NCBI GenBank assembly: GCA_022835495.1
Contig: BQOK01000001.1
Coordinates: 620,001 to 684,000, forward strand
Direction: 5' to 3'
From: Oscillospiraceae bacterium
GTDB lineage: Bacteria; Bacillota; Clostridia; Oscillospirales; Ruminococcaceae
Length of the DNA stretch: 64,000 nucleotides
In this document: positions 1 through 64,000 of the stretch, one piece after another
Layout of the letters: each line of letters begins with the position of its first letter
How positions within the stretch are numbered: position 1 is the first letter of the stretch
Notes under the pieces: model-generated
Databases searched by the model: none
Told to the model about the DNA's origin: nothing
Seen by the model: only the letters and a program-made list of their open reading frames with translations
Made by a program: the position numbers and the translations under genes

Positions 1-696
1 AAGCATGCCGCCGCGCTGCTTGACGATGTAGCGGAAATCCGGTTTTAAGGCGTCGTTCAGGATGCACACCGCCTCGCCGAAGAGCGCGCCGTTTTTGGTG
101 CCGCCGATGTAAAAGGCGTCGCACAGGCGGCCCAGGTCGGCCAGGGCCGCCCCGCCGGCGGCCAGGGCGCTGGAAAGGCGCGCGCCGTCGAGATACAAAA
201 GCAGCCCCAGCTCATCGCAGGCCGCGCGCAGGGCTTCCAGCTCTTCCAGCGAGTACACGCCCCCGGTCTCGGTGGTGTTGCTGATGTACACCAGGCGGGG
301 TTTTACCATGTGCTCGTCTGGGTGGGCGGCGGCCGCTTCCCGCACGGCGGCCGGGGTGAGCTTGCCCCCCGGTGCGGCGGGCAGCGCGATGCACTTGTGG
401 CCGCTGGCCTCGATGGCGCCGGTTTCGTGCACGCACACGTGGCCGCTGGCGGCTGCGATCACCGCCTCGTGGGGGCGCAGAAAGGCGCTGATGCACACGG
501 TGTTGGCCTGGGTGCCGCCCACCAGAAAGTGAACGTCCGCGTCCGGGCGGCCAATGGCCGCGCAGATGAGCCGGCGGGCGTTGGCGCAGTGGGGGTCGGT
601 GGAATAGCCGAAGTTGCCCTCGAGATTGGTGCGGGCCAAAGCCTCGAGAATGCGGGGGTGGGCGCCCTCGCTGTAATCGTTGGTGAAACGGTACAT
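1..696 (-). CDS. Low-specificity L-threonine aldolase family protein (3' end cut by window)
   Basis: The first 232 residues are visible; the C-terminus lies outside the window. They match a PLP-dependent beta-eliminating lyase of the threonine aldolase family, which cleaves L-threonine or L-allo-threonine to glycine and acetaldehyde in the cytosol. The N-terminus begins MYRFTNDYSEGAHP, typical of the family. A DGAR motif holds Asp170 (expected PLP pyridine contact) and GGTKNGA holds Lys201 (expected Schiff-base lysine). The ATG at 694-696 starts exactly where family similarity starts. It is divergent from proBA and separated from it by about 210 bases. Family assignment is firm; exact substrate is inferred. 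Confidence 0.88.
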   Translation of the reverse strand, partial: MYRFTNDYSEGAHPRILEALARTNLEGNFGYSTDPHCANARRLICAAIGRPDADVHFLVGGTQANTVCISAFLRPHEAVIAAASGHVCVHETGAIEASGHKCIALPAAPGGKLTPAAVREAAAAHPDEHMVKPRLVYISNTTETGGVYSLEELEALRAACDELGLLLYLDGARLSSALAAGGAALADLGRLCDAFYIGGTKNGALFGEAVCILNDALKPDFRYIVKQRGGML

Positions 697-821
697 TGCA
701 AAAACCTCACTTTTTGCGGCGCGGGGCCGGGCGGCATTTTGCGGGGTGAAACGCCGCCCGGTTCCGCGCCGGATCTGTTACCATCATATCATTTTTTCAC
801 AAAAAGTCCACCGCCTTGGGT

Positions 822-850
822 TTGTGTTGCGGGGCGGTTTATGGTATACT
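822..850 (+). promoter_or_regulatory. Sigma-A type promoter of proBA
   Basis: TTGTGT at 822-827 and TATACT at 845-850 are separated by 17 bases. The -10 is near consensus, the -35 is weak. It lies 58 bases before the proB start, so it is the probable proBA promoter. Confidence 0.6.
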
Positions 851-908
851 CTAAATTGTATTACTATCGAAACGCGGGCCCTGCGGCCCCCTGGAGGCAG
901 GATATTCC

Positions 909-1685
909 ATGAAAGTTGTTGTGAAGGTGGGCACCTCGACCCTGGCCCACCCCACCGGGCGGCTGAACATCCGCCATATCGAAGCGCTGTGCAAGGTGCT
1001 GAGCGATCTGAAAAACGCGGGGCACCAGATCATCCTGGTGTCGTCGGGCGCGATCGGCATGGGCGCGGGCAAGCTGTGCCTGCCCGGCCGCCCGGCGGAC
1101 ATGCCCACCAAGCAGGCCGCCGCGGCCGTGGGCCAGTGCGAGCTGATGTACACCTACGACAAGCTGTTCACCGAGTACAACCACACGGTGGCCCAGATCC
1201 TGATCACCAGCGAGGACGTGGAGGACGGCGCGCGCAGCGAAAACCTGCACAGCACCCTGACACGCCTGCTGGAGTTGGGGGCGCTGCCCATTGTAAACGA
1301 GAACGACACGGTGAGCACCGCCGAGATCGCGGTGGGCGACAACGACACCCTGGCCGCGCTGCTGGCGCGCAGCCTGGGCGCGGACCTGCTGGTGCTTTTG
1401 AGCGACATCGACGGCCTGTTCACCGCGGACCCGCACACCGACCCCGCGGCCCGGCTGATCCACCGGGTGGAGGAGCTGACCCCGGAGATTGAGGCGGCGG
1501 CGGGGGGAAGGGGCTCGGCCCTGGGCACCGGCGGCATGGCCACCAAGCTGCGGGCGGCCCGCATTGTGACCGAGGCCGGGGCGGACATGGTGATCGCCAA
1601 CGGCCAGGCCCCGGAGGTGCTGTACGACATTTTGGCGGGCGCGCCCGCGGGCACCCGCTTTGCCGGAAAAAGGAGCCCTGCATGA
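909..1685 (+). CDS. proB: Glutamate 5-kinase
   Basis: The 258-residue protein phosphorylates L-glutamate to gamma-glutamyl phosphate, the first step of proline synthesis. It opens with [12 protein letters not shown], the amino acid kinase glycine-rich loop, has VSSGAIGMG, and carries the substrate-binding NENDTVS segment and the SDIDGLFT motif. It is the short form: it ends after the kinase domain (about residue 255) and has no C-terminal PUA domain, unlike the roughly 370-residue enterobacterial enzyme. Its stop overlaps the proA start as ATGA, so the two are translationally coupled. Proline feedback inhibition is usual for the family but cannot be read from the sequence. Confidence 0.95.
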
Positions 1686-2941
1686 CAACGACGAACGAAC
1701 TGCTGAAAACCGCGCGGGCGGCCCGCGGCGCGCTGGCGCTTGCCGGGGGCGAAACCCGCGCCGGGGCGCTGCGCCGCATGGCGGCGCGCCTGGCGGAGCG
1801 CACGGCGGAGATCCTGGCCGCCAACCGCCGGGACCTGGAAGCCGCCCAGGGCCGGGCGCCGGAGGTAATGCTGGACCGCCTGCGCCTGGACGAGGGGCGC
1901 ATTGCGGCCATGGCCGAAGGGATGCTGGCGGTGGCCGCCCTGCCCGACCCGGTGGGCCGGGTGCTGGAAACAAGCGAGCGCCCGAACGGGCTTTTGCTGC
2001 AAAAGGTCACGGTGCCCATGGGCGTGATCGCCATTATCTACGAGAGCCGGCCCAACGTGACCAGCGACGCCGCGGCCCTTGCCATTAAGAGCGGCAGCGC
2101 CTGCGTGCTGCGGGGCGGCAAGGAGGCCTTTGGCTCGAACAACGCCATTGTGGAGGCCCTGAAGGAAGGGCTTGCGGATGCGGGCCTGCCTGCCGGGGCG
2201 GTGGCCCTGGTGCAGGATACCAGCCGCGCCTCGGCCAATGAGCTGATGCGGGCCTCGGGCCTGGTGGACCTGCTGATCCCGCGGGGCGGCGCGGGGCTGA
2301 TCCGCGCCTGCGTGGAGAACGCCTGCGTGCCGGTGATCCAGACCGGCACCGGCATCTGCCACATCTATGTGGACAAGGGCGCCGACCTTTCCATGGCGCT
2401 GCGCATTCTGGAAAACGCCAAGACCAGCCGCCCCTCGGTGTGCAACGCCGCCGAGGTGTGCCTGGTGCACAAAGCTGTGGCCGCGGAGTTTTTGCCCCGG
2501 GTGCGCCAGCGCCTCACCGAAGGGCGCGCGGCCCAGGGCCTGCCCCCGGTGGAACTGCGCCTGGGCCGGGGGGCGGCGGCGCTGATTGAGGGCCGCCCGG
2601 CGGGCCCGGCAGACTTTGACACTGAGTTTTTGGATTACATCCTGGCGGTGGAGGTGGTGGACAGCCTGGAGGCCGCCGCGGCCCACATCGCCGCCCATTC
2701 CACCGGCCACAGCGAGGCCATCGTGACCGGGGACGAGGCGGCGGCCGCCGCCTTTGCCGCCGCGGTGGACTCGGCCGCGGTGTATGTGAACGCCTCGACC
2801 CGCTTTACCGACGGGGGCGAGTTCGGCCTGGGCTGCGAGATGGGCATCTCGACCCAGAAGCTGCACGCCCGCGGCCCCATGGGCCTGGAGCAGCTTGTGA
2901 GCTACAAATACATCATCCGGGGCAGCGGGCAGATCCGCTGA
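1682..2941 (+). CDS. proA: Gamma-glutamyl phosphate reductase
   Basis: The 419-residue enzyme reduces gamma-glutamyl phosphate with NADPH to glutamate semialdehyde, which cyclises toward proline. It belongs to the aldehyde dehydrogenase superfamily. Visible signatures are the [14 protein letters not shown] segment, the nucleotide-binding region, the catalytic cysteine Cys254 in SVCNAAEV, and the C-terminal [16 protein letters not shown] and RGPMGLEQL blocks. Length is normal for the family. It starts inside the proB stop codon (4-base overlap), so the pair forms an operon. The third enzyme, proC, is not in the window. Confidence 0.96.
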
Positions 2942-2962
2942 CCGCGGGGGAGGGAGCTTTTT

Positions 2963-3901
2963 ATGGCAAACAGCACTTCACAACAGGAGCACGAGCGCAA
3001 CCGGCGCCGGCGGGTCCGCCAGGCGTTGGGGCTGGTGCTTTGCCTGCTGATCCTGATCGGGGTGATCAACGTGGTGGCCGCCTGCGTGCACGGCGTGGCC
3101 GCGCTGTTCGACGACACCGACAAAAAACTGGCCTACGAGCAAAAGCTGCAGGCGCTGGTGATGATGGACCCGCTGCCCTTTGCGGATCTTTCGCAGGCCG
3201 ACCCCACCCAGATCAAGGAGTATGCCATCTGGACGGTGGTGTTTAACGCCCAGCGCACCCCCGGCGGCCTGGACACCTATGAGCGCGACCCGGACACCGG
3301 CAGCGCCATTCTGCCCGCGGTGGAGGTGGACGCCGCCCTGACCGCCCTGCTGGGGCCGGATTACAATTCGCTTTTGGACCCCACCGGCAAGGACGAGAGC
3401 CGCCGGATCACCCACGGCAGCTTTGAGGCGGAGATGAACTTTTTCTACGACGAGGAAAAGCAGGGCTATCTGGTGCCGGTGACCGGGCAGATGGGGCAGT
3501 ATACCCCCCAGGTGGCAAAGCTGCAGAAAAAGGACGGCAAGCTGCGGGTGACCGTGGGCTACATCCCCACCCCCGCACTGACGGGCGATTACAGCATGAG
3601 CTCGTCCACCACGCCCACCAAATACATGGATTATGTGTTTGAAAAGGTGGGCAAGGAGTGGTACCTGCGGGCGCTGGAGGCCAGCGAGATGAAGGCGGAT
3701 ACCAGCGCCGCGGTCAGCCAGCCCGAATACGATCTGGATTACGACTACACCGACCCCGCCAGCATTATTGCGGGCAACGCGGGCGGCAATTCGGATACAC
3801 AGCCCGACAGCGCCCAGGAACCCCAGGACGACGGGAACAGCGGTGAAGGCGGCGAGGGTGGAAGCTCCGCCCCGGAGGGCGGCAGCGCGCCCCAAGAGTG
3901 A
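2963..3901 (+). CDS. Single-pass membrane protein of unknown function
   Basis: The 312-residue protein is not recognised. After a short basic N-terminus (RNRRRRVRQ, about residues 12-20) comes one hydrophobic helix (about 22-48, LGLVLCLLILIGVINVVAA), then a soluble domain likely facing outside, and a low-complexity tail rich in Gly, Ser, Glu and Gln (about 265-312). The ATG follows a GGGGGAGGGAG ribosome site. It lies 21 bases after proA and before a strong terminator, so it is cotranscribed with proBA, though no link to proline metabolism is visible. The layout resembles anchored accessory or cell-wall-facing proteins of Clostridia; this is only a structural impression. Confidence 0.75.
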   Translation: MANSTSQQEHERNRRRRVRQALGLVLCLLILIGVINVVAACVHGVAALFDDTDKKLAYEQKLQALVMMDPLPFADLSQADPTQIKEYAIWTVVFNAQRTPGGLDTYERDPDTGSAILPAVEVDAALTALLGPDYNSLLDPTGKDESRRITHGSFEAEMNFFYDEEKQGYLVPVTGQMGQYTPQVAKLQKKDGKLRVTVGYIPTPALTGDYSMSSSTTPTKYMDYVFEKVGKEWYLRALEASEMKADTSAAVSQPEYDLDYDYTDPASIIAGNAGGNSDTQPDSAQEPQDDGNSGEGGEGGSSAPEGGSAPQE

Positions 3902-3922
3902 GCGCGGCCCTTTTAAAAAGGC

Positions 3923-3953
3923 GCGGCGGGCCTTTCAGGCCCGCCGCTTTTTT
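3923..3953 (+). terminator. Intrinsic terminator after the proBA operon
   Basis: An 11-bp GC-rich stem (arms 3923-3933 and 3937-3947, loop TTC) is followed by six T. It ends the proBA-membrane protein transcript. Confidence 0.85.
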
Positions 3954-4027
3954 GCGGCCCGCAGAAGGCGGCCGGTGAGCGGCTGTGTAAAAAGTTTGCA
4001 AAAGCCACGCCGCAAGGCGGGAAAGCG

Positions 4028-4036
4028 TGGTACAAT
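4028..4036 (+). promoter_or_regulatory. Extended -10 promoter for the HD-domain gene
   Basis: TGGTACAAT at 4028-4036 is an extended -10 element (TGn then TACAAT) 36 bases before the HD gene. No good -35 stands at the usual distance, as expected for an extended -10 promoter. Confidence 0.45.
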
Positions 4037-4071
4037 ATAAAACAGTTTAAGCCAAAAGGAGGCCCTGCCCC

Positions 4072-4737
4072 ATGCTGCCCGTGACCTATGAGATGGTTCG
4101 CAAGAGCGAAGAGATCAACACCTACATCCGCCAGGCCGACGCCTCGCTGATCGCGCTGGGATATACCGAGCATTCCTTTGCCCACGTGGTGCGCTGCGCC
4201 GAAACAGCAAGCCGGCTGCTGAGCGAGCTGGGCGCCAGCGAGCGGGAGGTGGAACTGGCCCGCATCGCCGCCTATATGCACGACATCGGCAACCTGGTGA
4301 ACCGGGTGGACCACGCCCAGAGCGGGGCGGTGATGGCCTTTCGCATTCTGGACAAGATGGGGATGCCCCCCGAGGACACGGCCTTGGTGGTGACCGCCAT
4401 CGGCAACCACGACGAGGGCACCGCCTACCCGGTGAACGGGGTGGCCGCCGCGCTGATCCTGGCCGACAAGACCGACGTGCGCCGCAGCCGGGTGCGCAAC
4501 CAGGCCACCATCACCTTTGACATCCACGACCGGGTGAACTGGGCGGCGGAGAAAAGCGAGGTGCGGCTGGACAAGGCCGCCCGCACCGTGACCCTGCAGA
4601 TCGAGCTGGATACCGCCGTGTGCCCGGTGATGGATTACTTCGAGATCTTTTTGACCCGCATGCTGCTGTGCCGCAAGGCCGCCGAGTTTTTTGGCCTGAC
4701 CTTCCGGCTGGAGGTGAACGGCCAGCTGCTGCTGTGA
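4072..4737 (+). CDS. HD-domain metal-dependent phosphohydrolase
   Basis: The 221-residue protein has the HD-superfamily layout: a first histidine in HSFAHVVRC (about residue 38), the paired His-Asp in AAYMHDIGN (about 63-71), and later a conserved GNHDEGTA segment with another metal-ligand histidine. This predicts a phosphatase or phosphodiesterase acting on a nucleotide or other phosphate ester in the cytosol. It is monocistronic, with an extended -10 promoter before it and a bidirectional terminator after it. Substrate cannot be told from the sequence. Confidence 0.85.
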   Translation: MLPVTYEMVRKSEEINTYIRQADASLIALGYTEHSFAHVVRCAETASRLLSELGASEREVELARIAAYMHDIGNLVNRVDHAQSGAVMAFRILDKMGMPPEDTALVVTAIGNHDEGTAYPVNGVAAALILADKTDVRRSRVRNQATITFDIHDRVNWAAEKSEVRLDKAARTVTLQIELDTAVCPVMDYFEIFLTRMLLCRKAAEFFGLTFRLEVNGQLLL

Positions 4738-4754
4738 GCCGCGGGTTGTTTTGC

Positions 4755-4796
4755 AAAAGAGGGCCCCGCCTGTTAAAACAGGCGGGGCCCTCTTTT
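4755..4796. terminator. Bidirectional terminator between the HD gene and lacI-like gene
   Basis: A perfect 20-bp inverted repeat (arms 4755-4774 and 4777-4796) with A-runs on one side and T-runs on the other works in both directions for two convergent genes. Its core arm GGGCCCCGCCTGTT recurs in the terminator at 21237-21273, at the far end of the sugar locus. Confidence 0.88.
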
Positions 4797-4823
4797 GTGC
4801 AAAGGCCGCCCTGCGGGGCGGCG

Positions 4824-5882
4824 TCAGCGGGAGGCCGGCGCGGGGGCGCAGCTCTCGCGGATCACAAGCTCGGGGGTAAAGGTGAGCACCACGTTTTCCT
4901 GCACGCCGCGCATGGCTCCCAGCAGGGCGTTGATGATAAAGCGCCCAAACTGCTCGTTGTGCTGGTCCACGCTGGTGAGGCGGGGCACCAGATACTCGGC
5001 CGAATAGAACTGGTCGCAGCTGATCACCGAGACATCCTGCGGCACCCGAAGGCCCGCGTCGGCCAGGGCGCGGAACGCGCCCAGGGCGATGTTGTCGTTC
5101 ATGGCCAGCAGCGCGGTAAAGGGGGCGCCGCTTTTCAGCAGATCGTTCATGGCCTTGTAGCCGTCCGGCGTGTAGTAATTGGAGAGCGCCACCAGCGCAC
5201 GCTCGCGGGGCAGGCCCAGCGCATGGAGCGCGTCCATATAGGCGTTCAGGCGCGCCTCGGTGATGCCAACGCCGTCCTCGCCGCCCACAAAGGCGATGCG
5301 CCGGTGCCCCAGCGAGGCCAGGTAGCTCACCGCCGAAAACACGCCCCGGCCGGTTTCGCGCTGGATGAACAGGCACTCCACCCCGGGGATGCGGCTGCCC
5401 AGCACCACCACGGGCACCGCGGCCGACAGGTGCTGCAGCGCCGACCGATAGGCCTCGCTTACCTCCAAAAGGTCCGCCTGGCCGCCCACGATCAGCACCC
5501 CGTCGACCTTTTTGTCCAGCATCATTTGAAAATATTCCAATTCCCGGGGGGTCTTGTCGGCCATGCGGGCGGCGCTGAAGGAGGTGTTGCACAGAAAGAC
5601 CGAATAGTTGGCCTCGTGGGCGGCGGCCTCGAACTCGCTGAACATGGCCGAGAAATAGGGGTTGGAAATGTCTGGCATGATGATGCCGATGGTCATGCTT
5701 TGCCGGTTGATCAGGCTGCGGGCAAAGGCGTTTGGGGTGTAGCGGTGCCGCTGGATGACCTCGTTTACCCGCCGGCGGGTCTGTTCCGACACCGGCGCGG
5801 TGCCGTTCATGACCCGCGAAACGGTGGCGATGGAAACGCCGCTCTCTTTGGCGATCTGCACGATCGTGACAGGCTGCTCCAT
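4824..5882 (-). CDS. LacI-family transcriptional regulator
   Basis: The 352-residue regulator has an N-terminal LacI helix-turn-helix (about residues 5-50: TIVQIAKESGVSIATVSRVM), the hinge region, and a periplasmic-binding-protein-like effector domain (from about 60, with IGIIMPDISNPYF). An upstream in-frame extension to 6053 exists, but the ATG at 5880-5882 is chosen because it begins at the domain and has a GGGAGG site 8 bases before it. It is divergent from the GH9-led operon. Both promoters in the gap carry LacI-like palindromes, so it likely represses itself and the operon until a sugar inducer binds. The inducer is unknown. Confidence 0.92.
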   Translation of the reverse strand: MEQPVTIVQIAKESGVSIATVSRVMNGTAPVSEQTRRRVNEVIQRHRYTPNAFARSLINRQSMTIGIIMPDISNPYFSAMFSEFEAAAHEANYSVFLCNTSFSAARMADKTPRELEYFQMMLDKKVDGVLIVGGQADLLEVSEAYRSALQHLSAAVPVVVLGSRIPGVECLFIQRETGRGVFSAVSYLASLGHRRIAFVGGEDGVGITEARLNAYMDALHALGLPRERALVALSNYYTPDGYKAMNDLLKSGAPFTALLAMNDNIALGAFRALADAGLRVPQDVSVISCDQFYSAEYLVPRLTSVDQHNEQFGRFIINALLGAMRGVQENVVLTFTPELVIRESCAPAPASR

Positions 5883-5928
5883 GGTGTTGCCTCCCGAAGG
5901 CGGAACAATGCTCCGCTTGTTTGAGCTC

Positions 5929-5957
5929 AATATACCATAAAAAGTAAACGTTTTCAA
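5929..5957 (-). promoter_or_regulatory. Promoter of the LacI-family gene with an operator in its spacer
   Basis: On the minus strand TTGAAA (5957-5952) and TATATT (5934-5929) are 17 bases apart. A LacI/CcpA-type half-palindromic site, AGTAAACGTTTTCA on the plus strand (5943-5956), overlaps the -35 and the spacer. Position suggests autorepression; CcpA binding is an alternative reading because the site also fits a cre-like pattern. Confidence 0.65.
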
Positions 5958-6032
5958 CAATAGGTGTTCACAAGGCGGAAAAACTGTGTTTTTACCTGAA
6001 ATGCTGAAAGGAATCTTGTGTAAAATCCACCA

Positions 6033-6061
6033 TTGCAATGAAAAGGTTTTCATAATATACT
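6033..6061 (+). promoter_or_regulatory. Promoter of the 15-kb sugar operon with an operator in its spacer
   Basis: TTGCAA at 6033-6038 and TATACT at 6056-6061 are 17 bases apart. The spacer begins with TGAAAAGGTTTTCA (6039-6052), a near-perfect palindrome of the same class as the site in the divergent promoter. The operator directly abuts the -35, so binding should block RNA polymerase. Confidence 0.65.
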
Positions 6062-6126
6062 CAAATCAGACAAAACGAGAGAGCAAATGACCGCAAAATG
6101 ATACATTTCATACAGGAGCTGAGGGA

Positions 6127-8484
6127 ATGGACCGGAGTTTTTTGCAGGAGCTTGAAAACAGCCTTTACATTCACCGCCCGCTGCCGCTGCACACGGAGCG
6201 CTCGCTGGAAGCGGGCTTTGCCGCAAAGGCGGTGACGGACCGGAGGGTACTGTACGGCCCGGGCACGGCGGTGGCCGCGCCTGCGGCGGCGAATGAGGGA
6301 GAGGTGAGCGAGCGGGAGGGTGTGATCACCATCACCGCGCCCCTGCGCAGCGACCACTGGCCCGAGGGCGCGCCCGCCGACGGGGATTACTCGAACTTCG
6401 GCACGGCCAGCGTGCGGCTGCGCTTTGAGCCGCAGAGCTGGCAGGCGTTCCACCGCCTGCGCTTTTGGGCACGGCCGCGCATGCAGGGCGGGCGCATTGC
6501 GCACCTGAACGTATCGGTGAAGAACGTGGGGAAGATCCCGCTGCCGGACCCCTATTTCCGCGAGGGGGCCACTGTGTTTGACTTAAAGAACAACCAGTGG
6601 AACGAGTGCATCTGGGAGTTTGCCGCCATGCCCCGGGACGCGGTGTGCGAAGTGACCTTTTATGTGTTCCTGAGCGGGCGGGACCTGGCTGCGGGGCCGC
6701 AGCTGGTCTACGATTACCGGGACATTGCGCTGGAGGCCATTGAAAGCCCGGAGCACGAGCACGGCTGGCAGCCGCGAACCGGCGACATCACCCTTTCCAC
6801 CGTGGGCTACTGGCCCCGGGGCAGAAAAACGGCGGTGGCCAGCCTTGCCGCCGACCGCTTTGAGCTGGTGGACGCCGCCACCGGGCGCGCGGTGTTCTGC
6901 GGGCCGGTGCGGCAGGAGCAAAACCCGCGGGGCAGCTTTGCGGTGCTTGATTTTTCGGCCTGCGAGACCCCGGGCCGCTATTACCTGCGGGCGGGCGGGG
7001 CGCGCAGCGCAGAATTTGCCATTGAGGAGCAGCTGTGCAAAGAGAGCCTGTGGAAGGTGCTGAACTTCTTTTACTGCGAGCGCTGCGGCACCCCGGTGCA
7101 GGGCAGGCACGGCACCTGCCACCTGGACGTGACGGCCCGGCACGGCGGGGTGAGCCTGCCCTTTGCGGGCGGCTGGCACGACGCGGGCGATGTGTCGCAG
7201 CAGGCGGCGCAGACCGGCGAGGTGGTGCACGCCCTGTTTGAAAACGCCCAGCGCTGTAAGAACGACCGGCTTTTGTATCTGCGGCTGATGGAGGAGGCCC
7301 AGTGGGGGCTGGACTTTATCCTGCGCACCCGTTTTGGGGACGGCTTCCGGGCCACCAGCGCCGGCGCCACCCGTTTTACCAACGGCCTCGCGGGCGATTT
7401 TGACGACATTGAGGCCCGGGTGCACGACCACTCGTTTGAAAACTTTTTGTTTGCCGGGGTGGAGGCCTACGCCGCCTTCTGCCTGGCGGAATACGATCCG
7501 GGCCTGGCGGAGGGCAGCCTGGAGGCCGCCCGGCAGGATTTTGGGTTCGCGATGGAAAAGTTCAAAAGGACCGGCGTGGACCCGGCGCACATGTTCGAGC
7601 ACACCTATAACAGCGGCCTGTCGCAGTATTACGCGGTGATCGTGTGGGCGGCCAGCTGCCTTTACCAGGCCGGCGGGGCCGCAGAGCACGCCGCTGCGGC
7701 CCGCAAATATGCCCGAAAGCTGCTGGATTGCCAGGAGCAGGGGGCGGCGGGCATGGGGCTGACCGGCTTTTTTTACCGGGACGAGAGCCACAGGGTGATC
7801 GTGCACTTTAACCATCAATCCCGCGAACAGCAGTTCATGCAGGCGCTGGAGGCGCTGTGCCGCACCCAGCCGGAGGCAGCGGAGCGGCCGGCGTGGGAGC
7901 GGGCCATGCGGCTGTACGGCGGATACCTGAAGGCCATCGCCCCCGGCACCGCGCCCTACGGCATGCTGCCCGCCGGGGTGCACAGGACCGACGAAGCGCA
8001 GGACGCGGAAACCTTCCGCTGGCTGCACGTGGCAGCGGATTACGAGGCCGAGAGGCGGAACTACGAAGAGCAGCTGGCACAGGGCAGCCCGGTGGCGCCG
8101 GGCTACGTGCTGCGCAATTTCCCGGTGTGGTTCTCGTTCCGGGGCAACACCGCGGTGATGCTGGCCATGGGCAAGGCGGCCTCGCTGCTGGGGCGCTACT
8201 TCGGCGACGAGGAGCTGCTGCAGCTGGGGCGGGAGCAGCTGTACTGGATGTGGGGCAAAAACCCCTTCGGCCAGTCGCTGATTTACGGCGCGGGCAGCAA
8301 CTACTGCCGCCAGTACGCGGTGCTGTGCGGCGAGTGCGCGGGCGAGGTGCCCGTGGGGGTGGAAACGCTGGGCAACGAGGATGTGCCCTACTGGCCCCAA
8401 AACAACAACGCCACCTTCCGCGAGGTGTGGGTGGGGGCCGCCTGCCGGTGGCTGTGGCTCTGCGCCGATTACCTGGGCGAATAG
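6127..8484 (+). CDS. Glycoside hydrolase family 9 protein, cytoplasmic
   Basis: The 785-residue protein has an N-terminal beta-rich region (about 1-210), an Ig-like CelD_N domain (about 215-310), and a GH9 (alpha/alpha)6 catalytic domain. GGWHDAGD at about 348-355 holds the paired catalytic-base aspartates of GH9. A glutamate in FREVWVG near residue 765 sits where the general acid is expected. There is no signal peptide, so it should act inside the cell on imported oligosaccharides. GH9 includes endoglucanases, exo-glucosidases and exo-beta-glucosaminidases; the ROK kinase and NagB-like gene downstream make an exo-enzyme on glucose or glucosamine units attractive, but this is inference. First gene of the operon; AGGAG lies 10 bases before the ATG. 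Confidence 0.85.
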   Translation: MDRSFLQELENSLYIHRPLPLHTERSLEAGFAAKAVTDRRVLYGPGTAVAAPAAANEGEVSEREGVITITAPLRSDHWPEGAPADGDYSNFGTASVRLRFEPQSWQAFHRLRFWARPRMQGGRIAHLNVSVKNVGKIPLPDPYFREGATVFDLKNNQWNECIWEFAAMPRDAVCEVTFYVFLSGRDLAAGPQLVYDYRDIALEAIESPEHEHGWQPRTGDITLSTVGYWPRGRKTAVASLAADRFELVDAATGRAVFCGPVRQEQNPRGSFAVLDFSACETPGRYYLRAGGARSAEFAIEEQLCKESLWKVLNFFYCERCGTPVQGRHGTCHLDVTARHGGVSLPFAGGWHDAGDVSQQAAQTGEVVHALFENAQRCKNDRLLYLRLMEEAQWGLDFILRTRFGDGFRATSAGATRFTNGLAGDFDDIEARVHDHSFENFLFAGVEAYAAFCLAEYDPGLAEGSLEAARQDFGFAMEKFKRTGVDPAHMFEHTYNSGLSQYYAVIVWAASCLYQAGGAAEHAAAARKYARKLLDCQEQGAAGMGLTGFFYRDESHRVIVHFNHQSREQQFMQALEALCRTQPEAAERPAWERAMRLYGGYLKAIAPGTAPYGMLPAGVHRTDEAQDAETFRWLHVAADYEAERRNYEEQLAQGSPVAPGYVLRNFPVWFSFRGNTAVMLAMGKAASLLGRYFGDEELLQLGREQLYWMWGKNPFGQSLIYGAGSNYCRQYAVLCGECAGEVPVGVETLGNEDVPYWPQNNNATFREVWVGAACRWLWLCADYLGE

Positions 8485-8548
8485 GCCCGCCTGAACAAAT
8501 CGCTCTGCCGCGTGTGCGGCTGACAAAATTTTTGGAGGATTGAAAACC

Positions 8549-9841
8549 ATGAAAAAAGTACTTGCAATCGTTCTGGTCCTGGCACTGGCACTGTCCATGG
8601 CCGCCTGCGGCGGCAAGGGCGGCGCCGGGACCCCCAGCACCGCCGGACCCAATTCCGCCGGGGGAGCCTCGGGCGAACAGGTGACACTGTCTTTCTGGAC
8701 GCTGGCCCTGACCCCCACCTTTACCGACTTCATCCAGGGCCTGATCGACAAATATGAGGCTGAGAACCCCAACGTGAAGATCGACTGGCAGGACCTGCCC
8801 TGGGACGGCATCCAGGACAAATTCCTGACCCAGACCGCCGGCGGCAACCCGCCCGACGTGGTGAACATCTGGTCGCAGCTGGCGCTGACCTACGCCGGCA
8901 AGGGCGCGCTGCTGGACCTGGAGGCCAACGCCACCGAGGAGCAGAAGAGCATCTACCTGGAGGCCGCCTATGACTCCGCGCGCCTGGGCGACAGCGTTTA
9001 CGCCTTCCCCTGGTACGCCACCCCCAACATCTGCGTTTACAACAAGGACCTGCTGGCCGCGGGCGGCATTACCCAGGTGCCCGGCACCTTTGACGAGCTG
9101 TTTGACGCCGCCATCCCCTTTAAAAAGGCCACCGGCGCGAACCTGTTCACCCCGGCCACCATGTTCCACATGTTCTACGCCTACGGCATCGAGATGGTGA
9201 ACGAGGACGCCACCAAGGCCACCTTCAACACCCCAGAGGCCTTGGCCCTGGTCACCCGGCTGAAGGAACTGGGCGACGCCGGCGCCATCAACACCGCCCC
9301 CGGCGACTGGGACAACTGGGACGGCGACCGCCAGCTGTACGCCAACGAGATGCTGGCCATGGTGCTGGGCGGCCCGCAGACCGTGTCCCGCCTGCGGGAT
9401 GAATCCCCCGCCATCCTGGACAAATCCGGCGTGGCCTCCATGATCCTGGGCCCCGCAAACGTGTGCGGCGAGGCCATTATGAACCTGGTGGTTTCCAAAG
9501 CTTCCAAGCACCCCCAGGAGGCCATTGATTTTGCAAACTTTATCACCAACGATGAGAACCAGCTGGCCTTCTGCCACGAGGTCTCGATCTTCCCCACCAC
9601 CAAGGTGGCCTCGGCCGACCCCTTCTTCCAGAGCGACATGGAGAGCCTGGAGGGCCAGGCCAACTACTATGCTTCCCAGTCCGCCCAGAACGCCGTGGAT
9701 ATGACCCTGGGCATTGAAAAGGACGACGACGTGAAGCGCATCGTGGATAACATCATGGACAAGATCTTTGCCAGCGGCATGACCCCGCAGGAGGCCCTTG
9801 ACGCCGCCGAACAGGAGGTCAACACCCTGCTGGCCAGCTGA
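8549..9841 (+). CDS. Sugar ABC transporter substrate-binding lipoprotein
   Basis: The 430-residue protein is a family 1 extracellular solute-binding protein. It has a lipoprotein signal: MKKVLAIVLVLALALSM followed by the lipobox AAC, with cysteine near residue 20, then a flexible Gly/Ala/Ser linker. The mature part shows typical motifs (FIQGLIDKYEAENPNVKI, GGNPPDVVNIW). A TTG at 8540 in frame is rejected as start because it lies directly after the GGAGG site (8534-8538); the ATG at 8549 has normal spacing. With the two permeases downstream it forms an importer for an oligosaccharide. No ATPase gene is in the operon, so a shared MsmX-type ATPase elsewhere is presumed. Confidence 0.93.
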   Translation: MKKVLAIVLVLALALSMAACGGKGGAGTPSTAGPNSAGGASGEQVTLSFWTLALTPTFTDFIQGLIDKYEAENPNVKIDWQDLPWDGIQDKFLTQTAGGNPPDVVNIWSQLALTYAGKGALLDLEANATEEQKSIYLEAAYDSARLGDSVYAFPWYATPNICVYNKDLLAAGGITQVPGTFDELFDAAIPFKKATGANLFTPATMFHMFYAYGIEMVNEDATKATFNTPEALALVTRLKELGDAGAINTAPGDWDNWDGDRQLYANEMLAMVLGGPQTVSRLRDESPAILDKSGVASMILGPANVCGEAIMNLVVSKASKHPQEAIDFANFITNDENQLAFCHEVSIFPTTKVASADPFFQSDMESLEGQANYYASQSAQNAVDMTLGIEKDDDVKRIVDNIMDKIFASGMTPQEALDAAEQEVNTLLAS

Positions 9842-9969
9842 CACGCGCCATTTGGCGTTCGGATCACATCGGTGCGGGAAGCGGCCGGGAAACCGGCTGC
9901 TTCCCGCGCATGCCGGAACCGCATACGGCGGCCTGCTGGGGCCGCGGCGTACAAAAAAGAGGTGCACCG

Positions 9970-10866
9970 ATGAAACATATTCACAACGTGAAGCTGCGCA
10001 ACACCCTGATCGCCTGGTGCTTTATGGCGCCGGCCATGGCGATTTTGCTGGTGTTCGTTTTTTACCCCATCGTGTATTCCATCCCCCTGGCCTTTACCGA
10101 CTACTCGGTGTTCGGCGAGACCGCCTTTACCGGCCTGACCAACTTCAAGCGCCTGATCGCGGACCCGGATTTCTGGCTTGCGGTGAAAAACTCCTGCGTG
10201 TTCGTGCTGATGGTGCCCATTTTGCAGGTGCTGTCGATCGCGCTGGCGCTGCTGGTGAACCGCAAGCTGCGGGGCACCGCGGTCTTCCGGGTGCTGATCT
10301 ACCTGCCGGTGGTTACCTCGATGGTGGCCGTGGCCATCATCTGGAAATTCATCTTTGACCCGAACGGCCTTGTGAATGGCCTGCTGATGGAGTGGGGCTG
10401 GATTGAGGCGCCCATCCGCTTTTTGTCCAGCCGGGCGCTGGCGCTGCCCACCATGATGGCGATCACCATCTGGCAGGGGCTGGGCTATTACATGATGATC
10501 TATCTCTCGGCGCTGCAGCACTTCCCGGAGGAATTGATCGAGGCCTCGGTGCTGGACGGGGCCTCCGGCTGGCAGACCTTCTGGAAGGTGCGCATCCCGC
10601 TTTTGCAGCCCCAGATCTGGTTCTGCTCGATGGTTTCGACCATTGCGGCGCTGGGGATCTTCGACGTGGTGTTCACCATCACAAACGGCACAGGCGGGCC
10701 GGATAAATCGACCTATGTGATCAATTTCTATTCGTATTTCCAGGCCTTTAACAAATTCGACTTCGGCTATTCCGCCGCCATCGGCATTGTGCTGGCCCTG
10801 ATCACCCTGGTGTTCAACCTGGCGCTGAATGTGTACCAGAAGAAAGGGGGAGACGTTTATGATTAA
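9970..10866 (+). CDS. Sugar ABC transporter permease (MalF/UgpA type)
   Basis: The 298-residue membrane protein has about six transmembrane helices and the cytoplasmic EAA loop (LIEASVLDGASGWQTFWKVR) that docks the ATPase. An upstream in-frame extension to 9910 is rejected: the ATG at 9970 has an AAGAGGTG site before it and starts the normal family N-terminus. It overlaps the next permease by 8 bases. About 130 bases separate it from the binding-protein gene; no clear terminator is seen there. Confidence 0.93.
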   Translation: MKHIHNVKLRNTLIAWCFMAPAMAILLVFVFYPIVYSIPLAFTDYSVFGETAFTGLTNFKRLIADPDFWLAVKNSCVFVLMVPILQVLSIALALLVNRKLRGTAVFRVLIYLPVVTSMVAVAIIWKFIFDPNGLVNGLLMEWGWIEAPIRFLSSRALALPTMMAITIWQGLGYYMMIYLSALQHFPEELIEASVLDGASGWQTFWKVRIPLLQPQIWFCSMVSTIAALGIFDVVFTITNGTGGPDKSTYVINFYSYFQAFNKFDFGYSAAIGIVLALITLVFNLALNVYQKKGGDVYD

Positions 10867-11701
10867 CAGCCAAATGCGCTGTAAGCGCCTGCTGAAAAAG
10901 GGCACCAGCACCGCGTCCACCTACATTTTGCTGACCGTGACCGCGCTGATCTGCGCCGGGCCTTTTTTGTGGCTGCTGTCGACCTCGTTCAAATCGAACG
11001 AGAACGTTTACGCCCTGAACTTCTGGCCCCAGAATTTTTCGCTGGAAAGCTACATCGGCGTGTTCCAGCTGCTGGATGTGGGCCGTATGCTGGTTAACTC
11101 CTGCATCATTGCCGGGGGCGGCGTGCTGCTGAACGTACTTATGGCGGCGCTGTGCGCCTACCCGCTGGCCAAAATTGATTTTTACGGCAAAAAAATTGTG
11201 AACGGCGCGCTGATGGCCACCATGATCATTCCGGCCACGGTGGGGCTGGTGGTGAACTATATCACCATTCAGAACCTGCACCTGAACGGCAATTTCTGGG
11301 GGGTGATCCTGCCGAACTCGGTGAACGTGTTCAGCATCATCCTGCTGCGCCAAGCTTACCTGGCGGTGCCCAAAGAGCTGCTGGAGGCCGCCCGGATCGA
11401 CGGCGCGGGCGAGCTGCGCACCTGGTGGAGCATCCTTGTGCCGCAGATCGTGCCGTCGGTGGTGACCGTGGTCATTATGGACTTTATCAACAAGTGGAAC
11501 ATGTTCCTGTGGCCGCTGCTGATTTTGGATGTGGACCAGTATCCGGTGGCCACCGGCATGAAGCACATCAGCAACTCGTTCAATTACAAGTTCACAAATG
11601 TGGCGGCGGGTACCGTGCTGTCGGTGCTGCCGGTCATCATTCTGTTCCTGTGTTTCCAGAAAGAGTATGTGAACAACACGATCGGCGGCGTGAAGGGCTG
11701 A
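10859..11701 (+). CDS. Sugar ABC transporter permease (MalG/UgpE type)
   Basis: The 280-residue second permease starts at the ATG at 10859, inside the end of the first permease gene, preceded by AAAGGGGGAG; an upstream in-frame start at 10829 is rejected. It has about six transmembrane helices and an EAA loop (LLEAARIDGAGELRTWWSI). It pairs with the MalF-type protein to make the channel of the importer. Confidence 0.93.
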   Translation: MINSQMRCKRLLKKGTSTASTYILLTVTALICAGPFLWLLSTSFKSNENVYALNFWPQNFSLESYIGVFQLLDVGRMLVNSCIIAGGGVLLNVLMAALCAYPLAKIDFYGKKIVNGALMATMIIPATVGLVVNYITIQNLHLNGNFWGVILPNSVNVFSIILLRQAYLAVPKELLEAARIDGAGELRTWWSILVPQIVPSVVTVVIMDFINKWNMFLWPLLILDVDQYPVATGMKHISNSFNYKFTNVAAGTVLSVLPVIILFLCFQKEYVNNTIGGVKG

Positions 11702-11717
11702 GGCAAAGGAGGCTTTT

Positions 11718-12557
11718 ATGGGATATATCAATGGGATCGACCATGTGGACCTGCGGGTGCCGGACGTGGACGCGGCCGTGCGCTTTTACTGCGAGGGCCT
11801 GGGCCTTGCGCTGAAGCGCAGGGACGATTACAACGGCATTGCCGTGACGCCGGACGGGGTGATCCTGGAGCTTTCGCCGGAGGGAAGCGACCAGGGCGAC
11901 TCGAGCGGCATCACCCATGTTTGCTACAACACCTGGGATGTGGACAAAGCCTTTGCCCGCGCGCTGGAGTACGGCGCCGTGCCCTCCCGCGGGAGCGACC
12001 CGGAGCCCTATACCTACAAGGACCTGCGCATGGCTTTTGTGCGCGCGCCCAGCGGCGAGGAGATCGAATTCTGGTCGGTCATGCGGCCGGACGGCAGCTT
12101 TGGCGAGCCGGTGCGGGACCACAAATACATCAAGCATTTCGTGCATGTGGCGCTCACCGTGCCGGACATGCACGCCTGCGTGAAATTTTACGAGGGTTTG
12201 GGCGCAAGGCTGAAGATCGACTGGGAGTGGGGCTGCTCCATGACCCTGCCCGACGGGCGGGAATTTGAGCTGTTCACCGGCGGCGGGCGGGCCGAAAACG
12301 CCCAGGGCTACACCCACATGTGCCTGCTCACCGACGATGTGGACGCCGCGCTGCGGCGGGTGGTGGAGCTGGGGGGCCGGGTGGCCCACGAGGCTTACGA
12401 CTGGTCGAACCTGCGCATCGCCTTTGCGGAGGGGCTGGCGGGCGAGGTGATCGAGTTTTTCTCGATGTACGAGGACGGCAGGCAGCCGGACGTGTTTGAC
12501 GCGCCCCCCCAGCCGCTGCCGGACCTGTTTGCGCCGGCCGGGGAGGGGAACGCATGA
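11718..12557 (+). CDS. Tandem VOC (glyoxalase/dioxygenase-fold) protein
   Basis: The 279-residue protein has two vicinal-oxygen-chelate domains, about 1-125 (IDHVDLRVPDVDAAVRFYCEGLG) and about 138-260 (KHFVHVALTVPDMHACVKFYEGLG). VOC folds bind a divalent metal and act as isomerases, lyases, epimerases or dioxygenases; here metal-ligand candidates are the histidines of DHVD and HVAL and the acidic residues of EIEF and VIEFF. AAAGGAGG stands 5 bases before the ATG. It sits between the importer and the kinase, so a role in sugar breakdown is likely. The exact reaction is unknown. A second, single-domain VOC gene lies in the same operon. Confidence 0.85.
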   Translation: MGYINGIDHVDLRVPDVDAAVRFYCEGLGLALKRRDDYNGIAVTPDGVILELSPEGSDQGDSSGITHVCYNTWDVDKAFARALEYGAVPSRGSDPEPYTYKDLRMAFVRAPSGEEIEFWSVMRPDGSFGEPVRDHKYIKHFVHVALTVPDMHACVKFYEGLGARLKIDWEWGCSMTLPDGREFELFTGGGRAENAQGYTHMCLLTDDVDAALRRVVELGGRVAHEAYDWSNLRIAFAEGLAGEVIEFFSMYEDGRQPDVFDAPPQPLPDLFAPAGEGNA

Positions 12558-12766
12558 ACCGGCTGGATTACGCGCTGCTTTTGGAAGAGGTGGAAAAGGA
12601 GCTCGCCATGCCGGGGGGCAACTTTGAAGCGCTGTACGGCGGCGACCCCAAGACGCTGGAGCAGGCCCGGTATGTGGCGGCGGTGGCGCTGGTGGCGGCC
12701 GACCGGCTGTATTCACGGATCACAAAACAAGAATTCGAGCTGCGGGAAAAGGATGAACATTTTTGA
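12554..12766 (+). CDS. Small hypothetical protein of the sugar operon
   Basis: The 70-residue acidic, mostly helical protein has no recognised family. It starts inside the stop of the VOC gene (ATGA overlap), which argues that it is truly translated. No signal peptide or membrane segment is seen. Its tight coupling suggests a partner or regulator of a neighbouring enzyme; this is speculation. Confidence 0.65.
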   Translation: MNRLDYALLLEEVEKELAMPGGNFEALYGGDPKTLEQARYVAAVALVAADRLYSRITKQEFELREKDEHF

Positions 12767-12796
12767 CCCGGGAGCGACACAAACGAGGTGAATTGC

Positions 12797-13771
12797 TTGG
12801 AAAAGCAGACCAGAAAGACCTCTTTCCTCGGCGTTGACCTGGGCGGCACAAAGCTGCTGGTGGGGGAGATGGATGCGGGCGGCAGCCTGCTGGGCTATAA
12901 AAAATATCCGTCCGGGCCGCTCTCGCAGGCCGAGGCGATGAAGCTGATCACCGCCTGCGTGGACGATTACCTGGCCACGGCCCGGCCGGCCGGCGCCGGG
13001 GCCCCGGCGGCCCTGGGCCTGGGGCTGGTGGGCCGGATCGACGCGCGGCAGGGCGTGTGGCTGGGCATTGACCCCGCCCGGAACGAGGAGATCCCCGTGG
13101 CCCGGCTGCTGGGCGGGCGCTACGGGCTGCCCTGCTTTGCGGACAACGACGTGCGCAGCGCCACCAAGGCGGAAATGCTGTTCGGCCGCGGGCGCGGCAC
13201 CCGGCACATGGTGTATATCAACGTGGGCACCGGCATTGCGGCGGGCACCGTGAGCGACGGCAGGCTTATCTTCGGCAGCCATTTCAACGCGGGCGAGGTG
13301 GGGCACACGGCCTCGGGCATCGACCTGCGGGCCGACTGCGTGTGCGGCCGGCCGGACTGTGTGGAGAGTGTGGCCTCCGGCCTGGGGCTGGACAAATGCG
13401 CCCGCCTGCTGGCGCCGCGCTTTCCCGGCACGGCGCTGCACATCCCGCAAAACGGCGCCCGGGTGAGCGCAGCCGAGATTTTTGAGCGGTACGACGCCGA
13501 CCCGCTGTGCAAAACCCTTGCCGACAACGCCGCCGAGGGGCTTGCAAACCTGATTATGAACCTGGTGCGCATGAGCGACCCGGACACCATTGTGCTGGGC
13601 GGGGGGGTCATGACCGACGGTTTTTTGTACCGCAAGGTGCTGGAACGGCTGAACCCCTATACCATCCGCTTTGTGACGGGGGGCGTGGTGCTGACCGGGC
13701 TGGACCCGGCCTTTGTGGGGCTGATGGGCGCGTGCAGCAACGCCATCAAAGGAATGGAGGAGACGACATGA
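12797..13771 (+). CDS. ROK-family sugar kinase
   Basis: The 324-residue kinase has the ATP-binding FLGVDLGGTKLLVGEMD at the N-terminus, the GEVGHTASG segment with the zinc-binding histidine, and the ROK zinc cysteine cluster CVCGRPDCVES. ROK kinases phosphorylate glucose, glucosamine, N-acetylglucosamine or fructose at C6; some are repressors, but no helix-turn-helix is present. The start is uncertain: GTG at 12788 forms part of the GAGGTG site, whereas TTG at 12797 has 6-base spacing from it and is preferred. Its stop overlaps the NagB-like start. With that neighbour, a glucosamine or related amino-sugar kinase is possible. Confidence 0.9.
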   Translation: MEKQTRKTSFLGVDLGGTKLLVGEMDAGGSLLGYKKYPSGPLSQAEAMKLITACVDDYLATARPAGAGAPAALGLGLVGRIDARQGVWLGIDPARNEEIPVARLLGGRYGLPCFADNDVRSATKAEMLFGRGRGTRHMVYINVGTGIAAGTVSDGRLIFGSHFNAGEVGHTASGIDLRADCVCGRPDCVESVASGLGLDKCARLLAPRFPGTALHIPQNGARVSAAEIFERYDADPLCKTLADNAAEGLANLIMNLVRMSDPDTIVLGGGVMTDGFLYRKVLERLNPYTIRFVTGGVVLTGLDPAFVGLMGACSNAIKGMEETT

Positions 13772-14508
13772 AACTGACCATTGCCAAAAACGAGCGGGAA
13801 TTCGACGTGGCCGCCGCCTGGCGGATCATTGGGCAGATGCTGGCCGACCCGCGCTCGGTGATCGGCCTGTCGACCGGGGCGACCACCAAAAACATGCACG
13901 CCATTGTGAGCGATATCTACACCCGCTACCCTTTTGACACCAGCAAAGTGACCCTGTTCAATGTGGATGAGCTCACCAACCTGCCCCGCAGCTATGCGGG
14001 CTGCTGCTATACCATGATCGCAGAGCAGATCGCCCGGCCGCTGCAGATCCCGGAAGAGAACTTTATCATGCCCCCCACCATGGCGGAGGATTTTGAGGCC
14101 GAGTGCCGCAGCTTCCAAAAGGCGCTGGAGGCGCGGGGCGGCATTGATCTGCAGATGCTGGGCCTTGGCATGAACGGCCATGTGGGCATCAACCAGCCCG
14201 GCACCCCCTTTGGCAGCGAGACCTGGGTCTCGCCCATGGACCCCATCTTTGAAGCCCGGGTGCGCCGCGAGACCGGGGTGCCGCCGGAGCACGCGCTGGG
14301 CGGGCTGACCCTGGGCATCCGCACCATCATGCACGCAAAGCGCATTGTGCTGATCGCCAAGGGGGCGCACAAGGCCGGGATGGTGCGGGAGATGCTGAAG
14401 GGCCCGGTGACCGAGGCGATTCCCGCCTCGGTGCTGCAGCTGCACCCCAACTGTGAATTCCTGCTGGACGCCGACGCGGCGAAGTATGTGACCGACCTGG
14501 CGCAATAA
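13768..14508 (+). CDS. NagB-like glucosamine-6-phosphate isomerase/deaminase family protein
   Basis: The 246-residue protein has the NagB/6-phosphogluconolactonase fold: phosphate loop GLSTGATTKNMHAI, FNVDEL with Asp67, and LGLGMNGHVGINQPG. By spacing from E. coli NagB, Asp72 corresponds to Asp67 and His143 to His138, Asp141 is Asn136 (as in many Firmicutes enzymes), but the catalytic glutamate Glu148 is Gln143. That change makes ordinary GlcN6P deamination doubtful or altered. Coupled to the ROK gene by ATGA, so it likely acts on that kinase's product. It could instead be an isomerase for another sugar phosphate. Confidence 0.82.
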   Translation: MKLTIAKNEREFDVAAAWRIIGQMLADPRSVIGLSTGATTKNMHAIVSDIYTRYPFDTSKVTLFNVDELTNLPRSYAGCCYTMIAEQIARPLQIPEENFIMPPTMAEDFEAECRSFQKALEARGGIDLQMLGLGMNGHVGINQPGTPFGSETWVSPMDPIFEARVRRETGVPPEHALGGLTLGIRTIMHAKRIVLIAKGAHKAGMVREMLKGPVTEAIPASVLQLHPNCEFLLDADAAKYVTDLAQ

Positions 14509-14530
14509 GCGTTCAAAGGAGGAAAGCCCC

Positions 14531-15394
14531 GTGCTGAAAATAGGATTTGCGGATTATTACCTGGACAACTGGCACGCCAACAACTACCCGCAGTTTTTGC
14601 GGGATGTGATTGCCCGGGATGGGCTGGACGCCCGGATCACCCACGCCTACGGCATCTGCGACGCGCCCGGCGGCCTGACCACACAGGAATGGTGCCGCCA
14701 GCGGGAGATCGCCCCCGCCGGGAGCATGCGGCAGCTGGTGGACAGTGTGGACGCCATTCTGGTGATCGCGGCCGACAATTCGGCCTGGCACGAGCAGGTG
14801 TGCCGGCTGCCGCTTGAAAGCGGCAAGCCGGTGTTTGTGGATAAAACCTTTGCGCCGGACCTGGCGGCGGCAAAGCGGATGTTCGCGCTGGCGCACGCCC
14901 ACGGCACGCCGGTGTTTTCATCCTCGGCACAGCGGTACTGCCAGAGCATCCTGGACTACCAGGCCGCCCACCCGGAGCGGCCGAAATTTGTTTCGACCGT
15001 GGGGCCGCACACGCTGGAAAGCTATGCGGTGCATCAGCTGGAACCCATTGTGGCGCTGATGGGGCCGGGCATCCGGCGGCTCAAGGCCTTTGCGGTGGGT
15101 AGCGCCGTGACCCAGCTTATCCTGGATTACGGCGACGGCCGGCTGGCGAGCTTCATGCAGTCGCCCCAGCCCTACGCCGAGTTTAATTTCATGGTGTCGG
15201 ACGGGGAAACGGGGCAGCGCCTTTTGAGCGACGACCGGAATTTTTACCACAACCTGGCGCGGGTGATCCTGGACTTTTTGTTCACCGGAAAGCCCCCGGT
15301 GCCCGAGCGGGAAACACTGGAGATCGTGGCGGTGATCGAGACCGCGCTGACCGCCCGGCGGCACCCGGACGAGTGGTTCGATGTGAAGGGATAG
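14531..15394 (+). CDS. Gfo/Idh/MocA-like oxidoreductase
   Basis: The 287-residue protein begins at GTG with AAAGGAGG 8 bases upstream. The N-terminal half looks like a Rossmann fold of the Gfo/Idh/MocA type: a VDAILVIAADNS strand-loop and ESGKPVFVDKTFAPDL, the usual position of the conserved EKP-like lysine motif (here DKT). The usual GxGxxG at the start is weak (KIGFADYY), so cofactor binding is uncertain. These enzymes oxidise sugars or sugar derivatives, often at C3, with NAD(P). Next gene is ThuA-like, a pair also seen in ThuA/ThuB disaccharide oxidation. Confidence 0.75.
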   Translation: MLKIGFADYYLDNWHANNYPQFLRDVIARDGLDARITHAYGICDAPGGLTTQEWCRQREIAPAGSMRQLVDSVDAILVIAADNSAWHEQVCRLPLESGKPVFVDKTFAPDLAAAKRMFALAHAHGTPVFSSSAQRYCQSILDYQAAHPERPKFVSTVGPHTLESYAVHQLEPIVALMGPGIRRLKAFAVGSAVTQLILDYGDGRLASFMQSPQPYAEFNFMVSDGETGQRLLSDDRNFYHNLARVILDFLFTGKPPVPERETLEIVAVIETALTARRHPDEWFDVKG

Positions 15395-15404
15395 GGAGGG
15401 CGCA

Positions 15405-16220
15405 ATGGAAAAGATCAGGCTGCACTACCTGGTGGGCGACGTGCACATGGGCGGGCACGATGTGCACCGGGTGGCAAAAAACAACATGCGGCTGCTGGAG
15501 GCCGCCGGCGCTTTTAAGGTGACGGTGGTGTGCGACGGGCCGGGCCTGGGGGATATGGGCTTTGACGAATATTTTGACCGGGGGCTGCTGAACGGGTGCG
15601 ACGTGATCGTGTTCAACTGCGGCAACTACCGGTTCAACACGCCCGGCGAGCAGCGCCTGTTGGAAGAGGCGGTGGCGGGCGGCGCGGGCTTTGTGTTTTT
15701 GCACGGCGACCACCCCTGCTACTGGGTGGAGGCGGGCATGCAGCCCTGGCCGGAGCTGGAAAAGATGGCCATGCTGATGTGGCGCGAGCCCACCACCCAC
15801 GGCGATTACGGCGACCATCACGTTTCCATTGAGCTGCCGGACCACCCCATCACCCGGGGCCTTGCCGACTTTGACACCCGCGACGAGGTGTTTTGCACCA
15901 TGCAGAACATCCACGGCGTGCCCTTTACCGTGCTGGCCAGCGCCTATTCCGACCCGGCGGTGGTCTCGCGGCATGGGCTGCCCGGCACCGGCTGCCGGGA
16001 GCCGGTGGCGCTGGTGGGCAGCTATGGTAAGGGCCGCACCTACAACCAGGTGCTGGGGCATGTGTGGCCCTATTACACCGGCCACGGCCTGGGCGAAAAC
16101 ACCATGGCCAGCTTTGCGCCGCGCCCGTTCCGGCAGATGTTCGTGCGGGGCTGCGAGTGGGCGGCCACCGGCGGTGTGGAGCGCACCCTGGGGTTTGACG
16201 GCGAGGCCGTATTGCTTTAA
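15405..16220 (+). CDS. ThuA-like (trehalose utilisation) domain protein
   Basis: The 271-residue protein has a class I glutamine amidotransferase-like fold of the ThuA family: DVIVFNCGNYRF, a GGAGFVFLHGDHPCYW strand with histidine, then GDHHVSIELPDHPITRGLADF and a late SYGKGRTYNQVLGH. ThuA proteins take part in oxidation of disaccharides to 3-keto sugars and their later breakdown, but the precise chemistry is not settled. It starts 10 bases after the Gfo/Idh gene with GGGAGG before the ATG. Together they suggest redox chemistry on the imported glycoside. Confidence 0.82.
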   Translation: MEKIRLHYLVGDVHMGGHDVHRVAKNNMRLLEAAGAFKVTVVCDGPGLGDMGFDEYFDRGLLNGCDVIVFNCGNYRFNTPGEQRLLEEAVAGGAGFVFLHGDHPCYWVEAGMQPWPELEKMAMLMWREPTTHGDYGDHHVSIELPDHPITRGLADFDTRDEVFCTMQNIHGVPFTVLASAYSDPAVVSRHGLPGTGCREPVALVGSYGKGRTYNQVLGHVWPYYTGHGLGENTMASFAPRPFRQMFVRGCEWAATGGVERTLGFDGEAVLL

Positions 16221-16236
16221 AAACAAGGAGAAACCG

Positions 16237-17232
16237 ATGACGGATTACAGAGTTACGTTTATGGAAAAGGGCCGCGCCGCGCTGGTGCGCCACCCCTTTG
16301 ACGGCGGGGCCGCGGCGGGGGAGATCGTGGGAAAAAACCTTTTGTCGCTTATCTCCACAGGGTCGGAGCGGGGCGGCTTTACGCAGGATTTTCCGGCGGA
16401 CAGCTACCCCATGGAAACCGGCTCGTCCTCGATCGCGCAGGTGCTGGAGGTGGGCGAGGGGGTGACCGGGTTTGCCCCCGGCGATCTGTTTTACCACAAC
16501 GGGCACCACACCCGGTACGTTCGGCTGCCGCAGGGCGACGCCATCGCCGTGCCCGGCGGCGCAGAGCCGGAAAAGGTCCTGTTTGGGCGCTATGCCGCGG
16601 TGTCGATGACCTCGATCTACCACATGAAGGCCCGGGCGGTGGACAATATCATTGTGACCGGCCAGGGCATGGTGGGCGTGATGTGCGCCGCGGTGCTGCA
16701 GGCCTTTGGCTTTGAGGTGTACGCGGTGGACCCCTCGCCCGAGCGGCGCGCGGCCGCCCGCGAGGCGGGCATCCGGCGGGTGGGCGAGAGCCTGGCGGCG
16801 CTGGGCGCGGCCGAAAAGAGCTGCGGCGCGCACATGGAGTGCAGCGGCAACGAGAATGCACTGCGCGCCGCGCTGCCCTACCTGCGCCGCGGCGGCGAGA
16901 TCTTTCAGATCGGGGTGCCCTGGCACAAAAACAGCGATTGGGACGCGCACTCGCTGCTGTATGAAATGTTTTACGCCTATGTGAGCATCCAGGGCGGCTG
17001 GGAGTGGTCGATCCCGCTGAAATCCGACGAGTTCCACGCCCACAGCTCGTTTGAGCACATCCGCACGGCCATGCAGCTGATCGCGGACGGGAGGATCGTG
17101 ATCCCCGAGGCGATGTTTGAACTGCGCGACCCGCGGGAATGCAACGCGGTGTACACCGAGATCACCGTGCCCAGGATGCGCCCCACCAGCATGATCCTGG
17201 ACTGGCGAAAATTTGCGGAGGGAGAACAATGA
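16237..17232 (+). CDS. Medium-chain dehydrogenase/reductase (zinc-ADH-like)
   Basis: The 331-residue MDR protein starts at the ATG at 16237 after AAGGAG; a long in-frame extension upstream lies in the ThuA gene and is rejected. The N-terminal GroES-like half includes LSLISTGSERGGFT and VLEVGEGVTGFAPGDLF; the Rossmann half has VTGQGMVGVMCAAVLQAFGFEVYAVD. The usual catalytic-zinc Cys is replaced by the LISTGSER segment, as in the L-threonine/bacteriochlorophyllide-like branch of MDRs. It probably oxidises or reduces a sugar alcohol or keto-sugar with NAD(P). Its stop overlaps the next VOC gene by ATGA. Confidence 0.85.
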   Translation: MTDYRVTFMEKGRAALVRHPFDGGAAAGEIVGKNLLSLISTGSERGGFTQDFPADSYPMETGSSSIAQVLEVGEGVTGFAPGDLFYHNGHHTRYVRLPQGDAIAVPGGAEPEKVLFGRYAAVSMTSIYHMKARAVDNIIVTGQGMVGVMCAAVLQAFGFEVYAVDPSPERRAAAREAGIRRVGESLAALGAAEKSCGAHMECSGNENALRAALPYLRRGGEIFQIGVPWHKNSDWDAHSLLYEMFYAYVSIQGGWEWSIPLKSDEFHAHSSFEHIRTAMQLIADGRIVIPEAMFELRDPRECNAVYTEITVPRMRPTSMILDWRKFAEGEQ

Positions 17233-17657
17233 GCGCACAGGGCATCCATCACGTGGCCATCACCACGGCCCATTTGCAGGATACGCTGCGGCTGTACCGG
17301 CAGGGGCTGGGGTTTGAGGTGAAGCATATCTGGGGCCATGAGCAAAAGGTGTATATGCTGGATGCGGGCGGCGGGGCCTGTGTGGAGCTGTTCGAGGGAT
17401 ACACCGGGGAGCTGGACGCGCCCGGCGCGCCCAGGCAAAGCGGGGAGTGGATGCATCTTGCCCTGCGCACGGGCGACATTGCCGCCAGCTGGCAAAGGGC
17501 GCTGGACGCGGGCGCAAAGCCCAAGCTGCCGCCCACCTATGCCAACATCATGGAGGCGCAGCCCCGGCCGGTGTATATGTATTTTGCCTACCTGACCGGC
17601 TATGACGGCGAGGAGATTGAATTCATTCAGGAATTGGACGGACCGGTGGAAGAATGA
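17229..17657 (+). CDS. Single-domain VOC family protein
   Basis: The 142-residue protein has one vicinal-oxygen-chelate unit: GIHHVAITTAHLQDTLRLYR, a central CVELFEGY, then WMHLALRTGDI and EEIEFIQEL. Metal-ligand candidates are the His of HHVAIT, Glu of VELFE, His of MHLAL and Glu of EIEF, matching the glyoxalase-like H/E/H/E pattern. It is coupled by ATGA overlaps to the MDR gene before and the MFS gene after. Reaction unknown; an epimerase, isomerase or lyase step on a keto-sugar is plausible. Confidence 0.85.
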   Translation: MSAQGIHHVAITTAHLQDTLRLYRQGLGFEVKHIWGHEQKVYMLDAGGGACVELFEGYTGELDAPGAPRQSGEWMHLALRTGDIAASWQRALDAGAKPKLPPTYANIMEAQPRPVYMYFAYLTGYDGEEIEFIQELDGPVEE

Positions 17658-18970
17658 AAAAATTGGCTGAACTGTTTTACCCCGCGGCGCCGCCCACCGG
17701 GCGGCAGCAGCGGGCCAGCCAAAGGATATTGCTCGTGCAAGGCGCGCTTGCCAGTGTTTTGTTTGCGCTTGGCACGGGCAATTTTTTGGCGGGGTACCTG
17801 ACCACCCTGGGGGCGACGCCGGCCCAGATCGCACAGATCACGGCGATCCCCCAGCTGGGGTGCGTGCTGCAGCTGGCCGCGCCGCTGTTTTTTGAGCGCA
17901 GGGCCTACCGCAAGCTCTCGATTGTGAGCATGTGCTTTATCTTTCGGTTTTCGGTGGGGTTCACGGTGTTCGCGCCCTTTTTGTTCACGGCCCGGAACAG
18001 CCGGCTGCGGTTTGTGTTCGCACTGTATTTTGTGTCGTTTTTGGTGGCGGGCTTTGTGACCCCCGCGCTGAACCAATGGGTCATGCAGATCGCCCCCCAA
18101 AAGGGCCGGGGCCGGTACTTTGCCCTGAAGGACATCCTGTCGGTCACGGCCAATGCCCTGGTGGCGTTTTTGATGGGCCGCCAGCTGGACGCCCAGACCG
18201 CAAAGGGCACCCCGCTGACCGGCTACCTGGTGATCTACGGCTTCTGCATTGCGGCGGCGCTGGTGGACCTTTTGCTGATGAGCCTGATGCGCGAGCCCAA
18301 AAGCCCGGCCATGCCCAATATCCGCCCGGCCGACCTGCTGGCCCCGGTGCAGGACAGGCGCTTTCGGCCCCTTTTGGTGTTCGACCTGCTGGGGTACAGC
18401 GCCTCGATGTTCTCCTCCGGGTTTTCGTCGGTCTATCAGCTGGAGGTGCTGCACCTGAGCCACACCTTTATCACCTCGGTGGGCATGGTGAGCGCGGTGG
18501 TGGGCATGGCAAGCATCTGGCTGTGGGGCAAGGTGGCTGACCGGACCTACTGGACCAGCGTGATCCTGTGCACCCGGGGCATCAACGCGCTGTGCTTTTT
18601 TGGCTGGTGGCTGCTGCCGGTGGGGGCGGCGCCGGCGCTTGCGCCGGTGATTATGGCGCTGACCGCCGCGGGCGGCAGCGCGGCCGGCATGGCTGGGGTC
18701 AACCTGCAGTATGCCAGCTGCCCGCCCGCCGGCAAGACCACCTATCTGGGGGTCACGGCGGCCCTGGCCAGCCTTGTGGGCTATGGGGCGGTGCTGCTGG
18801 GCAGCGGGCTGCAGCAGCGCCTGGCCCCCGCCCTGGGCGGGCGCAGCATGGCGCTGCTGTTCGGGGTGAGCGGCGCGCTTTCGCTGGCGACCCTGTTGTA
18901 CGGCGCGGCGCGGCTGCCGCGCGCCCCCATTTTATACGAGGAGGCAAAAGAGGATGAAACGCAGCATTGA
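17654..18970 (+). CDS. MFS transporter
   Basis: The 438-residue protein has about 12 hydrophobic helices in two halves joined by a hydrophilic loop near residue 215 (MREPKSPAMPNIRPADLL). It is a major facilitator superfamily carrier; substrate is unclear. It starts in the stop of the VOC gene and runs 17 bases into GH3, so it is fully embedded in the operon. It may import a monomeric glycoside or export a product; the presence of an ABC importer in the same operon leaves either open. Confidence 0.85.
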   Translation: MKKLAELFYPAAPPTGRQQRASQRILLVQGALASVLFALGTGNFLAGYLTTLGATPAQIAQITAIPQLGCVLQLAAPLFFERRAYRKLSIVSMCFIFRFSVGFTVFAPFLFTARNSRLRFVFALYFVSFLVAGFVTPALNQWVMQIAPQKGRGRYFALKDILSVTANALVAFLMGRQLDAQTAKGTPLTGYLVIYGFCIAAALVDLLLMSLMREPKSPAMPNIRPADLLAPVQDRRFRPLLVFDLLGYSASMFSSGFSSVYQLEVLHLSHTFITSVGMVSAVVGMASIWLWGKVADRTYWTSVILCTRGINALCFFGWWLLPVGAAPALAPVIMALTAAGGSAAGMAGVNLQYASCPPAGKTTYLGVTAALASLVGYGAVLLGSGLQQRLAPALGGRSMALLFGVSGALSLATLLYGAARLPRAPILYEEAKEDETQH

Positions 18971-21221
18971 GCGGCTTGTGGCACAGATGACACTGGAAGA
19001 AAAGGCGGGCGTGTGCTCGGGCGGGGACTTTTGGCACCTGAAAGGGGTTGAGCGGCTGGGCATCCCGGCGGTCATGGTCTCGGACGGGCCGCACGGCCTG
19101 CGCAAGCAGGAACAGGAGGGGGACCACCTGGGCGTCAACGACAGCATCCGGGCGGTGTGCTTCCCCACGGCCTGCGCCACGGCGGCCTCGTTTGACACCG
19201 GGCTGCTGGAAACGCTGGGCCGGGTGCTGGGCGCGGAGTGCCGGGCACAGGGGGTGGGGGTGCTGCTGGGGCCCGCCCTGAACATCAAACGCAGCCCGCT
19301 GTGCGGGCGCAACTTTGAGTATTTTTCCGAGGACCCGTACCTTGCCGGCCAGTTGGCGGCAGCCCAGATCAAGGGGATACAGAGCCAGGGGGTGGGCGCT
19401 TCGCCCAAGCATTTTGCGGCCAACAACCAGGAATACCACCGCCTGACCTGCAGCGCCCAGATTGACCCCCGGACCCTGCGGGAGATCTATCTGGCGCCCT
19501 TTGAGGCGGCGGTAAAGGCTGCCCGCCCCTGGACGGTGATGTGCAGCTATAACAAGATTAACGGCGAACAGGTGAGCGAGAGCAAGGCCCTGCTCACCGA
19601 CATTCTGCGCGGGGAGTGGGGCTTTGACGGATACGTGATGAGCGATTGGGGCGCGGTGAACGACCGGGTGAAGGGGCTCTGCGCGGGGCTGGACCTGGAG
19701 ATGCCCGCCAGCGGCGGCAGCACCGACCGGCAGATCGCCGCCGCCGTGCGGGAGGGCCGGCTGCCCGAGGCCGTGCTGGACCGGGCGGTGGAGCGCATTC
19801 TGGACGTGATCTTCCGCTATGCGGACGGGCAGGGGGCGGCGGAATTTGACCTGCAGGCCCACCACGAGCTGGCGGTGCGCATGGCGCGGGAGTGCGCGGT
19901 GCTGCTGAAAAACGAGGGCGGCGTGCTGCCGCTGGGCCAAAGGACCCGGGTGGCGTTCGTGGGGGAATTTGCGCAAAAACCGCGCTTTCAGGGGGGCGGG
20001 TCCTCGCACATCAACGCATTCCGGGCCGAGAGCGCCTGGGAGGCAGCCCGGGGGCGGTACGAGGTGCAATACGCCAAGGGCTTTTCGGCCGGGGGCGACG
20101 AGGCGGACGAGGCGCTGATGCGCGAGGCGGTGGAGCTTGCCGCTGGCTGCGGGGCGGCGGTGGTGTTTGCCGGCCTGCCCGACAGCTTTGAGTGCGAGGG
20201 CTACGACCGCAGCCACATGCGCCTGCCCGGGTGCCAGAACGAATTGATCCGGCGCGTGGCGGCCGTGCAGCCCAACACGGTGGTGGTGCTGCATAACGGC
20301 AGCCCGGTGGAACTGCCCTGGGCGGACGAAGTGCCGGCCATTCTGGAGCTGTATCTGGCGGGGCAGGGGGCGGGGCGGGCCGCGGTGGAGCTGCTGTTCG
20401 GCGAGGCGAACCCCTGCGGCAAGCTGGCCGAGACCTTTCCGCTGCGGGTGCAGGACAACCCCTCGTACCTGAACTTCCCCGGCAACGGGGACACGGTGGA
20501 ATACCGCGAAGGGATGTTTGTGGGCTACCGGTATTACGATAAAAAAGAGGCGCCGGTGCGCTTTGCCTTTGGGCACGGCCTCTCTTACACCAGCTTTGCC
20601 TACAGCGGCCTGCGGGCCGACAAAACCGCCGTGCGGGACGACGAGCCTGTTACCGTGCGGCTGGAGGTAACCAACACCGGCGCCCGGGCGGGCAAGGAGA
20701 TCGTGCAGCTTTATGTGGCGGACTGCACCGGCGCTGAGGTGAGGCCGGAAAAGGAATTAAAGGGGTTTGTTAAGCTGGAACTGGAGCCCGGCGAGACAAA
20801 GACCGCGGAATTTGTGCTGGACCGGCGCAGCTTTGCCTGGTACGACCCGCAGCGGGGCAGCTGGACCTGCGCTTCGGGCCGGTATGGGCTGCTGGCGGGG
20901 GCTTCGTCGCGGGATATCCGCCAACGCGTGGAGATCGAGCTGACCTGCACCGACCCAAAGCCTTATGTGGTGGACGCCAACAGCCGGTACGACGACCTGC
21001 TGGCCCAACCCGCGCTGCGCGAATTTATGCTGCGGCTGCTGGAAAAGGAGTACCCGCCCGCGCCGCCGGCCGAAAGCGGCGCTGCGCGGGCGGCCATTAC
21101 CCCCGAGATGCAGCAGCGAATGGACCGGGAGGCGCCGCTGCGGAGCCTGCGCAGCTTCAAGGGCTACACCCAGGAGCAGCTGGACGGGCTGATCGCCCGG
21201 CTGAACGCCATGCTGCGCTGA
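18954..21221 (+). CDS. Glycoside hydrolase family 3 beta-glucosidase
   Basis: The 755-residue enzyme has the GH3 N-terminal (beta/alpha)8 domain with KHFAANNQEYHR and the nucleophile Asp231 in YVMSDWGAV, the second alpha/beta sandwich domain (from about 300, CAVLLKNEGGVLPLG), and a C-terminal fibronectin III-like domain (about 560-630, VTNTGARAGKEIVQLYV). The N-terminus has no signal peptide, so it acts inside the cell. It removes non-reducing beta-linked sugars, most often glucose. Last gene of the operon, followed by a strong terminator. Confidence 0.95.
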   Translation: MKRSIERLVAQMTLEEKAGVCSGGDFWHLKGVERLGIPAVMVSDGPHGLRKQEQEGDHLGVNDSIRAVCFPTACATAASFDTGLLETLGRVLGAECRAQGVGVLLGPALNIKRSPLCGRNFEYFSEDPYLAGQLAAAQIKGIQSQGVGASPKHFAANNQEYHRLTCSAQIDPRTLREIYLAPFEAAVKAARPWTVMCSYNKINGEQVSESKALLTDILRGEWGFDGYVMSDWGAVNDRVKGLCAGLDLEMPASGGSTDRQIAAAVREGRLPEAVLDRAVERILDVIFRYADGQGAAEFDLQAHHELAVRMARECAVLLKNEGGVLPLGQRTRVAFVGEFAQKPRFQGGGSSHINAFRAESAWEAARGRYEVQYAKGFSAGGDEADEALMREAVELAAGCGAAVVFAGLPDSFECEGYDRSHMRLPGCQNELIRRVAAVQPNTVVVLHNGSPVELPWADEVPAILELYLAGQGAGRAAVELLFGEANPCGKLAETFPLRVQDNPSYLNFPGNGDTVEYREGMFVGYRYYDKKEAPVRFAFGHGLSYTSFAYSGLRADKTAVRDDEPVTVRLEVTNTGARAGKEIVQLYVADCTGAEVRPEKELKGFVKLELEPGETKTAEFVLDRRSFAWYDPQRGSWTCASGRYGLLAGASSRDIRQRVEIELTCTDPKPYVVDANSRYDDLLAQPALREFMLRLLEKEYPPAPPAESGAARAAITPEMQQRMDREAPLRSLRSFKGYTQEQLDGLIARLNAMLR

Positions 21222-21236
21222 AAAAGCGGAACGCAA

Positions 21237-21273
21237 AAAGGGCCCCGCCTGTTTTAAACAGGCGGGGCCCTTT
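21237..21273. terminator. Terminator between GH3 and bioY, serving both strands
   Basis: A 17-bp inverted repeat (arms 21237-21253 and 21257-21273) is followed by five T on the minus strand and three on the plus strand. It ends bioY transcription and probably the sugar operon. Its core GGGCCCCGCCTGTT is the same as in the terminator at 4755-4796. Confidence 0.85.
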
Positions 21274-21326
21274 CCGGTGGAAAACCTGCCGCCCCCCCAA
21301 AAAGCTGCGGCAGCGGGGCCGGGCGC

Positions 21327-21848
21327 TCAGCGCATCCGCTTTTGCACGGCGCGGGCCAAAAGGAGGGCGGCAAGGCCCTTTAAAAAGTCCGGCAGGATGA
21401 AGGGGAACACGCAGGCGGCAAGGCTTGCCCAAAGCCCGGCGCCCCGCACGTACATGAACCAGGCGGTGCCGAGGGTATAGCAGACCAGCTGCCCGCCCAG
21501 CACCCCCAAGACGCGCAGGGGCAGCCGGGAGGTTCTGGCGCAGGCCAGCGCCAGCAGGGCCGCCATGAGCGGGTAGGCCCAGAGGTACCCGCCGGTCATG
21601 CCCACCAGCGCCTGCAGGCCCCCGTTGGCATTGGAAAAGATGGGCAGGCCCACCGCGCCCAGCGCCAGGTATACCCCCATGCTGGCGGCGGCCCAGCCGG
21701 GGGTGAGCATCGCGCCCGCAAAGAACACCCCGAAAACGCCCAGGGTGAGGCTGACCGGGCCGATGACGATGCTCCAGGGGGCGATCACCGCGGTGAGGGC
21801 GGCGCACAGGCTGGCCAAGGCCATGCTCCGGGTTTTGGTCTGCTGCAT
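21327..21848 (-). CDS. bioY: Biotin ECF transporter S-component
   Basis: The 173-residue protein has about six transmembrane helices and BioY signatures: IGPVSLTLGVFGVFFAGAML and LPIFSNANGGLQALVGMTGGYL. It captures biotin and works with a shared EcfAA'T module, not encoded here. AAAGGAG lies 9 bases before the ATG. It lies 59 bases after birA on the same strand and under the same BirA-boxed promoter, which supports a biotin role. No biotin synthesis genes are visible, consistent with a scavenging lifestyle. Confidence 0.95.
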   Translation of the reverse strand: MQQTKTRSMALASLCAALTAVIAPWSIVIGPVSLTLGVFGVFFAGAMLTPGWAAASMGVYLALGAVGLPIFSNANGGLQALVGMTGGYLWAYPLMAALLALACARTSRLPLRVLGVLGGQLVCYTLGTAWFMYVRGAGLWASLAACVFPFILPDFLKGLAALLLARAVQKRMR

Positions 21849-21907
21849 ACTGCAAATCTCCTTTGATGTGACAAATTTGTTTGGCCCGCGCTGAACGCGA
21901 AAGGGAG

Positions 21908-22882
21908 CTACCGGCTAGCGGGGGCGGGGCGGACGCTCACCTCGCCGCTGCGCAATGTGCGCCGCCCGCCGCCCGCAAGCTCCACCAGCAGCCTGCCCTC
22001 GCCGTCGATGGCAAGGGCGCGGGCGGTATAGGGGTCGCGGCCCGGTTCCAGCACGGTGAGCCAGTGCCCCAGCACCAGGCTGCGGGCGCGATATTCCTCC
22101 AGGCAGTCGAAGGCCGGGGCGAGGGCCAGCAGCTCGGCGCAGATGGCGCCCGCCAGCGCGGCCCGGCCGCAGGGGGAGGGCCCGCCGGGAAAAAGCGAAG
22201 CGGCGGCGCCGGCAAGCTCCGGCCCCAAGTCTTCGGGGGTGGCGGTGAGGTTGAGCCCCACGCCCACGGCAGCCCAGTCCAGCGCGCCGCTTTCCAGGCC
22301 CATGCCCGCCTCGGTGAGGATGCCGCACACCTTGCGCCCGCCGCAGAACAGATCGTTCACCCATTTGATGGAGAGCCGGCGGCCGCAAAGCGCCTGCACC
22401 GCCCGGCACACGGCCACGGCCGCCGCGCAGGTGAGCGCCAGCGCGCCGGCGCCCGGCAGCGGGCCCCGCAGAACAAGGGTCATGTAGACCCCTTTGCCGG
22501 CGGGGCTCACAAAGCTGCGGCCCAGCCGCCCCCGGCCCCCGGTCTGCCGGTGGGCCAGAACCAGGGTGCCCGAGGGACAGCCTGCCAGCGCCAGCTCCTT
22601 GGCGCGCAGGTTGGTGCTGCAAAGGCTCTGGTGCAGCTCCACCGCGGCAAGGGCCGGGCAGGCGGCACGCACCGCCTGCTCGCTGAGCAGGTCGGCCCCG
22701 GCGGCAAGCCGGTAGCCCAGGCCTGCCTGGGCGCAGATGGGCCAGCCCTCGGCGCGCAGGGCCGCCGCCGCTTTGTGCACCGCGGCGCGGCTGACCCCCA
22801 GCGACCCCGCCAGCTCCTGGCCGGACAGCGAGGTATCCCCGGCCTGTGCCAGCCGGCGCAAAAGTTCCTGTTTCGTGCTCAT
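21908..22882 (-). CDS. birA: Bifunctional biotin ligase / biotin operon repressor
   Basis: The 324-residue protein has an N-terminal winged helix (about 1-65: LSGQELAGSLGVSRAAVHKA) and a biotin protein ligase domain (about 85-260) with HRQTGGRGRLGRSF (biotinyl-AMP binding loop) and IKWVNDLFCGGRKVCGIL, then a C-terminal SH3-like domain. It makes biotinyl-AMP, attaches biotin to carboxylase carriers, and represses transcription when holo. A BirA-type inverted repeat overlaps its own -35, so autoregulation with bioY is likely. Confidence 0.95.
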   Translation of the reverse strand: MSTKQELLRRLAQAGDTSLSGQELAGSLGVSRAAVHKAAAALRAEGWPICAQAGLGYRLAAGADLLSEQAVRAACPALAAVELHQSLCSTNLRAKELALAGCPSGTLVLAHRQTGGRGRLGRSFVSPAGKGVYMTLVLRGPLPGAGALALTCAAAVAVCRAVQALCGRRLSIKWVNDLFCGGRKVCGILTEAGMGLESGALDWAAVGVGLNLTATPEDLGPELAGAAASLFPGGPSPCGRAALAGAICAELLALAPAFDCLEEYRARSLVLGHWLTVLEPGRDPYTARALAIDGEGRLLVELAGGGRRTLRSGEVSVRPAPASR

Positions 22883-22901
22883 AAAAGGCCTCCTGCATGC
22901 C

Positions 22902-22955
22902 AGTATACAAGTGCCGCGCCCAGGCCGTCAACCTGAAAATTAAAATAGGTTTACA
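22902..22955 (-). promoter_or_regulatory. birA-bioY promoter with BirA box
   Basis: On the minus strand TTGACG (22931-22926) and TATACT (22907-22902) are 18 bases apart. An inverted repeat TGTAAACC, 14 bases, GGTTGACG (22955-22926) overlaps the -35. This matches the known BirA operator layout (TTGTAAACC, spacer of about 14-15, GGTTTACAA), with one weak half. Confidence 0.7.
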
Positions 22956-22993
22956 GCGCCGCGCGCAAAAAACAGCCGCAGCGCGGCGCAAAG

Positions 22994-23020
22994 AAAAAAG
23001 CCGCGCAAAAAATGCGCGGC
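22994..23020 (-). terminator. Terminator of the racemase-metG-tatD operon
   Basis: A 7-bp GCCGCGC/GCGCGGC stem (arms 23014-23020 and 23000-23006) is followed on the minus strand by six T. It ends transcription 16 bases after the small 76-residue gene. Confidence 0.85.
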
Positions 23021-23035
23021 CTGTTTTGGGGGAGC

Positions 23036-23266
23036 TCAGCGCTCCTCGATGGTATAGTTGAAGCCGTACTCGGCCTGGAGGGCCTTGACCTGCGGTTCAA
23101 GATCCGCGATGAAGGTGGGCTCGAACACGCTGTTGCCGTTGTGGGCCTTTTTGTAGGCTTCCAGCAGCTCGTTCAGCTTGTCCCACGCCTGCTGGTTGCG
23201 GGCTTCGTCGGTGCCTTCGGGGAAGGTGATGATGAATTCGCGGTGTTTGGGGATGCGTGCTTTCAT
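23036..23266 (-). CDS. Small hypothetical protein (76 aa)
   Basis: The protein is mixed-charge and soluble (starts MKARIPKHREFIITFPEG). It is not recognised. The ATG has GGAGGA 9 bases before it, and the gene follows tatD by 13 bases and precedes a terminator, so it is the last gene of the metG operon. No motif or membrane segment is visible. Confidence 0.75.
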   Translation of the reverse strand: MKARIPKHREFIITFPEGTDEARNQQAWDKLNELLEAYKKAHNGNSVFEPTFIADLEPQVKALQAEYGFNYTIEER

Positions 23267-23279
23267 AAAATGTTCCTCC

Positions 23280-24074
23280 TTACAGCCCGAACAGGCGGCG
23301 CGCGTTCTGCGCGGCGGTTTCGAGCAGGGTTTGTTCCGAGATGCCCTTGCGGGCGGCGATGAAGGCGGCGGTGTGGGCGATCATGCCCGAGTGGCACCGG
23401 CGGCCCCGGCAGGGCACGGGGGCCATGTAGGGGCAGTCGGTTTCCAGCAGCAGGCATTCGGGGGGCAGCGCGTCGATGACCTTTAAGGCGCGCTTTGCGC
23501 CCGGAAAGGTCACCGCGCCCCCAAGGCCGATGAAAAGGCCCTGGCGGGCGAGGGCCAGCGCGTCCTCGGCGCTGCCGGAAAAGCAGTGCACCACGCCCTT
23601 TGGCCGGTACTTTTTGAGCAGGGCGTAGGTGTCGGCGTGGGCCTCGCGGTCGTGCACGATGATGGGCTTTTCCAGCTCGAGGGCGGTTTTGAGCTGCGCC
23701 TCGAACAGGGCGAGCTGGGCGTCTTTGGGTACGGGCCAGTGATAATCGAGCCCCGCCTCGCCCACGGCCACAGCCTTTGGGTGTTCGTATAGGGGGCGGA
23801 TGGCGGCCAGTTCGGTCGCCCAGTCGCCCCCAAAGCGGGTGCGGGTGGAGGCGTTTTCCTGGATCAGGCTTTCCGGGTGAACACCCAGCGCCGCCCACAC
23901 AAATTCATATTGATCGGCCAGGGCCAGCGCACCCTGGCTGGTGGCATGATCGGTGGCGCACTCGACCACGCCCGCCACGCCCGCGCCGGGCAGGGCGGCC
24001 AGGACCCCGGCCCGGTCGGGATCGAACTGGCCGCTCTGGTAATGGGCGTGGGAGTCGAAAATAAGGCCGCTCAT
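23280..24074 (-). CDS. tatD: TatD-family metal-dependent hydrolase
   Basis: The 264-residue protein begins LIFDSHAHYQSG, the TatD metal site His-x-His, followed by GEAGLDYHW (metal glutamate), IIVHDREAHADT and VVHCFSGSAEDAL, and the late LETDCPYMAP with the metal aspartate. TatD proteins are DNases, with some acting on D-aminoacyl-tRNA. An upstream in-frame start (24122) is rejected because it overlaps metG by 47 bases and precedes the fold; the ATG at 24074 starts 2 bases before the metG stop codon region. metG-tatD is a classic Firmicutes neighbour pair. Confidence 0.93.
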   Translation of the reverse strand: MSGLIFDSHAHYQSGQFDPDRAGVLAALPGAGVAGVVECATDHATSQGALALADQYEFVWAALGVHPESLIQENASTRTRFGGDWATELAAIRPLYEHPKAVAVGEAGLDYHWPVPKDAQLALFEAQLKTALELEKPIIVHDREAHADTYALLKKYRPKGVVHCFSGSAEDALALARQGLFIGLGGAVTFPGAKRALKVIDALPPECLLLETDCPYMAPVPCRGRRCHSGMIAHTAAFIAARKGISEQTLLETAAQNARRLFGL

Positions 24075-24075
24075 T

Positions 24076-26049
24076 TCAGTGGATGGCGCTGCCGGGCAGC
24101 ACATCATCCGGGAAGAAGGCAACCGAGGCGCCGCCGTCCGGCAGATCGGCGGCCATGACCATGCCCTCGCTCACATACTTGCCCTTCATCATGGGGCGGG
24201 GGGCCAGGTTTGCCACAATGCCCACGTTGCGGCCGATCAGGTCGGCGGGGGCGTACCACCTGGCGATGCCGGAGAGGATGGTGCGCTCGCGCTCGCCGTC
24301 GAACAGGGTCATTTTGAGCAGCTTTTTGCTCTCGGGCAGGGTTTCGCAGGTGAGCACCCGGGCCACCCGAAGCTCGCATTTGCAGAAATCGTCGATGGTA
24401 ATTTCGGGCAGGTGCTCGATGGCCGGGGCCTCGGCGGGCTGGGGTTTAGGGGCGGGGGCGGCAGGCGCTGCGGCCTTGCTGCGGGCCTCGGCCCCGGCGG
24501 CCAGTTCGGCCAGCTCCCTGGCGGCGTCGATGCGGGGGAAGAGGGCCTCGCCCTTGTGCACGGTGTAATCGGCCTTGCCGCCGAAGCCCAGGGAAGTATA
24601 TTGCCGGTCGGCAGCGGTAAGGCCCAGCTGCGCGGCCATTTTATCGGCGGTGGAGGGGAGGAAGGGCGCCAGCATCACGCAGGCATAGCGCAGGGCCTCG
24701 CACAGGTTATACAGCACCATGGCAAGGCGGGGCTTGTTCGCCTCGTCCTTCGCCAGGGCCCAGGGGGCGGTTTCGTCGATGTATTTGTTGGCGCGCTGGA
24801 TGGCCTTGAAGATCTCCTGCGTGGCCTGGGGAATGAGCAGGTCGTCCATGCAGGCGGCCACCTTGGCGGGCATGGCGGCTACGGTGCTGATAAGATCGGC
24901 GTCGAATTCGCCCGCCTGCCGCGCGGCGGGCAGGGCGCCGCCGAAGTACTTTTCCACCATGGCCACCGTGCGGCTGAGCAGATTGCCCAGGTCGTTGGCA
25001 AGATCCGAGTTGATGCGGTTGATGAGCGCCTCGTTGGAGAAGATGCCGTCGTTGCCGAAGGGGATGTCGCGCAGGAGGAAATAGCGGATGGCGTCGACCC
25101 CGTAGCGGCCGCACAGGATCACGGGGTCTACCACGTTGCCCTTGGATTTGGACATTTTGCCCCCGTCCAGCAGCACCCAGCCGTGGCCGAACACCCGCTT
25201 TGGCAGGGGCAGGCCCAGCGCCATGAGCATGGCGGGCCACAAAATGGTGTGGAAGCGCAGGATTTCCTTGCCCACGATGTGGATGTCGGCCGGCCAGAAG
25301 GTTTCGTAGTCCTGGTAGGCGGAGTTGCCGTAGCCCAGGGCGCTGATGTAGTTGGAAAGCGCGTCCACCCACACGTACATGGTGTGGGCCGGGTCGAAGG
25401 GAACGGGGATGCCCCACTTGACCGAGGTGCGGGAAACGCAGGTGTCCTGCAGGCCCTGGTTGATGAAGGCGATCATCTCGTTCTTGCGGGTCTCGGGCTG
25501 GATGAACTGGGGGTTCTGCTGGTAGTAATCCAGCAGGCGGGCGGCGTATTTGCCGGTGCGGAAGAAGTAGGCTTCCTCCTCGGCCTCGTACACCTCGCGG
25601 CCGCAGTCCGGGCATTTGCCGTCCTTGAGCTGGCTGTCGGTCCAGAAGCTCTCGCAGGGCTTGCAGTAGTGGCCCTTGTACACGCCCTTGTAGATGTCGC
25701 CCTGCTCGTAGAGCTGGGTAAAGATTTTTTGGCAGCTCTCCACGTGATAATCGTCGGTGGTGCGGATGAACCGGTCGTGGGAGATATCCAGCAGCTTCCA
25801 CAGCTCCTTGATGCCCGCCACGATCTCGTCCACATACGCCTTGGGGGTCACGCCCTTGGTGGCGGCTTTGTCCTCGATCTTCTGGCCGTGCTCGTCGGTG
25901 CCGGTGAGGTACATCACCTCATAGCCCTGCATCCGCTTGAAGCGGGCCAGCGCGTCGCAGGCTACGGTGGTGTAGCTGTGGCCGATGTGCAGCTTGTCGC
26001 TGGGGTAGTAGATGGGGGTGGTGATGTAGTAGGTCTTTTTTTCGCTCAT
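24076..26049 (-). CDS. metG: Methionyl-tRNA synthetase
   Basis: The 657-residue class I synthetase charges tRNA-Met. It has LHIGHSYTTVA (HIGH motif, residues 20-30), a zinc knuckle CKPCESFWTDSQLKDGKCPDC, KMSKSKGN near residue 300, and a C-terminal tRNA-binding EMAP-like domain (from about 555, DDFCKCELRVARVL) joined by an Ala/Pro-rich linker. A longer in-frame ORF runs up to 26397, but the ATG at 26049 has AGGAAAGGA before it and starts the true family N-terminus. It follows the racemase gene by 50 bases. Confidence 0.97.
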   Translation of the reverse strand: MSEKKTYYITTPIYYPSDKLHIGHSYTTVACDALARFKRMQGYEVMYLTGTDEHGQKIEDKAATKGVTPKAYVDEIVAGIKELWKLLDISHDRFIRTTDDYHVESCQKIFTQLYEQGDIYKGVYKGHYCKPCESFWTDSQLKDGKCPDCGREVYEAEEEAYFFRTGKYAARLLDYYQQNPQFIQPETRKNEMIAFINQGLQDTCVSRTSVKWGIPVPFDPAHTMYVWVDALSNYISALGYGNSAYQDYETFWPADIHIVGKEILRFHTILWPAMLMALGLPLPKRVFGHGWVLLDGGKMSKSKGNVVDPVILCGRYGVDAIRYFLLRDIPFGNDGIFSNEALINRINSDLANDLGNLLSRTVAMVEKYFGGALPAARQAGEFDADLISTVAAMPAKVAACMDDLLIPQATQEIFKAIQRANKYIDETAPWALAKDEANKPRLAMVLYNLCEALRYACVMLAPFLPSTADKMAAQLGLTAADRQYTSLGFGGKADYTVHKGEALFPRIDAARELAELAAGAEARSKAAAPAAPAPKPQPAEAPAIEHLPEITIDDFCKCELRVARVLTCETLPESKKLLKMTLFDGERERTILSGIARWYAPADLIGRNVGIVANLAPRPMMKGKYVSEGMVMAADLPDGGASVAFFPDDVLPGSAIH

Positions 26050-26099
26050 CGTGTTTTTTATTCCTTTCCTCGGGGCCGCAAATGAAACGGACCCGGTGT

Positions 26100-26843
26100 T
26101 TACAGATTGAAGCCCACCGGCGTTTTGCCGCAGGCGAGGATGGTCTCCCTGGCCAGCACCTCGGTGCTGTCGATGAAGAAATCGTCGAGGCCGCAGTTGC
26201 GCTTGATGAGGCTGAGCTCGGTGCAGCCCAGCACCGCCCGCTGGCAGCCGGCGGCCTTTAAGGCATCGGCAATGCGCAGAAATTCCGGCAGGTCCACCGG
26301 CTTGCCGCCCTTGATCTCGTCGTAGATGATGTGCTGCATCAGCACGGCCTGGTCCGCCTCGCAGGGCACGGCCCAGCCAAGGCCCTCGGCCGCGCACATG
26401 CGCTGGTAGGAACAGCTTGCCACCGTGCCGCTGGTGGCAAGGATCCCCAGCTTGGTGCAGCCCTGCGCCTTGGCGGCCCGCACCGTGAGCTGGATCATGT
26501 TAAGCACCGGCACCGGCAGGCTGCGCTGCAGCCGGTCGTAAAAGTAGTGGGCGGTGTTGCAGGGGATCGCCAGCACGGTGGCGCCGTATTCCACCAGCAT
26601 CTCGGCGTCCCGCTCCATGACCGAAAAGGGGTCTTCCTTGCTTTGCCCCAGCACATAGGCGCTGCGGTCCGGCGTGGTGGCGCGGCTGGAGATTACGATA
26701 TCCAGATGGTCCTGGTCTTTTTCCGCCTGGGTGTGGGCGGTGATCATCTCGTAAAAATAGACGGTGCTCATGGGGCCGATGCCCCCCAATACGCCCAGCA
26801 CGGGGTGGGGCGCGCCGCCCGGCCCGGTCTGCGAAAATGCCAC
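26100..26843 (-). CDS. Aspartate/glutamate racemase family protein
   Basis: The 247-residue cofactor-independent racemase has both catalytic cysteines: IPCNTAHYF (about residue 94) and LGCTELSLI (about 205), and the N-terminal GVLGGIGPMSTVYF. This branch usually interconverts L- and D-aspartate, though glutamate or other substrates are possible; murI, the dedicated glutamate racemase, is elsewhere in the window. The start is GTG at 26843 with GGGAGG 9 bases before it. It is first in an apparent operon with metG, tatD and a small gene. Confidence 0.88.
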   Translation of the reverse strand: MAFSQTGPGGAPHPVLGVLGGIGPMSTVYFYEMITAHTQAEKDQDHLDIVISSRATTPDRSAYVLGQSKEDPFSVMERDAEMLVEYGATVLAIPCNTAHYFYDRLQRSLPVPVLNMIQLTVRAAKAQGCTKLGILATSGTVASCSYQRMCAAEGLGWAVPCEADQAVLMQHIIYDEIKGGKPVDLPEFLRIADALKAAGCQRAVLGCTELSLIKRNCGLDDFFIDSTEVLARETILACGKTPVGFNL

Positions 26844-26885
26844 GCAAAACCGCCTCCCTTGAATTGTTGGAATGATACATACTTT

Positions 26886-26913
26886 ATTATAAAGGCGGCG
26901 GGCGCAAAGTCAA
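26886..26913 (-). promoter_or_regulatory. Promoter of the racemase-metG-tatD operon
   Basis: On the minus strand TTGACT (26913-26908) and TATAAT (26891-26886) are 16 bases apart, 43 bases before the GTG of the racemase gene. Confidence 0.7.
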
Positions 26914-27002
26914 GAAAAAGCCCCCGAAGACCGCCGAAAGCGGGCCGGGGGAGAGAGCGGAAGGAGGGGCGGGCTTTGCGCGGCAGGGCCCGCACGGCAA
27001 AA

Positions 27003-27032
27003 AGCCGGGGCGCCGAACAAGGCGCCCCGGCT
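27003..27032 (-). terminator. Terminator-like hairpin with no gene before it
   Basis: A 12-bp GC-rich stem (arms 27003-27014 and 27021-27032) is followed by a run of T on the minus strand only. Any transcript it ends must come from the gene-poor stretch 27033-27960 on the minus strand; see the candidate promoter near 27843. Confidence 0.7.
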
Positions 27033-27692
27033 GCTTATTTAGTACATTGGTCTGCCCTCGCATCAAGTGGATTTGCGGAAACCGGACGATCATTGATTCA
27101 TCGGTCTTTCACGCCTTTCCAAGCAACCGGCGGACGTTGTAGCTTCACATTGCCCGCCAACCTGGTGGTTTGAAGGGCAACCCTTTCAGCACATTGGTAT
27201 TAACCCCTTTTTGCTTTGATCAAAAAATTCAAAACAGTGAAAGAAGCATGTGCCAAGCGCAAATCAGTACATCGGACCCAAAGCCTCTTTTAAATGCGGG
27301 CCCCTGGCAACCGGGGCCCTGGATTTTTGGCGGGCCCTCACAACGGGGCCCTTTCGGTTTTTACAGGGCCGTAACAACGGGGCCCTGGATTAAAACGGAT
27401 GTTTGCTCTTACAAAAGAAAAGCATTTTGTTTTTTGTTCAGGCCATTCATCCTGCGGGCCTGTTCCATGCACTTTTTAAATGGACAAAAAGTTGAAACCT
27501 CGAACTCCCTTTTTTCGCTTTTTTTAAAACGCTGGGGAATTATTTGTTTTTTGGTTCTCCTTCTGATCTATCTAAAAAATCCATTGAGGCAGGCAGTGGG
27601 CCCTGTTCGCTATTTGTACCGCCGGGAACTCGATCGCTCACAGTTTGGTCATAAAAAGAAGTCATCTTTTGGTGTTTAAGCGGTTCCCGTGG
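27033..27692. other. Gene-poor AT-rich stretch
   Basis: No convincing protein gene is seen on either strand here. A 169-residue open frame on the plus strand (27170-27679) has no family, no good ribosome site and spans the hairpin repeats, so it is not called. A short motif, on the minus strand CCAATGTACTAA or close variants, occurs near 27041, 27189 and 27266. The stretch is bounded on the left by a terminator-like hairpin. It may hold a noncoding transcript or be decayed DNA. Confidence 0.5.
27298..27385. repeat. Three-unit hairpin repeat with exact 34-base period
   Basis: Units begin with GGGCC at 27298, 27332 and 27366, exactly 34 bases apart. Each holds a self-complementary stretch: 27298-27319, 27332-27351 and 27366-27385, with GGGCC(C) arms and a CAAC-containing loop side (ACAACGGGGCCC in units 2 and 3). 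AT-rich linkers of about 12-14 bases separate them. There are too few units for a CRISPR array and no cas genes. Confidence 0.75.
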
Positions 27693-27743
27693 TCAGCGGC
27701 AGGACCCACCCTGCCGAAAGTGCTTGGGTTCTTCTTTTACCAT
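27693..27743 (-). CDS. Candidate 16-residue peptide
   Basis: A minus-strand ATG at 27741-27743 opens a 16-codon frame, MVKEEPKHFRQGGSCR, with AAAGGAG 15 bases before it and a TATAAT box about 100 bases upstream (27848-27843). It is too short to judge by content. It could be a leader peptide, a small protein or chance. Confidence 0.3.
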   Translation of the reverse strand: MVKEEPKHFRQGGSCR

Positions 27744-27842
27744 GATGGTTCCTGCGCTCCTTTCCTGCCCAGGCGAGCCGCGTTTCTTCGTTTCCCTCTC
27801 GCTGGTTTCTAGACCTTGGTTTTCTTCCCTTGGTGTGCTTTT

Positions 27843-27912
27843 ATTATACCCGGGAAAAACGGATTTGTATATTGGCAAACTAAATAGATTTATGGTGAGC
27901 GATTTGTATATT
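27843..27912 (-). promoter_or_regulatory. Candidate minus-strand promoter with upstream direct repeats
   Basis: TATAAT on the minus strand (27848-27843) lacks a good -35. Just upstream, GATTTGTATATT occurs twice on the plus strand (27862-27873 and 27901-27912, 39 bases apart), a possible regulator binding pair. A plus-strand promoter-like TTGAAA, 17 bases, TATACT follows at about 27920-27948. Confidence 0.35.
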
Positions 27913-27966
27913 TGTTGCCTTGAAAGGCGGCGCTTCAAGTGATATACTAAAAATGTTGGAGTGCAT

Positions 27967-28005
27967 AAAGCGGGGGCCCTTCCATGCAGGAAGGGCCCCC
28001 GCTTT
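27967..28005 (-). terminator. Terminator of ldh
   Basis: A perfect 17-bp inverted repeat (arms 27967-27983 and 27989-28005) starts right after the ldh stop. The T run is short, but the stem is very strong. Confidence 0.75.
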
Positions 28006-28006
28006 A

Positions 28007-28975
28007 TCATTGCTCCGGGCCCGCAAGCCCCACCTGGCGCAGCATGTCCTGCAGGCTGGCGCAGCAGGCTTCGAGCTGGGCGTGCTCGGCGGGGGCAAGG
28101 CCCACCTCGATGATCCGCTCGCGGCCGTTTTTGCCGATGATGCAGGGCACGCTCATGGCGACCCGGGTGAGGCCGTATTCGCCCGCCAGCACCGTGGACA
28201 CGGGAAGGATGCACCGCTCGTTGAGCACGAGGGCCTTGACCAGGCGGGCCACGCTTTGGGAGATGCCGCTGGAGGTATAACCCTTGAGCTTCAGGACCCG
28301 CAGGCCGGCGTTTTTGGTTTCATCCAGCACCTCGGCCTTGTCGATGGCGGCGGGCAGGCCGAAGACACGGGGCGCTTCGTCCAGCGGAACGCCGGCCACG
28401 CTGACCATGCTCCAGGGGATAAAGGCGCTGGCGCCGTGTTCGCCGAACAGGTAGCCGTGCACATTTTTGGAATCGACCCCGCACTGGGAGGCGATGATCT
28501 GGCGCATGCGGGCGGTGTCCAGCAGGGTGCCGGTGCCGAAGATCTTTTCGGCCGGGTAGGAAAAATGGGTCTGGCCGTAGTAGGTGACCAGGTCCACAGG
28601 GTTGGTGACCACGATGATGACCGCGCTGCGGGTGTAGCGGGTCACCTGGCGCATGACGCCGTCCATGACGGCCAGGTTCTTTTCGGCCAGGCTGCGCCGG
28701 TCGGTGTCGCCCGGCTGGATGCTGGGGCCGGCGGTCATCACGATGATGGCCGCGTCCGCGCAGTCGGCATAGCTGCCGGCGCGGATGGTCACGTTGGTGG
28801 AATAGGCAAAGGCGGTGGTGTGAAGCGCGTCCATCACCTCGCCCTTTGCCTTGTCGGTGTTTTGGTCGATCACCACCACCTCGCTGAGAAGGTTCAGCGC
28901 GATGAGCGCGTTCAGGGTGGCGCTGCCCACCATGCCCGCGCCGATGAGCACCAGCTTGCCGTCTTTTGCCTGCAT
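28007..28975 (-). CDS. ldh: L-lactate dehydrogenase
   Basis: The 322-residue enzyme reduces pyruvate to L-lactate with NADH, regenerating NAD+ in fermentation. It has the Rossmann loop VLIGAGMVGSA (residues 9-19), the DRRSLAEKN arginines near 93, VVTNPVDLVTY, catalytic His180 in GEHGASAF, and a substrate Arg near 156. Glutamine at residue 88 (PSIQPGDTDR) fits a lactate rather than malate dehydrogenase. AAGGAGGAGC precedes the ATG. It is the only fermentation end-product gene in the window. A terminator-like hairpin lies in its probable leader. Confidence 0.95.
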   Translation of the reverse strand: MQAKDGKLVLIGAGMVGSATLNALIALNLLSEVVVIDQNTDKAKGEVMDALHTTAFAYSTNVTIRAGSYADCADAAIIVMTAGPSIQPGDTDRRSLAEKNLAVMDGVMRQVTRYTRSAVIIVVTNPVDLVTYYGQTHFSYPAEKIFGTGTLLDTARMRQIIASQCGVDSKNVHGYLFGEHGASAFIPWSMVSVAGVPLDEAPRVFGLPAAIDKAEVLDETKNAGLRVLKLKGYTSSGISQSVARLVKALVLNERCILPVSTVLAGEYGLTRVAMSVPCIIGKNGRERIIEVGLAPAEHAQLEACCASLQDMLRQVGLAGPEQ

Positions 28976-29051
28976 AAAAAGCTCCTCCTTATCAGATCAA
29001 ATCACGTTCCCGAAGACCGGCCGCGCCCCCTCCGGCGGCGGCCGGAAAACC

Positions 29052-29087
29052 AAAAAACGGGGCCGGATGCCCTGCACCCAGCCCCGT
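29052..29087 (-). terminator. Terminator-like hairpin between the zinc-ribbon gene and ldh
   Basis: A 7-bp ACGGGGC/GCCCCGT stem (arms 29081-29087 and 29057-29063) is followed by at least five T on the minus strand. It ends the zinc-ribbon gene, but it also lies between the best ldh promoter and ldh, where it could act as an attenuator. Confidence 0.7.
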
Positions 29088-29105
29088 TGCTGTTTGGTCG
29101 GCTTT

Positions 29106-29135
29106 ATTATACTGCCCCGCAGCCGTGCCCGTCAA
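29106..29135 (-). promoter_or_regulatory. Candidate ldh promoter
   Basis: On the minus strand TTGACG (29135-29130) and TATAAT (29111-29106) are 18 bases apart. It lies past the end of the zinc-ribbon gene and about 130 bases before the ldh start, upstream of a terminator-like hairpin. No Rex-type site was seen. Confidence 0.55.
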
Positions 29136-29183
29136 CCGTTTTTTGCGGCGGAAAGCCCTGGGCAGCGGAGCATATCACCGCGG

Positions 29184-29807
29184 TCACCAGCGTATGAGCC
29201 CCCAGAGCACCACCGCAGCCAGCACTGCGGCCATAAACAGGAAAAGGCGGAACATGAAGTGCAGGTCCTGCGGGGGATCCGACTCGTCGGCCTGGGGCTG
29301 ATCTGCGGCGTTGAGGTATTCGTGGTAAGCGCCGTAGTCGAAGGGCTTGCCGGGCGCGGGGTCGGGCGGGCAGGCGGGCCCCTCCGCTTCGCCTTCCGTG
29401 GCAGGCGCCGGGGCAGGCTCCGGCTGCGGGGAGGAGGCCAGCAGGTAAGCGGCCAAAAATTCCTGCGCCGCGCCCAGGTGGGCCCGCTCCACGTACACCT
29501 CGCACACGCAGGCGCAGGAGCCCAGGTAGAGCGCCGTGGCCCGGCCGCCGGTGCGGGCGGTCTCCAGGATATAGCTGGGCAGGCCGTTTTCCTCCAGCAG
29601 GCCGGCCAGCAGCCCGGCCTGCACCGGGTCCGGCAGGGTGGTGAGCGGCGTGGGGTCGGACAAAGGCCGCCGGCCCGGGCGGTCCAGCAGGGAGGGGTCG
29701 GCTTCGGCGGGGAGAGGCGGCGGTGTTTCCACCAGGAGCGCGCCGCAGTCGGCGCAGTGGGTAAAACCGGGGCGGTATTCCACGCGGCAATAAGGGCACC
29801 AGGGCAT
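29184..29807 (-). CDS. Zinc-ribbon and DUF2007-like protein with C-terminal membrane anchor
   Basis: The 207-residue protein starts MPWCPYCRVEYRPG, a CxxC...CxxC zinc ribbon (residues about 4-24). A DUF2007-like domain follows (about 65-125: ADP-type AGLLAGLLEENGLPSYILE and EVYVERAHLGAAQEFL), then an acidic proline-rich linker and one C-terminal transmembrane helix (about 185-205). DUF2007 proteins have been called putative signal-transducing proteins, without a proven role. The start at 29807 has AAGGAAG before it; upstream in-frame codons to 29918 are rejected. Confidence 0.8.
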   Translation of the reverse strand: MPWCPYCRVEYRPGFTHCADCGALLVETPPPLPAEADPSLLDRPGRRPLSDPTPLTTLPDPVQAGLLAGLLEENGLPSYILETARTGGRATALYLGSCACVCEVYVERAHLGAAQEFLAAYLLASSPQPEPAPAPATEGEAEGPACPPDPAPGKPFDYGAYHEYLNAADQPQADESDPPQDLHFMFRLFLFMAAVLAAVVLWGLIRW

Positions 29808-29862
29808 GGCAGAGCACTTCCTTTCCCAGCAGGGCGGGCGCGGGCGCGCCCGCAGTCGTTTT

Positions 29863-30393
29863 TTATTGATTTGATAGATGAAGCCCGATAAATTCGGGTT
29901 TATCATTTTTGTAGACATATCGGATTTCTTTTAAATCTTTGCCCCCGATATTATCATTTAAATTGTCATCCGCCAGAGAGAATCCAAACCTTTCATAAAA
30001 ATGTTTTGCTCTAATATTATCTTCAAGAACCCATAGAAAGACATCTCTATATCCCAGCTTCATTAATTCCTTTATAACTGCCTCTAAAAGAAGCTTCCCA
30101 TATCCTTTACCCATGTAATCTGGAAGCAGATAGATCGAAATAACTTCACCCCAATCACCAAACTGTTCAAACCGTGATTTGCAAAAACTGCTTGTTCCTA
30201 CGATTCTGCCGTGATCAATACAAATCAATGTTTTTATATCAGGATTATCCAAATTTGACACCCAGCGCCCCTTGGGAATGGCATCAAGATAGTCTTGTGG
30301 TATAATTCCTTTATATGCATATTTCCAGCTATCTTCATATATCTTGCTTATTGCCATTCTGTCATCTTCAGGTCTTATATATCGAATTTCCAT
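29863..30393 (-). CDS. GNAT-family N-acetyltransferase
   Basis: The 176-residue protein has the GNAT fold: MEIRYIRPEDDRMAISKIY at the start, ISIYLLPDYMGKGYGKLLLEAV as the acetyl-CoA binding motif A (Q/RxxGxG/A as MGKGYG), and NIRAKHFYERFGF as motif B. It acetylates an amine of unknown identity. GAGGGGAG precedes the ATG at 30393. The open frame runs without a stop back to 30681, but that upstream start lies one base from a -10 box and cannot be the normal start. Codon use is AT-rich, unlike its neighbours, so it was probably acquired recently. Confidence 0.88.
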   Translation of the reverse strand: MEIRYIRPEDDRMAISKIYEDSWKYAYKGIIPQDYLDAIPKGRWVSNLDNPDIKTLICIDHGRIVGTSSFCKSRFEQFGDWGEVISIYLLPDYMGKGYGKLLLEAVIKELMKLGYRDVFLWVLEDNIRAKHFYERFGFSLADDNLNDNIGGKDLKEIRYVYKNDKPEFIGLHLSNQ

Positions 30394-30646
30394 TATACTC
30401 CCCTCAACAACTTCCGATTTGCCGCTCTGTAGAAATTTATGCGTTTTTTCAGCATTTTGCACTTCTAAACAACTTAAATTCAAATACTGTTTTTTATTAC
30501 CTGTATAGCTGTCAAAAGGTGGCAAATTGTTCCATAGGTAGACCCCGCAAACCCGCATGAAATGGGCGTTTTCTCGAATCCTACGAATAAAGCGGCATAA
30601 CCTGTAACAGCATGGTTTTGTAAAGTTGGGCACCACGAAATACAAA

Positions 30647-30710
30647 ATCAGCAAGCCCTTGTCCGGTCTGCTGATGTGCATAGCATACTATACCTATCCT
30701 GAAACCGCAA
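30647..30710 (-). promoter_or_regulatory. Promoter and leader hairpin for the GNAT gene
   Basis: On the minus strand TTGCGG (30710-30705) and TATGCT (30687-30682) are 17 bases apart. Directly downstream is a 7-bp hairpin ATCAGCA/TGCTGAT (30675-30669 and 30653-30647) followed by four T. This puts a terminator-like element at the start of a leader of about 280 bases. Confidence 0.5.
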
Positions 30711-30885
30711 GAGGCGGGACGGCCTTTGCGGGTGCGAAACCGTGGGGGCCTGTATGATTGATCTTGAACCCTCGAAAACGTGCTTCTATCGTTCCGCATG
30801 ACCTCCCCGACGTTAGATTGGCGCCGTCGCATGCCGGGGCTATTTCCATGCGTGGCTGGTGTACCAATCCGATACAAAACAATCG

Positions 30886-30929
30886 TGGCAAGCAGGGCAG
30901 GAGTATATACACTCCTGCCCTGCTTGCCA
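30886..30929. repeat. 19-bp perfect inverted repeat
   Basis: Arms 30886-30904 and 30911-30929 are exactly complementary, with a 6-base ATATAC loop. No T run follows on either side, so it is not an ordinary terminator. It may be an element end, a recombination site or a structured RNA. Confidence 0.8.
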
Positions 30930-31091
30930 TTATTGAAAACAACTATAGCGTAGGATGCCTTAATCCAAGAAGATGTATATACTTTAATTTCTAAAGCCAC
31001 AGTAGTATTTGCTTTGAGTGTGTCATAGGAACATAAACAAACATCCGGTGTATAATCAAGACCGTTTGTTTTGTCTGTAATTTCATAAAGG

Positions 31092-31250
31092 TCAAAAATG
31101 ATAGTTTTTGACTAATCGAGGGTCTACATGATATTTCATGCAGTTTGCATCTATCTCAGGGATCAATTTGTCTCGGGTAAAGTCAGGAGAAAATCTTGCC
31201 ATAAGTATAAATTTGCGATCTGCGATTTTAGAACTTTCTATAGATAACAT
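31092..31250 (-). CDS. Candidate 52-residue protein or gene fragment
   Basis: An ATG at 31250 with AAAGGAG 6 bases upstream opens a 52-codon frame (MLSIESSKIADRKFILMARF at the start). It has no recognised family, and the strong ribosome site argues for a real gene start. It may be the remaining N-terminus of a longer gene lost from the island. Confidence 0.4.
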   Translation of the reverse strand: MLSIESSKIADRKFILMARFSPDFTRDKLIPEIDANCMKYHVDPRLVKNYHF

Positions 31251-31352
31251 TTTTTCTCCTTTCAAACAGGTGCATCCTCAACAAACAAATTGTTTCGAAT
31301 TCTCATAGTACGCCTTCTCCGCCGAAGGCACTCTTACCCAATAAGACGCACA

Positions 31353-31814
31353 TCATCTATAGTGCCCTGCTAAAACAGCTTGCTGCAAAATGTGCCCTTG
31401 CATAGCTTCCATTAAATCCTTTTTCTTGGAGGTACTAGGCAAATCAAGAAAACAGTCTAGCACAAACACATTGAAGTGATACATATGTGACCACCGAAAT
31501 GGCGGCTTTGGCCCTCGATATCGGTGTTTTCCATAGCCAAGTCCTTGCACGGCACCACCTAAAGAGTTCACTTGTTCCCCATGAGGGATATTCCCTGGGA
31601 TTACAGATATGGCGGGGATATTCCAGATGACCCAATGATTATAGGCTGGTATTGGATGGTCCATATCATTCATAATAATTGCGATAGATACAGCATCTTT
31701 GCTTAAACCAGTCAACACCAATTCGGGTGAGCCGTCCGCTCCATATCCGGTATACTCTTTTGAAATCAGCCCCCCGTGTTCAAAACAGGGAGATGTAATC
31801 ATTAAATGATCCAT
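31353..31814 (-). CDS. YbhB/YbcL-type phosphatidylethanolamine-binding (Raf kinase inhibitor-like) protein
   Basis: The 153-residue protein shows PEBP-family features: SPELVLTGLSKDAVSIAIIMNDMDHP, YNHWVIWNIP, and GYGKHRYRGPKPP followed by HMYHFNVFVLD, the conserved ligand-pocket motifs. Its role in bacteria is largely unknown. The ATG at 31814 has GGGAGGG 7 bases upstream; an in-frame start at 31853 is rejected. AT-rich codon use marks it as part of the same acquired island as the GNAT gene. Confidence 0.88.
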   Translation of the reverse strand: MDHLMITSPCFEHGGLISKEYTGYGADGSPELVLTGLSKDAVSIAIIMNDMDHPIPAYNHWVIWNIPAISVIPGNIPHGEQVNSLGGAVQGLGYGKHRYRGPKPPFRWSHMYHFNVFVLDCFLDLPSTSKKKDLMEAMQGHILQQAVLAGHYR

Positions 31815-32147
31815 TCGCTTTCCCTCCCTAATGCTATACACCTTATTTGCCATTTGCCAAAGGCGACCAAACCTTACTTAACTTTTCCATTCTAATATTT
31901 GCGTGTGGAAATGTCAAACAACTCATTTTGTGTCATAACTTCATGTTACTGTCCATAACTCTTTTTGTCCGTTTGGGCACTATTCGGGCACCATTTTGTT
32001 GCTTTACACATATGCTCATTTTACAAGAAACCCAGTAACCATGCGGTTTTCAGCTTATAGAGAAGACGCAATCGGCTGAAAAAATAACTATTTTTTAAAA
32101 AGGAGATCGCTGCTTTTATGATACCACAGGCGGCGGTGCAATGAAAG
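31815..32147. other. AT-rich gap at the edge of the acquired island
   Basis: No gene is seen. The sequence holds a tandem pair GGGCACTATT and GGGCACCATT (31975-31984, 31986-31995) and, on the plus strand, an AAGGAGA site with an 8-codon frame at 32118. GC content rises again at about 32110, marking the island border. Confidence 0.5.
31975..31995. repeat. Tandem 10-base direct repeat near the island edge
   Basis: GGGCACTATT and GGGCACCATT lie 11 bases apart. Such short repeats can be integrase arm or core sites, but no integrase gene is present, so this is only a candidate. Confidence 0.35.
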
Positions 32148-32175
32148 CGCCCGCGCGGCATTTGCCGCGCGGGCG
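32148..32175 (-). terminator. Terminator of the ddl-murI-argS operon
   Basis: A 13-bp GC-rich inverted repeat (arms 32148-32160 and 32163-32175) lies 16 bases after the argS stop, followed by only three T. Confidence 0.65.
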
Positions 32176-32191
32176 AAAAAGCATTTGGGGG

Positions 32192-33982
32192 TTACATGCT
32201 CTCGGGAACGGTGATCTTGAACATGGTGAGCACGTTGGCAATGACCTGCTTGACCGCCAGGCACAGGGCCATGCGGGCCTGGCGCACCGCGGGCTCGGCC
32301 TCCTTGATGCGGCAGGTGTTATAGAACTTGTGGAACGCGCCCGCCAGGTCGATGACATACCGGGTGATGCGGGCGGGGTCGTATTTTTGGGCGGCCAGCA
32401 CGATCTCGGCGGGGAAGGCGCTCACGGCGCGGATGAGATCCAGCTCGGCGGGCTCGGCGAACTGCACCCCGGCCCAGGCCACAGGCCCCTCGTACTGCAC
32501 GCCCTCGGCGGCCAGCTTTTTGAGGATGGAGCAGATGCGGGCGTGGGCGTACTGCACATAATACACCGGGTTCTCGCTGTCCTCCCGGACGGCCAGGTCC
32601 AAATCGAAATCCATGGCGCTGCCCGCCTCGCGCATGTTGAAGAAAAAGCGGGTGGAATCGATGGGGGCCTCGTCCAGCAGGTCGCTGAGGGTGATGGCCT
32701 TGCCGGTGCGCTTGCTCATGCGCACGGGCTTGCCGTCCTTCATCAGGTTGACCAGCTGCATGAGCACGATGTCCAGCTTTTCGCCATCCAGGCCCACCGC
32801 GTCCATGGCGCCCTTCATGCGGGCCACGTGGCCGTGGTGGTCGGCGCCCCAGATGTCGATGGCGCGGGAGAAGCCCCGCACCGCCAGTTTATTATAATGG
32901 TAGGCAATGTCGGCCGCGAAGTAGGTGGGGATGCCGTTGGCCCGCACCAGAACCTCGTCCTTGACCTCGTCCTCGTCGCGCTTTTTGTTGGCCGCGCCGT
33001 ACTTTTCGGTGAACTGGGCGCTTTTGTACATCACGGCGCCGTCCGCGGCTTTGTAGCAGGCGCCGCTGGCCAGCAGCCTGTCCACCACGGCCTGCACCGC
33101 GCCCGAGTCGTGCAGGGCGCTCTCGCGGAACCACACGTCGTAATGGATACGGTATTTGGCCAGGTCCCGCTCAAGCCCCGCGATGTTTTTGGGCAGCGCG
33201 TAGCCGATCAGCGCGGCGCGGCGGGCTTCCTCGGCGGCCTCCACCAGGGCGTCGCCGTGCAGGGCGGCAAATTCTTTGGCGAGGGCCTTGATGTCCTCGC
33301 CCTGGTAGCCGTCTTCGGGGAAGGGCACGGCCTGCTCGCCCTGGTAGAGCTGGAGGTAGCGGGCCGAGAGGCTCTTGCCGAACTTCTGGATCTGGTTGCC
33401 CGCGTCGTTCACATAGAATTCGCGGGTCACATTGTAGCCGGCCCAGTCCAGCACGGCGGCCAGGCAATCGCCCAAAGCCCCGCCCCGGGCGTTGCCCAGG
33501 TGCATGGGGCCGGTGGGGTTGGCGGAAACGAATTCCACGTTGACCGCTTCGCCGCCGCCGTAGCCGGTGCGGCCGTACTGCCCGTTCAGGGTGGCGCCGT
33601 ACACCACGCTGGAGAACCAGGCGGGGGACAAAAACAGGTTGATGAAGCCGGGGCCGGCGATCTCGGCCTTTGAGAAAATGCTGTTTTCCAGGGCCGGCAG
33701 ATGGGCCAGAAGGGCCTCGGCGATCTGGCGGGGGGCCTTTTTAAAGGCGCGGGCCCCGGCCATGGCGAGGTTCGAGGCCACATCGCCGTTCTTTACGTCC
33801 GCCGGGATCTCCACGATGAAGGCGGGCAGCTCGGCGGCGGGCAGCGCGCCGGCGGCCATGGCCTTTTCGGCGGCCAGGGTCAGCAGGGCGCGGGCCTCGG
33901 CCAAAGCGTCCCGGCGGGGGTTATAGTTCTGATAAGCCTGCCGCATTTCTTCGGTCAGGGCGCCGTACTCGTTTGCGTCCAT
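32192..33982 (-). CDS. argS: Arginyl-tRNA synthetase
   Basis: The 596-residue class I synthetase charges tRNA-Arg. It has the N-terminal Add-1 domain (about 30-125), the HIGH-type motif SANPTGPMHLGNARGG (about 150), the WGADHHGHVARM segment, VRMSKRTGKAITL as the KMSKS-like loop, and a C-terminal DALR anticodon-binding domain. AAGGAG stands 8 bases before the ATG at 33982; the TTG two codons earlier is rejected. It follows the DUF1934 gene, the usual Firmicutes order. Confidence 0.97.
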   Translation of the reverse strand: MDANEYGALTEEMRQAYQNYNPRRDALAEARALLTLAAEKAMAAGALPAAELPAFIVEIPADVKNGDVASNLAMAGARAFKKAPRQIAEALLAHLPALENSIFSKAEIAGPGFINLFLSPAWFSSVVYGATLNGQYGRTGYGGGEAVNVEFVSANPTGPMHLGNARGGALGDCLAAVLDWAGYNVTREFYVNDAGNQIQKFGKSLSARYLQLYQGEQAVPFPEDGYQGEDIKALAKEFAALHGDALVEAAEEARRAALIGYALPKNIAGLERDLAKYRIHYDVWFRESALHDSGAVQAVVDRLLASGACYKAADGAVMYKSAQFTEKYGAANKKRDEDEVKDEVLVRANGIPTYFAADIAYHYNKLAVRGFSRAIDIWGADHHGHVARMKGAMDAVGLDGEKLDIVLMQLVNLMKDGKPVRMSKRTGKAITLSDLLDEAPIDSTRFFFNMREAGSAMDFDLDLAVREDSENPVYYVQYAHARICSILKKLAAEGVQYEGPVAWAGVQFAEPAELDLIRAVSAFPAEIVLAAQKYDPARITRYVIDLAGAFHKFYNTCRIKEAEPAVRQARMALCLAVKQVIANVLTMFKITVPESM

Positions 33983-34058
33983 GTTCAATTCTCCTTGTTC
34001 CTTCCTTTTTTACGTCTGCCGCCCGGAGCCGGGCGATTTGGGGGCGGGAGGCGCGCCG

Positions 34059-34499
34059 TCAGGCCGGGGGCCCGGCCCGGCGCACCGTGATTTTTACGAG
34101 GTTTTTGCTGAGAATGGAATTCTGGTCGGCGTCCAGGGTGTAGCTGAACTCGACCTCGCCCCCCTCGTCGGTGAGGCGGTTTGAAATGGCGTCGGCCGCG
34201 ACGCCCAGGGTGAGCGCGCCCTCGCCGGTGTCGTAATGGCACAGGTGGCGCACGCCCTTTTCAATGATGAGCTGGCTTGCGGCGGGGCCGAAGCGCAGCA
34301 TGGCAACCCGCCGGCCGTCCTGCGCGACCTTTACGGTGGTGGTGCAGCCTGCGTAGCCGGTGGTTTCGCTTTCCTGATAGCTGATAAAAAAGCTGCCGTT
34401 CTTTTTTAAAAAGCTGCCCCGGGTCATCAGCTGGACCTGGTCGTCGCCGCCGTCCTGTTCCATGCGGCCGTCGATCCGGATGAGATAATCCTCGTTCAT
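34059..34499 (-). CDS. DUF1934 (YwiB-like) beta-barrel protein
   Basis: The 146-residue protein is a predicted all-beta, calycin-like DUF1934 protein (DYLIRIDGRM, FISYQESETTGYAGCTTTVKV, VEFSYTLDAD). The role is unknown; in Bacillus the homologue ywiB also stands next to argS, which supports the call. The ATG at 34499 starts the family N-terminus; an upstream in-frame start overlaps murI and is rejected. Confidence 0.85.
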   Translation of the reverse strand: MNEDYLIRIDGRMEQDGGDDQVQLMTRGSFLKKNGSFFISYQESETTGYAGCTTTVKVAQDGRRVAMLRFGPAASQLIIEKGVRHLCHYDTGEGALTLGVAADAISNRLTDEGGEVEFSYTLDADQNSILSKNLVKITVRRAGPPA

Positions 34500-34515
34500 G
34501 GCACGTCCCTTCGCT

Positions 34516-35331
34516 TTAAAAACTTTCAATGGCGACCCGCTCCACAGGGCCCGCGCCCTGCGGGCCAATGAAGAGCCTCAGCGAGGCCTCGAACCCCTCG
34601 GGAAGGTCGCTGACGTAATAATCGGTGCCGCCCGCGGCGCCGGGGGGCGCCAGCAGCCCGGCCTGCGCCAGGCTGCGGCTGGCCACCAGGGCGGTCTCGC
34701 GCCCCGGGTCGATCAGGGTGACGTCCGGCCCCATGACCTGCCCGATGATGTGGGCGATGAGGGGGTAGTGGGTGCAGCCCAGGATGAGGGTGTCCACATG
34801 GGCGGCCCTGACCGGGGCCAGATACTCCCGCGCAATGGTGGTGGTGACCGCGTCGCCCGGCTCCACATAGCCGTTTTCCACCAGGGGCACGAACATGGGG
34901 CAGCTGCGGGCCACCACCTGCACGCCGGGCAACAGCGCGCGCAGGCGCTGGGCATAGCTGCCGCTGCGGATGGTGGCCGCCGTGCCGATGACCCCGATGC
35001 GGCCGGTGCGGGTGGCCTGGGCTGCGGCCCGGGCCGCAGCGTCCAGCACGCCGGCATAGGGCACGGGCAGAGTGGCGGCGTAGGCAGGGGGCAGCACGCT
35101 GCTGATGGTGCCGCAGGCGGCCAGCAAAAACTTTACGTTTTTGGAGAGCAGAAAGCGGATGTCCTGCCGGGCGTACTGCAAAATGGTTTCGGGGCTGCGG
35201 CTGCCGTAGGGCACGCGGCCTGTGTCGCCGAAATAGACCAGACGCTCGCGGGGAAGAAGTGCCTGGAGCTCCCGCACGGCGGTGAGCCCCCCCACGCCCG
35301 AGTCGAATACCCCGATGGGCCGCTCATCCAT
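34516..35331 (-). CDS. murI: Glutamate racemase
   Basis: The 271-residue enzyme makes D-glutamate for peptidoglycan. It has FDSGVGGLTAVREL (residues 9-22), YFGDTGRVPYG, the first catalytic cysteine Cys73 in LAACGTISS (CGT in place of the common CNT), and the second, Cys186, in LGCTHYPLI. Its start overlaps the ddl stop by 8 bases, so the two cell-wall genes are coupled. The CGT variant is seen in some Clostridia as far as known. Confidence 0.94.
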   Translation of the reverse strand: MDERPIGVFDSGVGGLTAVRELQALLPRERLVYFGDTGRVPYGSRSPETILQYARQDIRFLLSKNVKFLLAACGTISSVLPPAYAATLPVPYAGVLDAAARAAAQATRTGRIGVIGTAATIRSGSYAQRLRALLPGVQVVARSCPMFVPLVENGYVEPGDAVTTTIAREYLAPVRAAHVDTLILGCTHYPLIAHIIGQVMGPDVTLIDPGRETALVASRSLAQAGLLAPPGAAGGTDYYVSDLPEGFEASLRLFIGPQGAGPVERVAIESF

Positions 35332-36403
35332 GGCGCACCCCCGCGCGCTGCAGCGCCAGCTGCACCAGCCGGTCTGCGAGCTTGGGCAGGGGCAGGCCCG
35401 CCGCCTCCATGAGCTTTGGATACATGCTGATGGCGGTGAAGCCGGGCATGGTGTTGATCTCGTTCACCAGCACCGTGCCGTCCGTTTCGACAAAAAAGTC
35501 GCACCGGGCAAGGCCCTGGCAGCCCAGGGCGGCATAGGCCTTTTCGGCAAGGGCCTTTACTTCCTGCAGTTTTTCCGGGGTGAGATCTGCCGGGATCAGG
35601 GTGCGGCTGGTGCCCAGCAGGTATTTGTCGCTGTAGGTATAGAATTCCTCGCTGGCGAGGATCTCGCCCGGGCGGGTGGATTCCGCGGGGCCGTTGCCCA
35701 GCACCGCACACTCGACCTCCTGCCCCTTTACAAAGCGCTCGAAGACCACCTTGTCGTCCTCGGCCAGGGCGGTGGCCACCGCCTTTTGGAAGCCCGCTTG
35801 ATCGGCCGCTTTGCTGATGCCCACGCTGCTGCCCGCGTTGGCGGGCTTTACAAAGATGGGGTAGCCCAGCGTTTGGCTGACCCGCGCTTCCAGCGCGTCA
35901 AGGTCCGCGCACTCGGCGCGGCCGGCCCAGGTCCAGGCGCAGCGGGGCACGCCCGCGGCGTCCAGCAGGGTGTTGGCCACCGCCTTGTCCATGCAGACGG
36001 CGCTTGCCAGCACGCCGCAGCCCACGTAAGGGATGCCCGCCAGCTCCAAAAGGCCCTGGACGGTGCCATCCTCGCCGTTTTTGCCGTGGAGCACCGGAAT
36101 GACCACGTCCACCGGCAGCACGATGGCCTGGCCGCTGAGCCCGCGCAGCAAAAGGCCGTGGTCGGCGCGGTCGGGGCTGACCACGCAGGGCTGGCAGTCG
36201 CCGCACAGCTCCCAGCTGCCGTCCGGCATGCGGTCGGCGGGGCCGGGGTAGTAGAGCCAGCGGCCGTCTTTGGTGATGCCGATCTTATATACATGGTACT
36301 TTTCTTCACACAGCGCGTCGGCAAAGGTCTTGGCCGACACCCGGCTCACGTCGTGCTCGCTGGAAACGCCGCCGAACAGCAGCGCCACGTTCAGTTTGTT
36401 CAT
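35324..36403 (-). CDS. ddl: D-alanine--D-alanine ligase
   Basis: The 359-residue ATP-grasp ligase makes D-Ala-D-Ala for peptidoglycan. It has VALLFGGVSSEHDVS (residues 6-20), VVIPVLHGKNGEDGTVQG, the phosphate-binding IFVKPANAGSSVGI, the ligand YSDKYLLGT (a Tyr-type omega loop, as in D-Ala-D-Ala rather than D-Ala-D-lactate ligases), and a late VNEINTMPGFT. The ATG at 36403 starts the family N-terminus; the in-frame extension to 36466 is rejected. First gene of ddl-murI-DUF1934-argS. Confidence 0.95.
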   Translation of the reverse strand: MNKLNVALLFGGVSSEHDVSRVSAKTFADALCEEKYHVYKIGITKDGRWLYYPGPADRMPDGSWELCGDCQPCVVSPDRADHGLLLRGLSGQAIVLPVDVVIPVLHGKNGEDGTVQGLLELAGIPYVGCGVLASAVCMDKAVANTLLDAAGVPRCAWTWAGRAECADLDALEARVSQTLGYPIFVKPANAGSSVGISKAADQAGFQKAVATALAEDDKVVFERFVKGQEVECAVLGNGPAESTRPGEILASEEFYTYSDKYLLGTSRTLIPADLTPEKLQEVKALAEKAYAALGCQGLARCDFFVETDGTVLVNEINTMPGFTAISMYPKLMEAAGLPLPKLADRLVQLALQRAGVRHG

Positions 36404-36569
36404 ACGCTTTGAAACCCTTCTCTCCACAGGGGCCGCGCCCCGCAAAATGCCCTTCCATGGGCCCACAGCCCATAAGTATTCTTAATATACCATAAAAATA
36501 CGCAGGTGACTAGTGGAACAATGGCATAAGGAAGCGGGGCGCAGGCGCGAAAATTCTGTGGATTTGCTC

Positions 36570-36598
36570 TTGACGGGGCGGGGGGCGTGTGATATGAT
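36570..36598 (+). promoter_or_regulatory. Promoter of the rpmG-secE-nusG operon
   Basis: TTGACG (36570-36575) and TATGAT (36593-36598) are 17 bases apart. The gap from ddl (36404-36704) holds this promoter and a leader of about 100 bases with a TGCAGG...CCTGCA inverted repeat, but no gene. Confidence 0.65.
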
Positions 36599-36704
36599 TG
36601 TATCACCTCTTTTGCAGGTTTATTTTTTTGTGCCCATTTTCGGGCGCGGCCTGCAACTTTCGAGGGAGGCTGAACAAACCGTTAAATGGAGGTGCCGAAG
36701 ACAA

Positions 36705-36854
36705 ATGAGAGTGAAGATCACCCTGGCCTGCACGGAGTGCAAACAGCGCAACTACAACACCAAGAAGAACAAGAAGAACAGCCCTGACCGGCTCGAGATG
36801 AAAAAGTATTGCCGCTTCTGCAAAAAGCATACTGTGCATCGCGAGACCAAGTAA
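36705..36854 (+). CDS. rpmG: 50S ribosomal protein L33
   Basis: The 49-residue basic protein has the zinc-binding form of L33: [10 protein letters not shown] and YCRFCKKHT give two CxxC pairs. It is part of the large ribosomal subunit. The start at 36705 has TGGAGGTG upstream; it lies 15 bases before secE, the usual Firmicutes order rpmG-secE-nusG. Confidence 0.95.
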
Positions 36855-36869
36855 GAAAGGCGGGAGAAC

Positions 36870-37121
36870 ATGGCTGAAACAAGCAGCAAAAAGCCCGGCT
36901 TCTTCACCAAGGTCAAGAATTGGTTCAAGGGCATCGGCAAGTATTTCCGCGATACCAGGAGCGAGCTCAAAAAGGTGGTGTGGCCCAGCAAAAAGCAGGT
37001 CATCAACAACACCATCGTGGTGATCGTGGTTGTGCTGATCGCATCCGTGTTCATTCTGTTGCTGGACATGCTGTTCGGCAGCGGCATGAGCCTGATCTTG
37101 GATCTGGCCGCCAAGCTGTAA
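36870..37121 (+). CDS. secE: Preprotein translocase subunit SecE
   Basis: The 83-residue protein has the SecE amphipathic segment (SELKKVVWPSKKQVINNT, about residues 31-48) and one transmembrane helix (about 49-70). It is the small essential clamp of SecYEG in the plasma membrane. GGCGGGAG precedes its ATG. Placed between rpmG and nusG as expected. Confidence 0.95.
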   Translation: MAETSSKKPGFFTKVKNWFKGIGKYFRDTRSELKKVVWPSKKQVINNTIVVIVVVLIASVFILLLDMLFGSGMSLILDLAAKL

Positions 37122-37170
37122 GGCCCGCGATCCGCGGCGCCGATATCCTGAAAGCGGGAGGGAGCACAGT

Positions 37171-37692
37171 ATGGAAGATCAGGCAATGTGGTATGTGGTG
37201 CATACCTATTCCGGTTACGAGAACAAGGTGGCCACCAATCTTGAAACCATTGTGGAGAACCGCCGCCTGCAGGAACTGATCCACGAGGTGAAGGTTCCGG
37301 TGGAGATGGTGCCCGAGCTGAAGGACGGCAAGGAGCGCATTGTGGAGCGCAAGCTCTTCCCCGGCTACGTGCTGGTGAAGATGGTCATGACCGACGAGAG
37401 CTGGTACGTGGTGCGCAACTGCCGCGGCGTGACCGGCTTTGTGGGGTCCACTTCCAAGCCCATCCCCCTTTCGGAAGAAGAGGTGGCAAAGCTTGGGGTG
37501 GAGGCCGAGCACGAGCTCACGGTGGACTATGCCGAGGGCGACAATGTGGAGATCACCGGCGGACCCCTGGAGGGCTTTGTGGGCCTGGTGGAGAGCATCG
37601 ACCTGCAAAAGCAGAAGGTCAGGGTCAAGGTTTCCATGTTCGGGCGCGAGACCAGCGCCGAATTGGACCTGAACCAGGCCAAACCCCTGTAA
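37171..37692 (+). CDS. nusG: Transcription termination/antitermination protein NusG
   Basis: The 173-residue protein has the NGN domain (MWYVVHTYSGYENKV and LFPGYVLVKM) and the C-terminal KOW domain (about 120-170, EGDNVEITGGPLEGFVGLV). It binds RNA polymerase clamp and links it to Rho or the ribosome. Follows secE by 49 bases. Confidence 0.96.
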   Translation: MEDQAMWYVVHTYSGYENKVATNLETIVENRRLQELIHEVKVPVEMVPELKDGKERIVERKLFPGYVLVKMVMTDESWYVVRNCRGVTGFVGSTSKPIPLSEEEVAKLGVEAEHELTVDYAEGDNVEITGGPLEGFVGLVESIDLQKQKVRVKVSMFGRETSAELDLNQAKPL

Positions 37693-37730
37693 CAAGACCC
37701 CTGGACGTGCCCGCACGGCGGGCGAAACAC

Positions 37731-37820
37731 TGGTAAGAGCCGCGCGCTGCGCGGTTTTTATAGGGCTCCGGCGCGCCGGTGCCCGTGGGAGGGCCGCTTT
37801 TGCGGCCCGCTAGCTTACCA
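37731..37820 (+). ncRNA. Structured leader before rplK, candidate L1/L11 autoregulatory RNA
   Basis: A 7-bp closing stem TGGTAAG/CTTACCA (37731-37737 and 37814-37820) encloses three hairpins: 37740-37754 (CCGCGC/GCGCGG, followed by five T, so terminator-like), 37763-37784 and 37791-37808. This gives a four-way junction ending 23 bases before rplK. L1 autoregulates the rplKA operon in known bacteria by binding a leader; that this RNA does so is inference. Confidence 0.55.
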
Positions 37821-37843
37821 CAAATTTTGGAGGTGCAATTGAA

Positions 37844-38269
37844 ATGGCGCAGAAAGTAACTGGTTACATCAAGCTGCAGATCCCGGCCGGCAAAGCGACC
37901 CCGGCCCCCCCTGTTGGCCCGGCGCTTGGCCAGCACGGCGTGAACATCATGGCGTTCACCAAAGAGTTCAACGAGCGTACCCAGAAGGATATGGGCTACA
38001 TCATCCCGGTGGTCATTACCGTGTATGCAGACCGTTCCTTCAGCTTCATCACCAAAACTCCTCCGGCCCCTGTGCTGATTAAAAAGGCCTGCGGCATCGA
38101 GAGCGGTTCCGGCGTGCCCAACAAGACCAAGGTGGCAAGCATCACCAAGGCCCAGCTGGAAGAGATCGCCAAGACCAAGATGCCCGACCTGAACGCTGCC
38201 GACCTGGACAGCGCCGTCCGCATGATCGCCGGCACCTGCCGCAGCATGGGCGTCACCGTTACCGAGTGA
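37844..38269 (+). CDS. rplK: 50S ribosomal protein L11
   Basis: The 141-residue protein matches L11: [20 protein letters not shown] at the N-terminus, [15 protein letters not shown], and the C-terminal RNA-binding [12 protein letters not shown]. It forms the GTPase-associated stalk base. TTTTGGAGG precedes the ATG. Confidence 0.97.
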
Positions 38270-38330
38270 ACCCCTTGCCGCAAGACGTGGGAGGAAATAA
38301 TCCGATATACCACACAGGAGGAAAAGAGTA

Positions 38331-39026
<696 letters not shown>

Positions 39027-39071
39027 GCACAGCGCTTTTGAAAAAAGCGCTGTGCGCCGCGTGCGGAGCGC

Positions 39072-39100
39072 TTGACAAATCCGTTTTGGAACGGTATACT
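39072..39100 (+). promoter_or_regulatory. Strong promoter of rplJL
   Basis: TTGACA (39072-39077) and TATACT (39095-39100), 17 bases apart, is close to consensus. It drives rplJ-rplL separately from rplKA. Confidence 0.85.
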
Positions 39101-39106
39101 ATGAAT

Positions 39107-39235
39107 TGCTGTTTTTAAGACAGCAGGTGCTCATACCAGCGTAAAGGGCTTTGCCCGCCTGCCGAGAAACGCATAGACTACGAACCTTTTGTAGCTTTAT
39201 GCCCCTTTCCCGGCTTGCCGGGAAAGGGGCTTTTT
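39107..39235 (+). ncRNA. Ribosomal protein L10 leader with terminator-like stem
   Basis: The RNA between the rplJ promoter and rplJ folds as a GC-rich L10 leader and ends in a 14-bp stem (39201-39214 and 39217-39230) plus five T. Such leaders bind the L10(L12)4 complex and attenuate rplJL. The position, promoter and terminator support it; the kink-turn core was not modelled. Confidence 0.75.
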
Positions 39236-39290
39236 ATGCGCTCTTAAAACGCGAGAGAACAAACATCAGTCGAAACGAGGTGAAACCAAA

Positions 39291-39800
39291 ATGCCCAGTG
39301 CAAAGATTCTGACCGCAAAGCAGGCCTATGTGGCCGAGCTGAAAGAAAAGATTGCGAACTCCGTGGCGGGCGTGGTGGTCGATTACAAAGGCATCAATGT
39401 GGCCGACGACACCAAGCTGCGCAAGGAGCTGCGCGAAGCCGGGGTGGAGTACTTCGTTGTGAAGAACACCATGCTGCGGCTGGCCATTGGCGGCACCGAG
39501 CTGGAAGGCATGCAGGAAGTGCTGGAAGGCACCACCGCCATTGCCATTTCCACCGAGGACCGCATTGCCGCGGCCCGCACCCTGTGCAAATACGCTGACG
39601 CCTCCAAGGGCAAGTTCAGCGTGAAGACCGGTTACATGGACGGCGCTGTGATGGACAAGACGGAAGTGGAGTCGATCGCCAAGCTGCCCGGCCTGGAAGG
39701 CATGCTCTCCATGTTTGCCGGCGCCCTTACCAGCACCCTCAGCGGCCTGGCCGTGGCCATGCAGGCCTATGTGGACAAGACCGAGGAGCCCGCTGCGTAA
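39291..39800 (+). CDS. rplJ: 50S ribosomal protein L10
   Basis: The 169-residue protein matches L10 (KQAYVAELKEKIANSVAGVVVDYKG, VEYFVVKNTMLRLA). It forms the base of the L7/L12 stalk. A GAGG-type site precedes its ATG; expression is controlled by the leader upstream. Confidence 0.96.
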   Translation: MPSAKILTAKQAYVAELKEKIANSVAGVVVDYKGINVADDTKLRKELREAGVEYFVVKNTMLRLAIGGTELEGMQEVLEGTTAIAISTEDRIAAARTLCKYADASKGKFSVKTGYMDGAVMDKTEVESIAKLPGLEGMLSMFAGALTSTLSGLAVAMQAYVDKTEEPAA

Positions 39801-39876
39801 CAAAACCGTTATCCACGGCCGGTGCGCTTAAAGCGCGCGGCCCCCACAAAAAACAATACTATTGGAGGTAAATACA

Positions 39877-40251
39877 ATGGCTTCTGAGAAAATCACCAAG
39901 ATCATTGACGCTGTGAAAGAGCTGAGCGTTCTGGAGCTGAAAGAGCTGATCGATACCTACTGCGAGGAGTTCGGCGTGTCCGCCGTGGCCGCTGCCGCTC
40001 CCGCTGCCGGCGGCGCTGCCGCTCCCGCTGCGGAAGAGAAGACCGAGTTCGACGTGGTGCTGGCCGAGGTTGGCGCCAACAAGATGGCTGTGATCAAGAC
40101 CGTGAAGGAAGTGACCGGCCTGGGCCTGAAGGAAGCGAAGGACCTGGTGGACAACGCCCCCAAGACCCTGAAGGAGGCTGCCTCCAAGGCCGACGCCGAA
40201 GAGATGAAGAAGAAGCTGGAAGAAGCCGGCGCCAAGATCGAGCTGAAATAA
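39877..40251 (+). CDS. rplL: 50S ribosomal protein L7/L12
   Basis: The 124-residue protein has the N-terminal dimerisation part ([23 protein letters not shown]), an Ala/Pro-rich hinge (about 36-55) and the C-terminal factor-binding domain ([36 protein letters not shown]). ATG at 39877 with TTGGAGG upstream. It is followed by a terminator, not by rpoB. Confidence 0.97.
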
Positions 40252-40279
40252 GTTTTTTCGCACCCTTGAGCATCTGCAA

Positions 40280-40311
40280 GGCCGCCGCCCATTTTGGGCG
40301 GCGGCCTTTTT
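40280..40311 (+). terminator. Terminator after rplL
   Basis: An 11-bp stem (arms 40280-40290 and 40296-40306) with loop ATTTT is followed by five T. It ends the rplJL transcript. Confidence 0.9.
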
Positions 40312-40482
40312 GCGCAGCACAAGAGGCGGGAGCAGAGGGGGCGGAGGTTTGACATTCACGGCGTTCGGGGCTAGAATTTAGAAAGCAGGGCGCCCCGGGG
40401 CCAAAGGCGGGGAACGGCCGGGCCGGAACAAACCGACGGAGAAAAACGGGGACAAAACAGCGAAAGGAAAGCGGGCGACACG

Positions 40483-41622
40483 ATGGAATACAGGCAGATC
40501 GGCAAAACGGGAGAAAAGAGCAGCATTATAGGGCTGGGGTGCGAACACCTGGACGGAAAGCCCTTTGAGCAGGTACAGGAAACGGTGGACGCCGCCCTGG
40601 AAAACGGGGTCAACCTGCTGGATGTTTTTATGCCGGGCGACGAGGTGCGGCAAAATATTGCCAGGGCGCTGGGCGGCCGCCGCAGCCAGGTGATGATCCA
40701 GGGGCACATCGGCTCCACCGACGTGAACGAGCAGTACGACATCAGCCGGGACCTGCCCACGGCAAAGCGGTACTTTGAAAGGCTGCTGCAGATTTTTGGC
40801 TACATTGACTTTGGCATGATGTTTTTTATTGATTCCGAGGAGGATTATAAGGGCGTTTTTGAGACCGGCTTTGCGGATTATGTGAGCAGCCTGAAACAGC
40901 AGGGCTACATCCGGCACATCGGCTTCAGCTCGCACAACCCCCGCACGGCGGCACGGGTGATCGGGACGGGGCTGCCGGAGATGATGATGTTCAGCATCAA
41001 CCCGGCGTTTGACCTGTACCCGGCCGAGACGAACGCCCTGAACGCGCTGGATGAGGGGCTGGACCGGGCGGCCTTCCGGGGCTTTGACCCGGAGCGGGCG
41101 GCGCTTTATGCGCTGTGCGAACAAAAGGGCGTGGGCATTACCGTGATGAAAACGCTGGGGGCGGGCAAGCTGATCTCGGCGGAGCACACTCCCTTTGACC
41201 GGCCGCTGACGGTGGGCCAGTGCATCCATTACGCGCTGACCCGGCCCGCGGTGGCCAGCGTGATGCTGGGCTGCCAGAGCCGCGCCCAGGTGCTGGACGC
41301 GGTGCGTTACCTGGACCTGAGCGATGCGGAGCGGGACTACACCTCGGTGATGGGCACGCTGCGCAGCGATTTTGCGGGCAACTGCGTGTATTGCAGCCAC
41401 TGCCAGCCCTGCCCGGCGGGCATTGACATTGCGGCGGTGAACAAATATCTGGACATCGCCCGGCTGGACCCCGCGCAGGTGCCGCCCTCGATCCGCTCGC
41501 ACTACGCGGGGCTTGCCCACGGCGGCGGCGAGTGCATCGGCTGCGGAAGCTGCGAAAAGCGCTGCCCGTTCGGGGTGCCGGTGGTGAAGAACATGGCCGC
41601 TGCCGCGGAGATCTTTGGCTGA
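40483..41622 (+). CDS. Aldo/keto reductase with C-terminal Fe-S domain
   Basis: The 379-residue protein has a TIM-barrel aldo/keto reductase domain (about 1-290, starting YRQIGKTGEKSSIIGLG; HIGFSSHNPRTA) and a C-terminal 4Fe-4S ferredoxin-like domain: NCVYCSHCQPCPAGI and ECIGCGSCEKRCPF, eight cysteines for two clusters. Such fusions are common in Clostridia and probably pass electrons from ferredoxin to a carbonyl. Substrate unknown. Confidence 0.9.
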   Translation: MEYRQIGKTGEKSSIIGLGCEHLDGKPFEQVQETVDAALENGVNLLDVFMPGDEVRQNIARALGGRRSQVMIQGHIGSTDVNEQYDISRDLPTAKRYFERLLQIFGYIDFGMMFFIDSEEDYKGVFETGFADYVSSLKQQGYIRHIGFSSHNPRTAARVIGTGLPEMMMFSINPAFDLYPAETNALNALDEGLDRAAFRGFDPERAALYALCEQKGVGITVMKTLGAGKLISAEHTPFDRPLTVGQCIHYALTRPAVASVMLGCQSRAQVLDAVRYLDLSDAERDYTSVMGTLRSDFAGNCVYCSHCQPCPAGIDIAAVNKYLDIARLDPAQVPPSIRSHYAGLAHGGGECIGCGSCEKRCPFGVPVVKNMAAAAEIFG

Positions 41623-41672
41623 AAAAGAGGCCGCGGCAGATCTGCCGGTTCCGAAAACAAGACGCAGAAAAC

Positions 41673-41715
41673 GCGCCCCCACAGCCCGGAAAGGCTGCTT
41701 TGGGGGCGCATTTTT
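41673..41715. terminator. Terminator between the aldo/keto reductase and the ECF locus
   Basis: An outer 9-bp stem (41673-41681 with 41701-41709) and an inner CAGCC/GGCTG (41682-41686 with 41693-41697) are followed by ATTTTT on the plus strand and GTTTT on the minus strand. It serves two convergent genes. Confidence 0.8.
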
Positions 41716-41725
41716 CGTTTGTTTG

Positions 41726-42442
41726 CTAGCCCAGCTCCTGCGCGGTAAAGGAAGCCTCCACCAGGGTTTCCAGGGCGTGCTGATACTCCACCGTTTTGTC
41801 CCGCAGGGTGATTTCGTAGCGGGCGAAGGAAAGCCCCGCCGCTTCCAGGGCGGCTTTTGCGTCCTGGGCGGCCGCGCGGGCCTGGACTGTGTGGGGCGGG
41901 CCGCTTGTGGCGAGCTGCAGCGAAAGCGCCGCCTGCTGCGCCAGCACCGGGTCGTAGGGCATATCCAATTCCATGCCCTGCGGCAGGGCGCTTTGGCCGC
42001 CGGGCGCACGCAGCGACACATACACCTGGGGCTGGTATGTTGCAGAGAAGGCTGCCTGTTCGAGGCAGGACGCCGCGGCGCTTGCCAGGGCCTGTTCCAG
42101 CCGGGCACAGGTGTTATAACCCTGCTCTACCTGGAACTCATAGTCGGTGGTATAGCGCCACAGACCCAGCACTGAGCCCACGTTGAACCAGGTGTCGGCG
42201 CTGACCGAGGACTGCAGCCGCACATCGTAGGTGAACGCCGCGCCGCCGAACTCCTCCGCAATGTAAAAATCGTGGCCCGGCCATTGCCCGTTGGCCCAGG
42301 CCAGCATGCGGCGGTTCGCAAAGGCGCGGCTGACGGGGTCGCCGCTGAAGCAATCCACCAAGAGCGCGAGGCCCAGGATCAAAAGAAGGGCCAGGGCGCC
42401 CGCCAAGGTACGGGCGGCGCGGGTACGTTTGAATCGTTTCAT
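41726..42442 (-). CDS. Membrane-anchored protein of unknown function in an ECF sigma locus
   Basis: The 238-residue protein has an N-terminal hydrophobic helix (about 10-30, LAGALALLLILGLALLV) and an extracytoplasmic region. No family recognised. It starts 4 bases into the end of the anti-sigma gene, so it is translationally coupled, a hint that it belongs to the sigma signalling unit or is its target. A longer in-frame ORF upstream is out of frame with the true genes and is rejected. Confidence 0.75.
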   Translation of the reverse strand: MKRFKRTRAARTLAGALALLLILGLALLVDCFSGDPVSRAFANRRMLAWANGQWPGHDFYIAEEFGGAAFTYDVRLQSSVSADTWFNVGSVLGLWRYTTDYEFQVEQGYNTCARLEQALASAAASCLEQAAFSATYQPQVYVSLRAPGGQSALPQGMELDMPYDPVLAQQAALSLQLATSGPPHTVQARAAAQDAKAALEAAGLSFARYEITLRDKTVEYQHALETLVEASFTAQELG

Positions 42443-42984
42443 TTTTCTTCCTTTCTGGCAAATGCGAACCGGAGCAGGGCGGCAATGGCGGCGCCCAGCA
42501 GCAGCAGCAGCCCGCAGAATAAAAATTGGGTGCAAAACTCGCGGAGGGCCCGGTGCAGCCGCCACCCGGCGGCCGCGCTGAAATAGCCCCACGCCCCGCC
42601 GATGCCGGCCAGCGCAAGATCCAGCGCCAGAAGGTCTTGTTTCCAGCGGCTGTTCCAATAAGTGAACAGCAGGCCGCCCAAAAGGGGGAGCAGCCAAAAA
42701 ATGAGCGCGCTGGATTCGCCCCCGTTGAGCAGCGCCAGGCACAGCACGGCGGCCGCCAGCACCAGGCCCGCGGCCCAGCCGTGCACCCCCTGGCGGAGCC
42801 GGCGCGCCATGCGCTGCTCGTTGGGAGCGGGGGGCGGCGCCTGCCCGGCGCCGCCGAAGATGGCGCGGCACCGGGGGCAATGCTCCAGGTGCTGCTCTAC
42901 CAGAGCTTCGCTGGCCGCGCTGGCTACGCCGTCCTGCACCAGGGGCATCAGGTCCAGGCATACGTCGCAGGGAATGCCGTTCAT
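42439..42984 (-). CDS. Anti-sigma factor with zinc-finger domain
   Basis: The 181-residue protein starts with a ZAS-type anti-sigma motif: CDVCLDLMPLVQDGVAS then EQHLEHCPRCRAIF, a His/Cys zinc site (Hx3Cx2C). After it are three to four transmembrane helices (from about 75). It should bind and hold the sigma factor encoded just upstream at the membrane until a signal frees it. Its start overlaps the sigma stop by 4 bases. Confidence 0.85.
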   Translation of the reverse strand: MNGIPCDVCLDLMPLVQDGVASAASEALVEQHLEHCPRCRAIFGGAGQAPPPAPNEQRMARRLRQGVHGWAAGLVLAAAVLCLALLNGGESSALIFWLLPLLGGLLFTYWNSRWKQDLLALDLALAGIGGAWGYFSAAAGWRLHRALREFCTQFLFCGLLLLLGAAIAALLRFAFARKEEK

Positions 42985-43466
42985 AGTTCTCCCTCCTTGA
43001 TCTGTTCGTTCAGCCACCGGCGCAGCCGGTGGTCCACCACCCGGGCCGCGCTTTCGCTGAGGCCCAGCGCCCGCCCGATCTCGCTGAACGCATAGCCCTG
43101 AAGCCGCAGCCGGAACACGGCCTGGTCCCGGGGCGTTTTTTGCTGCAAAAGCTGCTCCACCCGGGCCAGCAGCGCCCGGCTTTCGGCCCTTGTGGGGGCT
43201 TCGTCGGCCAGATACAGGCCCAAAAGATCGCTCAGCTCCACGGTCTCGCGCCTGGCGCGCAGCCAGTCCAGCCAGGCATGGCGCGCCACAGAGAAAAGCC
43301 AGGCTTTGAGCGATTCTTCTCTTTTCAGGGTGTGAAGGTTTTGCAGGGCTTTTAAAAAGGTCTCGCTCACCAGGTCCTCGGCCTGCGCGGCGCTGCCGGT
43401 GAGGCGCAGAAGATAGCGGAACAGCTCGCCCCTGTATTGCTCGTAGATCTCGTCCAGCCCCGGCAT
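42981..43466 (-). CDS. ECF-type RNA polymerase sigma factor
   Basis: The 161-residue protein has sigma region 2 (about 8-70: IYEQYRGELFRYLLRLTGSAAQAEDLVSETF) and region 4 (about 105-155: RDQAVFRLRLQGYAFSEIGRALGLSES). It directs polymerase to a small regulon, probably including its own locus. The ATG at 43466 has AAAGGGGG upstream; the GTG at 43496 overlaps that site and is rejected. Confidence 0.9.
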   Translation of the reverse strand: MPGLDEIYEQYRGELFRYLLRLTGSAAQAEDLVSETFLKALQNLHTLKREESLKAWLFSVARHAWLDWLRARRETVELSDLLGLYLADEAPTRAESRALLARVEQLLQQKTPRDQAVFRLRLQGYAFSEIGRALGLSESAARVVDHRLRRWLNEQIKEGEL

Positions 43467-43592
43467 ACGCGGCCCCGCCCCCTTTCCACCGTTCACCTTA
43501 CAAGACGCGCGCGCCGGGAAAACGTTACACGCGCAAAAAATATTTGTTCGCTTTTCAAAAAGATCCGGCCCCGGGGCCGGTGGGAAACAAAA

Positions 43593-43630
43593 GGCGGCGC
43601 GGCGGGGGAAAGGCCCCCTGCCGCGCCGCC
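43593..43630 (-). terminator. Terminator of the metallophosphoesterase gene
   Basis: A 16-bp GC stem with one bulge (43593-43608 and 43614-43630) is followed by four T on the minus strand. Confidence 0.8.
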
Positions 43631-43663
43631 TGTGCTATTTGAGCTTTTTGGGCCTGCCCCCGT

Positions 43664-44332
43664 TTATTCCTCCAGAGGCACCACCTGGCGGAACACGGCC
43701 TGCGCCTTGCTGGAAAGGGCCATGTCCCTGTGATAGCGGCCGAACAGCCACTTTTTGTATTCGGTGTTCTTCATCACGTTGTCGAAAAAGGTGTGCAGCC
43801 AGTTGGGCTGCCCGCGCATGTACTGCGTGAATTCGAGAATTTGCAGCGGCGCGTCGTGGGTGAGGATGTAATCCACCCGGCGGCCCGCCCGGTTCAGGTT
43901 TTCGGCGCACCATTCCAATTCGTCGGTGGTGGGCATTTCGGCCCGCCACCAGTTCACGCCCTCGTCCCGGTCTTCCTTGTCCCAGCTTTCGGCGCCGCCG
44001 AAGCACAGCAGCTTTTTGCCCTCCAGCTCCAGAATGCTGCCCCGCAGGATGTAATACACGCCGCCGCCGATGTGCCGGGCCCGGCCGCCCTCGAACTCTT
44101 GCACCGGGTATTCCCGCAGGAGGTCGAAGTTTTCGTGGCAGCCGTCGATGAAGAGGATGCGGTAACGGCGCTTTTCGAGCCATTTCAGATTTTTTTGTTC
44201 GGCCTTATCGCCGTTCCACAGGAAACCGAAATCCCCCAGAACGATCAGGGTGTCGCGCTTTTTCAGTTTTTTCAGGGCCTTTTCTTCAAAGCGCGCAAGG
44301 TCGCCGTGGATATCACCCGTTACATAGATCAA
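43664..44332 (-). CDS. Metallophosphoesterase (calcineurin-like)
   Basis: The 222-residue protein has the metallophosphoesterase signatures in order: VTGDIHGD (residues 4-11, first metal Asp and His), LIVLGDFGF (about 30-38), FIDGCHENFD (GNHD-like, about 60), and LTHDAPL (late His). It hydrolyses a phosphoester with two metals, perhaps a phosphoprotein or nucleotide. No neighbouring gene shares its promoter, so the substrate is unknown. Confidence 0.88.
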   Translation of the reverse strand: MIYVTGDIHGDLARFEEKALKKLKKRDTLIVLGDFGFLWNGDKAEQKNLKWLEKRRYRILFIDGCHENFDLLREYPVQEFEGGRARHIGGGVYYILRGSILELEGKKLLCFGGAESWDKEDRDEGVNWWRAEMPTTDELEWCAENLNRAGRRVDYILTHDAPLQILEFTQYMRGQPNWLHTFFDNVMKNTEYKKWLFGRYHRDMALSSKAQAVFRQVVPLEE

Positions 44333-44380
44333 AGCCTCACACCTCTTTCGCCCAAAAGTCTTTATAAACGCAAAAAAAGC

Positions 44381-44389
44381 TGATATAAT
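44381..44389 (+). promoter_or_regulatory. Extended -10 promoter for dacA
   Basis: TGATATAAT (44381-44389) is an extended -10 element 108 bases before the dacA ATG; the -35 is weak. The same TGATATAAT form recurs before the CBS gene. Confidence 0.5.
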
Positions 44390-44496
44390 AAAAGCTACAC
44401 CAGCCGCCGGGCACAGCGCCCGGCAGGTGATTGGAAACCACCCCGGCAGCCAACACTGCCTTTATCATTTTATCGCGTTTAAAGGGAAATGTCCAC

Positions 44497-45843
44497 ATGA
44501 AAAAATTCGCTGCACTTGTGTTGGGCCTGGCGCTCGCCTGCGGCGTGCTGGCCCTGCCCGCCGGGGCGGTGGGGTTTGCGCCGCCGTTTGAGATCGCGGC
44601 CCCCGCCGCCTACATTGTGAATACCGACAGCAACATCATTGTATACGAAAAAAACAGCGAGCAGCAGCTGCCCGCCGCCAGCCTGACCAAGCTGATGACG
44701 GCCATCCTGCTGCTGGAAAATTACCAGGATCAGCTGGACACGGTGACCGCTGCGCCGGATCAGTCCATTCAGGACTACGTGTACATCCACGGGGGCTCCC
44801 ACGCGGACATCCGCCCGGGCGAGGAGCACACCATGCGCCAGCTGCTCTATGCCATGCTGCTGCCCAGCGCCAACGAGGCGGCCCTGGCCGTGGGCAAAAA
44901 GATCGCCGGCGGCAGCCTGGATAATTTTGTTTATATGATGAATGCCCGCGCCAAGGAGATCGGCTGCACCGCCACCACCTTTACCGACGCCTGCGGCCTG
45001 GACGAGGGCAACCTGAGCACCGCGCGGGATATGTATCTTTTGCTGCGCTACGCCATGAGCTTTGACGCCTTTAAGGAGGCCTGCAAAGCCACCCGCTACA
45101 ACATGGGCGAAAACCCCCGCTACGCCTCGGGCGCTTACAACGTGATCACCACCAACAAAATGGCAGATTCGGCCCTGGGGGGCAGCTACTACCGCAGCTA
45201 CAACCAGGGCGGCAAGACCGGCAGCCTGGGCGACTGGCAGAACTTTGCCTCGTGGCACACCGGGGGCGACGGGGGCGAAACGTATATCTGCGTGGTGCTG
45301 AACAGCCCCAACAGCTGCGACCCCTACGAGTACGCCACCAAGCGCCCCGCCCTGTACGAAACCGGTGTTTTGATGGACTGGGTGTTCGAGAATTTTGCCA
45401 TACAGCCCGCGCTGAAGGCGGACGAGGCCATCACCGAGGTGGCGGTGAAATACTCCACCGACGGCGACACCCTGATGCTGTGGCCCAAAGAGGACCTTTA
45501 CAGCATTTTGCCCCTGGGCACCGACGAGACCGTGACCCAAAAGACCTTTGAGCTGCCGGAATTTGTGGCCGCGCCGGTGAAGCGGGGCGACGTGGTGGGC
45601 ACCGTTTCGGTGTCGCTTTCGGGCGAGGTGATCGGCGTGGTGGAGCTGGTGGCCGGGCGGGATATGGCCCGCAACCCGCTGCTGTACACCCTTTCCAAGG
45701 TGGGTGAGTTTTTCGGCAGCCTGTACTTCAAGGTGGTGCTGGTGCTCTCGGCCCTGGCCGTGGTGATCTACCTGATTTTGTATGTTTATTGGCTGACCAA
45801 GCGGCGCGGCAGCAAAAAGAAGGTGCGCCGCCGCCAGTTCTGA
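44497..45843 (+). CDS. dacA: D-alanyl-D-alanine carboxypeptidase
   Basis: The 448-residue penicillin-binding protein trims the terminal D-Ala of peptidoglycan stem peptides. A signal peptide (about 1-26) is followed by the serine peptidase S11 domain: SLTK (Ser62, Lys65), SAN (Ser124) and KTG (Lys240). A C-terminal beta-rich domain and a transmembrane helix near residue 415 with a basic tail anchor it outside the membrane. The start at 44497 has AAAGGGA upstream; the in-frame start at 44431 is rejected. Confidence 0.93.
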   Translation: MKKFAALVLGLALACGVLALPAGAVGFAPPFEIAAPAAYIVNTDSNIIVYEKNSEQQLPAASLTKLMTAILLLENYQDQLDTVTAAPDQSIQDYVYIHGGSHADIRPGEEHTMRQLLYAMLLPSANEAALAVGKKIAGGSLDNFVYMMNARAKEIGCTATTFTDACGLDEGNLSTARDMYLLLRYAMSFDAFKEACKATRYNMGENPRYASGAYNVITTNKMADSALGGSYYRSYNQGGKTGSLGDWQNFASWHTGGDGGETYICVVLNSPNSCDPYEYATKRPALYETGVLMDWVFENFAIQPALKADEAITEVAVKYSTDGDTLMLWPKEDLYSILPLGTDETVTQKTFELPEFVAAPVKRGDVVGTVSVSLSGEVIGVVELVAGRDMARNPLLYTLSKVGEFFGSLYFKVVLVLSALAVVIYLILYVYWLTKRRGSKKKVRRRQF

Positions 45844-45890
45844 CAAAAGACCGGCGGCGCCGGCCAAAAAGAGAAAGTGGGGAAAACCGT

Positions 45891-47348
45891 ATGTTGGACG
45901 GTACACGGAATTTGACCACCATCATGGACTTTTACGAGCTCACCATGGCGGCCGGCTACCTGGAAGAGGGCTATGAGGACAAGGTCAGCGTGTTCGACAT
46001 GTTCTTCCGCAAAATCCCGGACGGGGGCGGCTTTGCCATTATGGCCGGGCTAGATACCTTTATCGACGCGGTGGAGCACCTTTCGTTTACCGGGGCCGAC
46101 ATCGACTACCTGCGCGGCACCGGGGTGTTCAACGAAAAATTCCTGGAATACCTGAAAAACTTCAAGCTGCACTGCAACATCTGGGCTATCCCGGAGGGCA
46201 CGCCCATTTTCCCACGGGAGCCCATCGTGACGGTGGAGGGCCCCTCGATGGAGTGCCAGCTGCTGGAAACCCTGCTGCTGGTCACCTTTAACCACCAGTG
46301 CCTGGTGGCCACCAAGGCAAACCGCATTGTGCGCAGCGCCCAGGGCCGCCCGGTGATGGAGTTCGGCGCCCGCCGCGCCCAGGGGTACGATGCCGCGGTG
46401 TACGGCGCCCGGGCGGCTTACATTGCCGGGTGCAGCTCCACCAGCTGCGTGATGGCCGCGCGGGATTTCGGCATTCCCGCCAGCGGCACCATGGCCCACA
46501 GCTGGGTGCAGATGTTCCCCACGGAATACGACGCCTTTAAAAAGTATGCCGAGCTGTACCCGGACGGGTGTGTGCTGCTGGTGGATACTTACAATGTGAC
46601 CAAGAGCGGCGTGCCCAATGCCATCCGGGTGTTCGACGAGGTGCTGGCGCCCCTGGGCAAGCGCCCAAAGGGCATCCGCATCGACTCGGGGGATATCGCC
46701 TATCTTTCGAAAAAAGCCCGCAGGCAGCTGGACGAGGCCGGCTACGGGGACTGCCCCATCTGCGCCTCCAACAGCCTGGACGAATACATTGTGCGGGACC
46801 TGATCCTGCAGGGCGCCCAGGTGGACAGCTTCGGCATCGGCGAAAACCTGATTACCGCCAAGAGCGACCCGGTGTTCGGCGGCGTGTACAAGCTGGCCGC
46901 GATCAAGGAGGACGGACGCTATATCCCCAAGATCAAGGTGAGCGAGAGCATTGAAAAGCTCACCACCCCCCATTTGAAAAAGGTCTGGCGCATCTGCGAC
47001 AATTACACCGGCAAGGCCATGGCGGACTATGTGACCATTTTTGACGAGGAGGTGGACGCCAGCCGCGGCCTGACCCTGTTTGACCCCCTGCAGACCTGGA
47101 AGCAGCGCACCTATGAGAACTGCACCGCCCGCTGCCTGACCACCCCCATTTACCAGGAGGGCAGGCTGGTGTATGAACGGCCGGGCGTGCAGGCCATTCG
47201 GGAATACTGCAAGGCCCAGATCGACGGCCTGTGGGAGGAGAGCCTGCGCTTTGAATACCCGCACAGGTACTATGTGGATCTTTCGCAGCGCCTGTGGGAC
47301 TGCCGGCAGGAGCTGCTGGAAACAATTTCAAAGCTGGGCAACGCCTGA
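45891..47348 (+). CDS. pncB: Nicotinate phosphoribosyltransferase
   Basis: The 485-residue enzyme makes nicotinate mononucleotide from nicotinate and PRPP for NAD salvage. It shows LTTIMDFYELTMAAGY at the N-terminus, GARRAQGYDAAVYGARAAYIAGC, SGTMAHSWVQ (with the phosphohistidine site), and IRIDSGDIAYLSKKAR. The ATG at 45891 starts the family sequence; earlier in-frame codons overlap dacA and are rejected. It is probably cotranscribed with dacA (47-base gap). Confidence 0.95.
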   Translation: MLDGTRNLTTIMDFYELTMAAGYLEEGYEDKVSVFDMFFRKIPDGGGFAIMAGLDTFIDAVEHLSFTGADIDYLRGTGVFNEKFLEYLKNFKLHCNIWAIPEGTPIFPREPIVTVEGPSMECQLLETLLLVTFNHQCLVATKANRIVRSAQGRPVMEFGARRAQGYDAAVYGARAAYIAGCSSTSCVMAARDFGIPASGTMAHSWVQMFPTEYDAFKKYAELYPDGCVLLVDTYNVTKSGVPNAIRVFDEVLAPLGKRPKGIRIDSGDIAYLSKKARRQLDEAGYGDCPICASNSLDEYIVRDLILQGAQVDSFGIGENLITAKSDPVFGGVYKLAAIKEDGRYIPKIKVSESIEKLTTPHLKKVWRICDNYTGKAMADYVTIFDEEVDASRGLTLFDPLQTWKQRTYENCTARCLTTPIYQEGRLVYERPGVQAIREYCKAQIDGLWEESLRFEYPHRYYVDLSQRLWDCRQELLETISKLGNA

Positions 47349-47366
47349 CCCGCCACATAAACACGA

Positions 47367-47402
47367 TCACCCGGGGAACAATGTTCCCCGGGTGATTTTT
47401 TT
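47367..47402 (+). terminator. Terminator after pncB
   Basis: A 14-bp inverted repeat (arms 47367-47380 and 47382-47395) is followed by seven T (47396-47402). The next gene's ATG directly follows the T run. Confidence 0.88.
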
Positions 47403-47792
47403 ATGATTGGGAAAATAGCGCTGTTCTGCTTTGGCGCGCTGGGCTACGGCGCCATTGAGGTGACCTTTCGCGGCCACACGCATTGGACCATGCTGGTTGC
47501 GGGCGGGCTGTGCCTGCTGCTGCTTGAGCAGGTGAACCTGCACCTTGCTGCATGGCCTCTTTTGGTGCGCTGCGGCATCGGCGCGCTCACCATTACCGGC
47601 GTGGAGCTGGCCTTTGGCCTGGTGTGCAACCGGGCCCTGCACTGGGGCGTATGGGACTATTCGGACCAGTGGGGCAACCTGCTGGGGCAGGTGTGCCCGC
47701 TTTACACCTTCCTGTGGTTTTTGCTGTGCATCCCGATTTTGGGGTGCTTCAGCCTGGCGGGCCGCTGGCTTGCGGGCACAGGCGGGCTGTGA
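47403..47792 (+). CDS. CmpB-like putative ABC transporter membrane protein
   Basis: The 129-residue protein has four hydrophobic helices and looks like the ABC_trans_CmpB family (GALGYGAIEVTFRGHTHWTM at the start, WGNLLGQVCPLYTFLWFLLC near the end). Function is not known. The ATG starts at the base after the pncB terminator T run; the only ribosome-site-like bases (GGGTGA) are in the terminator's 3' arm. The gene may start translation only if the hairpin opens, or use an unseen downstream start. Confidence 0.75.
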   Translation: MIGKIALFCFGALGYGAIEVTFRGHTHWTMLVAGGLCLLLLEQVNLHLAAWPLLVRCGIGALTITGVELAFGLVCNRALHWGVWDYSDQWGNLLGQVCPLYTFLWFLLCIPILGCFSLAGRWLAGTGGL

Positions 47793-47834
47793 GCGCCCAA
47801 AACGGCAGGGCGGGCAGGCAGCCCGCCGCCTTAC

Positions 47835-49520
47835 TTATTCCATTTCCAACACCAGCGCCTGCCAGGGGGCCAGGATCAGGGCTTGCTGCTCCAGCTCGGG
47901 GGGGAGCTGGCGGCTGTTCAGCACCACCGCGCGCACGGGGCCGGGCAGCGGCAAAAGCATTGCCTCGTCTGACAAATTGGACAGCACCAGCAGCTTTTTA
48001 TCTGCCCTGCGCCAGAAGGCGGCCAACCCTTCGCGCTCGGTGTACAGGGGCTCAAAATCGCCCCAAACCAGGGTTTCTTTATACGCAGGGTCTTTTCGCA
48101 AAGAGATCAACTTTTTGTAGAAATTCAGCGCCGAGGCGGGGTCGGCCTGCTGGGCTTCGGCGTTGACCGACCGGTACCGCGGGTTGACCGGCATCCAGGG
48201 GGTGCCGGCGGTAAAGCCCGCGTTCGCCTGGGCGGACCACTGCACGGGGGTGCGGGCGTTGTCGCGGCTGTAGTGGGCGATTACCTCCAGCGCGTCGTCG
48301 GCCCGCAGGCCCGCGGCCAGGCAGGCGGCGTATTCGCCCTTGGTGTTCACATCGTCGACCTCGTGAATGCTGGCGAAGGGCTTGTTGGTCATGCCCAGCT
48401 CCTGCCCCTGGTAGAGAAAGGGCAGCCCGCGCAGCAGCAGGGTGACGGCGGCCAGGGCTTTTTGCGCCCGGGGCTGCTCCTCAAAGCCCAGGGGCAGGTA
48501 ATGGCTGGCGCCCCGGGGTTCGTCGTGATTTTCGATCACGTTGGACAAAAAGCCCACGCCCTGCGCTGCTTTTTGGCTGGAAAAGCAGCAGTCCCGGTAG
48601 TCGGTTGGGCTGGGGCGGCGGGCGGCCCACCAGCCTTTGGGGCTTTTGCCGCAGCAGGTGGCCGCAAAGTCGAACATGCTGGAAAAATAGCCGTCCGGGC
48701 CGATAAAGGCCGCCAGTTCGGCGGGATCGGTGTCGAACACCTCGCCCACGGTGAACGCGCCGTGGGGGCGGAAGGTGTTATCCCGCAGCTCGGTCAGGTA
48801 TTCGGCCAGGTGGGCTTTGGCGCTGGGCTCGGCCAGCATATTGCAGCAATCGGCCAGGCCGTCCGGCCGGTCGGCGGGATAGTCGCGGAAGGAGTCCGGC
48901 TTACCGATGTTCACGATGGCGTCGACCCGGAAGCCCGCAATGCCCTTGTCCAGCCACCAGTTCACCATCTGGTAGATTTCGCGGCGCAGGGCGGGGTTGG
49001 ACCAATTCAGGTCCGGCTGCTTTTCGTGAAATAGGTGCAGGTAATAGAGATCGGCACGGCCGGGCACCGGGCTCCAAACGCCGGCGCCGAAATACCCCCG
49101 CCAGTTGCAGGGCGGCGCGCCGTTTTTCCCCCGGCGGAAATAGAAATACTGCCCATACGGCCCCTCGGGGTCGGCCAGGGCTTTTTGGAACCAGGGGTGT
49201 TCGTCGGAACAGTGGTTCACCACCAGGTCCAGCAGCAGGCGCATGCCCCGGCGCTTTGTTTCGGCAATGAGCCGTTCCAGGTCGGCCATGGTGCCGAAGC
49301 GCGGGTCCACGCCGCAATAATCGGAAATATCGTAGCCTTCGTCGGCCAAAGGGCTGGGATAGATGGGGGAGAGCCACAGCAGGTCCACCCCAAGCTGCTG
49401 CAAATAATCGAGTTTTTCCAGGATGCCGGGGATGTCCCCCATGCCGTCGCCGTTTGAGTCGTTAAAGCTTTTGGGCCAGATCTGATAGCCCACACTTGCC
49501 TGCCACCATTGCCGCTGCAT
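47835..49520 (-). CDS. GH13 alpha-glucosidase (oligo-1,6-glucosidase type)
   Basis: The 561-residue enzyme has all GH13 regions: DLVVNHCSDEHPWF (region I), GFRVDAIVNIG with nucleophile Asp200 (region II), FTVGEVF with acid/base Glu260 (region III) and NVIENHDEPR (region IV). A QPDLNWSNP motif fits the oligo-1,6-glucosidase/trehalose-6-phosphate hydrolase branch. No signal peptide: intracellular breakdown of isomaltose-type sugars. A perfect LacI-type palindrome stands by its -10. Confidence 0.93.
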   Translation of the reverse strand: MQRQWWQASVGYQIWPKSFNDSNGDGMGDIPGILEKLDYLQQLGVDLLWLSPIYPSPLADEGYDISDYCGVDPRFGTMADLERLIAETKRRGMRLLLDLVVNHCSDEHPWFQKALADPEGPYGQYFYFRRGKNGAPPCNWRGYFGAGVWSPVPGRADLYYLHLFHEKQPDLNWSNPALRREIYQMVNWWLDKGIAGFRVDAIVNIGKPDSFRDYPADRPDGLADCCNMLAEPSAKAHLAEYLTELRDNTFRPHGAFTVGEVFDTDPAELAAFIGPDGYFSSMFDFAATCCGKSPKGWWAARRPSPTDYRDCCFSSQKAAQGVGFLSNVIENHDEPRGASHYLPLGFEEQPRAQKALAAVTLLLRGLPFLYQGQELGMTNKPFASIHEVDDVNTKGEYAACLAAGLRADDALEVIAHYSRDNARTPVQWSAQANAGFTAGTPWMPVNPRYRSVNAEAQQADPASALNFYKKLISLRKDPAYKETLVWGDFEPLYTEREGLAAFWRRADKKLLVLSNLSDEAMLLPLPGPVRAVVLNSRQLPPELEQQALILAPWQALVLEME

Positions 49521-49539
49521 CTGCGCCGCCCCTTTCTGT

Positions 49540-49586
49540 TGGAAACGTTTCCAGCCCTATTATAGCAGGTTTTGCCCGGTTTGCAA
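49540..49586 (-). promoter_or_regulatory. GH13 promoter with a perfect LacI-type operator
   Basis: On the minus strand TTGCAA (49586-49581) and TATAAT (49564-49559) are 16 bases apart. TGGAAACGTTTCCA (49540-49553), a perfect 14-bp palindrome of the LacI/CcpA family, lies just downstream of the -10. No LacI gene is next to it, so a distant regulator or the LacI at 4824-5882 or CcpA could bind. Confidence 0.7.
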
Positions 49587-49678
49587 GGGGGAAAAGAGGG
49601 GTGGGAAGATGCGGCTGTTTTTTATGTACTTAGCAAGGCCAGGCTGGCATGTAAAAATAATAGTTTTGGGATTACAGA

Positions 49679-49777
49679 CCATTTTCCCGAAGTCAGGAAA
49701 ATGGTTCATCTGGGTAATAGCAGTCAGCGCAAATTAGCAGTAAACATTTACAGAAGATTGGTACACTCTTCTGTAAA
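49679..49777. repeat. Two adjacent inverted repeats in an intergenic region
   Basis: CCATTTTCC/GGAAAATGG (49679-49687 and 49696-49704) is followed by TTTACAGAAGA/TCTTCTGTAAA (49747-49757 and 49767-49777). No T run follows. The region 49587-49805 holds no gene and is AT-rich. Confidence 0.65.
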
Positions 49778-49805
49778 CGCTCATTTGTTGCCCCAGCCTC
49801 AAAAC

Positions 49806-50258
49806 TTATTTATCTGCCGGACCCGAGCGGGGCCTGCCCTTTCCGCGGGCTTCGGTCGATAAAGGGGTATCCTCCGGGAAGATGTTCCGGTTTTTGCACT
49901 CGGCGGCCAAAAGGCGCAGGATCAATTTTTCTGCCGCGATATAGTCGATATCCTCCAACAATTCCCCGAACCAATCCAGGGTGGGAGAGGTCGTTTTTCG
50001 CATCCAGGTCTGGTAGTGGGCCAGCATCCGCTGCAGCACGGCCAGCTCGCCCAAAGAAAATTCCACCGAAACGACGCGACTGTTTTCCTGGCGGAAAAAT
50101 TCTTTTTTGCGCTCTTCCCGGCGGCTGCGCAGCACTTCCCGGTACAAAAGCGCCGCTTCTGGCTGGGATACGCCCAGAATGCCGCCGATTTTTTGAAAGG
50201 TGAGCCCCTGGCACTCGCGCAGCTCGGCCGCTTTTAAATGCCTTTCCGTCAGTTCCAT
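49806..50258 (-). CDS. HTH protein with sigma-4-like N-terminus, paralogue of 50774-51184
   Basis: The 150-residue protein has an N-terminal helix-turn-helix resembling sigma region 4 (about 3-45: TERHLKAAELRECQGLTFQKIGGILGVSQ) and a second part, VVSVEFSLGELAVLQRMLAHYQTWMRK, shared with the protein at 50774-51184. No membrane segment. It is divergent from the XRE gene. Function unknown; probably DNA binding. Confidence 0.75.
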   Translation of the reverse strand: MELTERHLKAAELRECQGLTFQKIGGILGVSQPEAALLYREVLRSRREERKKEFFRQENSRVVSVEFSLGELAVLQRMLAHYQTWMRKTTSPTLDWFGELLEDIDYIAAEKLILRLLAAECKNRNIFPEDTPLSTEARGKGRPRSGPADK

Positions 50259-50360
50259 GTTACACCCTTCCTCTCGGTTGCTTTTTCTTCTTTTTGCCCA
50301 GCGGCCTGTTCTTGCAAATGCACTACATATTATTGCATTTTTTGCCGAATTGAAAAGCGG

Positions 50361-50426
50361 TTGCTCAAAATATTGGGCAAACGCTCAACAGGGCAGGCAG
50401 AAAGAATCCCCCGAAAATCCTATAAT
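50361..50426 (+). promoter_or_regulatory. Promoter and candidate operator of the XRE gene
   Basis: TATAAT (50421-50426) stands 35 bases before the XRE ATG. About 40 bases upstream, TTGCTCAA AATA TTGGGCAA (50361-50380) is an inverted repeat with one mismatch, and GCTCAA recurs at 50383-50388. The repeats lie between the divergent genes and may bind the XRE or HTH protein. Confidence 0.4.
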
Positions 50427-50461
50427 TATGAGGGGCAAGGCAGGAAAGGGGATGGTGGGGC

Positions 50462-50728
50462 ATGAGCAAGGAGGTGGAATTCTGCAACAGAGACCGCTTT
50501 ATTGAGCTGGGCCTTACCATCGCCGCTTTGCGGAAAATGAGGGGAATGTCGCAGGAAGAACTGGCACGGCGGGCAAACATCAGCCGCTCACACCTGAGCT
50601 CCATTGAAGCGCCTAATATCGTGAGGTCGTTTTCGGTGGAGGTGCTTTACAATCTGGCAGACGCTTTGAGTGTGCAGCCGGGCGATCTGTTGAACGCCAC
50701 CTACGACTGCTTCAAAGTGGGGGTTTAA
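50462..50728 (+). CDS. XRE-family HTH regulator
   Basis: The 88-residue protein is one Cro/C1-type helix-turn-helix domain (about 15-70: LGLTIAALRKMRGMSQEELARRANISRSHLSSIE). It should bind DNA as a dimer. GGGG bases precede the ATG. It starts the plus-strand pair with the HTH gene at 50774 and is divergent from that gene's paralogue. Confidence 0.88.
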   Translation: MSKEVEFCNRDRFIELGLTIAALRKMRGMSQEELARRANISRSHLSSIEAPNIVRSFSVEVLYNLADALSVQPGDLLNATYDCFKVGV

Positions 50729-50773
50729 AGAGCGGCGTGAAGGATAAAAAGGAGAAGCGGAGGGGAAACGGCA

Positions 50774-51184
50774 ATGGTTGAAGAACTGTCCATCCTTACG
50801 GAAAAGCAAAAGCGCGCGTATTCTTTGCGGCAAAAGGGAATGGCCTACAAAAAGATCGGCGAGGCGATGGGCATTTCCACCAATGCGGCCACGGCGCACG
50901 TGAAGGCCGCGGAGCGCAGGTTCCGGGAATACCAGCTCTACCACGACAAGCAAAAAAGCAACGACCGCCCTGTAGAACTTCCCCTTACTTATGGGGAATT
51001 GGAGCTCGTTATGGAGGGGCTGGGGCTTTTGCAGAAAGACATGCTCAACAGGATAGGCAGCAGGAACGTGCGCAGCGATTGGAAGGGCCGCCTGCCCTAT
51101 GAAGCCCAGATCCTGAGCGATGTATACAGGAAGGCGCAGGCCGCACTGTACGGGAAGGTAATCATAAGCGGGATTACCGAATAA
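50774..51184 (+). CDS. HTH protein with sigma-4-like N-terminus, paralogue of 49806-50258
   Basis: The 136-residue protein has an N-terminal sigma-4-like helix-turn-helix (about 8-45: LTEKQKRAYSLRQKGMAYKKIGEAMGISTN) and a C-terminal part RPVELPLTYGELELVMEGLGLLQKDMLNR similar to that of the 49806 protein. GGAGGG precedes the ATG. Cotranscribed with the XRE gene. Function unknown. Confidence 0.75.
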   Translation: MVEELSILTEKQKRAYSLRQKGMAYKKIGEAMGISTNAATAHVKAAERRFREYQLYHDKQKSNDRPVELPLTYGELELVMEGLGLLQKDMLNRIGSRNVRSDWKGRLPYEAQILSDVYRKAQAALYGKVIISGITE

Positions 51185-51233
51185 AGAGCCCTTTCGCCCA
51201 AGGGGATCAGAAACGGCGCGAAAAAGCAAAAGC

Positions 51234-51276
51234 AAAAGGTAAAGGAGCAGCCCCTGGGGCTGCTCCTTTACCTTTT
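51234..51276. terminator. Bidirectional terminator between the HTH cluster and recG
   Basis: A 21-bp perfect inverted repeat (arms 51234-51254 and 51256-51276; in practice a few central bases form the loop) with A and T runs at its ends ends both convergent transcripts. Confidence 0.88.
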
Positions 51277-51303
51277 GTATTTTATTGTAGAAATATACAA
51301 AAA

Positions 51304-53346
51304 TCAGTTGAAGGTGGTGCGCCGGAACAGGCGCTCGACCTGGGCGGCGAGGACCTGGTGCCCGGGCGCAGCCAGCTTGGGGTCCTGCCCGAGCAATTCG
51401 CGGGCGCTTTTTTGCGCGGCCTCCAGGGCGCGGGTGTCGGCCGTGAGGTCCGCCAGCTGCAGGGTGGGCAGGCCGTGCTGCCGGTCGCCGAAAAAGTCGC
51501 CGGGGCCCCGGTGCTCCAGGTCGTATTTGGCGATCTCGAACCCATCCTGGGTATGGCAGAGGAACTGCAGCCGCTCCCGCACGCTTTCGCCGCCGTGGTC
51601 GCTCACCAGAAAGCACCAGGATTCCTGCGCGCCGCGGCCCACGCGGCCCCGCAGCTGGTGCAGCGCAGAAAGGCCGTACCGCTCGGCGTTTTCGATGACC
51701 ATGACGGCGGCGTTGGGCACGTCCACCCCCACCTCGATCACGGTGGTGGACACCAGCGCGTCCAGCTCGCCCGCCTTGAAGGCCTCCATCACGGCGGCCT
51801 TTTCCCTGGGCTTGAGCTTGCCGTGCATCAGGCCCACCCGGCGGCCGGGCAGCAGCGCCTGCGCCACCTCTTTATAATAGGTCTTGACCGCGTTCAGCGC
51901 GTCCGGGCCGTCGGCCTCGCCCTCCTCCACCCGGGGGCACACGATGTAGACCTGGCGGCCGGCCTCGATCTGGGCGTTCAAAAAGCCGTACATGGCGCGG
52001 CGCTTTTCGCCCCGCACCGCCCGGGTTTTGACCGGCTTGCGGCCGGGGGGCAGTTCGTCCAGGATGGAGATATCCAGATCGCCGTAAAGCAAAAGGCCCA
52101 GGGTGCGGGGGATGGGGGTGGCGCTCATGACCAGCACGTGGGGGCTTTGGGCCTTGCCCGCCAGCAGGCCCCGCTGGCGCACCCCGAACCGGTGCTGCTC
52201 GTCGACCACGGCAAAGCCCAGGCGGGCAAACTCCACCCCGGTGCTGAGCACCGCGTGGGTGCCCACCACAAGGTCCGCCTCGCCCGCTGCAACGGCGGCC
52301 AGGGCGGCGCGCTTTGCGGCGGCCTTCATGCCGCCGGTGAGCAGCGCCACCCGCACCCCAAAGGGGCCAAGCAGCTTTTCCAGGGTGTCGGCATGCTGGG
52401 CGGCCAGGATCTCGGTGGGGGCCATCAGGGCGCTCTGGTAGCCGTTTTGGTGGGCCATATACACCCCGGCGGCGGCCACCAGGGTTTTGCCGCTGCCCAC
52501 ATCGCCCTGCAAAAGGCGGTTCAGGGGGGCGGCGCCGGCCATGTCGGCACAGATCTCGGCGGCGGCCCGGCGCTGGGCGGCGGTGGGGGCGAAGGGCAGG
52601 CTGGCCCAGAAGGGGGCCAGGTCCACCCCGCGCATGGGCGCGCCCGCCTTGGCGGCCCCCCGGCTGCGCAGCAGGATGAGGCCCAGCTGCAGGGTGAGCA
52701 GCTCCTCAAAGGTGAGCCGCCTGCGGGCCGCGGCTGCGGCTTCGGGGGCTTCGGGGCAGTGGATGGCCCGGACGGCCTCCCACTTGCCGGGCAGCTTGTA
52801 TTTTGCCAGCAGGGCGGGGGGCAGGGGCTCGGGCAGCGGGTCGGCCCCCTCCAGGGCGCTTGCCACACAGCGGGCGATCTGGCCGCTGCCCAGGCCTTCG
52901 GTTTGGGGATACACCGCCACCAGGGGGGTGCGGGCCACCTGGGCGGCGGTGCGCACGGTGGGGTTTGCGATCTCGCGCCGGGTCAGGGTGCCCCGCACCC
53001 GGCCCTCGAAGTAATATTCCTCGCCCACCGCCAGCTTGTCGGCCATGAAGTGGGTGTTGAACCAGGTGAGCGAGAGGGAGGCGCTGTCGTCGCCCGCCAG
53101 CACCTGCACCATGGTGCGCCCGCCCGGCAGCCGCACCGCGGCTTTTTTGGAGTAGACCGCGGCTTTTACCACGGCGTCGGCGTCGAAGGGGGCCTGGGCC
53201 ACGGGGAAGGGGCGCGTGTAGTCGATGTAGCGGCGGGGGTAGAGCTGCAAAAGGTCGGCCAGGGTTTCGACCCCCAGGCGCAGAAATTTTTCGGCGGTTT
53301 TGGGGCCCACGCCCTTTACATATTGCACGGGGGTATCCGGTTTCAT
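51304..53346 (-). CDS. recG: ATP-dependent DNA helicase RecG
   Basis: The 680-residue enzyme remodels stalled forks and Holliday junctions. It has the N-terminal wedge/OB domain (about 1-170), Walker A LLQGDVGSGKTLVA (about 295), the DEQH box VVDEQHRFGV, MSATPIPRTL, and the C-terminal helicase domain with STTVIEVGVDVPNA and HQLRGRVGRG. The ATG at 53346 has AGGAGG upstream; the in-frame start at 53412 is rejected. It follows fakA as in other Firmicutes. Confidence 0.97.
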   Translation of the reverse strand: MKPDTPVQYVKGVGPKTAEKFLRLGVETLADLLQLYPRRYIDYTRPFPVAQAPFDADAVVKAAVYSKKAAVRLPGGRTMVQVLAGDDSASLSLTWFNTHFMADKLAVGEEYYFEGRVRGTLTRREIANPTVRTAAQVARTPLVAVYPQTEGLGSGQIARCVASALEGADPLPEPLPPALLAKYKLPGKWEAVRAIHCPEAPEAAAAARRRLTFEELLTLQLGLILLRSRGAAKAGAPMRGVDLAPFWASLPFAPTAAQRRAAAEICADMAGAAPLNRLLQGDVGSGKTLVAAAGVYMAHQNGYQSALMAPTEILAAQHADTLEKLLGPFGVRVALLTGGMKAAAKRAALAAVAAGEADLVVGTHAVLSTGVEFARLGFAVVDEQHRFGVRQRGLLAGKAQSPHVLVMSATPIPRTLGLLLYGDLDISILDELPPGRKPVKTRAVRGEKRRAMYGFLNAQIEAGRQVYIVCPRVEEGEADGPDALNAVKTYYKEVAQALLPGRRVGLMHGKLKPREKAAVMEAFKAGELDALVSTTVIEVGVDVPNAAVMVIENAERYGLSALHQLRGRVGRGAQESWCFLVSDHGGESVRERLQFLCHTQDGFEIAKYDLEHRGPGDFFGDRQHGLPTLQLADLTADTRALEAAQKSARELLGQDPKLAAPGHQVLAAQVERLFRRTTFN

Positions 53347-53415
53347 GGGGAGGGCCTCCTTTTTCAGTGTGGGTTCGGCTACTTTTATTATAGCATAAAA
53401 CGCCCCGAACAAAGC

Positions 53416-53450
53416 AAAAAGGCGGGGAACGGACCGCTCCGTTCCCCGCC
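53416..53450 (-). terminator. Terminator between fakA and recG
   Basis: A 13-bp stem (arms 53421-53433 and 53438-53450) is followed on the minus strand by five T (53420-53416). It ends the asp23-fakA transcript before recG, which lies further on the same strand. Confidence 0.85.
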
Positions 53451-53476
53451 TGTGGAGGCCGCCCCGGGCGGGGCGG

Positions 53477-55168
53477 TCACTCCACGCTGATCATATAGTA
53501 GTATACGGGCTGGCCGCCGTTGATGAGGGTGACCTCGATGGAGTCGCCCACCTTGGCCTGCACCAGCTCGGTGGTGCGCTGGGCTTCCTCTTCGCTCACG
53601 TCGCAGCCGGAGATCAGGGTGATAAAACTGGTGTCTTTTTTGACCATGCTGCGGGCCAGGCGGTAGGTGGTTTTGGCCACGTCGACGCCGATGTTCACGA
53701 TCTTGCCGTTTTCCAGCGCCATGATCTCGCCCTTTTTGATCTTGTGGCCGTCGAACTCGCTGTTGCGGGCGGCAAAGGTGACAAGGCCGGTGCTGACCTT
53801 GTCGGCCGCGGCCATCATGTTGATGGTGTTGGCGTCCACCGCGGCGTCCGGGTCAAAGTTCAGCATGGCGGTGATGCCCTGGGGGATGGTGCGGGTGGGC
53901 AGCACCACGATGCGCCGGTCGGCGATCTTTTGGGCCATCTCGGCGGCCATGATGATGTTTTTGTTGTTGGGCAGCACGAACACGGTTTTGGCGGGCACGC
54001 TTTGCACCGCGGCCACAATGTCCTCGGTGGCGGGGTTCATGGTCTGGCCGCCGCTTACCACCGCGTCCACCCCCAGGTCCGCGAATACGGCGGCCAGGCC
54101 CTCGCCCGCGGCCACCGAAACAAAGCCGTATTCCCGCTCGGGGTCCACGGCGGCGTATACGAACTGGCCGGAGGGAGCCTTCTGCTCGGCTTCTTTCTGC
54201 TTTTCCAGGCCCTTGCCCTGCTTTTGGCGGGCCAGGAACTGCTCGTGCATGTTCTCGATCTTGAAAGAGGTGAGGTAGCCGTATTGGATGGCGTGGCTCA
54301 GGATCTTGCCCGGGTCGGCGGTGTGCACGTGGCAGTTGGCCACGTCGTCGTCCTCGATGACCACCACGCTGTCGCCGTTGGACTCCAGAAAGGCGCGGAG
54401 CTTGGTGATGGAAGCGCCGGGCTCTTTGTTTACCAGGAACTGGGTGCAGTAACCGTTGGTGATGTCTTCCACTTTCATGAGGTCGTCGGTAAAAACGCCC
54501 TTGCCCGCGCCGGAGGTGGAGAGCTTGGCCTTGTTCTGGGTGAGCTCCTCGCTCTTGATGGGCTGGCCCCCGCGGAACACGGCCTGCATGCCCTCGAAAA
54601 TAACCACCAGGCCCTGGCCGCCCGCGTCCACCACGCCGGCCTTTTTGAGCACGGGAAGCTGCTCGGGGGTGTGCTCCAGCGCGCGCTGGGCGGCAGCCAG
54701 AACCAGATCCCACAATTCGTTCACATCGGCAATGCCGGAGGCGCCCGCATCCTCGCTGGCAACGCGGGCCACGGTGAGCATGGTGCCCTCGGTGGGCTTC
54801 ATGACGGCCTTGTACGCGCCCTCGACGCCCTTTTCCAGCGCGGCGACCAGATCGTCGGCGCCCGCCTCGCGCTTGCCCTCCAGGGCTTTGGCGAAGCCGC
54901 GGAACAGCAGGCTGGTGATCACGCCCGAGTTGCCGCGCGCGCCCCGCAGCATGGCGCTGGCGGCCACCTTGGCGGCCTCGGCCACGGTGCAGTCGTCGCC
55001 CAGGGCTTCCAGCTCGCGGCAGGCCGCGCCCACGGTCATGCTCATGTTGGTGCCGGTGTCGCCGTCCGGCACGGGGAAGACGTTCAGCTCGTCCACGCGG
55101 GAGCGCTGGTTGGAAATGTTGTTGGCGCCGGAGATGATGGCGTCGCGCAGGGTTTTACCGTTTATCAT
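53477..55168 (-). CDS. fakA: DAK2/DegV-like domain protein, fatty acid kinase catalytic subunit type (YloV/FakA)
   Basis: The 563-residue protein has an N-terminal DAK2 ATP-binding domain (about 8-200: FPVPDGDTGTNMSMT, GARGNSGVI, VVDAGGQGL) and a C-terminal region (about 270-563) of the YloV type. In Staphylococcus FakA phosphorylates fatty acids bound by FakB. The order asp23-fakA-recG supports the call. No FakB gene is in the window. Confidence 0.9.
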   Translation of the reverse strand: MINGKTLRDAIISGANNISNQRSRVDELNVFPVPDGDTGTNMSMTVGAACRELEALGDDCTVAEAAKVAASAMLRGARGNSGVITSLLFRGFAKALEGKREAGADDLVAALEKGVEGAYKAVMKPTEGTMLTVARVASEDAGASGIADVNELWDLVLAAAQRALEHTPEQLPVLKKAGVVDAGGQGLVVIFEGMQAVFRGGQPIKSEELTQNKAKLSTSGAGKGVFTDDLMKVEDITNGYCTQFLVNKEPGASITKLRAFLESNGDSVVVIEDDDVANCHVHTADPGKILSHAIQYGYLTSFKIENMHEQFLARQKQGKGLEKQKEAEQKAPSGQFVYAAVDPEREYGFVSVAAGEGLAAVFADLGVDAVVSGGQTMNPATEDIVAAVQSVPAKTVFVLPNNKNIIMAAEMAQKIADRRIVVLPTRTIPQGITAMLNFDPDAAVDANTINMMAAADKVSTGLVTFAARNSEFDGHKIKKGEIMALENGKIVNIGVDVAKTTYRLARSMVKKDTSFITLISGCDVSEEEAQRTTELVQAKVGDSIEVTLINGGQPVYYYMISVE

Positions 55169-55213
55169 AAAAATTACACCTCAACATCAAAGATAGGATT
55201 GGGGCGGGGGCGT

Positions 55214-55570
55214 TTAGTCGTCCGCCACGATATCGTCCACCGAAACCTCGATGCGCTGGACCTTCAGGCCGGTGGCGTTTTCGACCTCGTGCTTTACCTT
55301 GTGGGTGATGCTTTGCACAATGGTGGCAATGTTCAGCCCGTAGCCTACCTTGATGTGCAGCTCGATGGTGAGGCGGCCGCCCGCCTGGGTGACCCGCACG
55401 CCCTTTTCGGGGAAATCGCTGCCGAACACCAGGCTTTTCAGGTCTTCGGCGGTGCCCGCCGTGGCCATGCCGGCCACGCCATAGCAGCTGCGGGCCGCCT
55501 GGCTGACCAGCTCGGCGAAGTAGTCCTCGGTCATGCTCACGGCGCCCAGGGGGTTTTTGAGTGTGATCAT
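55214..55570 (-). CDS. Asp23/Gls24 family (YloU-like) protein
   Basis: The 118-residue protein has the Asp23 domain (LGAVSMTEDYFAELVSQAA, VRVTQAGGRLTIELHIKVGYG, ATGLKVQRIEVSVDDIV). These proteins associate with the membrane and envelope stress in Firmicutes; in Bacillus yloU precedes yloV. It follows the binding-protein gene by 20 bases and leads into fakA. Confidence 0.92.
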   Translation of the reverse strand: MITLKNPLGAVSMTEDYFAELVSQAARSCYGVAGMATAGTAEDLKSLVFGSDFPEKGVRVTQAGGRLTIELHIKVGYGLNIATIVQSITHKVKHEVENATGLKVQRIEVSVDDIVADD

Positions 55571-55590
55571 AAAAAGGGTACCTCCTCGTA

Positions 55591-57153
55591 TCAGGAATTT
55601 TGGGCCGCGCCGAAGCGCAGGTCCGCCAACGAATAGAAAACATTGCTCAAAGAGGGCGACAGGCCGCCTATATCGCGGCTGTGAACCACGACGCCGTTGC
55701 GCCAGAGCAGCGGCACAAAGGGCATTTCGGCTGCAAAGGCGGCCTCGAACGCGCCCGCCGCGCTCTGGTTGTGCTTGAACGCGGCGTAGGCCGCGGCGAG
55801 AGCCTCGCTGGGAAGGATGCCCGCGCTGGCCCCGCCCCCCTCAAAAAAGGGGCTCATATCCATATTATTATACAACTTGACCTCGCCGATGTACAGATCA
55901 AAATCCCCCAGGGCAACTTTTTCGGACCATGCGTCAAAATTGTCGGTTTCTTCCACCTGCAAATACAGACCCCTGGCCCCCAGCTGCTGCTGCAGAAGCG
56001 TGGCCGCGTATTTTTTGTAGGTGCTGCCGCTGTAGACCAGAAGCCGCAGGGTAAGCCGCTCGCCGTCCGCATTCTGGTAATAGCCGGTCAGGGGATCCTT
56101 TTGGAAGCCCAGCGCCGTGAAAGCGGCCTCGGCGCCCGCGGCGTCCAGCTCCGCCTCGGCCAGAATGCTCTGCTGGGCCATCACACAGGGGTAAAAGCTG
56201 TTGATGGCGCCGGTGGCGGGGTAGGCGCGGGAATAATAGCTTTTTTCGGCCAGCTGCCGCCGGTCGATGAGCCGGCTTAAAAGCGCCCGGCCGCCCGGGG
56301 AGGCCAGCAGGGGGTTGGGGGCGGCAGCGCCCTGCTGCCCGGCGGCGTTGACCCCCAGGAACACCAGATTGTTGGTGCGGTAGTAGGTCTGCTTGCTGGC
56401 CACGCTGGCCGAGGACTCCAGCGTTTCGCTGGCGGCGTACAGGTTCAGGGTGCCCACCGCAAGGCCGCTGACCATCTCGTCGTAGCTGCCCACCTCGGCC
56501 AGGCGGACGGTTTCGGGCCCGGCTTCCGGAAAGGCACAGCGGCTGTTGCGCACCAGTTCGCCCGCGGCGCCGTAAGTGTAGCGGCCGCTTGCCGTGGGGC
56601 TGGCGAGCGCGGTTTCGGAAGCCTTGAACACCGGGATATCGCACAGATAGGCGAACAGGGAATCGGGCTGGGCCAGGGTGAGCACCACCGCGCCGTCCTG
56701 CACTTCCAGCCCGGTCACGCCGGCAAAGCGGCTGCCGTACAGGCCGCTGGCCTGGGCCGCGCGCAGGCTGGCGGCCGCGTCTTCGGCGGTGATAGGGGCG
56801 CCGTCGGCAAAGGTGCAGCCGCTGCGGATGTGAAGGATGACCTGATTTTCCACACAGTCGACGCCGGAGGCCAGCCGGTAGGAGAGGGCCATGTCGGGCC
56901 CGATCTCCACCAGCTTTTCAAACAAAAGGCCCGCGTTCTGGGCCACCAGGGTGGAGGGGGTGAGATAGGGGTTGAAGCCGTCGGCCGGGACATACCCCAG
57001 CACCAGCCCCGTGGCTGCGGGCGCGGAGCTGGGCGCGGGGGTGGCGCCGGGCTCTGCGCTGCCGGACCCCGTGGAGGTGGGCGCCGTGCAGCCGGTGAAC
57101 GCCAGCGCGCAGCAGCACAGGGCGGCCGCCAGGCGGGTGAGGGGACGGGCCAT
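55591..57153 (-). CDS. Peptide-type ABC transporter substrate-binding lipoprotein, orphan
   Basis: The 520-residue protein belongs to the SBP_bac_5 (oligopeptide/nickel) family. It has a signal with lipobox LAFTGC (Cys about residue 22), a Ser/Ala/Pro-rich linker, GYVPADGFNPYLTPST and the later HIRSGCTFADGAPITAEDAAASL, typical of the family. The ATG at 57153 is chosen because the GTG at 57162 abuts the AAAGGAT site. No permease or ATPase gene is near it; it leads into asp23-fakA. Confidence 0.87.
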   Translation of the reverse strand: MARPLTRLAAALCCCALAFTGCTAPTSTGSGSAEPGATPAPSSAPAATGLVLGYVPADGFNPYLTPSTLVAQNAGLLFEKLVEIGPDMALSYRLASGVDCVENQVILHIRSGCTFADGAPITAEDAAASLRAAQASGLYGSRFAGVTGLEVQDGAVVLTLAQPDSLFAYLCDIPVFKASETALASPTASGRYTYGAAGELVRNSRCAFPEAGPETVRLAEVGSYDEMVSGLAVGTLNLYAASETLESSASVASKQTYYRTNNLVFLGVNAAGQQGAAAPNPLLASPGGRALLSRLIDRRQLAEKSYYSRAYPATGAINSFYPCVMAQQSILAEAELDAAGAEAAFTALGFQKDPLTGYYQNADGERLTLRLLVYSGSTYKKYAATLLQQQLGARGLYLQVEETDNFDAWSEKVALGDFDLYIGEVKLYNNMDMSPFFEGGGASAGILPSEALAAAYAAFKHNQSAAGAFEAAFAAEMPFVPLLWRNGVVVHSRDIGGLSPSLSNVFYSLADLRFGAAQNS

Positions 57154-57290
57154 TGCATCCACATCCTTTGAACATCAAAATAAGTATGCTATATTGTAGC
57201 ATAAAAATATGGCGATTTAAAGGGGCAGATAAAATTTTGTGGCCAGGCATTATTATTCATAAGTTTTTCATATCCCTTTCACAGAGGGTG

Positions 57291-57299
57291 TGATATAAT
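57291..57299 (+). promoter_or_regulatory. Extended -10 promoter for the CBS gene
   Basis: TGATATAAT (57291-57299) lies 63 bases before the GTG start. It matches the dacA promoter form. The 57154-57361 gap holds no gene. Confidence 0.5.
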
Positions 57300-57361
57300 A
57301 AAAATGACAAAAGTATTACTAAAGCGCTGGAACCCCGGCGCTTCGAAAAGAGGTAAAACGA

Positions 57362-57811
57362 GTGAACATCCTGTTTTTCCTTACCCCAAAGCAGGACGTG
57401 GCGTATATCTACGACGATTTCACCCTGCGGCAGGCCCTGGAAAAGATGGAGCACCACCGCTATTCCTCCATCCCGGTACTGAACCGAAAGGGCGAATATG
57501 TGGGCACCATGACCGAGGGCGACCTGCTGTGGGGCATCAAAAACCAGAACCTGAAGCTGGAAAACGCCGAGGATATCCCCATCCGAAGCATCCCGCGCAA
57601 ACGGGATTATAAGCCGGTGTCGGTGAACACGCAGATGGACGAACTGGTGGCGGCGGCCATGACCCAGAATTTTGTGCCGGTGCTGGACGACAAAAAGAGC
57701 TTTATCGGCCTGGTAAAGCGCAACGCGATCATTCAATATTGCTACGACCGGTACCGGGCGGTGGCGCCCATGCTGAACAAGAAAACTCAGATGGAAAGGC
57801 AAGTGTTGTAA
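57362..57811 (+). CDS. CBS domain protein
   Basis: The 149-residue protein is a tandem CBS (Bateman) module: VAYIYDDFTLRQALEKMEHHRYSSIPVLNRKGEYVGTMTEGDLL and VNTQMDELVAAAMTQNFVPVLDDKKSFIGLVKR, each with the TEGDLL- or VKRN-type end. Such modules bind adenosine nucleotides. It starts at GTG with AGAGG upstream and is followed after 3 bases by the flavin reductase-like gene. No effector domain is fused to it. Confidence 0.88.
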   Translation: MNILFFLTPKQDVAYIYDDFTLRQALEKMEHHRYSSIPVLNRKGEYVGTMTEGDLLWGIKNQNLKLENAEDIPIRSIPRKRDYKPVSVNTQMDELVAAAMTQNFVPVLDDKKSFIGLVKRNAIIQYCYDRYRAVAPMLNKKTQMERQVL

Positions 57812-57814
57812 AAG

Positions 57815-58324
57815 ATGGCATATCGCAGGATCAGCCCGGAGCAGATGCAGGGCAACCCCTTTGAGATGATCGGAAAGCAGTGGATGCTGGTGACCGCTGA
57901 AAAGGGCGGGGCCGTGAACACCATGACCGCCAGCTGGGGCGGCCTGGGCGTTTTATGGCGCAAAAACGTGGCCTACATCTTTATCCGGCCCCAGCGCTAC
58001 ACCAAGGAGTTCATTGACGCGGGCGAGCGCTTTACCCTGAGCTTTTACGGTGAGGAGCACCGCAAGGCCCTGGCGTATCTGGGCAAGGCAAGCGGCCGGG
58101 ACGGCGACAAGATCGCCGCGGTGGGCTTTGAGGAGGAGCGGTTCGACGGCGCGCCCGCCTTTAAGCAGGCCCAGCGGGTGCTGGTGTGCAGAAAGCTGTA
58201 TGCCCAGCCGCTGGACCCCGACTGCTTTATGCCGGGCACCGACTGCGACGAGGCCTGCTACCCGGAAAAGGACTATCACACCCTGTATGTGGGGGAGATT
58301 GAAGCGGTGTACGAACGGGAATAA
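57815..58324 (+). CDS. Flavin reductase-like domain protein
   Basis: The 169-residue protein matches the flavin reductase/DIM6-NTAB split-barrel family (NTMTASWGGLGVLWRKNVAYIFIRPQRYTKEFI, FTLSFY). It likely binds FMN and reduces flavin or a small electron acceptor. It is 3 bases after the CBS gene, so the pair is an operon. Confidence 0.82.
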   Translation: MAYRRISPEQMQGNPFEMIGKQWMLVTAEKGGAVNTMTASWGGLGVLWRKNVAYIFIRPQRYTKEFIDAGERFTLSFYGEEHRKALAYLGKASGRDGDKIAAVGFEEERFDGAPAFKQAQRVLVCRKLYAQPLDPDCFMPGTDCDEACYPEKDYHTLYVGEIEAVYERE

Positions 58325-58330
58325 CCAAAA

Positions 58331-58371
58331 AACGCCCCCTGCGCAAGGAACGCTTGCGCAGGGGGCGTTTT
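58331..58371. terminator. Terminator between the flavin reductase gene and sdaAA
   Basis: A 17-bp inverted repeat (arms 58331-58347 and 58353-58369) is followed by T on the plus strand and A-rich flanks, so it can serve both convergent genes. Confidence 0.85.
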
Positions 58372-58442
58372 GCTGCCCGGAACAGAGGCCCCCGGAGGGC
58401 ACCGGGGTGGGCTTAAAGCGGCGTTTGAGGCGTGGAAAAGGG

Positions 58443-59374
58443 TCAGGGTTTGGGGCAGGAGGAACAGGCGGAGCAGCCGCCCGGGGCGGGGGCATGGCCA
58501 AAGACCTGCTGGTGCAGGGCGCGGGCGGTGGGGGTGGCGGCAAGGCCGCCCTCCGCCGTTTCCTTTAAGGCCGCGGGCATACCTTCACCCACCTTTTTCA
58601 TCGCCCAGATCACCTCGTCGGCCGGGATGGCGCTGCCCATGCCCGCAAGCGCCAGCTCCGCCGCCACAAACGCACCCGCCACGCCCGAGGCGTTGCGCTT
58701 GATGCACGGGATCTCCACCAGGCCCGCCACCGGGTCGCACACAAGCCCCAGCACGTTCTTGAGCGCGATCGCCACTGCATCGGCCAGCTGCGCCGGGCTG
58801 CCGCCCGCAAGCTCCACCAGCGCTCCCGCAGCCATGGCCGCTGCGCTGCCGCACTCGGCCTGGCAGCCCCCTCGGCGCCCGCCAGCGTGGCGGTGCTGGC
58901 GATCACCATGCCCACCGCGCTGGCCGTGAACAGGCTCAGCACGCACGCGCGCTCGGTGCAGCCCTTTTCCGCCTGCATGGTCAGCACCGCCGCCGGCAGG
59001 ATGCCGCAGCTGCCCGCCGTGGGCGCGGCCACCACCCGGCCCATGGCCGCGTTCAGCTCGCTCACCGCCAGCGCGCGGTACAGCGCACCGCCCAGCACGC
59101 CGCCCGTGAGCGAGCGCCCGGCCTCCACCGCCCGGCGCACCTTGAACGCCCCGCCCCCGGTCAGCCCGCTGGTGGATTTCAGGTCCGGCGCGCAGCCCGG
59201 CCCGATGCACCCGGCCATGACCCGGTAGCGGGCCAGCATTTCCTGGTACACCTGTTCTTCGCTTTGCGAAAGCTCCGCCGCCTGCTGGCGCAGCACCACG
59301 GCCGAAACAGCTTCGCCCGCCGCCTGGGCCGCATCCACCAGCCCGGCGATGCTCTTGTAATCCAACTGCTGCAT
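58443..59374 (-). pseudogene. sdaAA: L-serine dehydratase alpha subunit, frame interrupted by a one-base shortfall
   Basis: Residues 1 to about 167 (GPGCAPDLKSTSGLTGGG, APTAGSCGILPAAVLTM) read in one frame to STATLAGAEG; the rest (CQAECGSAAAMAAGALVELAGG and on to CSACSSCPKP) reads in the next frame. The shift sits in a run of five G on the minus strand (plus 58867-58871); a sixth G would give AEGGCQAEC and a 310-residue protein with the Fe-S cysteines. As written it stops at 58610 after 254 residues. This may be a sequencing error in a homopolymer, a true mutation, or slippage. The intact enzyme deaminates L-serine to pyruvate with the SdaAB subunit. Confidence 0.85.
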
Positions 59375-59391
59375 AAAGCCCCCTGCCTTTC

Positions 59392-60051
59392 TCACATGCG
59401 GGGCAGCAGGGTGGAGCTGAGCACATTGGGCAGCCGCCCGATGGCCCGATTGAGCTCTGCGCCGAAGCTGCCGTCCGTTTCGATGGTCATGACGGCCGCG
59501 CCGCCCTTTTGCCGCCGCGCCAGGCGGAAATTGCAGATGTTGACGCCCGCGGCCGCCAGCAGCTCGGTGACGGCGGCGATGGTGCCGGGGGCGTCTTTGT
59601 GGAGGACGATGAGGGTGGTATACTGGCCGGAGAATTGGACCTCCATGCCGTTCACCCGGCTGACGAGGATGCTGCCGCCGCCCACGCTGGCGGCCTGCAC
59701 GCTGACGGGCCCGGCCGCGGCGCCCCAGAGGGTGAGGAGGGCAGTGTTGGGGTGGGCGCCGTCCAGCTCGATTTCCCGCAGCTGCACGGCGAGGCCCGCC
59801 TGGCGGGCGAGGGCGGGGGAGAAGCGGATGCGCTCGTCGTCCGGCGCGAGGCCGAGGATGCCTGCGATGAGGGCTTTGTCGGTGCCGTGGCCCCTGTAGG
59901 TGCGGGCAAAGCTGCCGTGCAGCCCGATCTCGGCCCGCACCGGCTCTGCGCCCAGCAGCGCCCGCGCCGCCCTGCCGATGCGCACCGCGCCCGCCGTGTG
60001 GCTCGATGACGGCCCGATCATTACCGGGCCGATGATATCAAATGCGTTCAT
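59392..60051 (-). CDS. sdaAB: L-serine dehydratase beta subunit
   Basis: The 219-residue protein has the SdaAB domain (FDIIGPVMIGPSSSHTAGAVRIG, LHGSFARTYRGHGTDKAL) and a C-terminal ACT domain (about 145-215, TLIVLHKDAPGTIAAVTELLAAAGVNI). It pairs with SdaAA in the oxygen-sensitive Fe-S serine dehydratase of Clostridia, giving pyruvate and ammonia. It stands directly before sdaAA. Confidence 0.95.
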   Translation of the reverse strand: MNAFDIIGPVMIGPSSSHTAGAVRIGRAARALLGAEPVRAEIGLHGSFARTYRGHGTDKALIAGILGLAPDDERIRFSPALARQAGLAVQLREIELDGAHPNTALLTLWGAAAGPVSVQAASVGGGSILVSRVNGMEVQFSGQYTTLIVLHKDAPGTIAAVTELLAAAGVNICNFRLARRQKGGAAVMTIETDGSFGAELNRAIGRLPNVLSSTLLPRM

Positions 60052-60074
60052 GGGATCCCTGCCCTTTCCGTGAA

Positions 60075-60107
60075 AGCGGCGGCCCGGGCGCCTGCCCGGA
60101 CCGCCGC
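60075..60107 (-). terminator. GC-rich hairpin before sdaAB
   Basis: A roughly 14-bp GC-rich inverted repeat lies between the membrane protein gene (60113) and sdaAB. Only CTTTC follows, so it may slow rather than stop transcription and lower sdaAB expression. Confidence 0.45.
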
Positions 60108-60112
60108 CTGTT

Positions 60113-60850
60113 TTAAACCTGCTCTTTGGCCGGGGAGGCCGGCTCCGCCTGTTTGACCGGGATCATTTTGATCTGGCCGGTTTTGTACAGCACCCAAGCT
60201 GACAGAACGATCAGCGGCATGGCGATGAGCATGAGGATGCCCTCCATGCCGGCGGTGGACATGAAGCAGTTCGCCGCCAGGACCAGCGCCATGGGCAGGA
60301 TCACACATTTCAGCTTGCCCTTTGCCACATACTCGCTGCCGCACTTATTGTCGAACATGCCCAGGAACAGCGAGCCGAACAGCGCGGGCAGCATGTAGGT
60401 GGTGGCGGTCTGCACCGCGGGCAGGGTGAGGATGGGCTGCAGCGGCACCAGGAGCAGCACGCCCACGGCAATGATCACCGTGGTGATGACCGAGGAGGCG
60501 GCCACCGCCAGGCTGGCCACGGTGTCGCCCTCCTCGGTGCCCTGAGAGGTTTCGGTGAGGGCCATGGCGTTGATGGCGCAGGGCAGCTTGAGATTCATCA
60601 CGTTGCCGGTGAGGAAGGTGATGTAGGCCGAGGAGCCCAGGATGGGGGTGTAGCTGAGGACCTCGGAGATATTGGCGGGCAGGAACACCGCCAGCAGGCC
60701 GCCGCCCACCGCGAACACGGTGCCCAGGCTTTGCGGCCACACGTGGTAGACCGCCGAGATGACGGCGGGGATGCCCAGCATGAACGCCAGGCCGATGACC
60801 ACGCCCACGCGGCCGAACCGGTGTGTGCGGTCAAAATAAGTGTTTTTCAT
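60113..60850 (-). CDS. Polytopic membrane protein of unknown function, partner of the DUF5058 protein
   Basis: The 245-residue protein has about six to seven hydrophobic helices (first about 15-35, VGVVIGLAFMLGIPAVISAVY) with a polar loop ALTETSQGTEEGDT. I do not recognise a named family. It directly follows the DUF5058 gene on the same strand and precedes sdaAB, suggesting a two-part carrier for the substrate of the M20 enzyme or serine pathway. Confidence 0.75.
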   Translation of the reverse strand: MKNTYFDRTHRFGRVGVVIGLAFMLGIPAVISAVYHVWPQSLGTVFAVGGGLLAVFLPANISEVLSYTPILGSSAYITFLTGNVMNLKLPCAINAMALTETSQGTEEGDTVASLAVAASSVITTVIIAVGVLLLVPLQPILTLPAVQTATTYMLPALFGSLFLGMFDNKCGSEYVAKGKLKCVILPMALVLAANCFMSTAGMEGILMLIAMPLIVLSAWVLYKTGQIKMIPVKQAEPASPAKEQV

Positions 60851-60871
60851 TCTGCGTTTCCTCCTTATCCA

Positions 60872-61585
60872 TCAAAACAGCCTGGTCCATGCCAGCGAGG
60901 ACAGCATGCCCAGAATGAGAGAGTCGGCCATAACAAAGTTGCCCAGCCATTTCCAACCGGTCTTTTTGATGACGAGCTGGTGCAGGATTGCCACCACCGC
61001 CGAGGTGAGCAGCACCGCGATGTACACCGCGCCGCTGGTGACCATGGAGGGAAGGAACACGGCCATGAGGGCCAGCTGCAGAACGCTGATGGCCAACACC
61101 CCGAAGGGGCCCTTGCCGCGCACCTTGGCCATGTTTTTTTGAATGCCTTTTCCGAACAGCAGCACCCCCACGATGCCGCCCAGGATGCTGATGCTCATAA
61201 CGAACATGACGGTGCCCACGATGTTGGGGTCGCCCGCGGCGCCCAGGGCCGCCACGGATTCATAGCCCGCGCCGGTGGCCACCATGTCGGCCGCCATGAG
61301 CTCGTACATGAGCGAGCCCACCACCGAAAGGCGGAACCAGGACCAGGGCACCCCCAGCACGGCGGCCAGGCTGAACAGCCCCACCACAATGGAGAGCGAG
61401 GGCACCACCGAGTAGACCATGGCGGAGGTGATGACGCCCCGCACCTTGCCCTTTTCCATGCCCAGCTTCAGGGCGTGCTTGTAAGAGCGGCGAAGGGTGA
61501 GGACCGAAAAAATGAGAACGTAGCCGATGCCCGCCGCCACAAGGATGTACAAAAGCGGGCTGTTCATGATACTGCTGAAGGTCAT
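60872..61585 (-). CDS. DUF5058 family membrane protein
   Basis: The 237-residue protein has about six transmembrane helices and matches the look of DUF5058 (YVLIFSVLTLRRSYKHALKLG at the start, WFRLSVVGSLMYELMAADMVATGAG in the middle). Family function is unknown; members lie near M20 amidohydrolases. It stands 13 bases after the M20 gene, and with the next membrane protein it may make an uptake system. Confidence 0.8.
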   Translation of the reverse strand: MTFSSIMNSPLLYILVAAGIGYVLIFSVLTLRRSYKHALKLGMEKGKVRGVITSAMVYSVVPSLSIVVGLFSLAAVLGVPWSWFRLSVVGSLMYELMAADMVATGAGYESVAALGAAGDPNIVGTVMFVMSISILGGIVGVLLFGKGIQKNMAKVRGKGPFGVLAISVLQLALMAVFLPSMVTSGAVYIAVLLTSAVVAILHQLVIKKTGWKWLGNFVMADSLILGMLSSLAWTRLF

Positions 61586-61598
61586 AATGCTCCTCCTT

Positions 61599-63053
61599 TT
61601 ATGCCTGGCCGGGCGTTTTTGGGTTTACGTCGGTATAGGAAATGCCGCTGGGGATGGGGCTTTGGTACCGGCCGCCGGTCTCGGCCAAAAGTTCCTGCTT
61701 TGCGGTTTCCAGCAGGGCCGGTTGCTCGAACAGGCGGGCGGCCGCCAGGGCGATGGCCCGCGCGGCGGCCTGGCTGCCCTTGTCGCCGATGGAGGTGCCC
61801 ACCTGGCCGGTAAACTGCCAGGTGTGGGGCCCGGTGCCGGGAATGGCGGTGGCGGCGGTGAGCTGTGCGGTGGGAACAAGATAGCTCACGTCGCCCACGT
61901 CGCTGGAGCCGGTGGTGACCACGGCCATCATCTGGGGCTGGAAGGGGATCACGGCGGTGTTCAGGGGCCGGAGGGCGAACTCGTCTTCGGTGACGCCGTT
62001 GAGCTTTGCGCCCTGGGCCAGCACGGCGGCGCGCGCTTCGGGGGCCAGCGCGGCCAGATAGCGCCGGGCAATGGCGTATTCCTCTTCGCCGAAGTCCGGC
62101 CCGCCCAAGGCGGTGAAGGAATCGGACAGGAGCTTGGAGAGGGTGGGGTTCGGCACGGTGTCGCTCAAACCGCCCAGCACGGTGGCCGTGACCTCGGTCT
62201 CGGTCATCAGGGCCGCGCCTTGGGCGATCTTTTTGATGCGCTCGAGAATGGCCGCGCTGTCGGTGAGTTTGGGGGCGCGGACGAAGTACAGCAGCGAGGC
62301 GCACTCCTGCACCACGTTGGGGGCGTCGCCGCCGCAATCCAGATACGCATAGTGCACCCGCGCCTGGCTGATGATGTGTTCGCGCAGGTAGTTGACCCCT
62401 ACGTTCATGAGCTCGCAGGCGTCCAGCGCGCTGCGGCCCTGCTCCGGGCAGGCCCCCGCGTGGGCGGTGCGGCCCTTGAAGTCGAACCTGACCTTATAGT
62501 AGGCCACCGTGCGCACGGCCATGGCGGCGTTCATGTCCATGGGGTGCCAGGTAAGGGCGGCGTCCAGCCCCGCAAAGCAGCCGGCCTTAGCCATGAAAGC
62601 CTTGCCAAAGCCGGTCTCCTCGGCCGGGCAGCCGAAAAATTTTACCGTGCCGGCCGTGCCGGTGGCCTGGAGCCATTCTTTCAGGATCAGCGCCGCGCCC
62701 GCCGCCCCGGCGCCCAGGGCGCTGTGGCCGCAGCCGTGCCCGCATTTTTGGCCCGGGATGGGCCGGGGCTCGGCCACGCCGGCCTCCTGGCTGAGGTTCG
62801 GCAGGGCGTCGTACTCGCCCAGAATGCCGATGACCGGGGCGCCCTGGCCCCAGGTTGCCTCGAGCGCGGTGGGCAGGCCGCCCGTGCCGGTCTGGACCGC
62901 AAAGCCCTCGCCGCGCAGCACCTGCGCGATCAGGGCGCTGCTCTCGGTTTCGCTGTAGCCGAATTCGGCGCTCTGCCACACCCCGCGGTTGACCTGCGAG
63001 ATGAGGGCCGCTTTTTCGGCGGCTGTTTGCCGGATGAACTGTAAAGTATCCAT
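61599..63053 (-). CDS. M20-family amidohydrolase (AbgB/p-aminobenzoyl-glutamate hydrolase-like)
   Basis: The 484-residue enzyme has the M20D metal site: CGHGCGHSALGAG, GEYDALPN, CPAEETGFGKAFM and LTWHPMDM, with the dimerisation domain between about 190 and 320 (FKGRTAHAGACPEQGRSALDA). It cleaves an N-acyl or amide bond in an amino acid conjugate. AAGGAGG precedes the ATG at 63053; the long in-frame extension to 63269 is rejected. It is first in an operon with DUF5058, a second membrane protein and sdaAB-sdaAA. Confidence 0.9.
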   Translation of the reverse strand: MDTLQFIRQTAAEKAALISQVNRGVWQSAEFGYSETESSALIAQVLRGEGFAVQTGTGGLPTALEATWGQGAPVIGILGEYDALPNLSQEAGVAEPRPIPGQKCGHGCGHSALGAGAAGAALILKEWLQATGTAGTVKFFGCPAEETGFGKAFMAKAGCFAGLDAALTWHPMDMNAAMAVRTVAYYKVRFDFKGRTAHAGACPEQGRSALDACELMNVGVNYLREHIISQARVHYAYLDCGGDAPNVVQECASLLYFVRAPKLTDSAAILERIKKIAQGAALMTETEVTATVLGGLSDTVPNPTLSKLLSDSFTALGGPDFGEEEYAIARRYLAALAPEARAAVLAQGAKLNGVTEDEFALRPLNTAVIPFQPQMMAVVTTGSSDVGDVSYLVPTAQLTAATAIPGTGPHTWQFTGQVGTSIGDKGSQAAARAIALAAARLFEQPALLETAKQELLAETGGRYQSPIPSGISYTDVNPKTPGQA

Positions 63054-63112
63054 TGTTTCCTCCTTGCTTTGTGTAGCGCCGCATTTCCCGGGATGCGCTG
63101 GCCGACAAACAA

Positions 63113-63153
63113 AGAATAGCACCGGGGAAAATTTTTGGGAAATATGGATTCCC
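63113..63153 (-). promoter_or_regulatory. Candidate M20 operon promoter with a LysR-type palindrome
   Basis: On the minus strand TTCCCA (63141-63136) and TATTCT (63118-63113) are 17 bases apart. GGGAA, 7 bases, TTCCC (63137-63153) overlaps the -35, a place where LysR regulators commonly bind. The -35 itself is poor, as expected if an activator is needed. Confidence 0.5.
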
Positions 63154-63189
63154 GATAGGGGGTATTTTTTGTGAGTATATCCACAAAAT

Positions 63190-63231
63190 TTGGCCGGGAA
63201 TTTTGCAAATTCAGCCAAAGGAAGGTATACT
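63190..63231 (+). promoter_or_regulatory. LysR gene promoter inside nested inverted repeats
   Basis: TTGCAA (63203-63208) and TATACT (63226-63231) are 17 bases apart. The -35 lies in GAATTT TGC AAATTC (63198-63212), itself inside TTTGGC...GCCAAA (63190-63195 and 63214-63219). The placement fits autorepression by the LysR protein. Confidence 0.6.
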
Positions 63232-63261
63232 GGAAAAAAGCGCTTTGAGGGGGAGAACGCG

Positions 63262-64000
63262 GTGACCATTCAGCAGCTGCAGTACGTTTTGGAGATCGCC
63301 CGCACGGGGTCGGTGTCGCAGACCGCCCGCAACCTGTTTTTATCGCAGCCAAACATCAGCAACGCGGTGAAAAACCTGGAGGCCGAGCTGGGTGTGGCTG
63401 TGTTCCAGCGCACCGCCACCGGTATGGCGCTGACCCCCGAGGGCAGGCGCCTGGTGCGCCGGGCAGGGGGGATCATTCAGGAGCTGAACGCGCTGCTGGA
63501 GGACGTGAAGGGCCAGCCGGACTGTTGTTTCAGGCTGAACAGCTCGCGCTATATCCCGGCCTTTGAGGCCTTTGCCGACCTGTGCCAGAAATACCAGCAC
63601 CAGCCGCAGCTGCATTTTTCCTGCTTTTCGGACCAGGCGAGCGACCCCGTGCGCGCGGCGGCGGAGGGCCAATACGACGTGTTTGTGTTTGTGCTGCCGG
63701 CGGCGTATGATTTAACCGAGCGCTGCGGTGCAGCCCGGCTGCGGTGCGAGGTGCTGCTGGAGGCGCCCATGTTCGTGCAGCTTGCAAAGGATCACCCGCT
63801 GGCAAAGCCGGGGGCGTTTTCGTTTGAGGCGCTGCACAATTACCCCTATGTGGACTTTACCGTGGCGGAGGGCGAGGGCACTTACAGCATGCCGTTTTTG
63901 AAATTTTTGGACCCAGACCGGTTGATCCGGGTGCAATCGATCACCAGCCGGCGGGACATTGTGGCCCACACCCTTGCCTTCAGCGCGGTGCTGCCCCATT
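63262..64000 (+). CDS. LysR-family transcriptional regulator (3' end cut by window)
   Basis: The first 246 residues are visible. They show the LysR winged helix-turn-helix (QQLQYVLEIARTGSVSQTARNLFLSQPNISNAVKNLE) and most of the effector-binding domain. The start is GTG with GAGGGGGAG upstream. It is divergent from the M20/DUF5058/serine dehydratase operon and likely activates it when a substrate or coinducer is bound. Confidence 0.93.
   Translation, partial: MTIQQLQYVLEIARTGSVSQTARNLFLSQPNISNAVKNLEAELGVAVFQRTATGMALTPEGRRLVRRAGGIIQELNALLEDVKGQPDCCFRLNSSRYIPAFEAFADLCQKYQHQPQLHFSCFSDQASDPVRAAAEGQYDVFVFVLPAAYDLTERCGAARLRCEVLLEAPMFVQLAKDHPLAKPGAFSFEALHNYPYVDFTVAEGEGTYSMPFLKFLDPDRLIRVQSITSRRDIVAHTLAFSAVLPH

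Follow-up and report, generated by a model that had tools for sequence, protein, structure and literature searches.

Which sugar does this 14-gene locus serve, and is its substrate opened by oxidation or by some other chemistry? The window, a 64,000-nucleotide stretch from an Oscillospiraceae bacterium, contains 14 open reading frames on the forward strand that fill positions 6127-21221 (Table 1). The families named in the original prediction agree with the Pfam matches, the 70-residue protein (s70) being the only one without a match, except that the first "VOC protein" is a single protein with two VOC domains, and the Gfo/Idh protein (here Gfo*) lacks the NAD fingerprint. The operon had also been described as fully coupled, with most neighbours overlapping; this was overstated, and full coupling is ruled out, since with the start codons chosen in this analysis only six of the 13 junctions overlap (8 bp between P1 and P2; 4 bp each at VOC1/s70, ROK/NagB-like, MDR/VOC2, and VOC2/MFS; 17 bp at MFS/GH3). 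The other seven are gaps of 10-128 bp, the longest of which, between SBP and P1, holds a strong hairpin. Neither hydrolase starts with a hydrophobic segment, whereas the SBP does, in line with the earlier view that both lack signal peptides.

Table 1. Features of the sugar utilization locus and its upstream region (positions in the window)
Feature	Position	Strand	Family or basis
LacI-family regulator, divergent from operon	4824..5882	-	PF00356 + PF13377
LacI-type operator AGTAAACGTTTTCA, inside divergent promoter-like site	5943..5956	.	
LacI-type operator TGAAAAGGTTTTCA, between TTGCAA (6033) and TATACT (ends 6061)	6039..6052	.	
GH9 without visible signal peptide; N-terminal region of its own (~220 aa) followed by the CelD_N and GH9 domains	6127..8484	+	PF02927, PF00759
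ABC substrate-binding lipoprotein (SBP)	8549..9841	+	PF13416, PF01547
ABC permease 1 (P1)	9970..10866	+	PF00528
ABC permease 2 (P2)	10859..11701	+	PF00528
VOC1, two VOC domains	11718..12557	+	PF00903, PF13669
s70, 70-residue all-helical protein, no known family	12554..12766	+	
ROK sugar kinase	12788..13771	+	PF00480
NagB-like sugar-6-phosphate deaminase/isomerase	13768..14508	+	PF01182
Gfo*, Gfo/Idh-fold protein, loop ADYYLDNWHAN	14531..15394	+	AF2 model, Foldseek
ThuA-like protein	15405..16220	+	PF06283
MDR-type dehydrogenase	16237..17232	+	PF00107; weak GroES-like match PF08240 below cut-off
VOC2, single VOC domain	17229..17657	+	PF00903
MFS carrier	17654..18970	+	PF07690
GH3 glycosidase	18954..21221	+	PF00933, PF01915, PF14310
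Stable hairpin 3' of GH3, possible terminator; short T-run on + strand	21239..21271	+	

By its sequence, the locus has the divergent LacI gene and the palindromic operators at the promoter that mark a LacI-regulated ABC sugar operon, and these putative operators support a single regulated unit. Homologs of the regulator (47-83% identity) were found in 11 of the 15 other genomes discussed below (regions read). When the operator consensus was scored on twelve regions, with shuffles that preserved base composition only, it gave eight matches, only five of which are independent, since the consensus was derived from three of the same regions. Promoter-like sites alone were near chance (4 found vs. 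2.2 expected). The stretch downstream of GH3 (21222-21280) is strongly structured (-37.9 kcal/mol, z -5.5), and its hairpin was listed by the terminator scan on the minus strand only. A single transcript across the operon is putative, because 27 terminator-like sites were found against 14 expected, several of them within genes.

A core of the operon recurs in fifteen other genomes: GH9, a kinase, a phospho-amino-sugar deaminase, Gfo*, ThuA, and s70. The core proteins are 31-85% identical to those of the window and lie together on the contigs of these genomes; their co-occurrence is more than chance. Whole-genome searches, made for GH9, s70, Gfo*, and the canonical Gfo partner, found GH9 in 15 of the 16 Gfo* genomes and s70 in 14 (including two matches with one stop codon). 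Counts for ThuA, ROK, the deaminases, MDR, VOC, MFS, GH3, and GH20 refer to the regions read, where ROK was found in 13 of the 16. Related loci were located by exact peptide patterns and the counts are lower bounds; genes of the relatives are longest-ORF calls with approximate starts. The relatives are mostly MAG contigs, and absences are weak in L002, L003, L010, and L012 because of contig ends; the Treponema contig among these (L010, 9.8 kb) could be misbinned. Such a gene set appeared in no title or abstract found in the open-access literature, which is weak evidence of novelty.

With a probability of roughly one half, we interpret the locus as an operon under LacI control that serves a small hexosamine glycoside with a beta linkage, with a separate module of Gfo*, ThuA, and s70. 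Judging from protein families and gene context, the pathway would include the following steps: (i) the glycoside is imported by the ABC system, (ii) its terminal residue, probably glucosamine, is removed by the cytoplasmic GH9, (iii) the released sugar is phosphorylated by ROK, and (iv) the 6-phosphate is deaminated and isomerized by the NagB-like protein, so that the carbon enters glycolysis. The remainder of the molecule, or a substituent, would be handled by the separate module. There, elimination, hydration, or isomerization by acid-base chemistry, or a requirement for a partner, is likelier for Gfo* than classical dehydrogenation. In the window genome and a few others, the module may be extended by MDR and by the VOC proteins, whose metal-ligand sets are suited to enediolate chemistry.

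The AF2 model of Gfo* (pLDDT 92.9) comprises a Rossmann domain and a C-terminal alpha/beta domain, and its best 50 Foldseek matches (E 4e-16 to 7e-14; TM to query 0.63-0.82) are Gfo/Idh-type dehydrogenases and biliverdin reductase. Of 23 canonical Gfo/Idh proteins from the same loci, 21 have the NAD fingerprint GxGxx(G/A) behind the first strand, whereas none of the 36 readable Gfo* homologs does, a count that leaves aside L043 (the 37th, with an N-terminus unreadable because of an over-long start) as well as L010 and L012, which were missed by the ORF caller. The L010 row in the alignment shares the invariant loop residues. With the fingerprint missing, Gfo* was rejected as a normal dehydrogenase. 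The motif DKTF(A/S), whose lysine we take to be the catalytic one (EKP-type), is kept in 37 of 37 Gfo* proteins. Since the lysine is kept and the usual NAD site is absent, Gfo* more likely performs acid-base chemistry or depends on a partner; its remodelled loop could hold NAD. Wider relatives of Gfo* directly adjoin a canonical Gfo/Idh dehydrogenase in 15 of 20 loci read (out of 35 matched genomes; L080 and L081 are near-identical), and CEKP is found in all 15 canonical partners whose N-terminal half is complete; a 16th is truncated. Whole-genome searches gave no homolog of this partner at 1e-30 in the window genome and five other Gfo* genomes; the remaining 10 of 16 encode some homolog elsewhere in the genome, which weighs against our interpretation.

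These partners bear on a 3-keto-glycoside pathway, in which Gfo* (holding NAD in an unusual way) or MDR would oxidize C3, VOC or ThuA enzymes would eliminate and hydrate, and the sugar set free would be phosphorylated. Such a pathway is consistent with the adjoining dehydrogenases of the wider relatives, with a PF01261 TIM-barrel gene 3' of one of them (L047), and with the condition of the MDR and VOC proteins. Among the operon's proteins, an intact fingerprint in a dehydrogenase domain occurs in MDR alone (GQGMVG at residue 142). Each domain of VOC1 has an H-E-H-E glyoxalase-type set (9, 51, 67, 117 and 143, 184, 200, 246), with all eight motifs kept in three of five homologs and one missing in each of the other two, and the set of VOC2 (8, 53, 76, 131) is conserved in 3 of 3. 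We nevertheless consider the pathway unlikely: the six genomes mentioned above gave no homolog of the canonical partner at 1e-30, the Pfam matches of the 14 proteins include neither a PF01261-type TIM barrel nor DUF1080, and MDR was found in only 6 of 16 Gfo* genomes and not in the other 10 (regions read). VOC, MDR, and MFS occur in a minority of the genomes carrying the core, and VOC and MDR are a variable add-on to it. The proposed oxidation of a glycoside to a 3-keto sugar by a Gfo/Idh-ThuA pair is not supported, given the missing NAD fingerprint.

Comparison with known oxidative systems shows common and distinct features. In the rhizobial thuEFGKAB operon, ThuA acts with ThuB, a Gfo/Idh dehydrogenase, on 3-keto disaccharides. 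In the window operon, too, ThuA goes with an ABC sugar importer and a partner of Gfo/Idh fold, but this partner lacks the NAD fingerprint, GH9, ROK, NagB-like, s70, and VOC genes are added, and Gfo* stands in the operon without a canonical NAD-dependent partner of the ThuB type. In the levoglucosan and O-/C-glycoside 3-keto pathways, a dehydrogenase acts first and a lyase is used (PMC7676230, PMC10628242), the O-/C-glycoside eliminases being Mn TIM barrels (PMC10628242). These pathways resemble the window operon in directing Gfo/Idh folds together with metal enzymes at a glycoside, but the window operon has no PF01261 TIM-barrel protein.

The hexosamine reading draws on the kinase and deaminase genes. 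The best PDB match of the NagB-like protein is a GlcN-6-P deaminase (2bkv), with scores under every NCBIfam cut-off (NF001684, 179.4 of 326 needed; TIGR00502, 138.3 of 236.9). In the loop that reads NGHxGxNEPG in NagB, NGH is kept and NEPG is replaced by NQPG in all ten readable distinct clade members; locus L002 has a divergent paralog with NEPG. Among the 15 GH9-bearing Gfo* genomes, the NagB-like protein was found in 11, a double-SIS protein in four, and both in none (regions read); the two folds are unrelated, and each includes known GlcN-6-P deaminases. The kinase fold alternates too, as four of seven sister GH9 loci contain either ROK (2) or a BadF-type kinase (2); a deaminase gene is present in only three of the seven. 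Against the reading stand these incomplete counts in the sister loci, the low NCBIfam scores of the NagB-like protein, and its Gln in place of the NEPG glutamate. Since two deaminase folds and two kinase folds alternate beside GH9, and GH20 lies nearby in three genomes (regions read), an amino sugar is the best guess for the substrate. The phosphorylation arm is supported, and with it two earlier proposals, namely that glycosides are broken down inside the cell in a route coupled to phosphorylation of the sugar, and that the substrate could be an amino sugar, for which chitosan oligomers had been suggested. As in the known routes from an amino-sugar kinase to NagB or GlmD, kinase and 6-phosphate deaminase genes adjoin and NagB-like and SIS proteins interchange; NQPG and the coupling to Gfo*, ThuA, and s70 are distinctive.

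The specificity of GH9 is less clear-cut. The residues H351-D352-A353-G354-D355 and E766 are invariant in 12 of 12 proteins. The window protein scores 97 bits against the endoglucanase CelD, compared with 63.5 bits against 3h7l and 44 bits against 5dgq, exo-GH9 chains of the Vibrio type, the latter presumably the Photobacterium enzyme. As CelD outscores the exo-acting glucosaminidases, whose clade is not the nearest one, amino-sugar specificity of GH9 is putative. An exo-acting GH9 glucosaminidase functions in the Vibrio/Photobacterium catabolism of chito-oligosaccharides, and Asp140 and Asp144 are named for VC0615 (PMC6096475). The likeness is that the window GH9 possibly acts on GlcN-beta-X, and a further difference is that its two aspartates are three apart (DAGD).

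A plain beta-glucoside operon, where GH9 and GH3 would free glucose, ROK would be a glucokinase, and the NagB-like protein would be of 6-phosphogluconolactonase type or regulatory, seems distinctly improbable. It would fit the affinity of GH9 to CelD, the top NCBIfam score of ROK, which is for a glucokinase subfamily (below its cut-off), and the GH3 domain set, presumably the usual one in beta-glucosidases. However, the NagB-like protein scores 47.5 bits as a 6-phosphogluconolactonase versus 179 as a GlcN-6-P deaminase, it is swapped for a double-SIS protein with the fold of amino-sugar isomerases and deaminases, and GH3 was found in the window alone among the regions read of the 16 genomes, and was rejected as a pathway member.

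Returning to the hexosamine glycoside operon, the two other components of its separate module are ThuA and s70. ThuA belongs to its family by score (PF06283, 53.6 bits; cut-off 33.4), and its sole match in a PDB search is 4e5v, a "putative ThuA-like protein". For s70, neither Pfam nor NCBIfam gave a match, and the fold search of its structure model (pLDDT 91.2, pTM 0.65) in PDB gave none at E<=0.001 (six matches, best E 4.6). That the module is a non-enzymatic sensor or scaffold complex is very improbable, for the lost NAD fingerprint and the small helical s70 would suit it, but the universally kept DKTF(A/S), the many invariant His, Cys, Asp, and Glu residues of ThuA, and the steady linkage with catabolic enzymes argue against it.

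A strict one-to-one link between GH9 and Gfo*, first suggested when only the window genome among 391 exceeded 1000 bits for GH9, was rejected, as a search at 1e-20 found no Gfo* in seven of the ten Lachnospiraceae genomes whose GH9 exceeds 1000 bits (G505 shows a single weak, partial match at 4e-15). These seven are the sister GH9 genomes, and five of them have at least one gene of a D-amino-acid-type module at the locus; L132 has only RidA and GH2, and L129 and L130 have none. Gfo*, ThuA, and s70 thus form a separable unit. Pfam was applied to the D-amino-acid module of L131 alone, and to GH2 of L132 and L134; the rest was identified by BLAST, the core-locus database for which was a subset of the core-locus ORFs without L108; this GH9-NagB locus of G452 also has a GH2 gene. 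A ThuA fragment with 70% identity occurs in a genome without Gfo* (L015).

In routine annotation, a Gfo/Idh gene is called an NAD-dependent dehydrogenase. We tentatively propose, at somewhat under even odds, that a branch of the Gfo/Idh fold across Clostridia gave up its NAD site and became a redox-free sugar enzyme, one half of a two-protein system beside canonical dehydrogenases; here, the partner would have been lost, and ThuA and s70 would have joined for a non-oxidative step on a substituted amino-sugar glycoside. As this family in Clostridia has the fold without the fingerprint, pathways predicted on the assumption of oxidation may be incorrect. Gfo*, ThuA, and s70 constitute a defined, separable module, and the GH9 genomes without it provide a natural comparison set, which makes the function of ThuA directly testable.

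ORF calling and Pfam searches fill the operon region with 14 genes on one strand, which encode, in order, GH9, a binding protein (SBP), two ABC permeases (P1 and P2), VOC1, a 70-residue protein (s70), a ROK kinase, a NagB-like protein, a Gfo/Idh-fold protein (Gfo*), ThuA, an MDR dehydrogenase, VOC2, an MFS carrier, and GH3. The original prediction described this locus mostly correctly: its family assignments agree with Pfam, and GH9 and GH3 have no signal-peptide-like N-terminus, as it had stated; however, the operon is not fully coupled, since with the starts chosen here overlaps (8, 4, 4, 4, 4, and 17 bp) occur at only 6 of the 13 junctions, the other seven being gaps of 10-128 bp. A highly stable hairpin (126 nt folded, -69.7 kcal/mol, z -4.4) lies in the gap between SBP and P1; a hairpin at such a position is usual in processed ABC operons.

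Matches to the operator-like pattern TGWAAACGTTTWCA with at most 2 mismatches number 4 across the whole 64-kb window (0.19 expected); promoter-like sites per se are near chance (4 versus 2.2 expected). In the LacI-side intergenic regions of the window and its relatives, the best operator-like site scores 13 or 14 of 14 in 8 of 12, a score never reached in 300 composition-preserving shuffles per region; no such site was found in these regions of G449, G453, G454, and G455. Downstream, a 15-bp hairpin 3' of GH3 has a short T-run and is listed by the terminator scan on the minus strand only; terminator-like sites number 27 in the region versus 14 expected, and some lie inside the operon. Elsewhere in the window, the GH13-like gene with its upstream palindromes is likely a second LacI-regulated sugar locus, and the low-GC segment looks like a recent insertion.

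Coordinates of the operon and of other features of the window
Feature	Position	Strand	Remarks
LacI-family regulator gene	4824-5882	minus	divergent from operon
Operator-like TGWAAACGTTTWCA pattern	5943-5956		1 mismatch
Operator-like TGWAAACGTTTWCA pattern	6039-6052		1 mismatch; between promoter-like hexamers TTGCAA and TATACT
Sugar operon	6127-21221		14 genes
BioY biotin transporter subunit and biotin protein ligase	21327-22882	minus	convergent with operon
GNAT-like acetyltransferase and PEBP-like frames	29863-31853	minus	by eye; low-GC stretch (30001-32000), 41% GC in a window otherwise at 55-70% GC
Ribosomal protein L10 leader RNA	39096-39245	plus	RF00557, 52.5 bits
GH13-like gene	47835-49520	minus	named by eye
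LacI-type operator-like palindromes	49540-49553, 49739-49752		2 mismatches each; upstream of GH13-like gene

A search of genome contigs with ThuA as the query revealed 17 loci: (i) 13 loci (L002-L014) contain a close relative of the window ThuA and more of the operon around it, (ii) three loci (L016-L018) contain a distant ThuA only, and (iii) one locus (L015) contains a ThuA fragment, in a genome without Gfo*. The relatives are Clostridia (Lachnospiraceae, Gemmiger, Robinsoniella, Herbinix, and others), one "uncultured bacterium" (L009), and one Treponema bin (L010). Among 397 genomes of the family of Robinsoniella, the Gfo alignment A1 matched four at 1e-20: Robinsoniella itself (G450), the more distant G510, and G722 and G615, which were added to the close Gfo* clade of 16 genomes, window included. 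Whole-genome searches found GH9 in 15 of these (absent from G456) and s70 in 14 (absent from G454 and G722; two of the 14 matches count one stop codon), and s70 in none of six genomes whose Gfo* belongs to the wider family alone. In the regions read, ThuA is present in 15 of the 16 genomes, G722 having instead a PF04909 amidohydrolase adjoining Gfo*; ROK is found in 13, LacI in 12, MDR in 6, VOC1 in 5, VOC2 in 4, MFS in 3, and GH3 in the window only. GH20 occurs in three loci (L005 and L014 by Pfam, L007 by BLAST). In the Gemmiger relative (L003, 3581-9398), the genes after MFS, at the position of GH3 in the window, encode a GH94-like protein of 899 aa and a protein of 1041 aa without a Pfam hit.

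The s70-Gfo* genes (with ThuA) and the NagB-GH9 genes are located at separate loci in G448 and G452, and thus form two modules; a GH38 gene lies near the NagB-GH9 locus of G448 and a GH2 gene near that of G452. The clade is rare and the operon patchily distributed: a search of 391 genomes of the class detected s70 in the window's own genome only, and ThuA gave one weak match among 60 other near relatives. The Gfo* of the Treponema bin is closer to that of the window (62% identity) than the copy of the clostridium Herbinix (41%), which suggests lateral transfer, unless the bin is misbinned.

The nearest PDB relatives of the NagB-like protein are glucosamine-6-phosphate deaminases (2bkv, 2e-34), which are also its nearest NCBIfam family, at 179 bits and below cut-offs; it has NQPG, as do all 10 readable distinct clade members, versus NEPG in the two PDB deaminases aligned. 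Four genomes have a double-SIS relative of GlmS, GlmD, and NagB-II in place of the NagB-like protein (the SIS type was confirmed for L005, L040, and L009, and by tblastn for G455); in the regions read, NagB-like proteins occur in 11 and double-SIS proteins in 4 of the 16 genomes, never together. Since two unrelated folds alternate at one place, we infer a shared reaction, deamination/isomerisation of hexosamine 6-phosphate.

Among 270 Lachnospiraceae, GH9 of the window clade scores above 1000 bits in 10 genomes, of which 7 have no Gfo* match at 1e-20. The seven sister GH9 loci include a NagB-like or SIS gene (3/7), a ROK or BadF-type kinase (4/7), mannosidase-type GH2 (3/7), and at least one of a D-serine dehydratase-like/alanine racemase-fold protein, Amidohydro_3 ("N-acyl-D-amino-acid deacylase type", a label by resemblance), and RidA (5/7). 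BadF-type proteins include known glucosamine/N-acetylglucosamine kinases. The module proteins of the sister loci had no match among ORFs called in part of the Gfo* core loci. Because the sister loci carry other genes, GH9, the kinase, and the deaminase resemble a platform extended by various processing modules. At L131-L135, the sister GH9 lies beside varying subsets of D-serine dehydratase-like, Amidohydro_3, RidA, YheO-type regulator, and GH2 genes, which may connect the breakdown of hexosaminides with enzymes of D-amino-acid type. Contig C41 of G451 (L110 and beyond) carries a second full-length clade GH9 and two further GH9 pieces. The window GH9 scores 97 bits against CelD, more than against the Vibrio-type chains 3h7l (63.5 bits) and 5dgq (44 bits), which counts against an amino-sugar substrate; PMC6096475 identifies no residue accounting for the glucosamine preference even in the Vibrio-type GH9.

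The AF2 model of Gfo* has a confident Gfo/Idh fold (pLDDT 92.9), and each of the 50 Foldseek hits listed is either a Gfo/Idh-type dehydrogenase or biliverdin reductase. Where a glycine-rich turn would normally come after the first strand, Gfo* has A-D-Y-Y-L-D-N-W-H. The NAD fingerprint GxGxx(G/A) is found in none of the 36 homologues with a readable N-terminus, from a set of 37 taken from the wider family as well as the close clade; DKTF(A/S) is kept in all 37. Canonical Gfo/Idh genes of the same loci have the fingerprint in 21 of 23 cases, the exceptions being one GxGxxS and one truncated gene. The Gfo alignment matched 35 of the 391 genomes at 1e-20, some partially; in the 20 read, a canonical Gfo/Idh gene lies directly upstream in 14 (gap -38 to +21 bp), directly downstream in one, and one gene away in one, and in four none was found on the Gfo* strand. 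GxGxIA and CEKP are kept in all 15 of these partners whose N-terminal half is complete. Given this adjoining gene, the wider Gfo* proteins look like one component of a two-protein system; the usual two-gene unit at L079-L098 may encode a two-protein sugar enzyme system that is general in Clostridia. No homologue of the canonical partner was found at 1e-30 in the window genome, G447, G449, G450, G451, and G615; 10 of the 16 genomes do have some homologue (46-66% identity in G448, G455, and G456). About half of the originally predicted mechanism holds: the phosphorylation arm is supported, whereas oxidation to a 3-keto sugar by Gfo/Idh and ThuA is not. The missing fingerprint and missing partner argue against oxidation by Gfo*, although it may still bind NAD.

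VOC1 has two H-E-H-E sets (9/51/67/117 and 143/184/200/246) and VOC2 has one (8/53/76/131). Glyoxalase I has this H-E-H-E arrangement of ligands, and these sets would fit enediolate chemistry. All eight motifs are matched in 3 of 5 VOC1 proteins (L043 and L109 each miss one), and the VOC2 set in 3 of 3. The MDR fingerprint is GQGMVG. As the VOC, MDR, and MFS genes occur in the regions read of only 3-6 of the 16 genomes, they are an add-on, perhaps serving one particular aglycone. The many invariant polar residues of ThuA include H100, C105, H132, D134, H147, E161, C164, R189, E199, H219, H227, and E231. The s70 protein, predicted to form three helices, has no fold relatives in PDB.

Catabolism of an amino-sugar glycoside, with a Gfo*/ThuA/s70 step of a non-classical kind, would best explain these comparisons, with a probability of about 0.50, lowered from 0.52 to count the weak terminator and the partial sister loci against it. 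The substrate, the reaction order, and the chemistry of Gfo* are inferred, while the gene content, its conservation, the lack of the NAD fingerprint, the separability of the modules, and the operator-like sites are direct observations. The search of open-access literature, by title or abstract, found no description of such a gene set. The operon is catabolic and, as far as the literature searched shows, uncharacterised: its building blocks are known, their combination is new, and Gfo* is the surprise.
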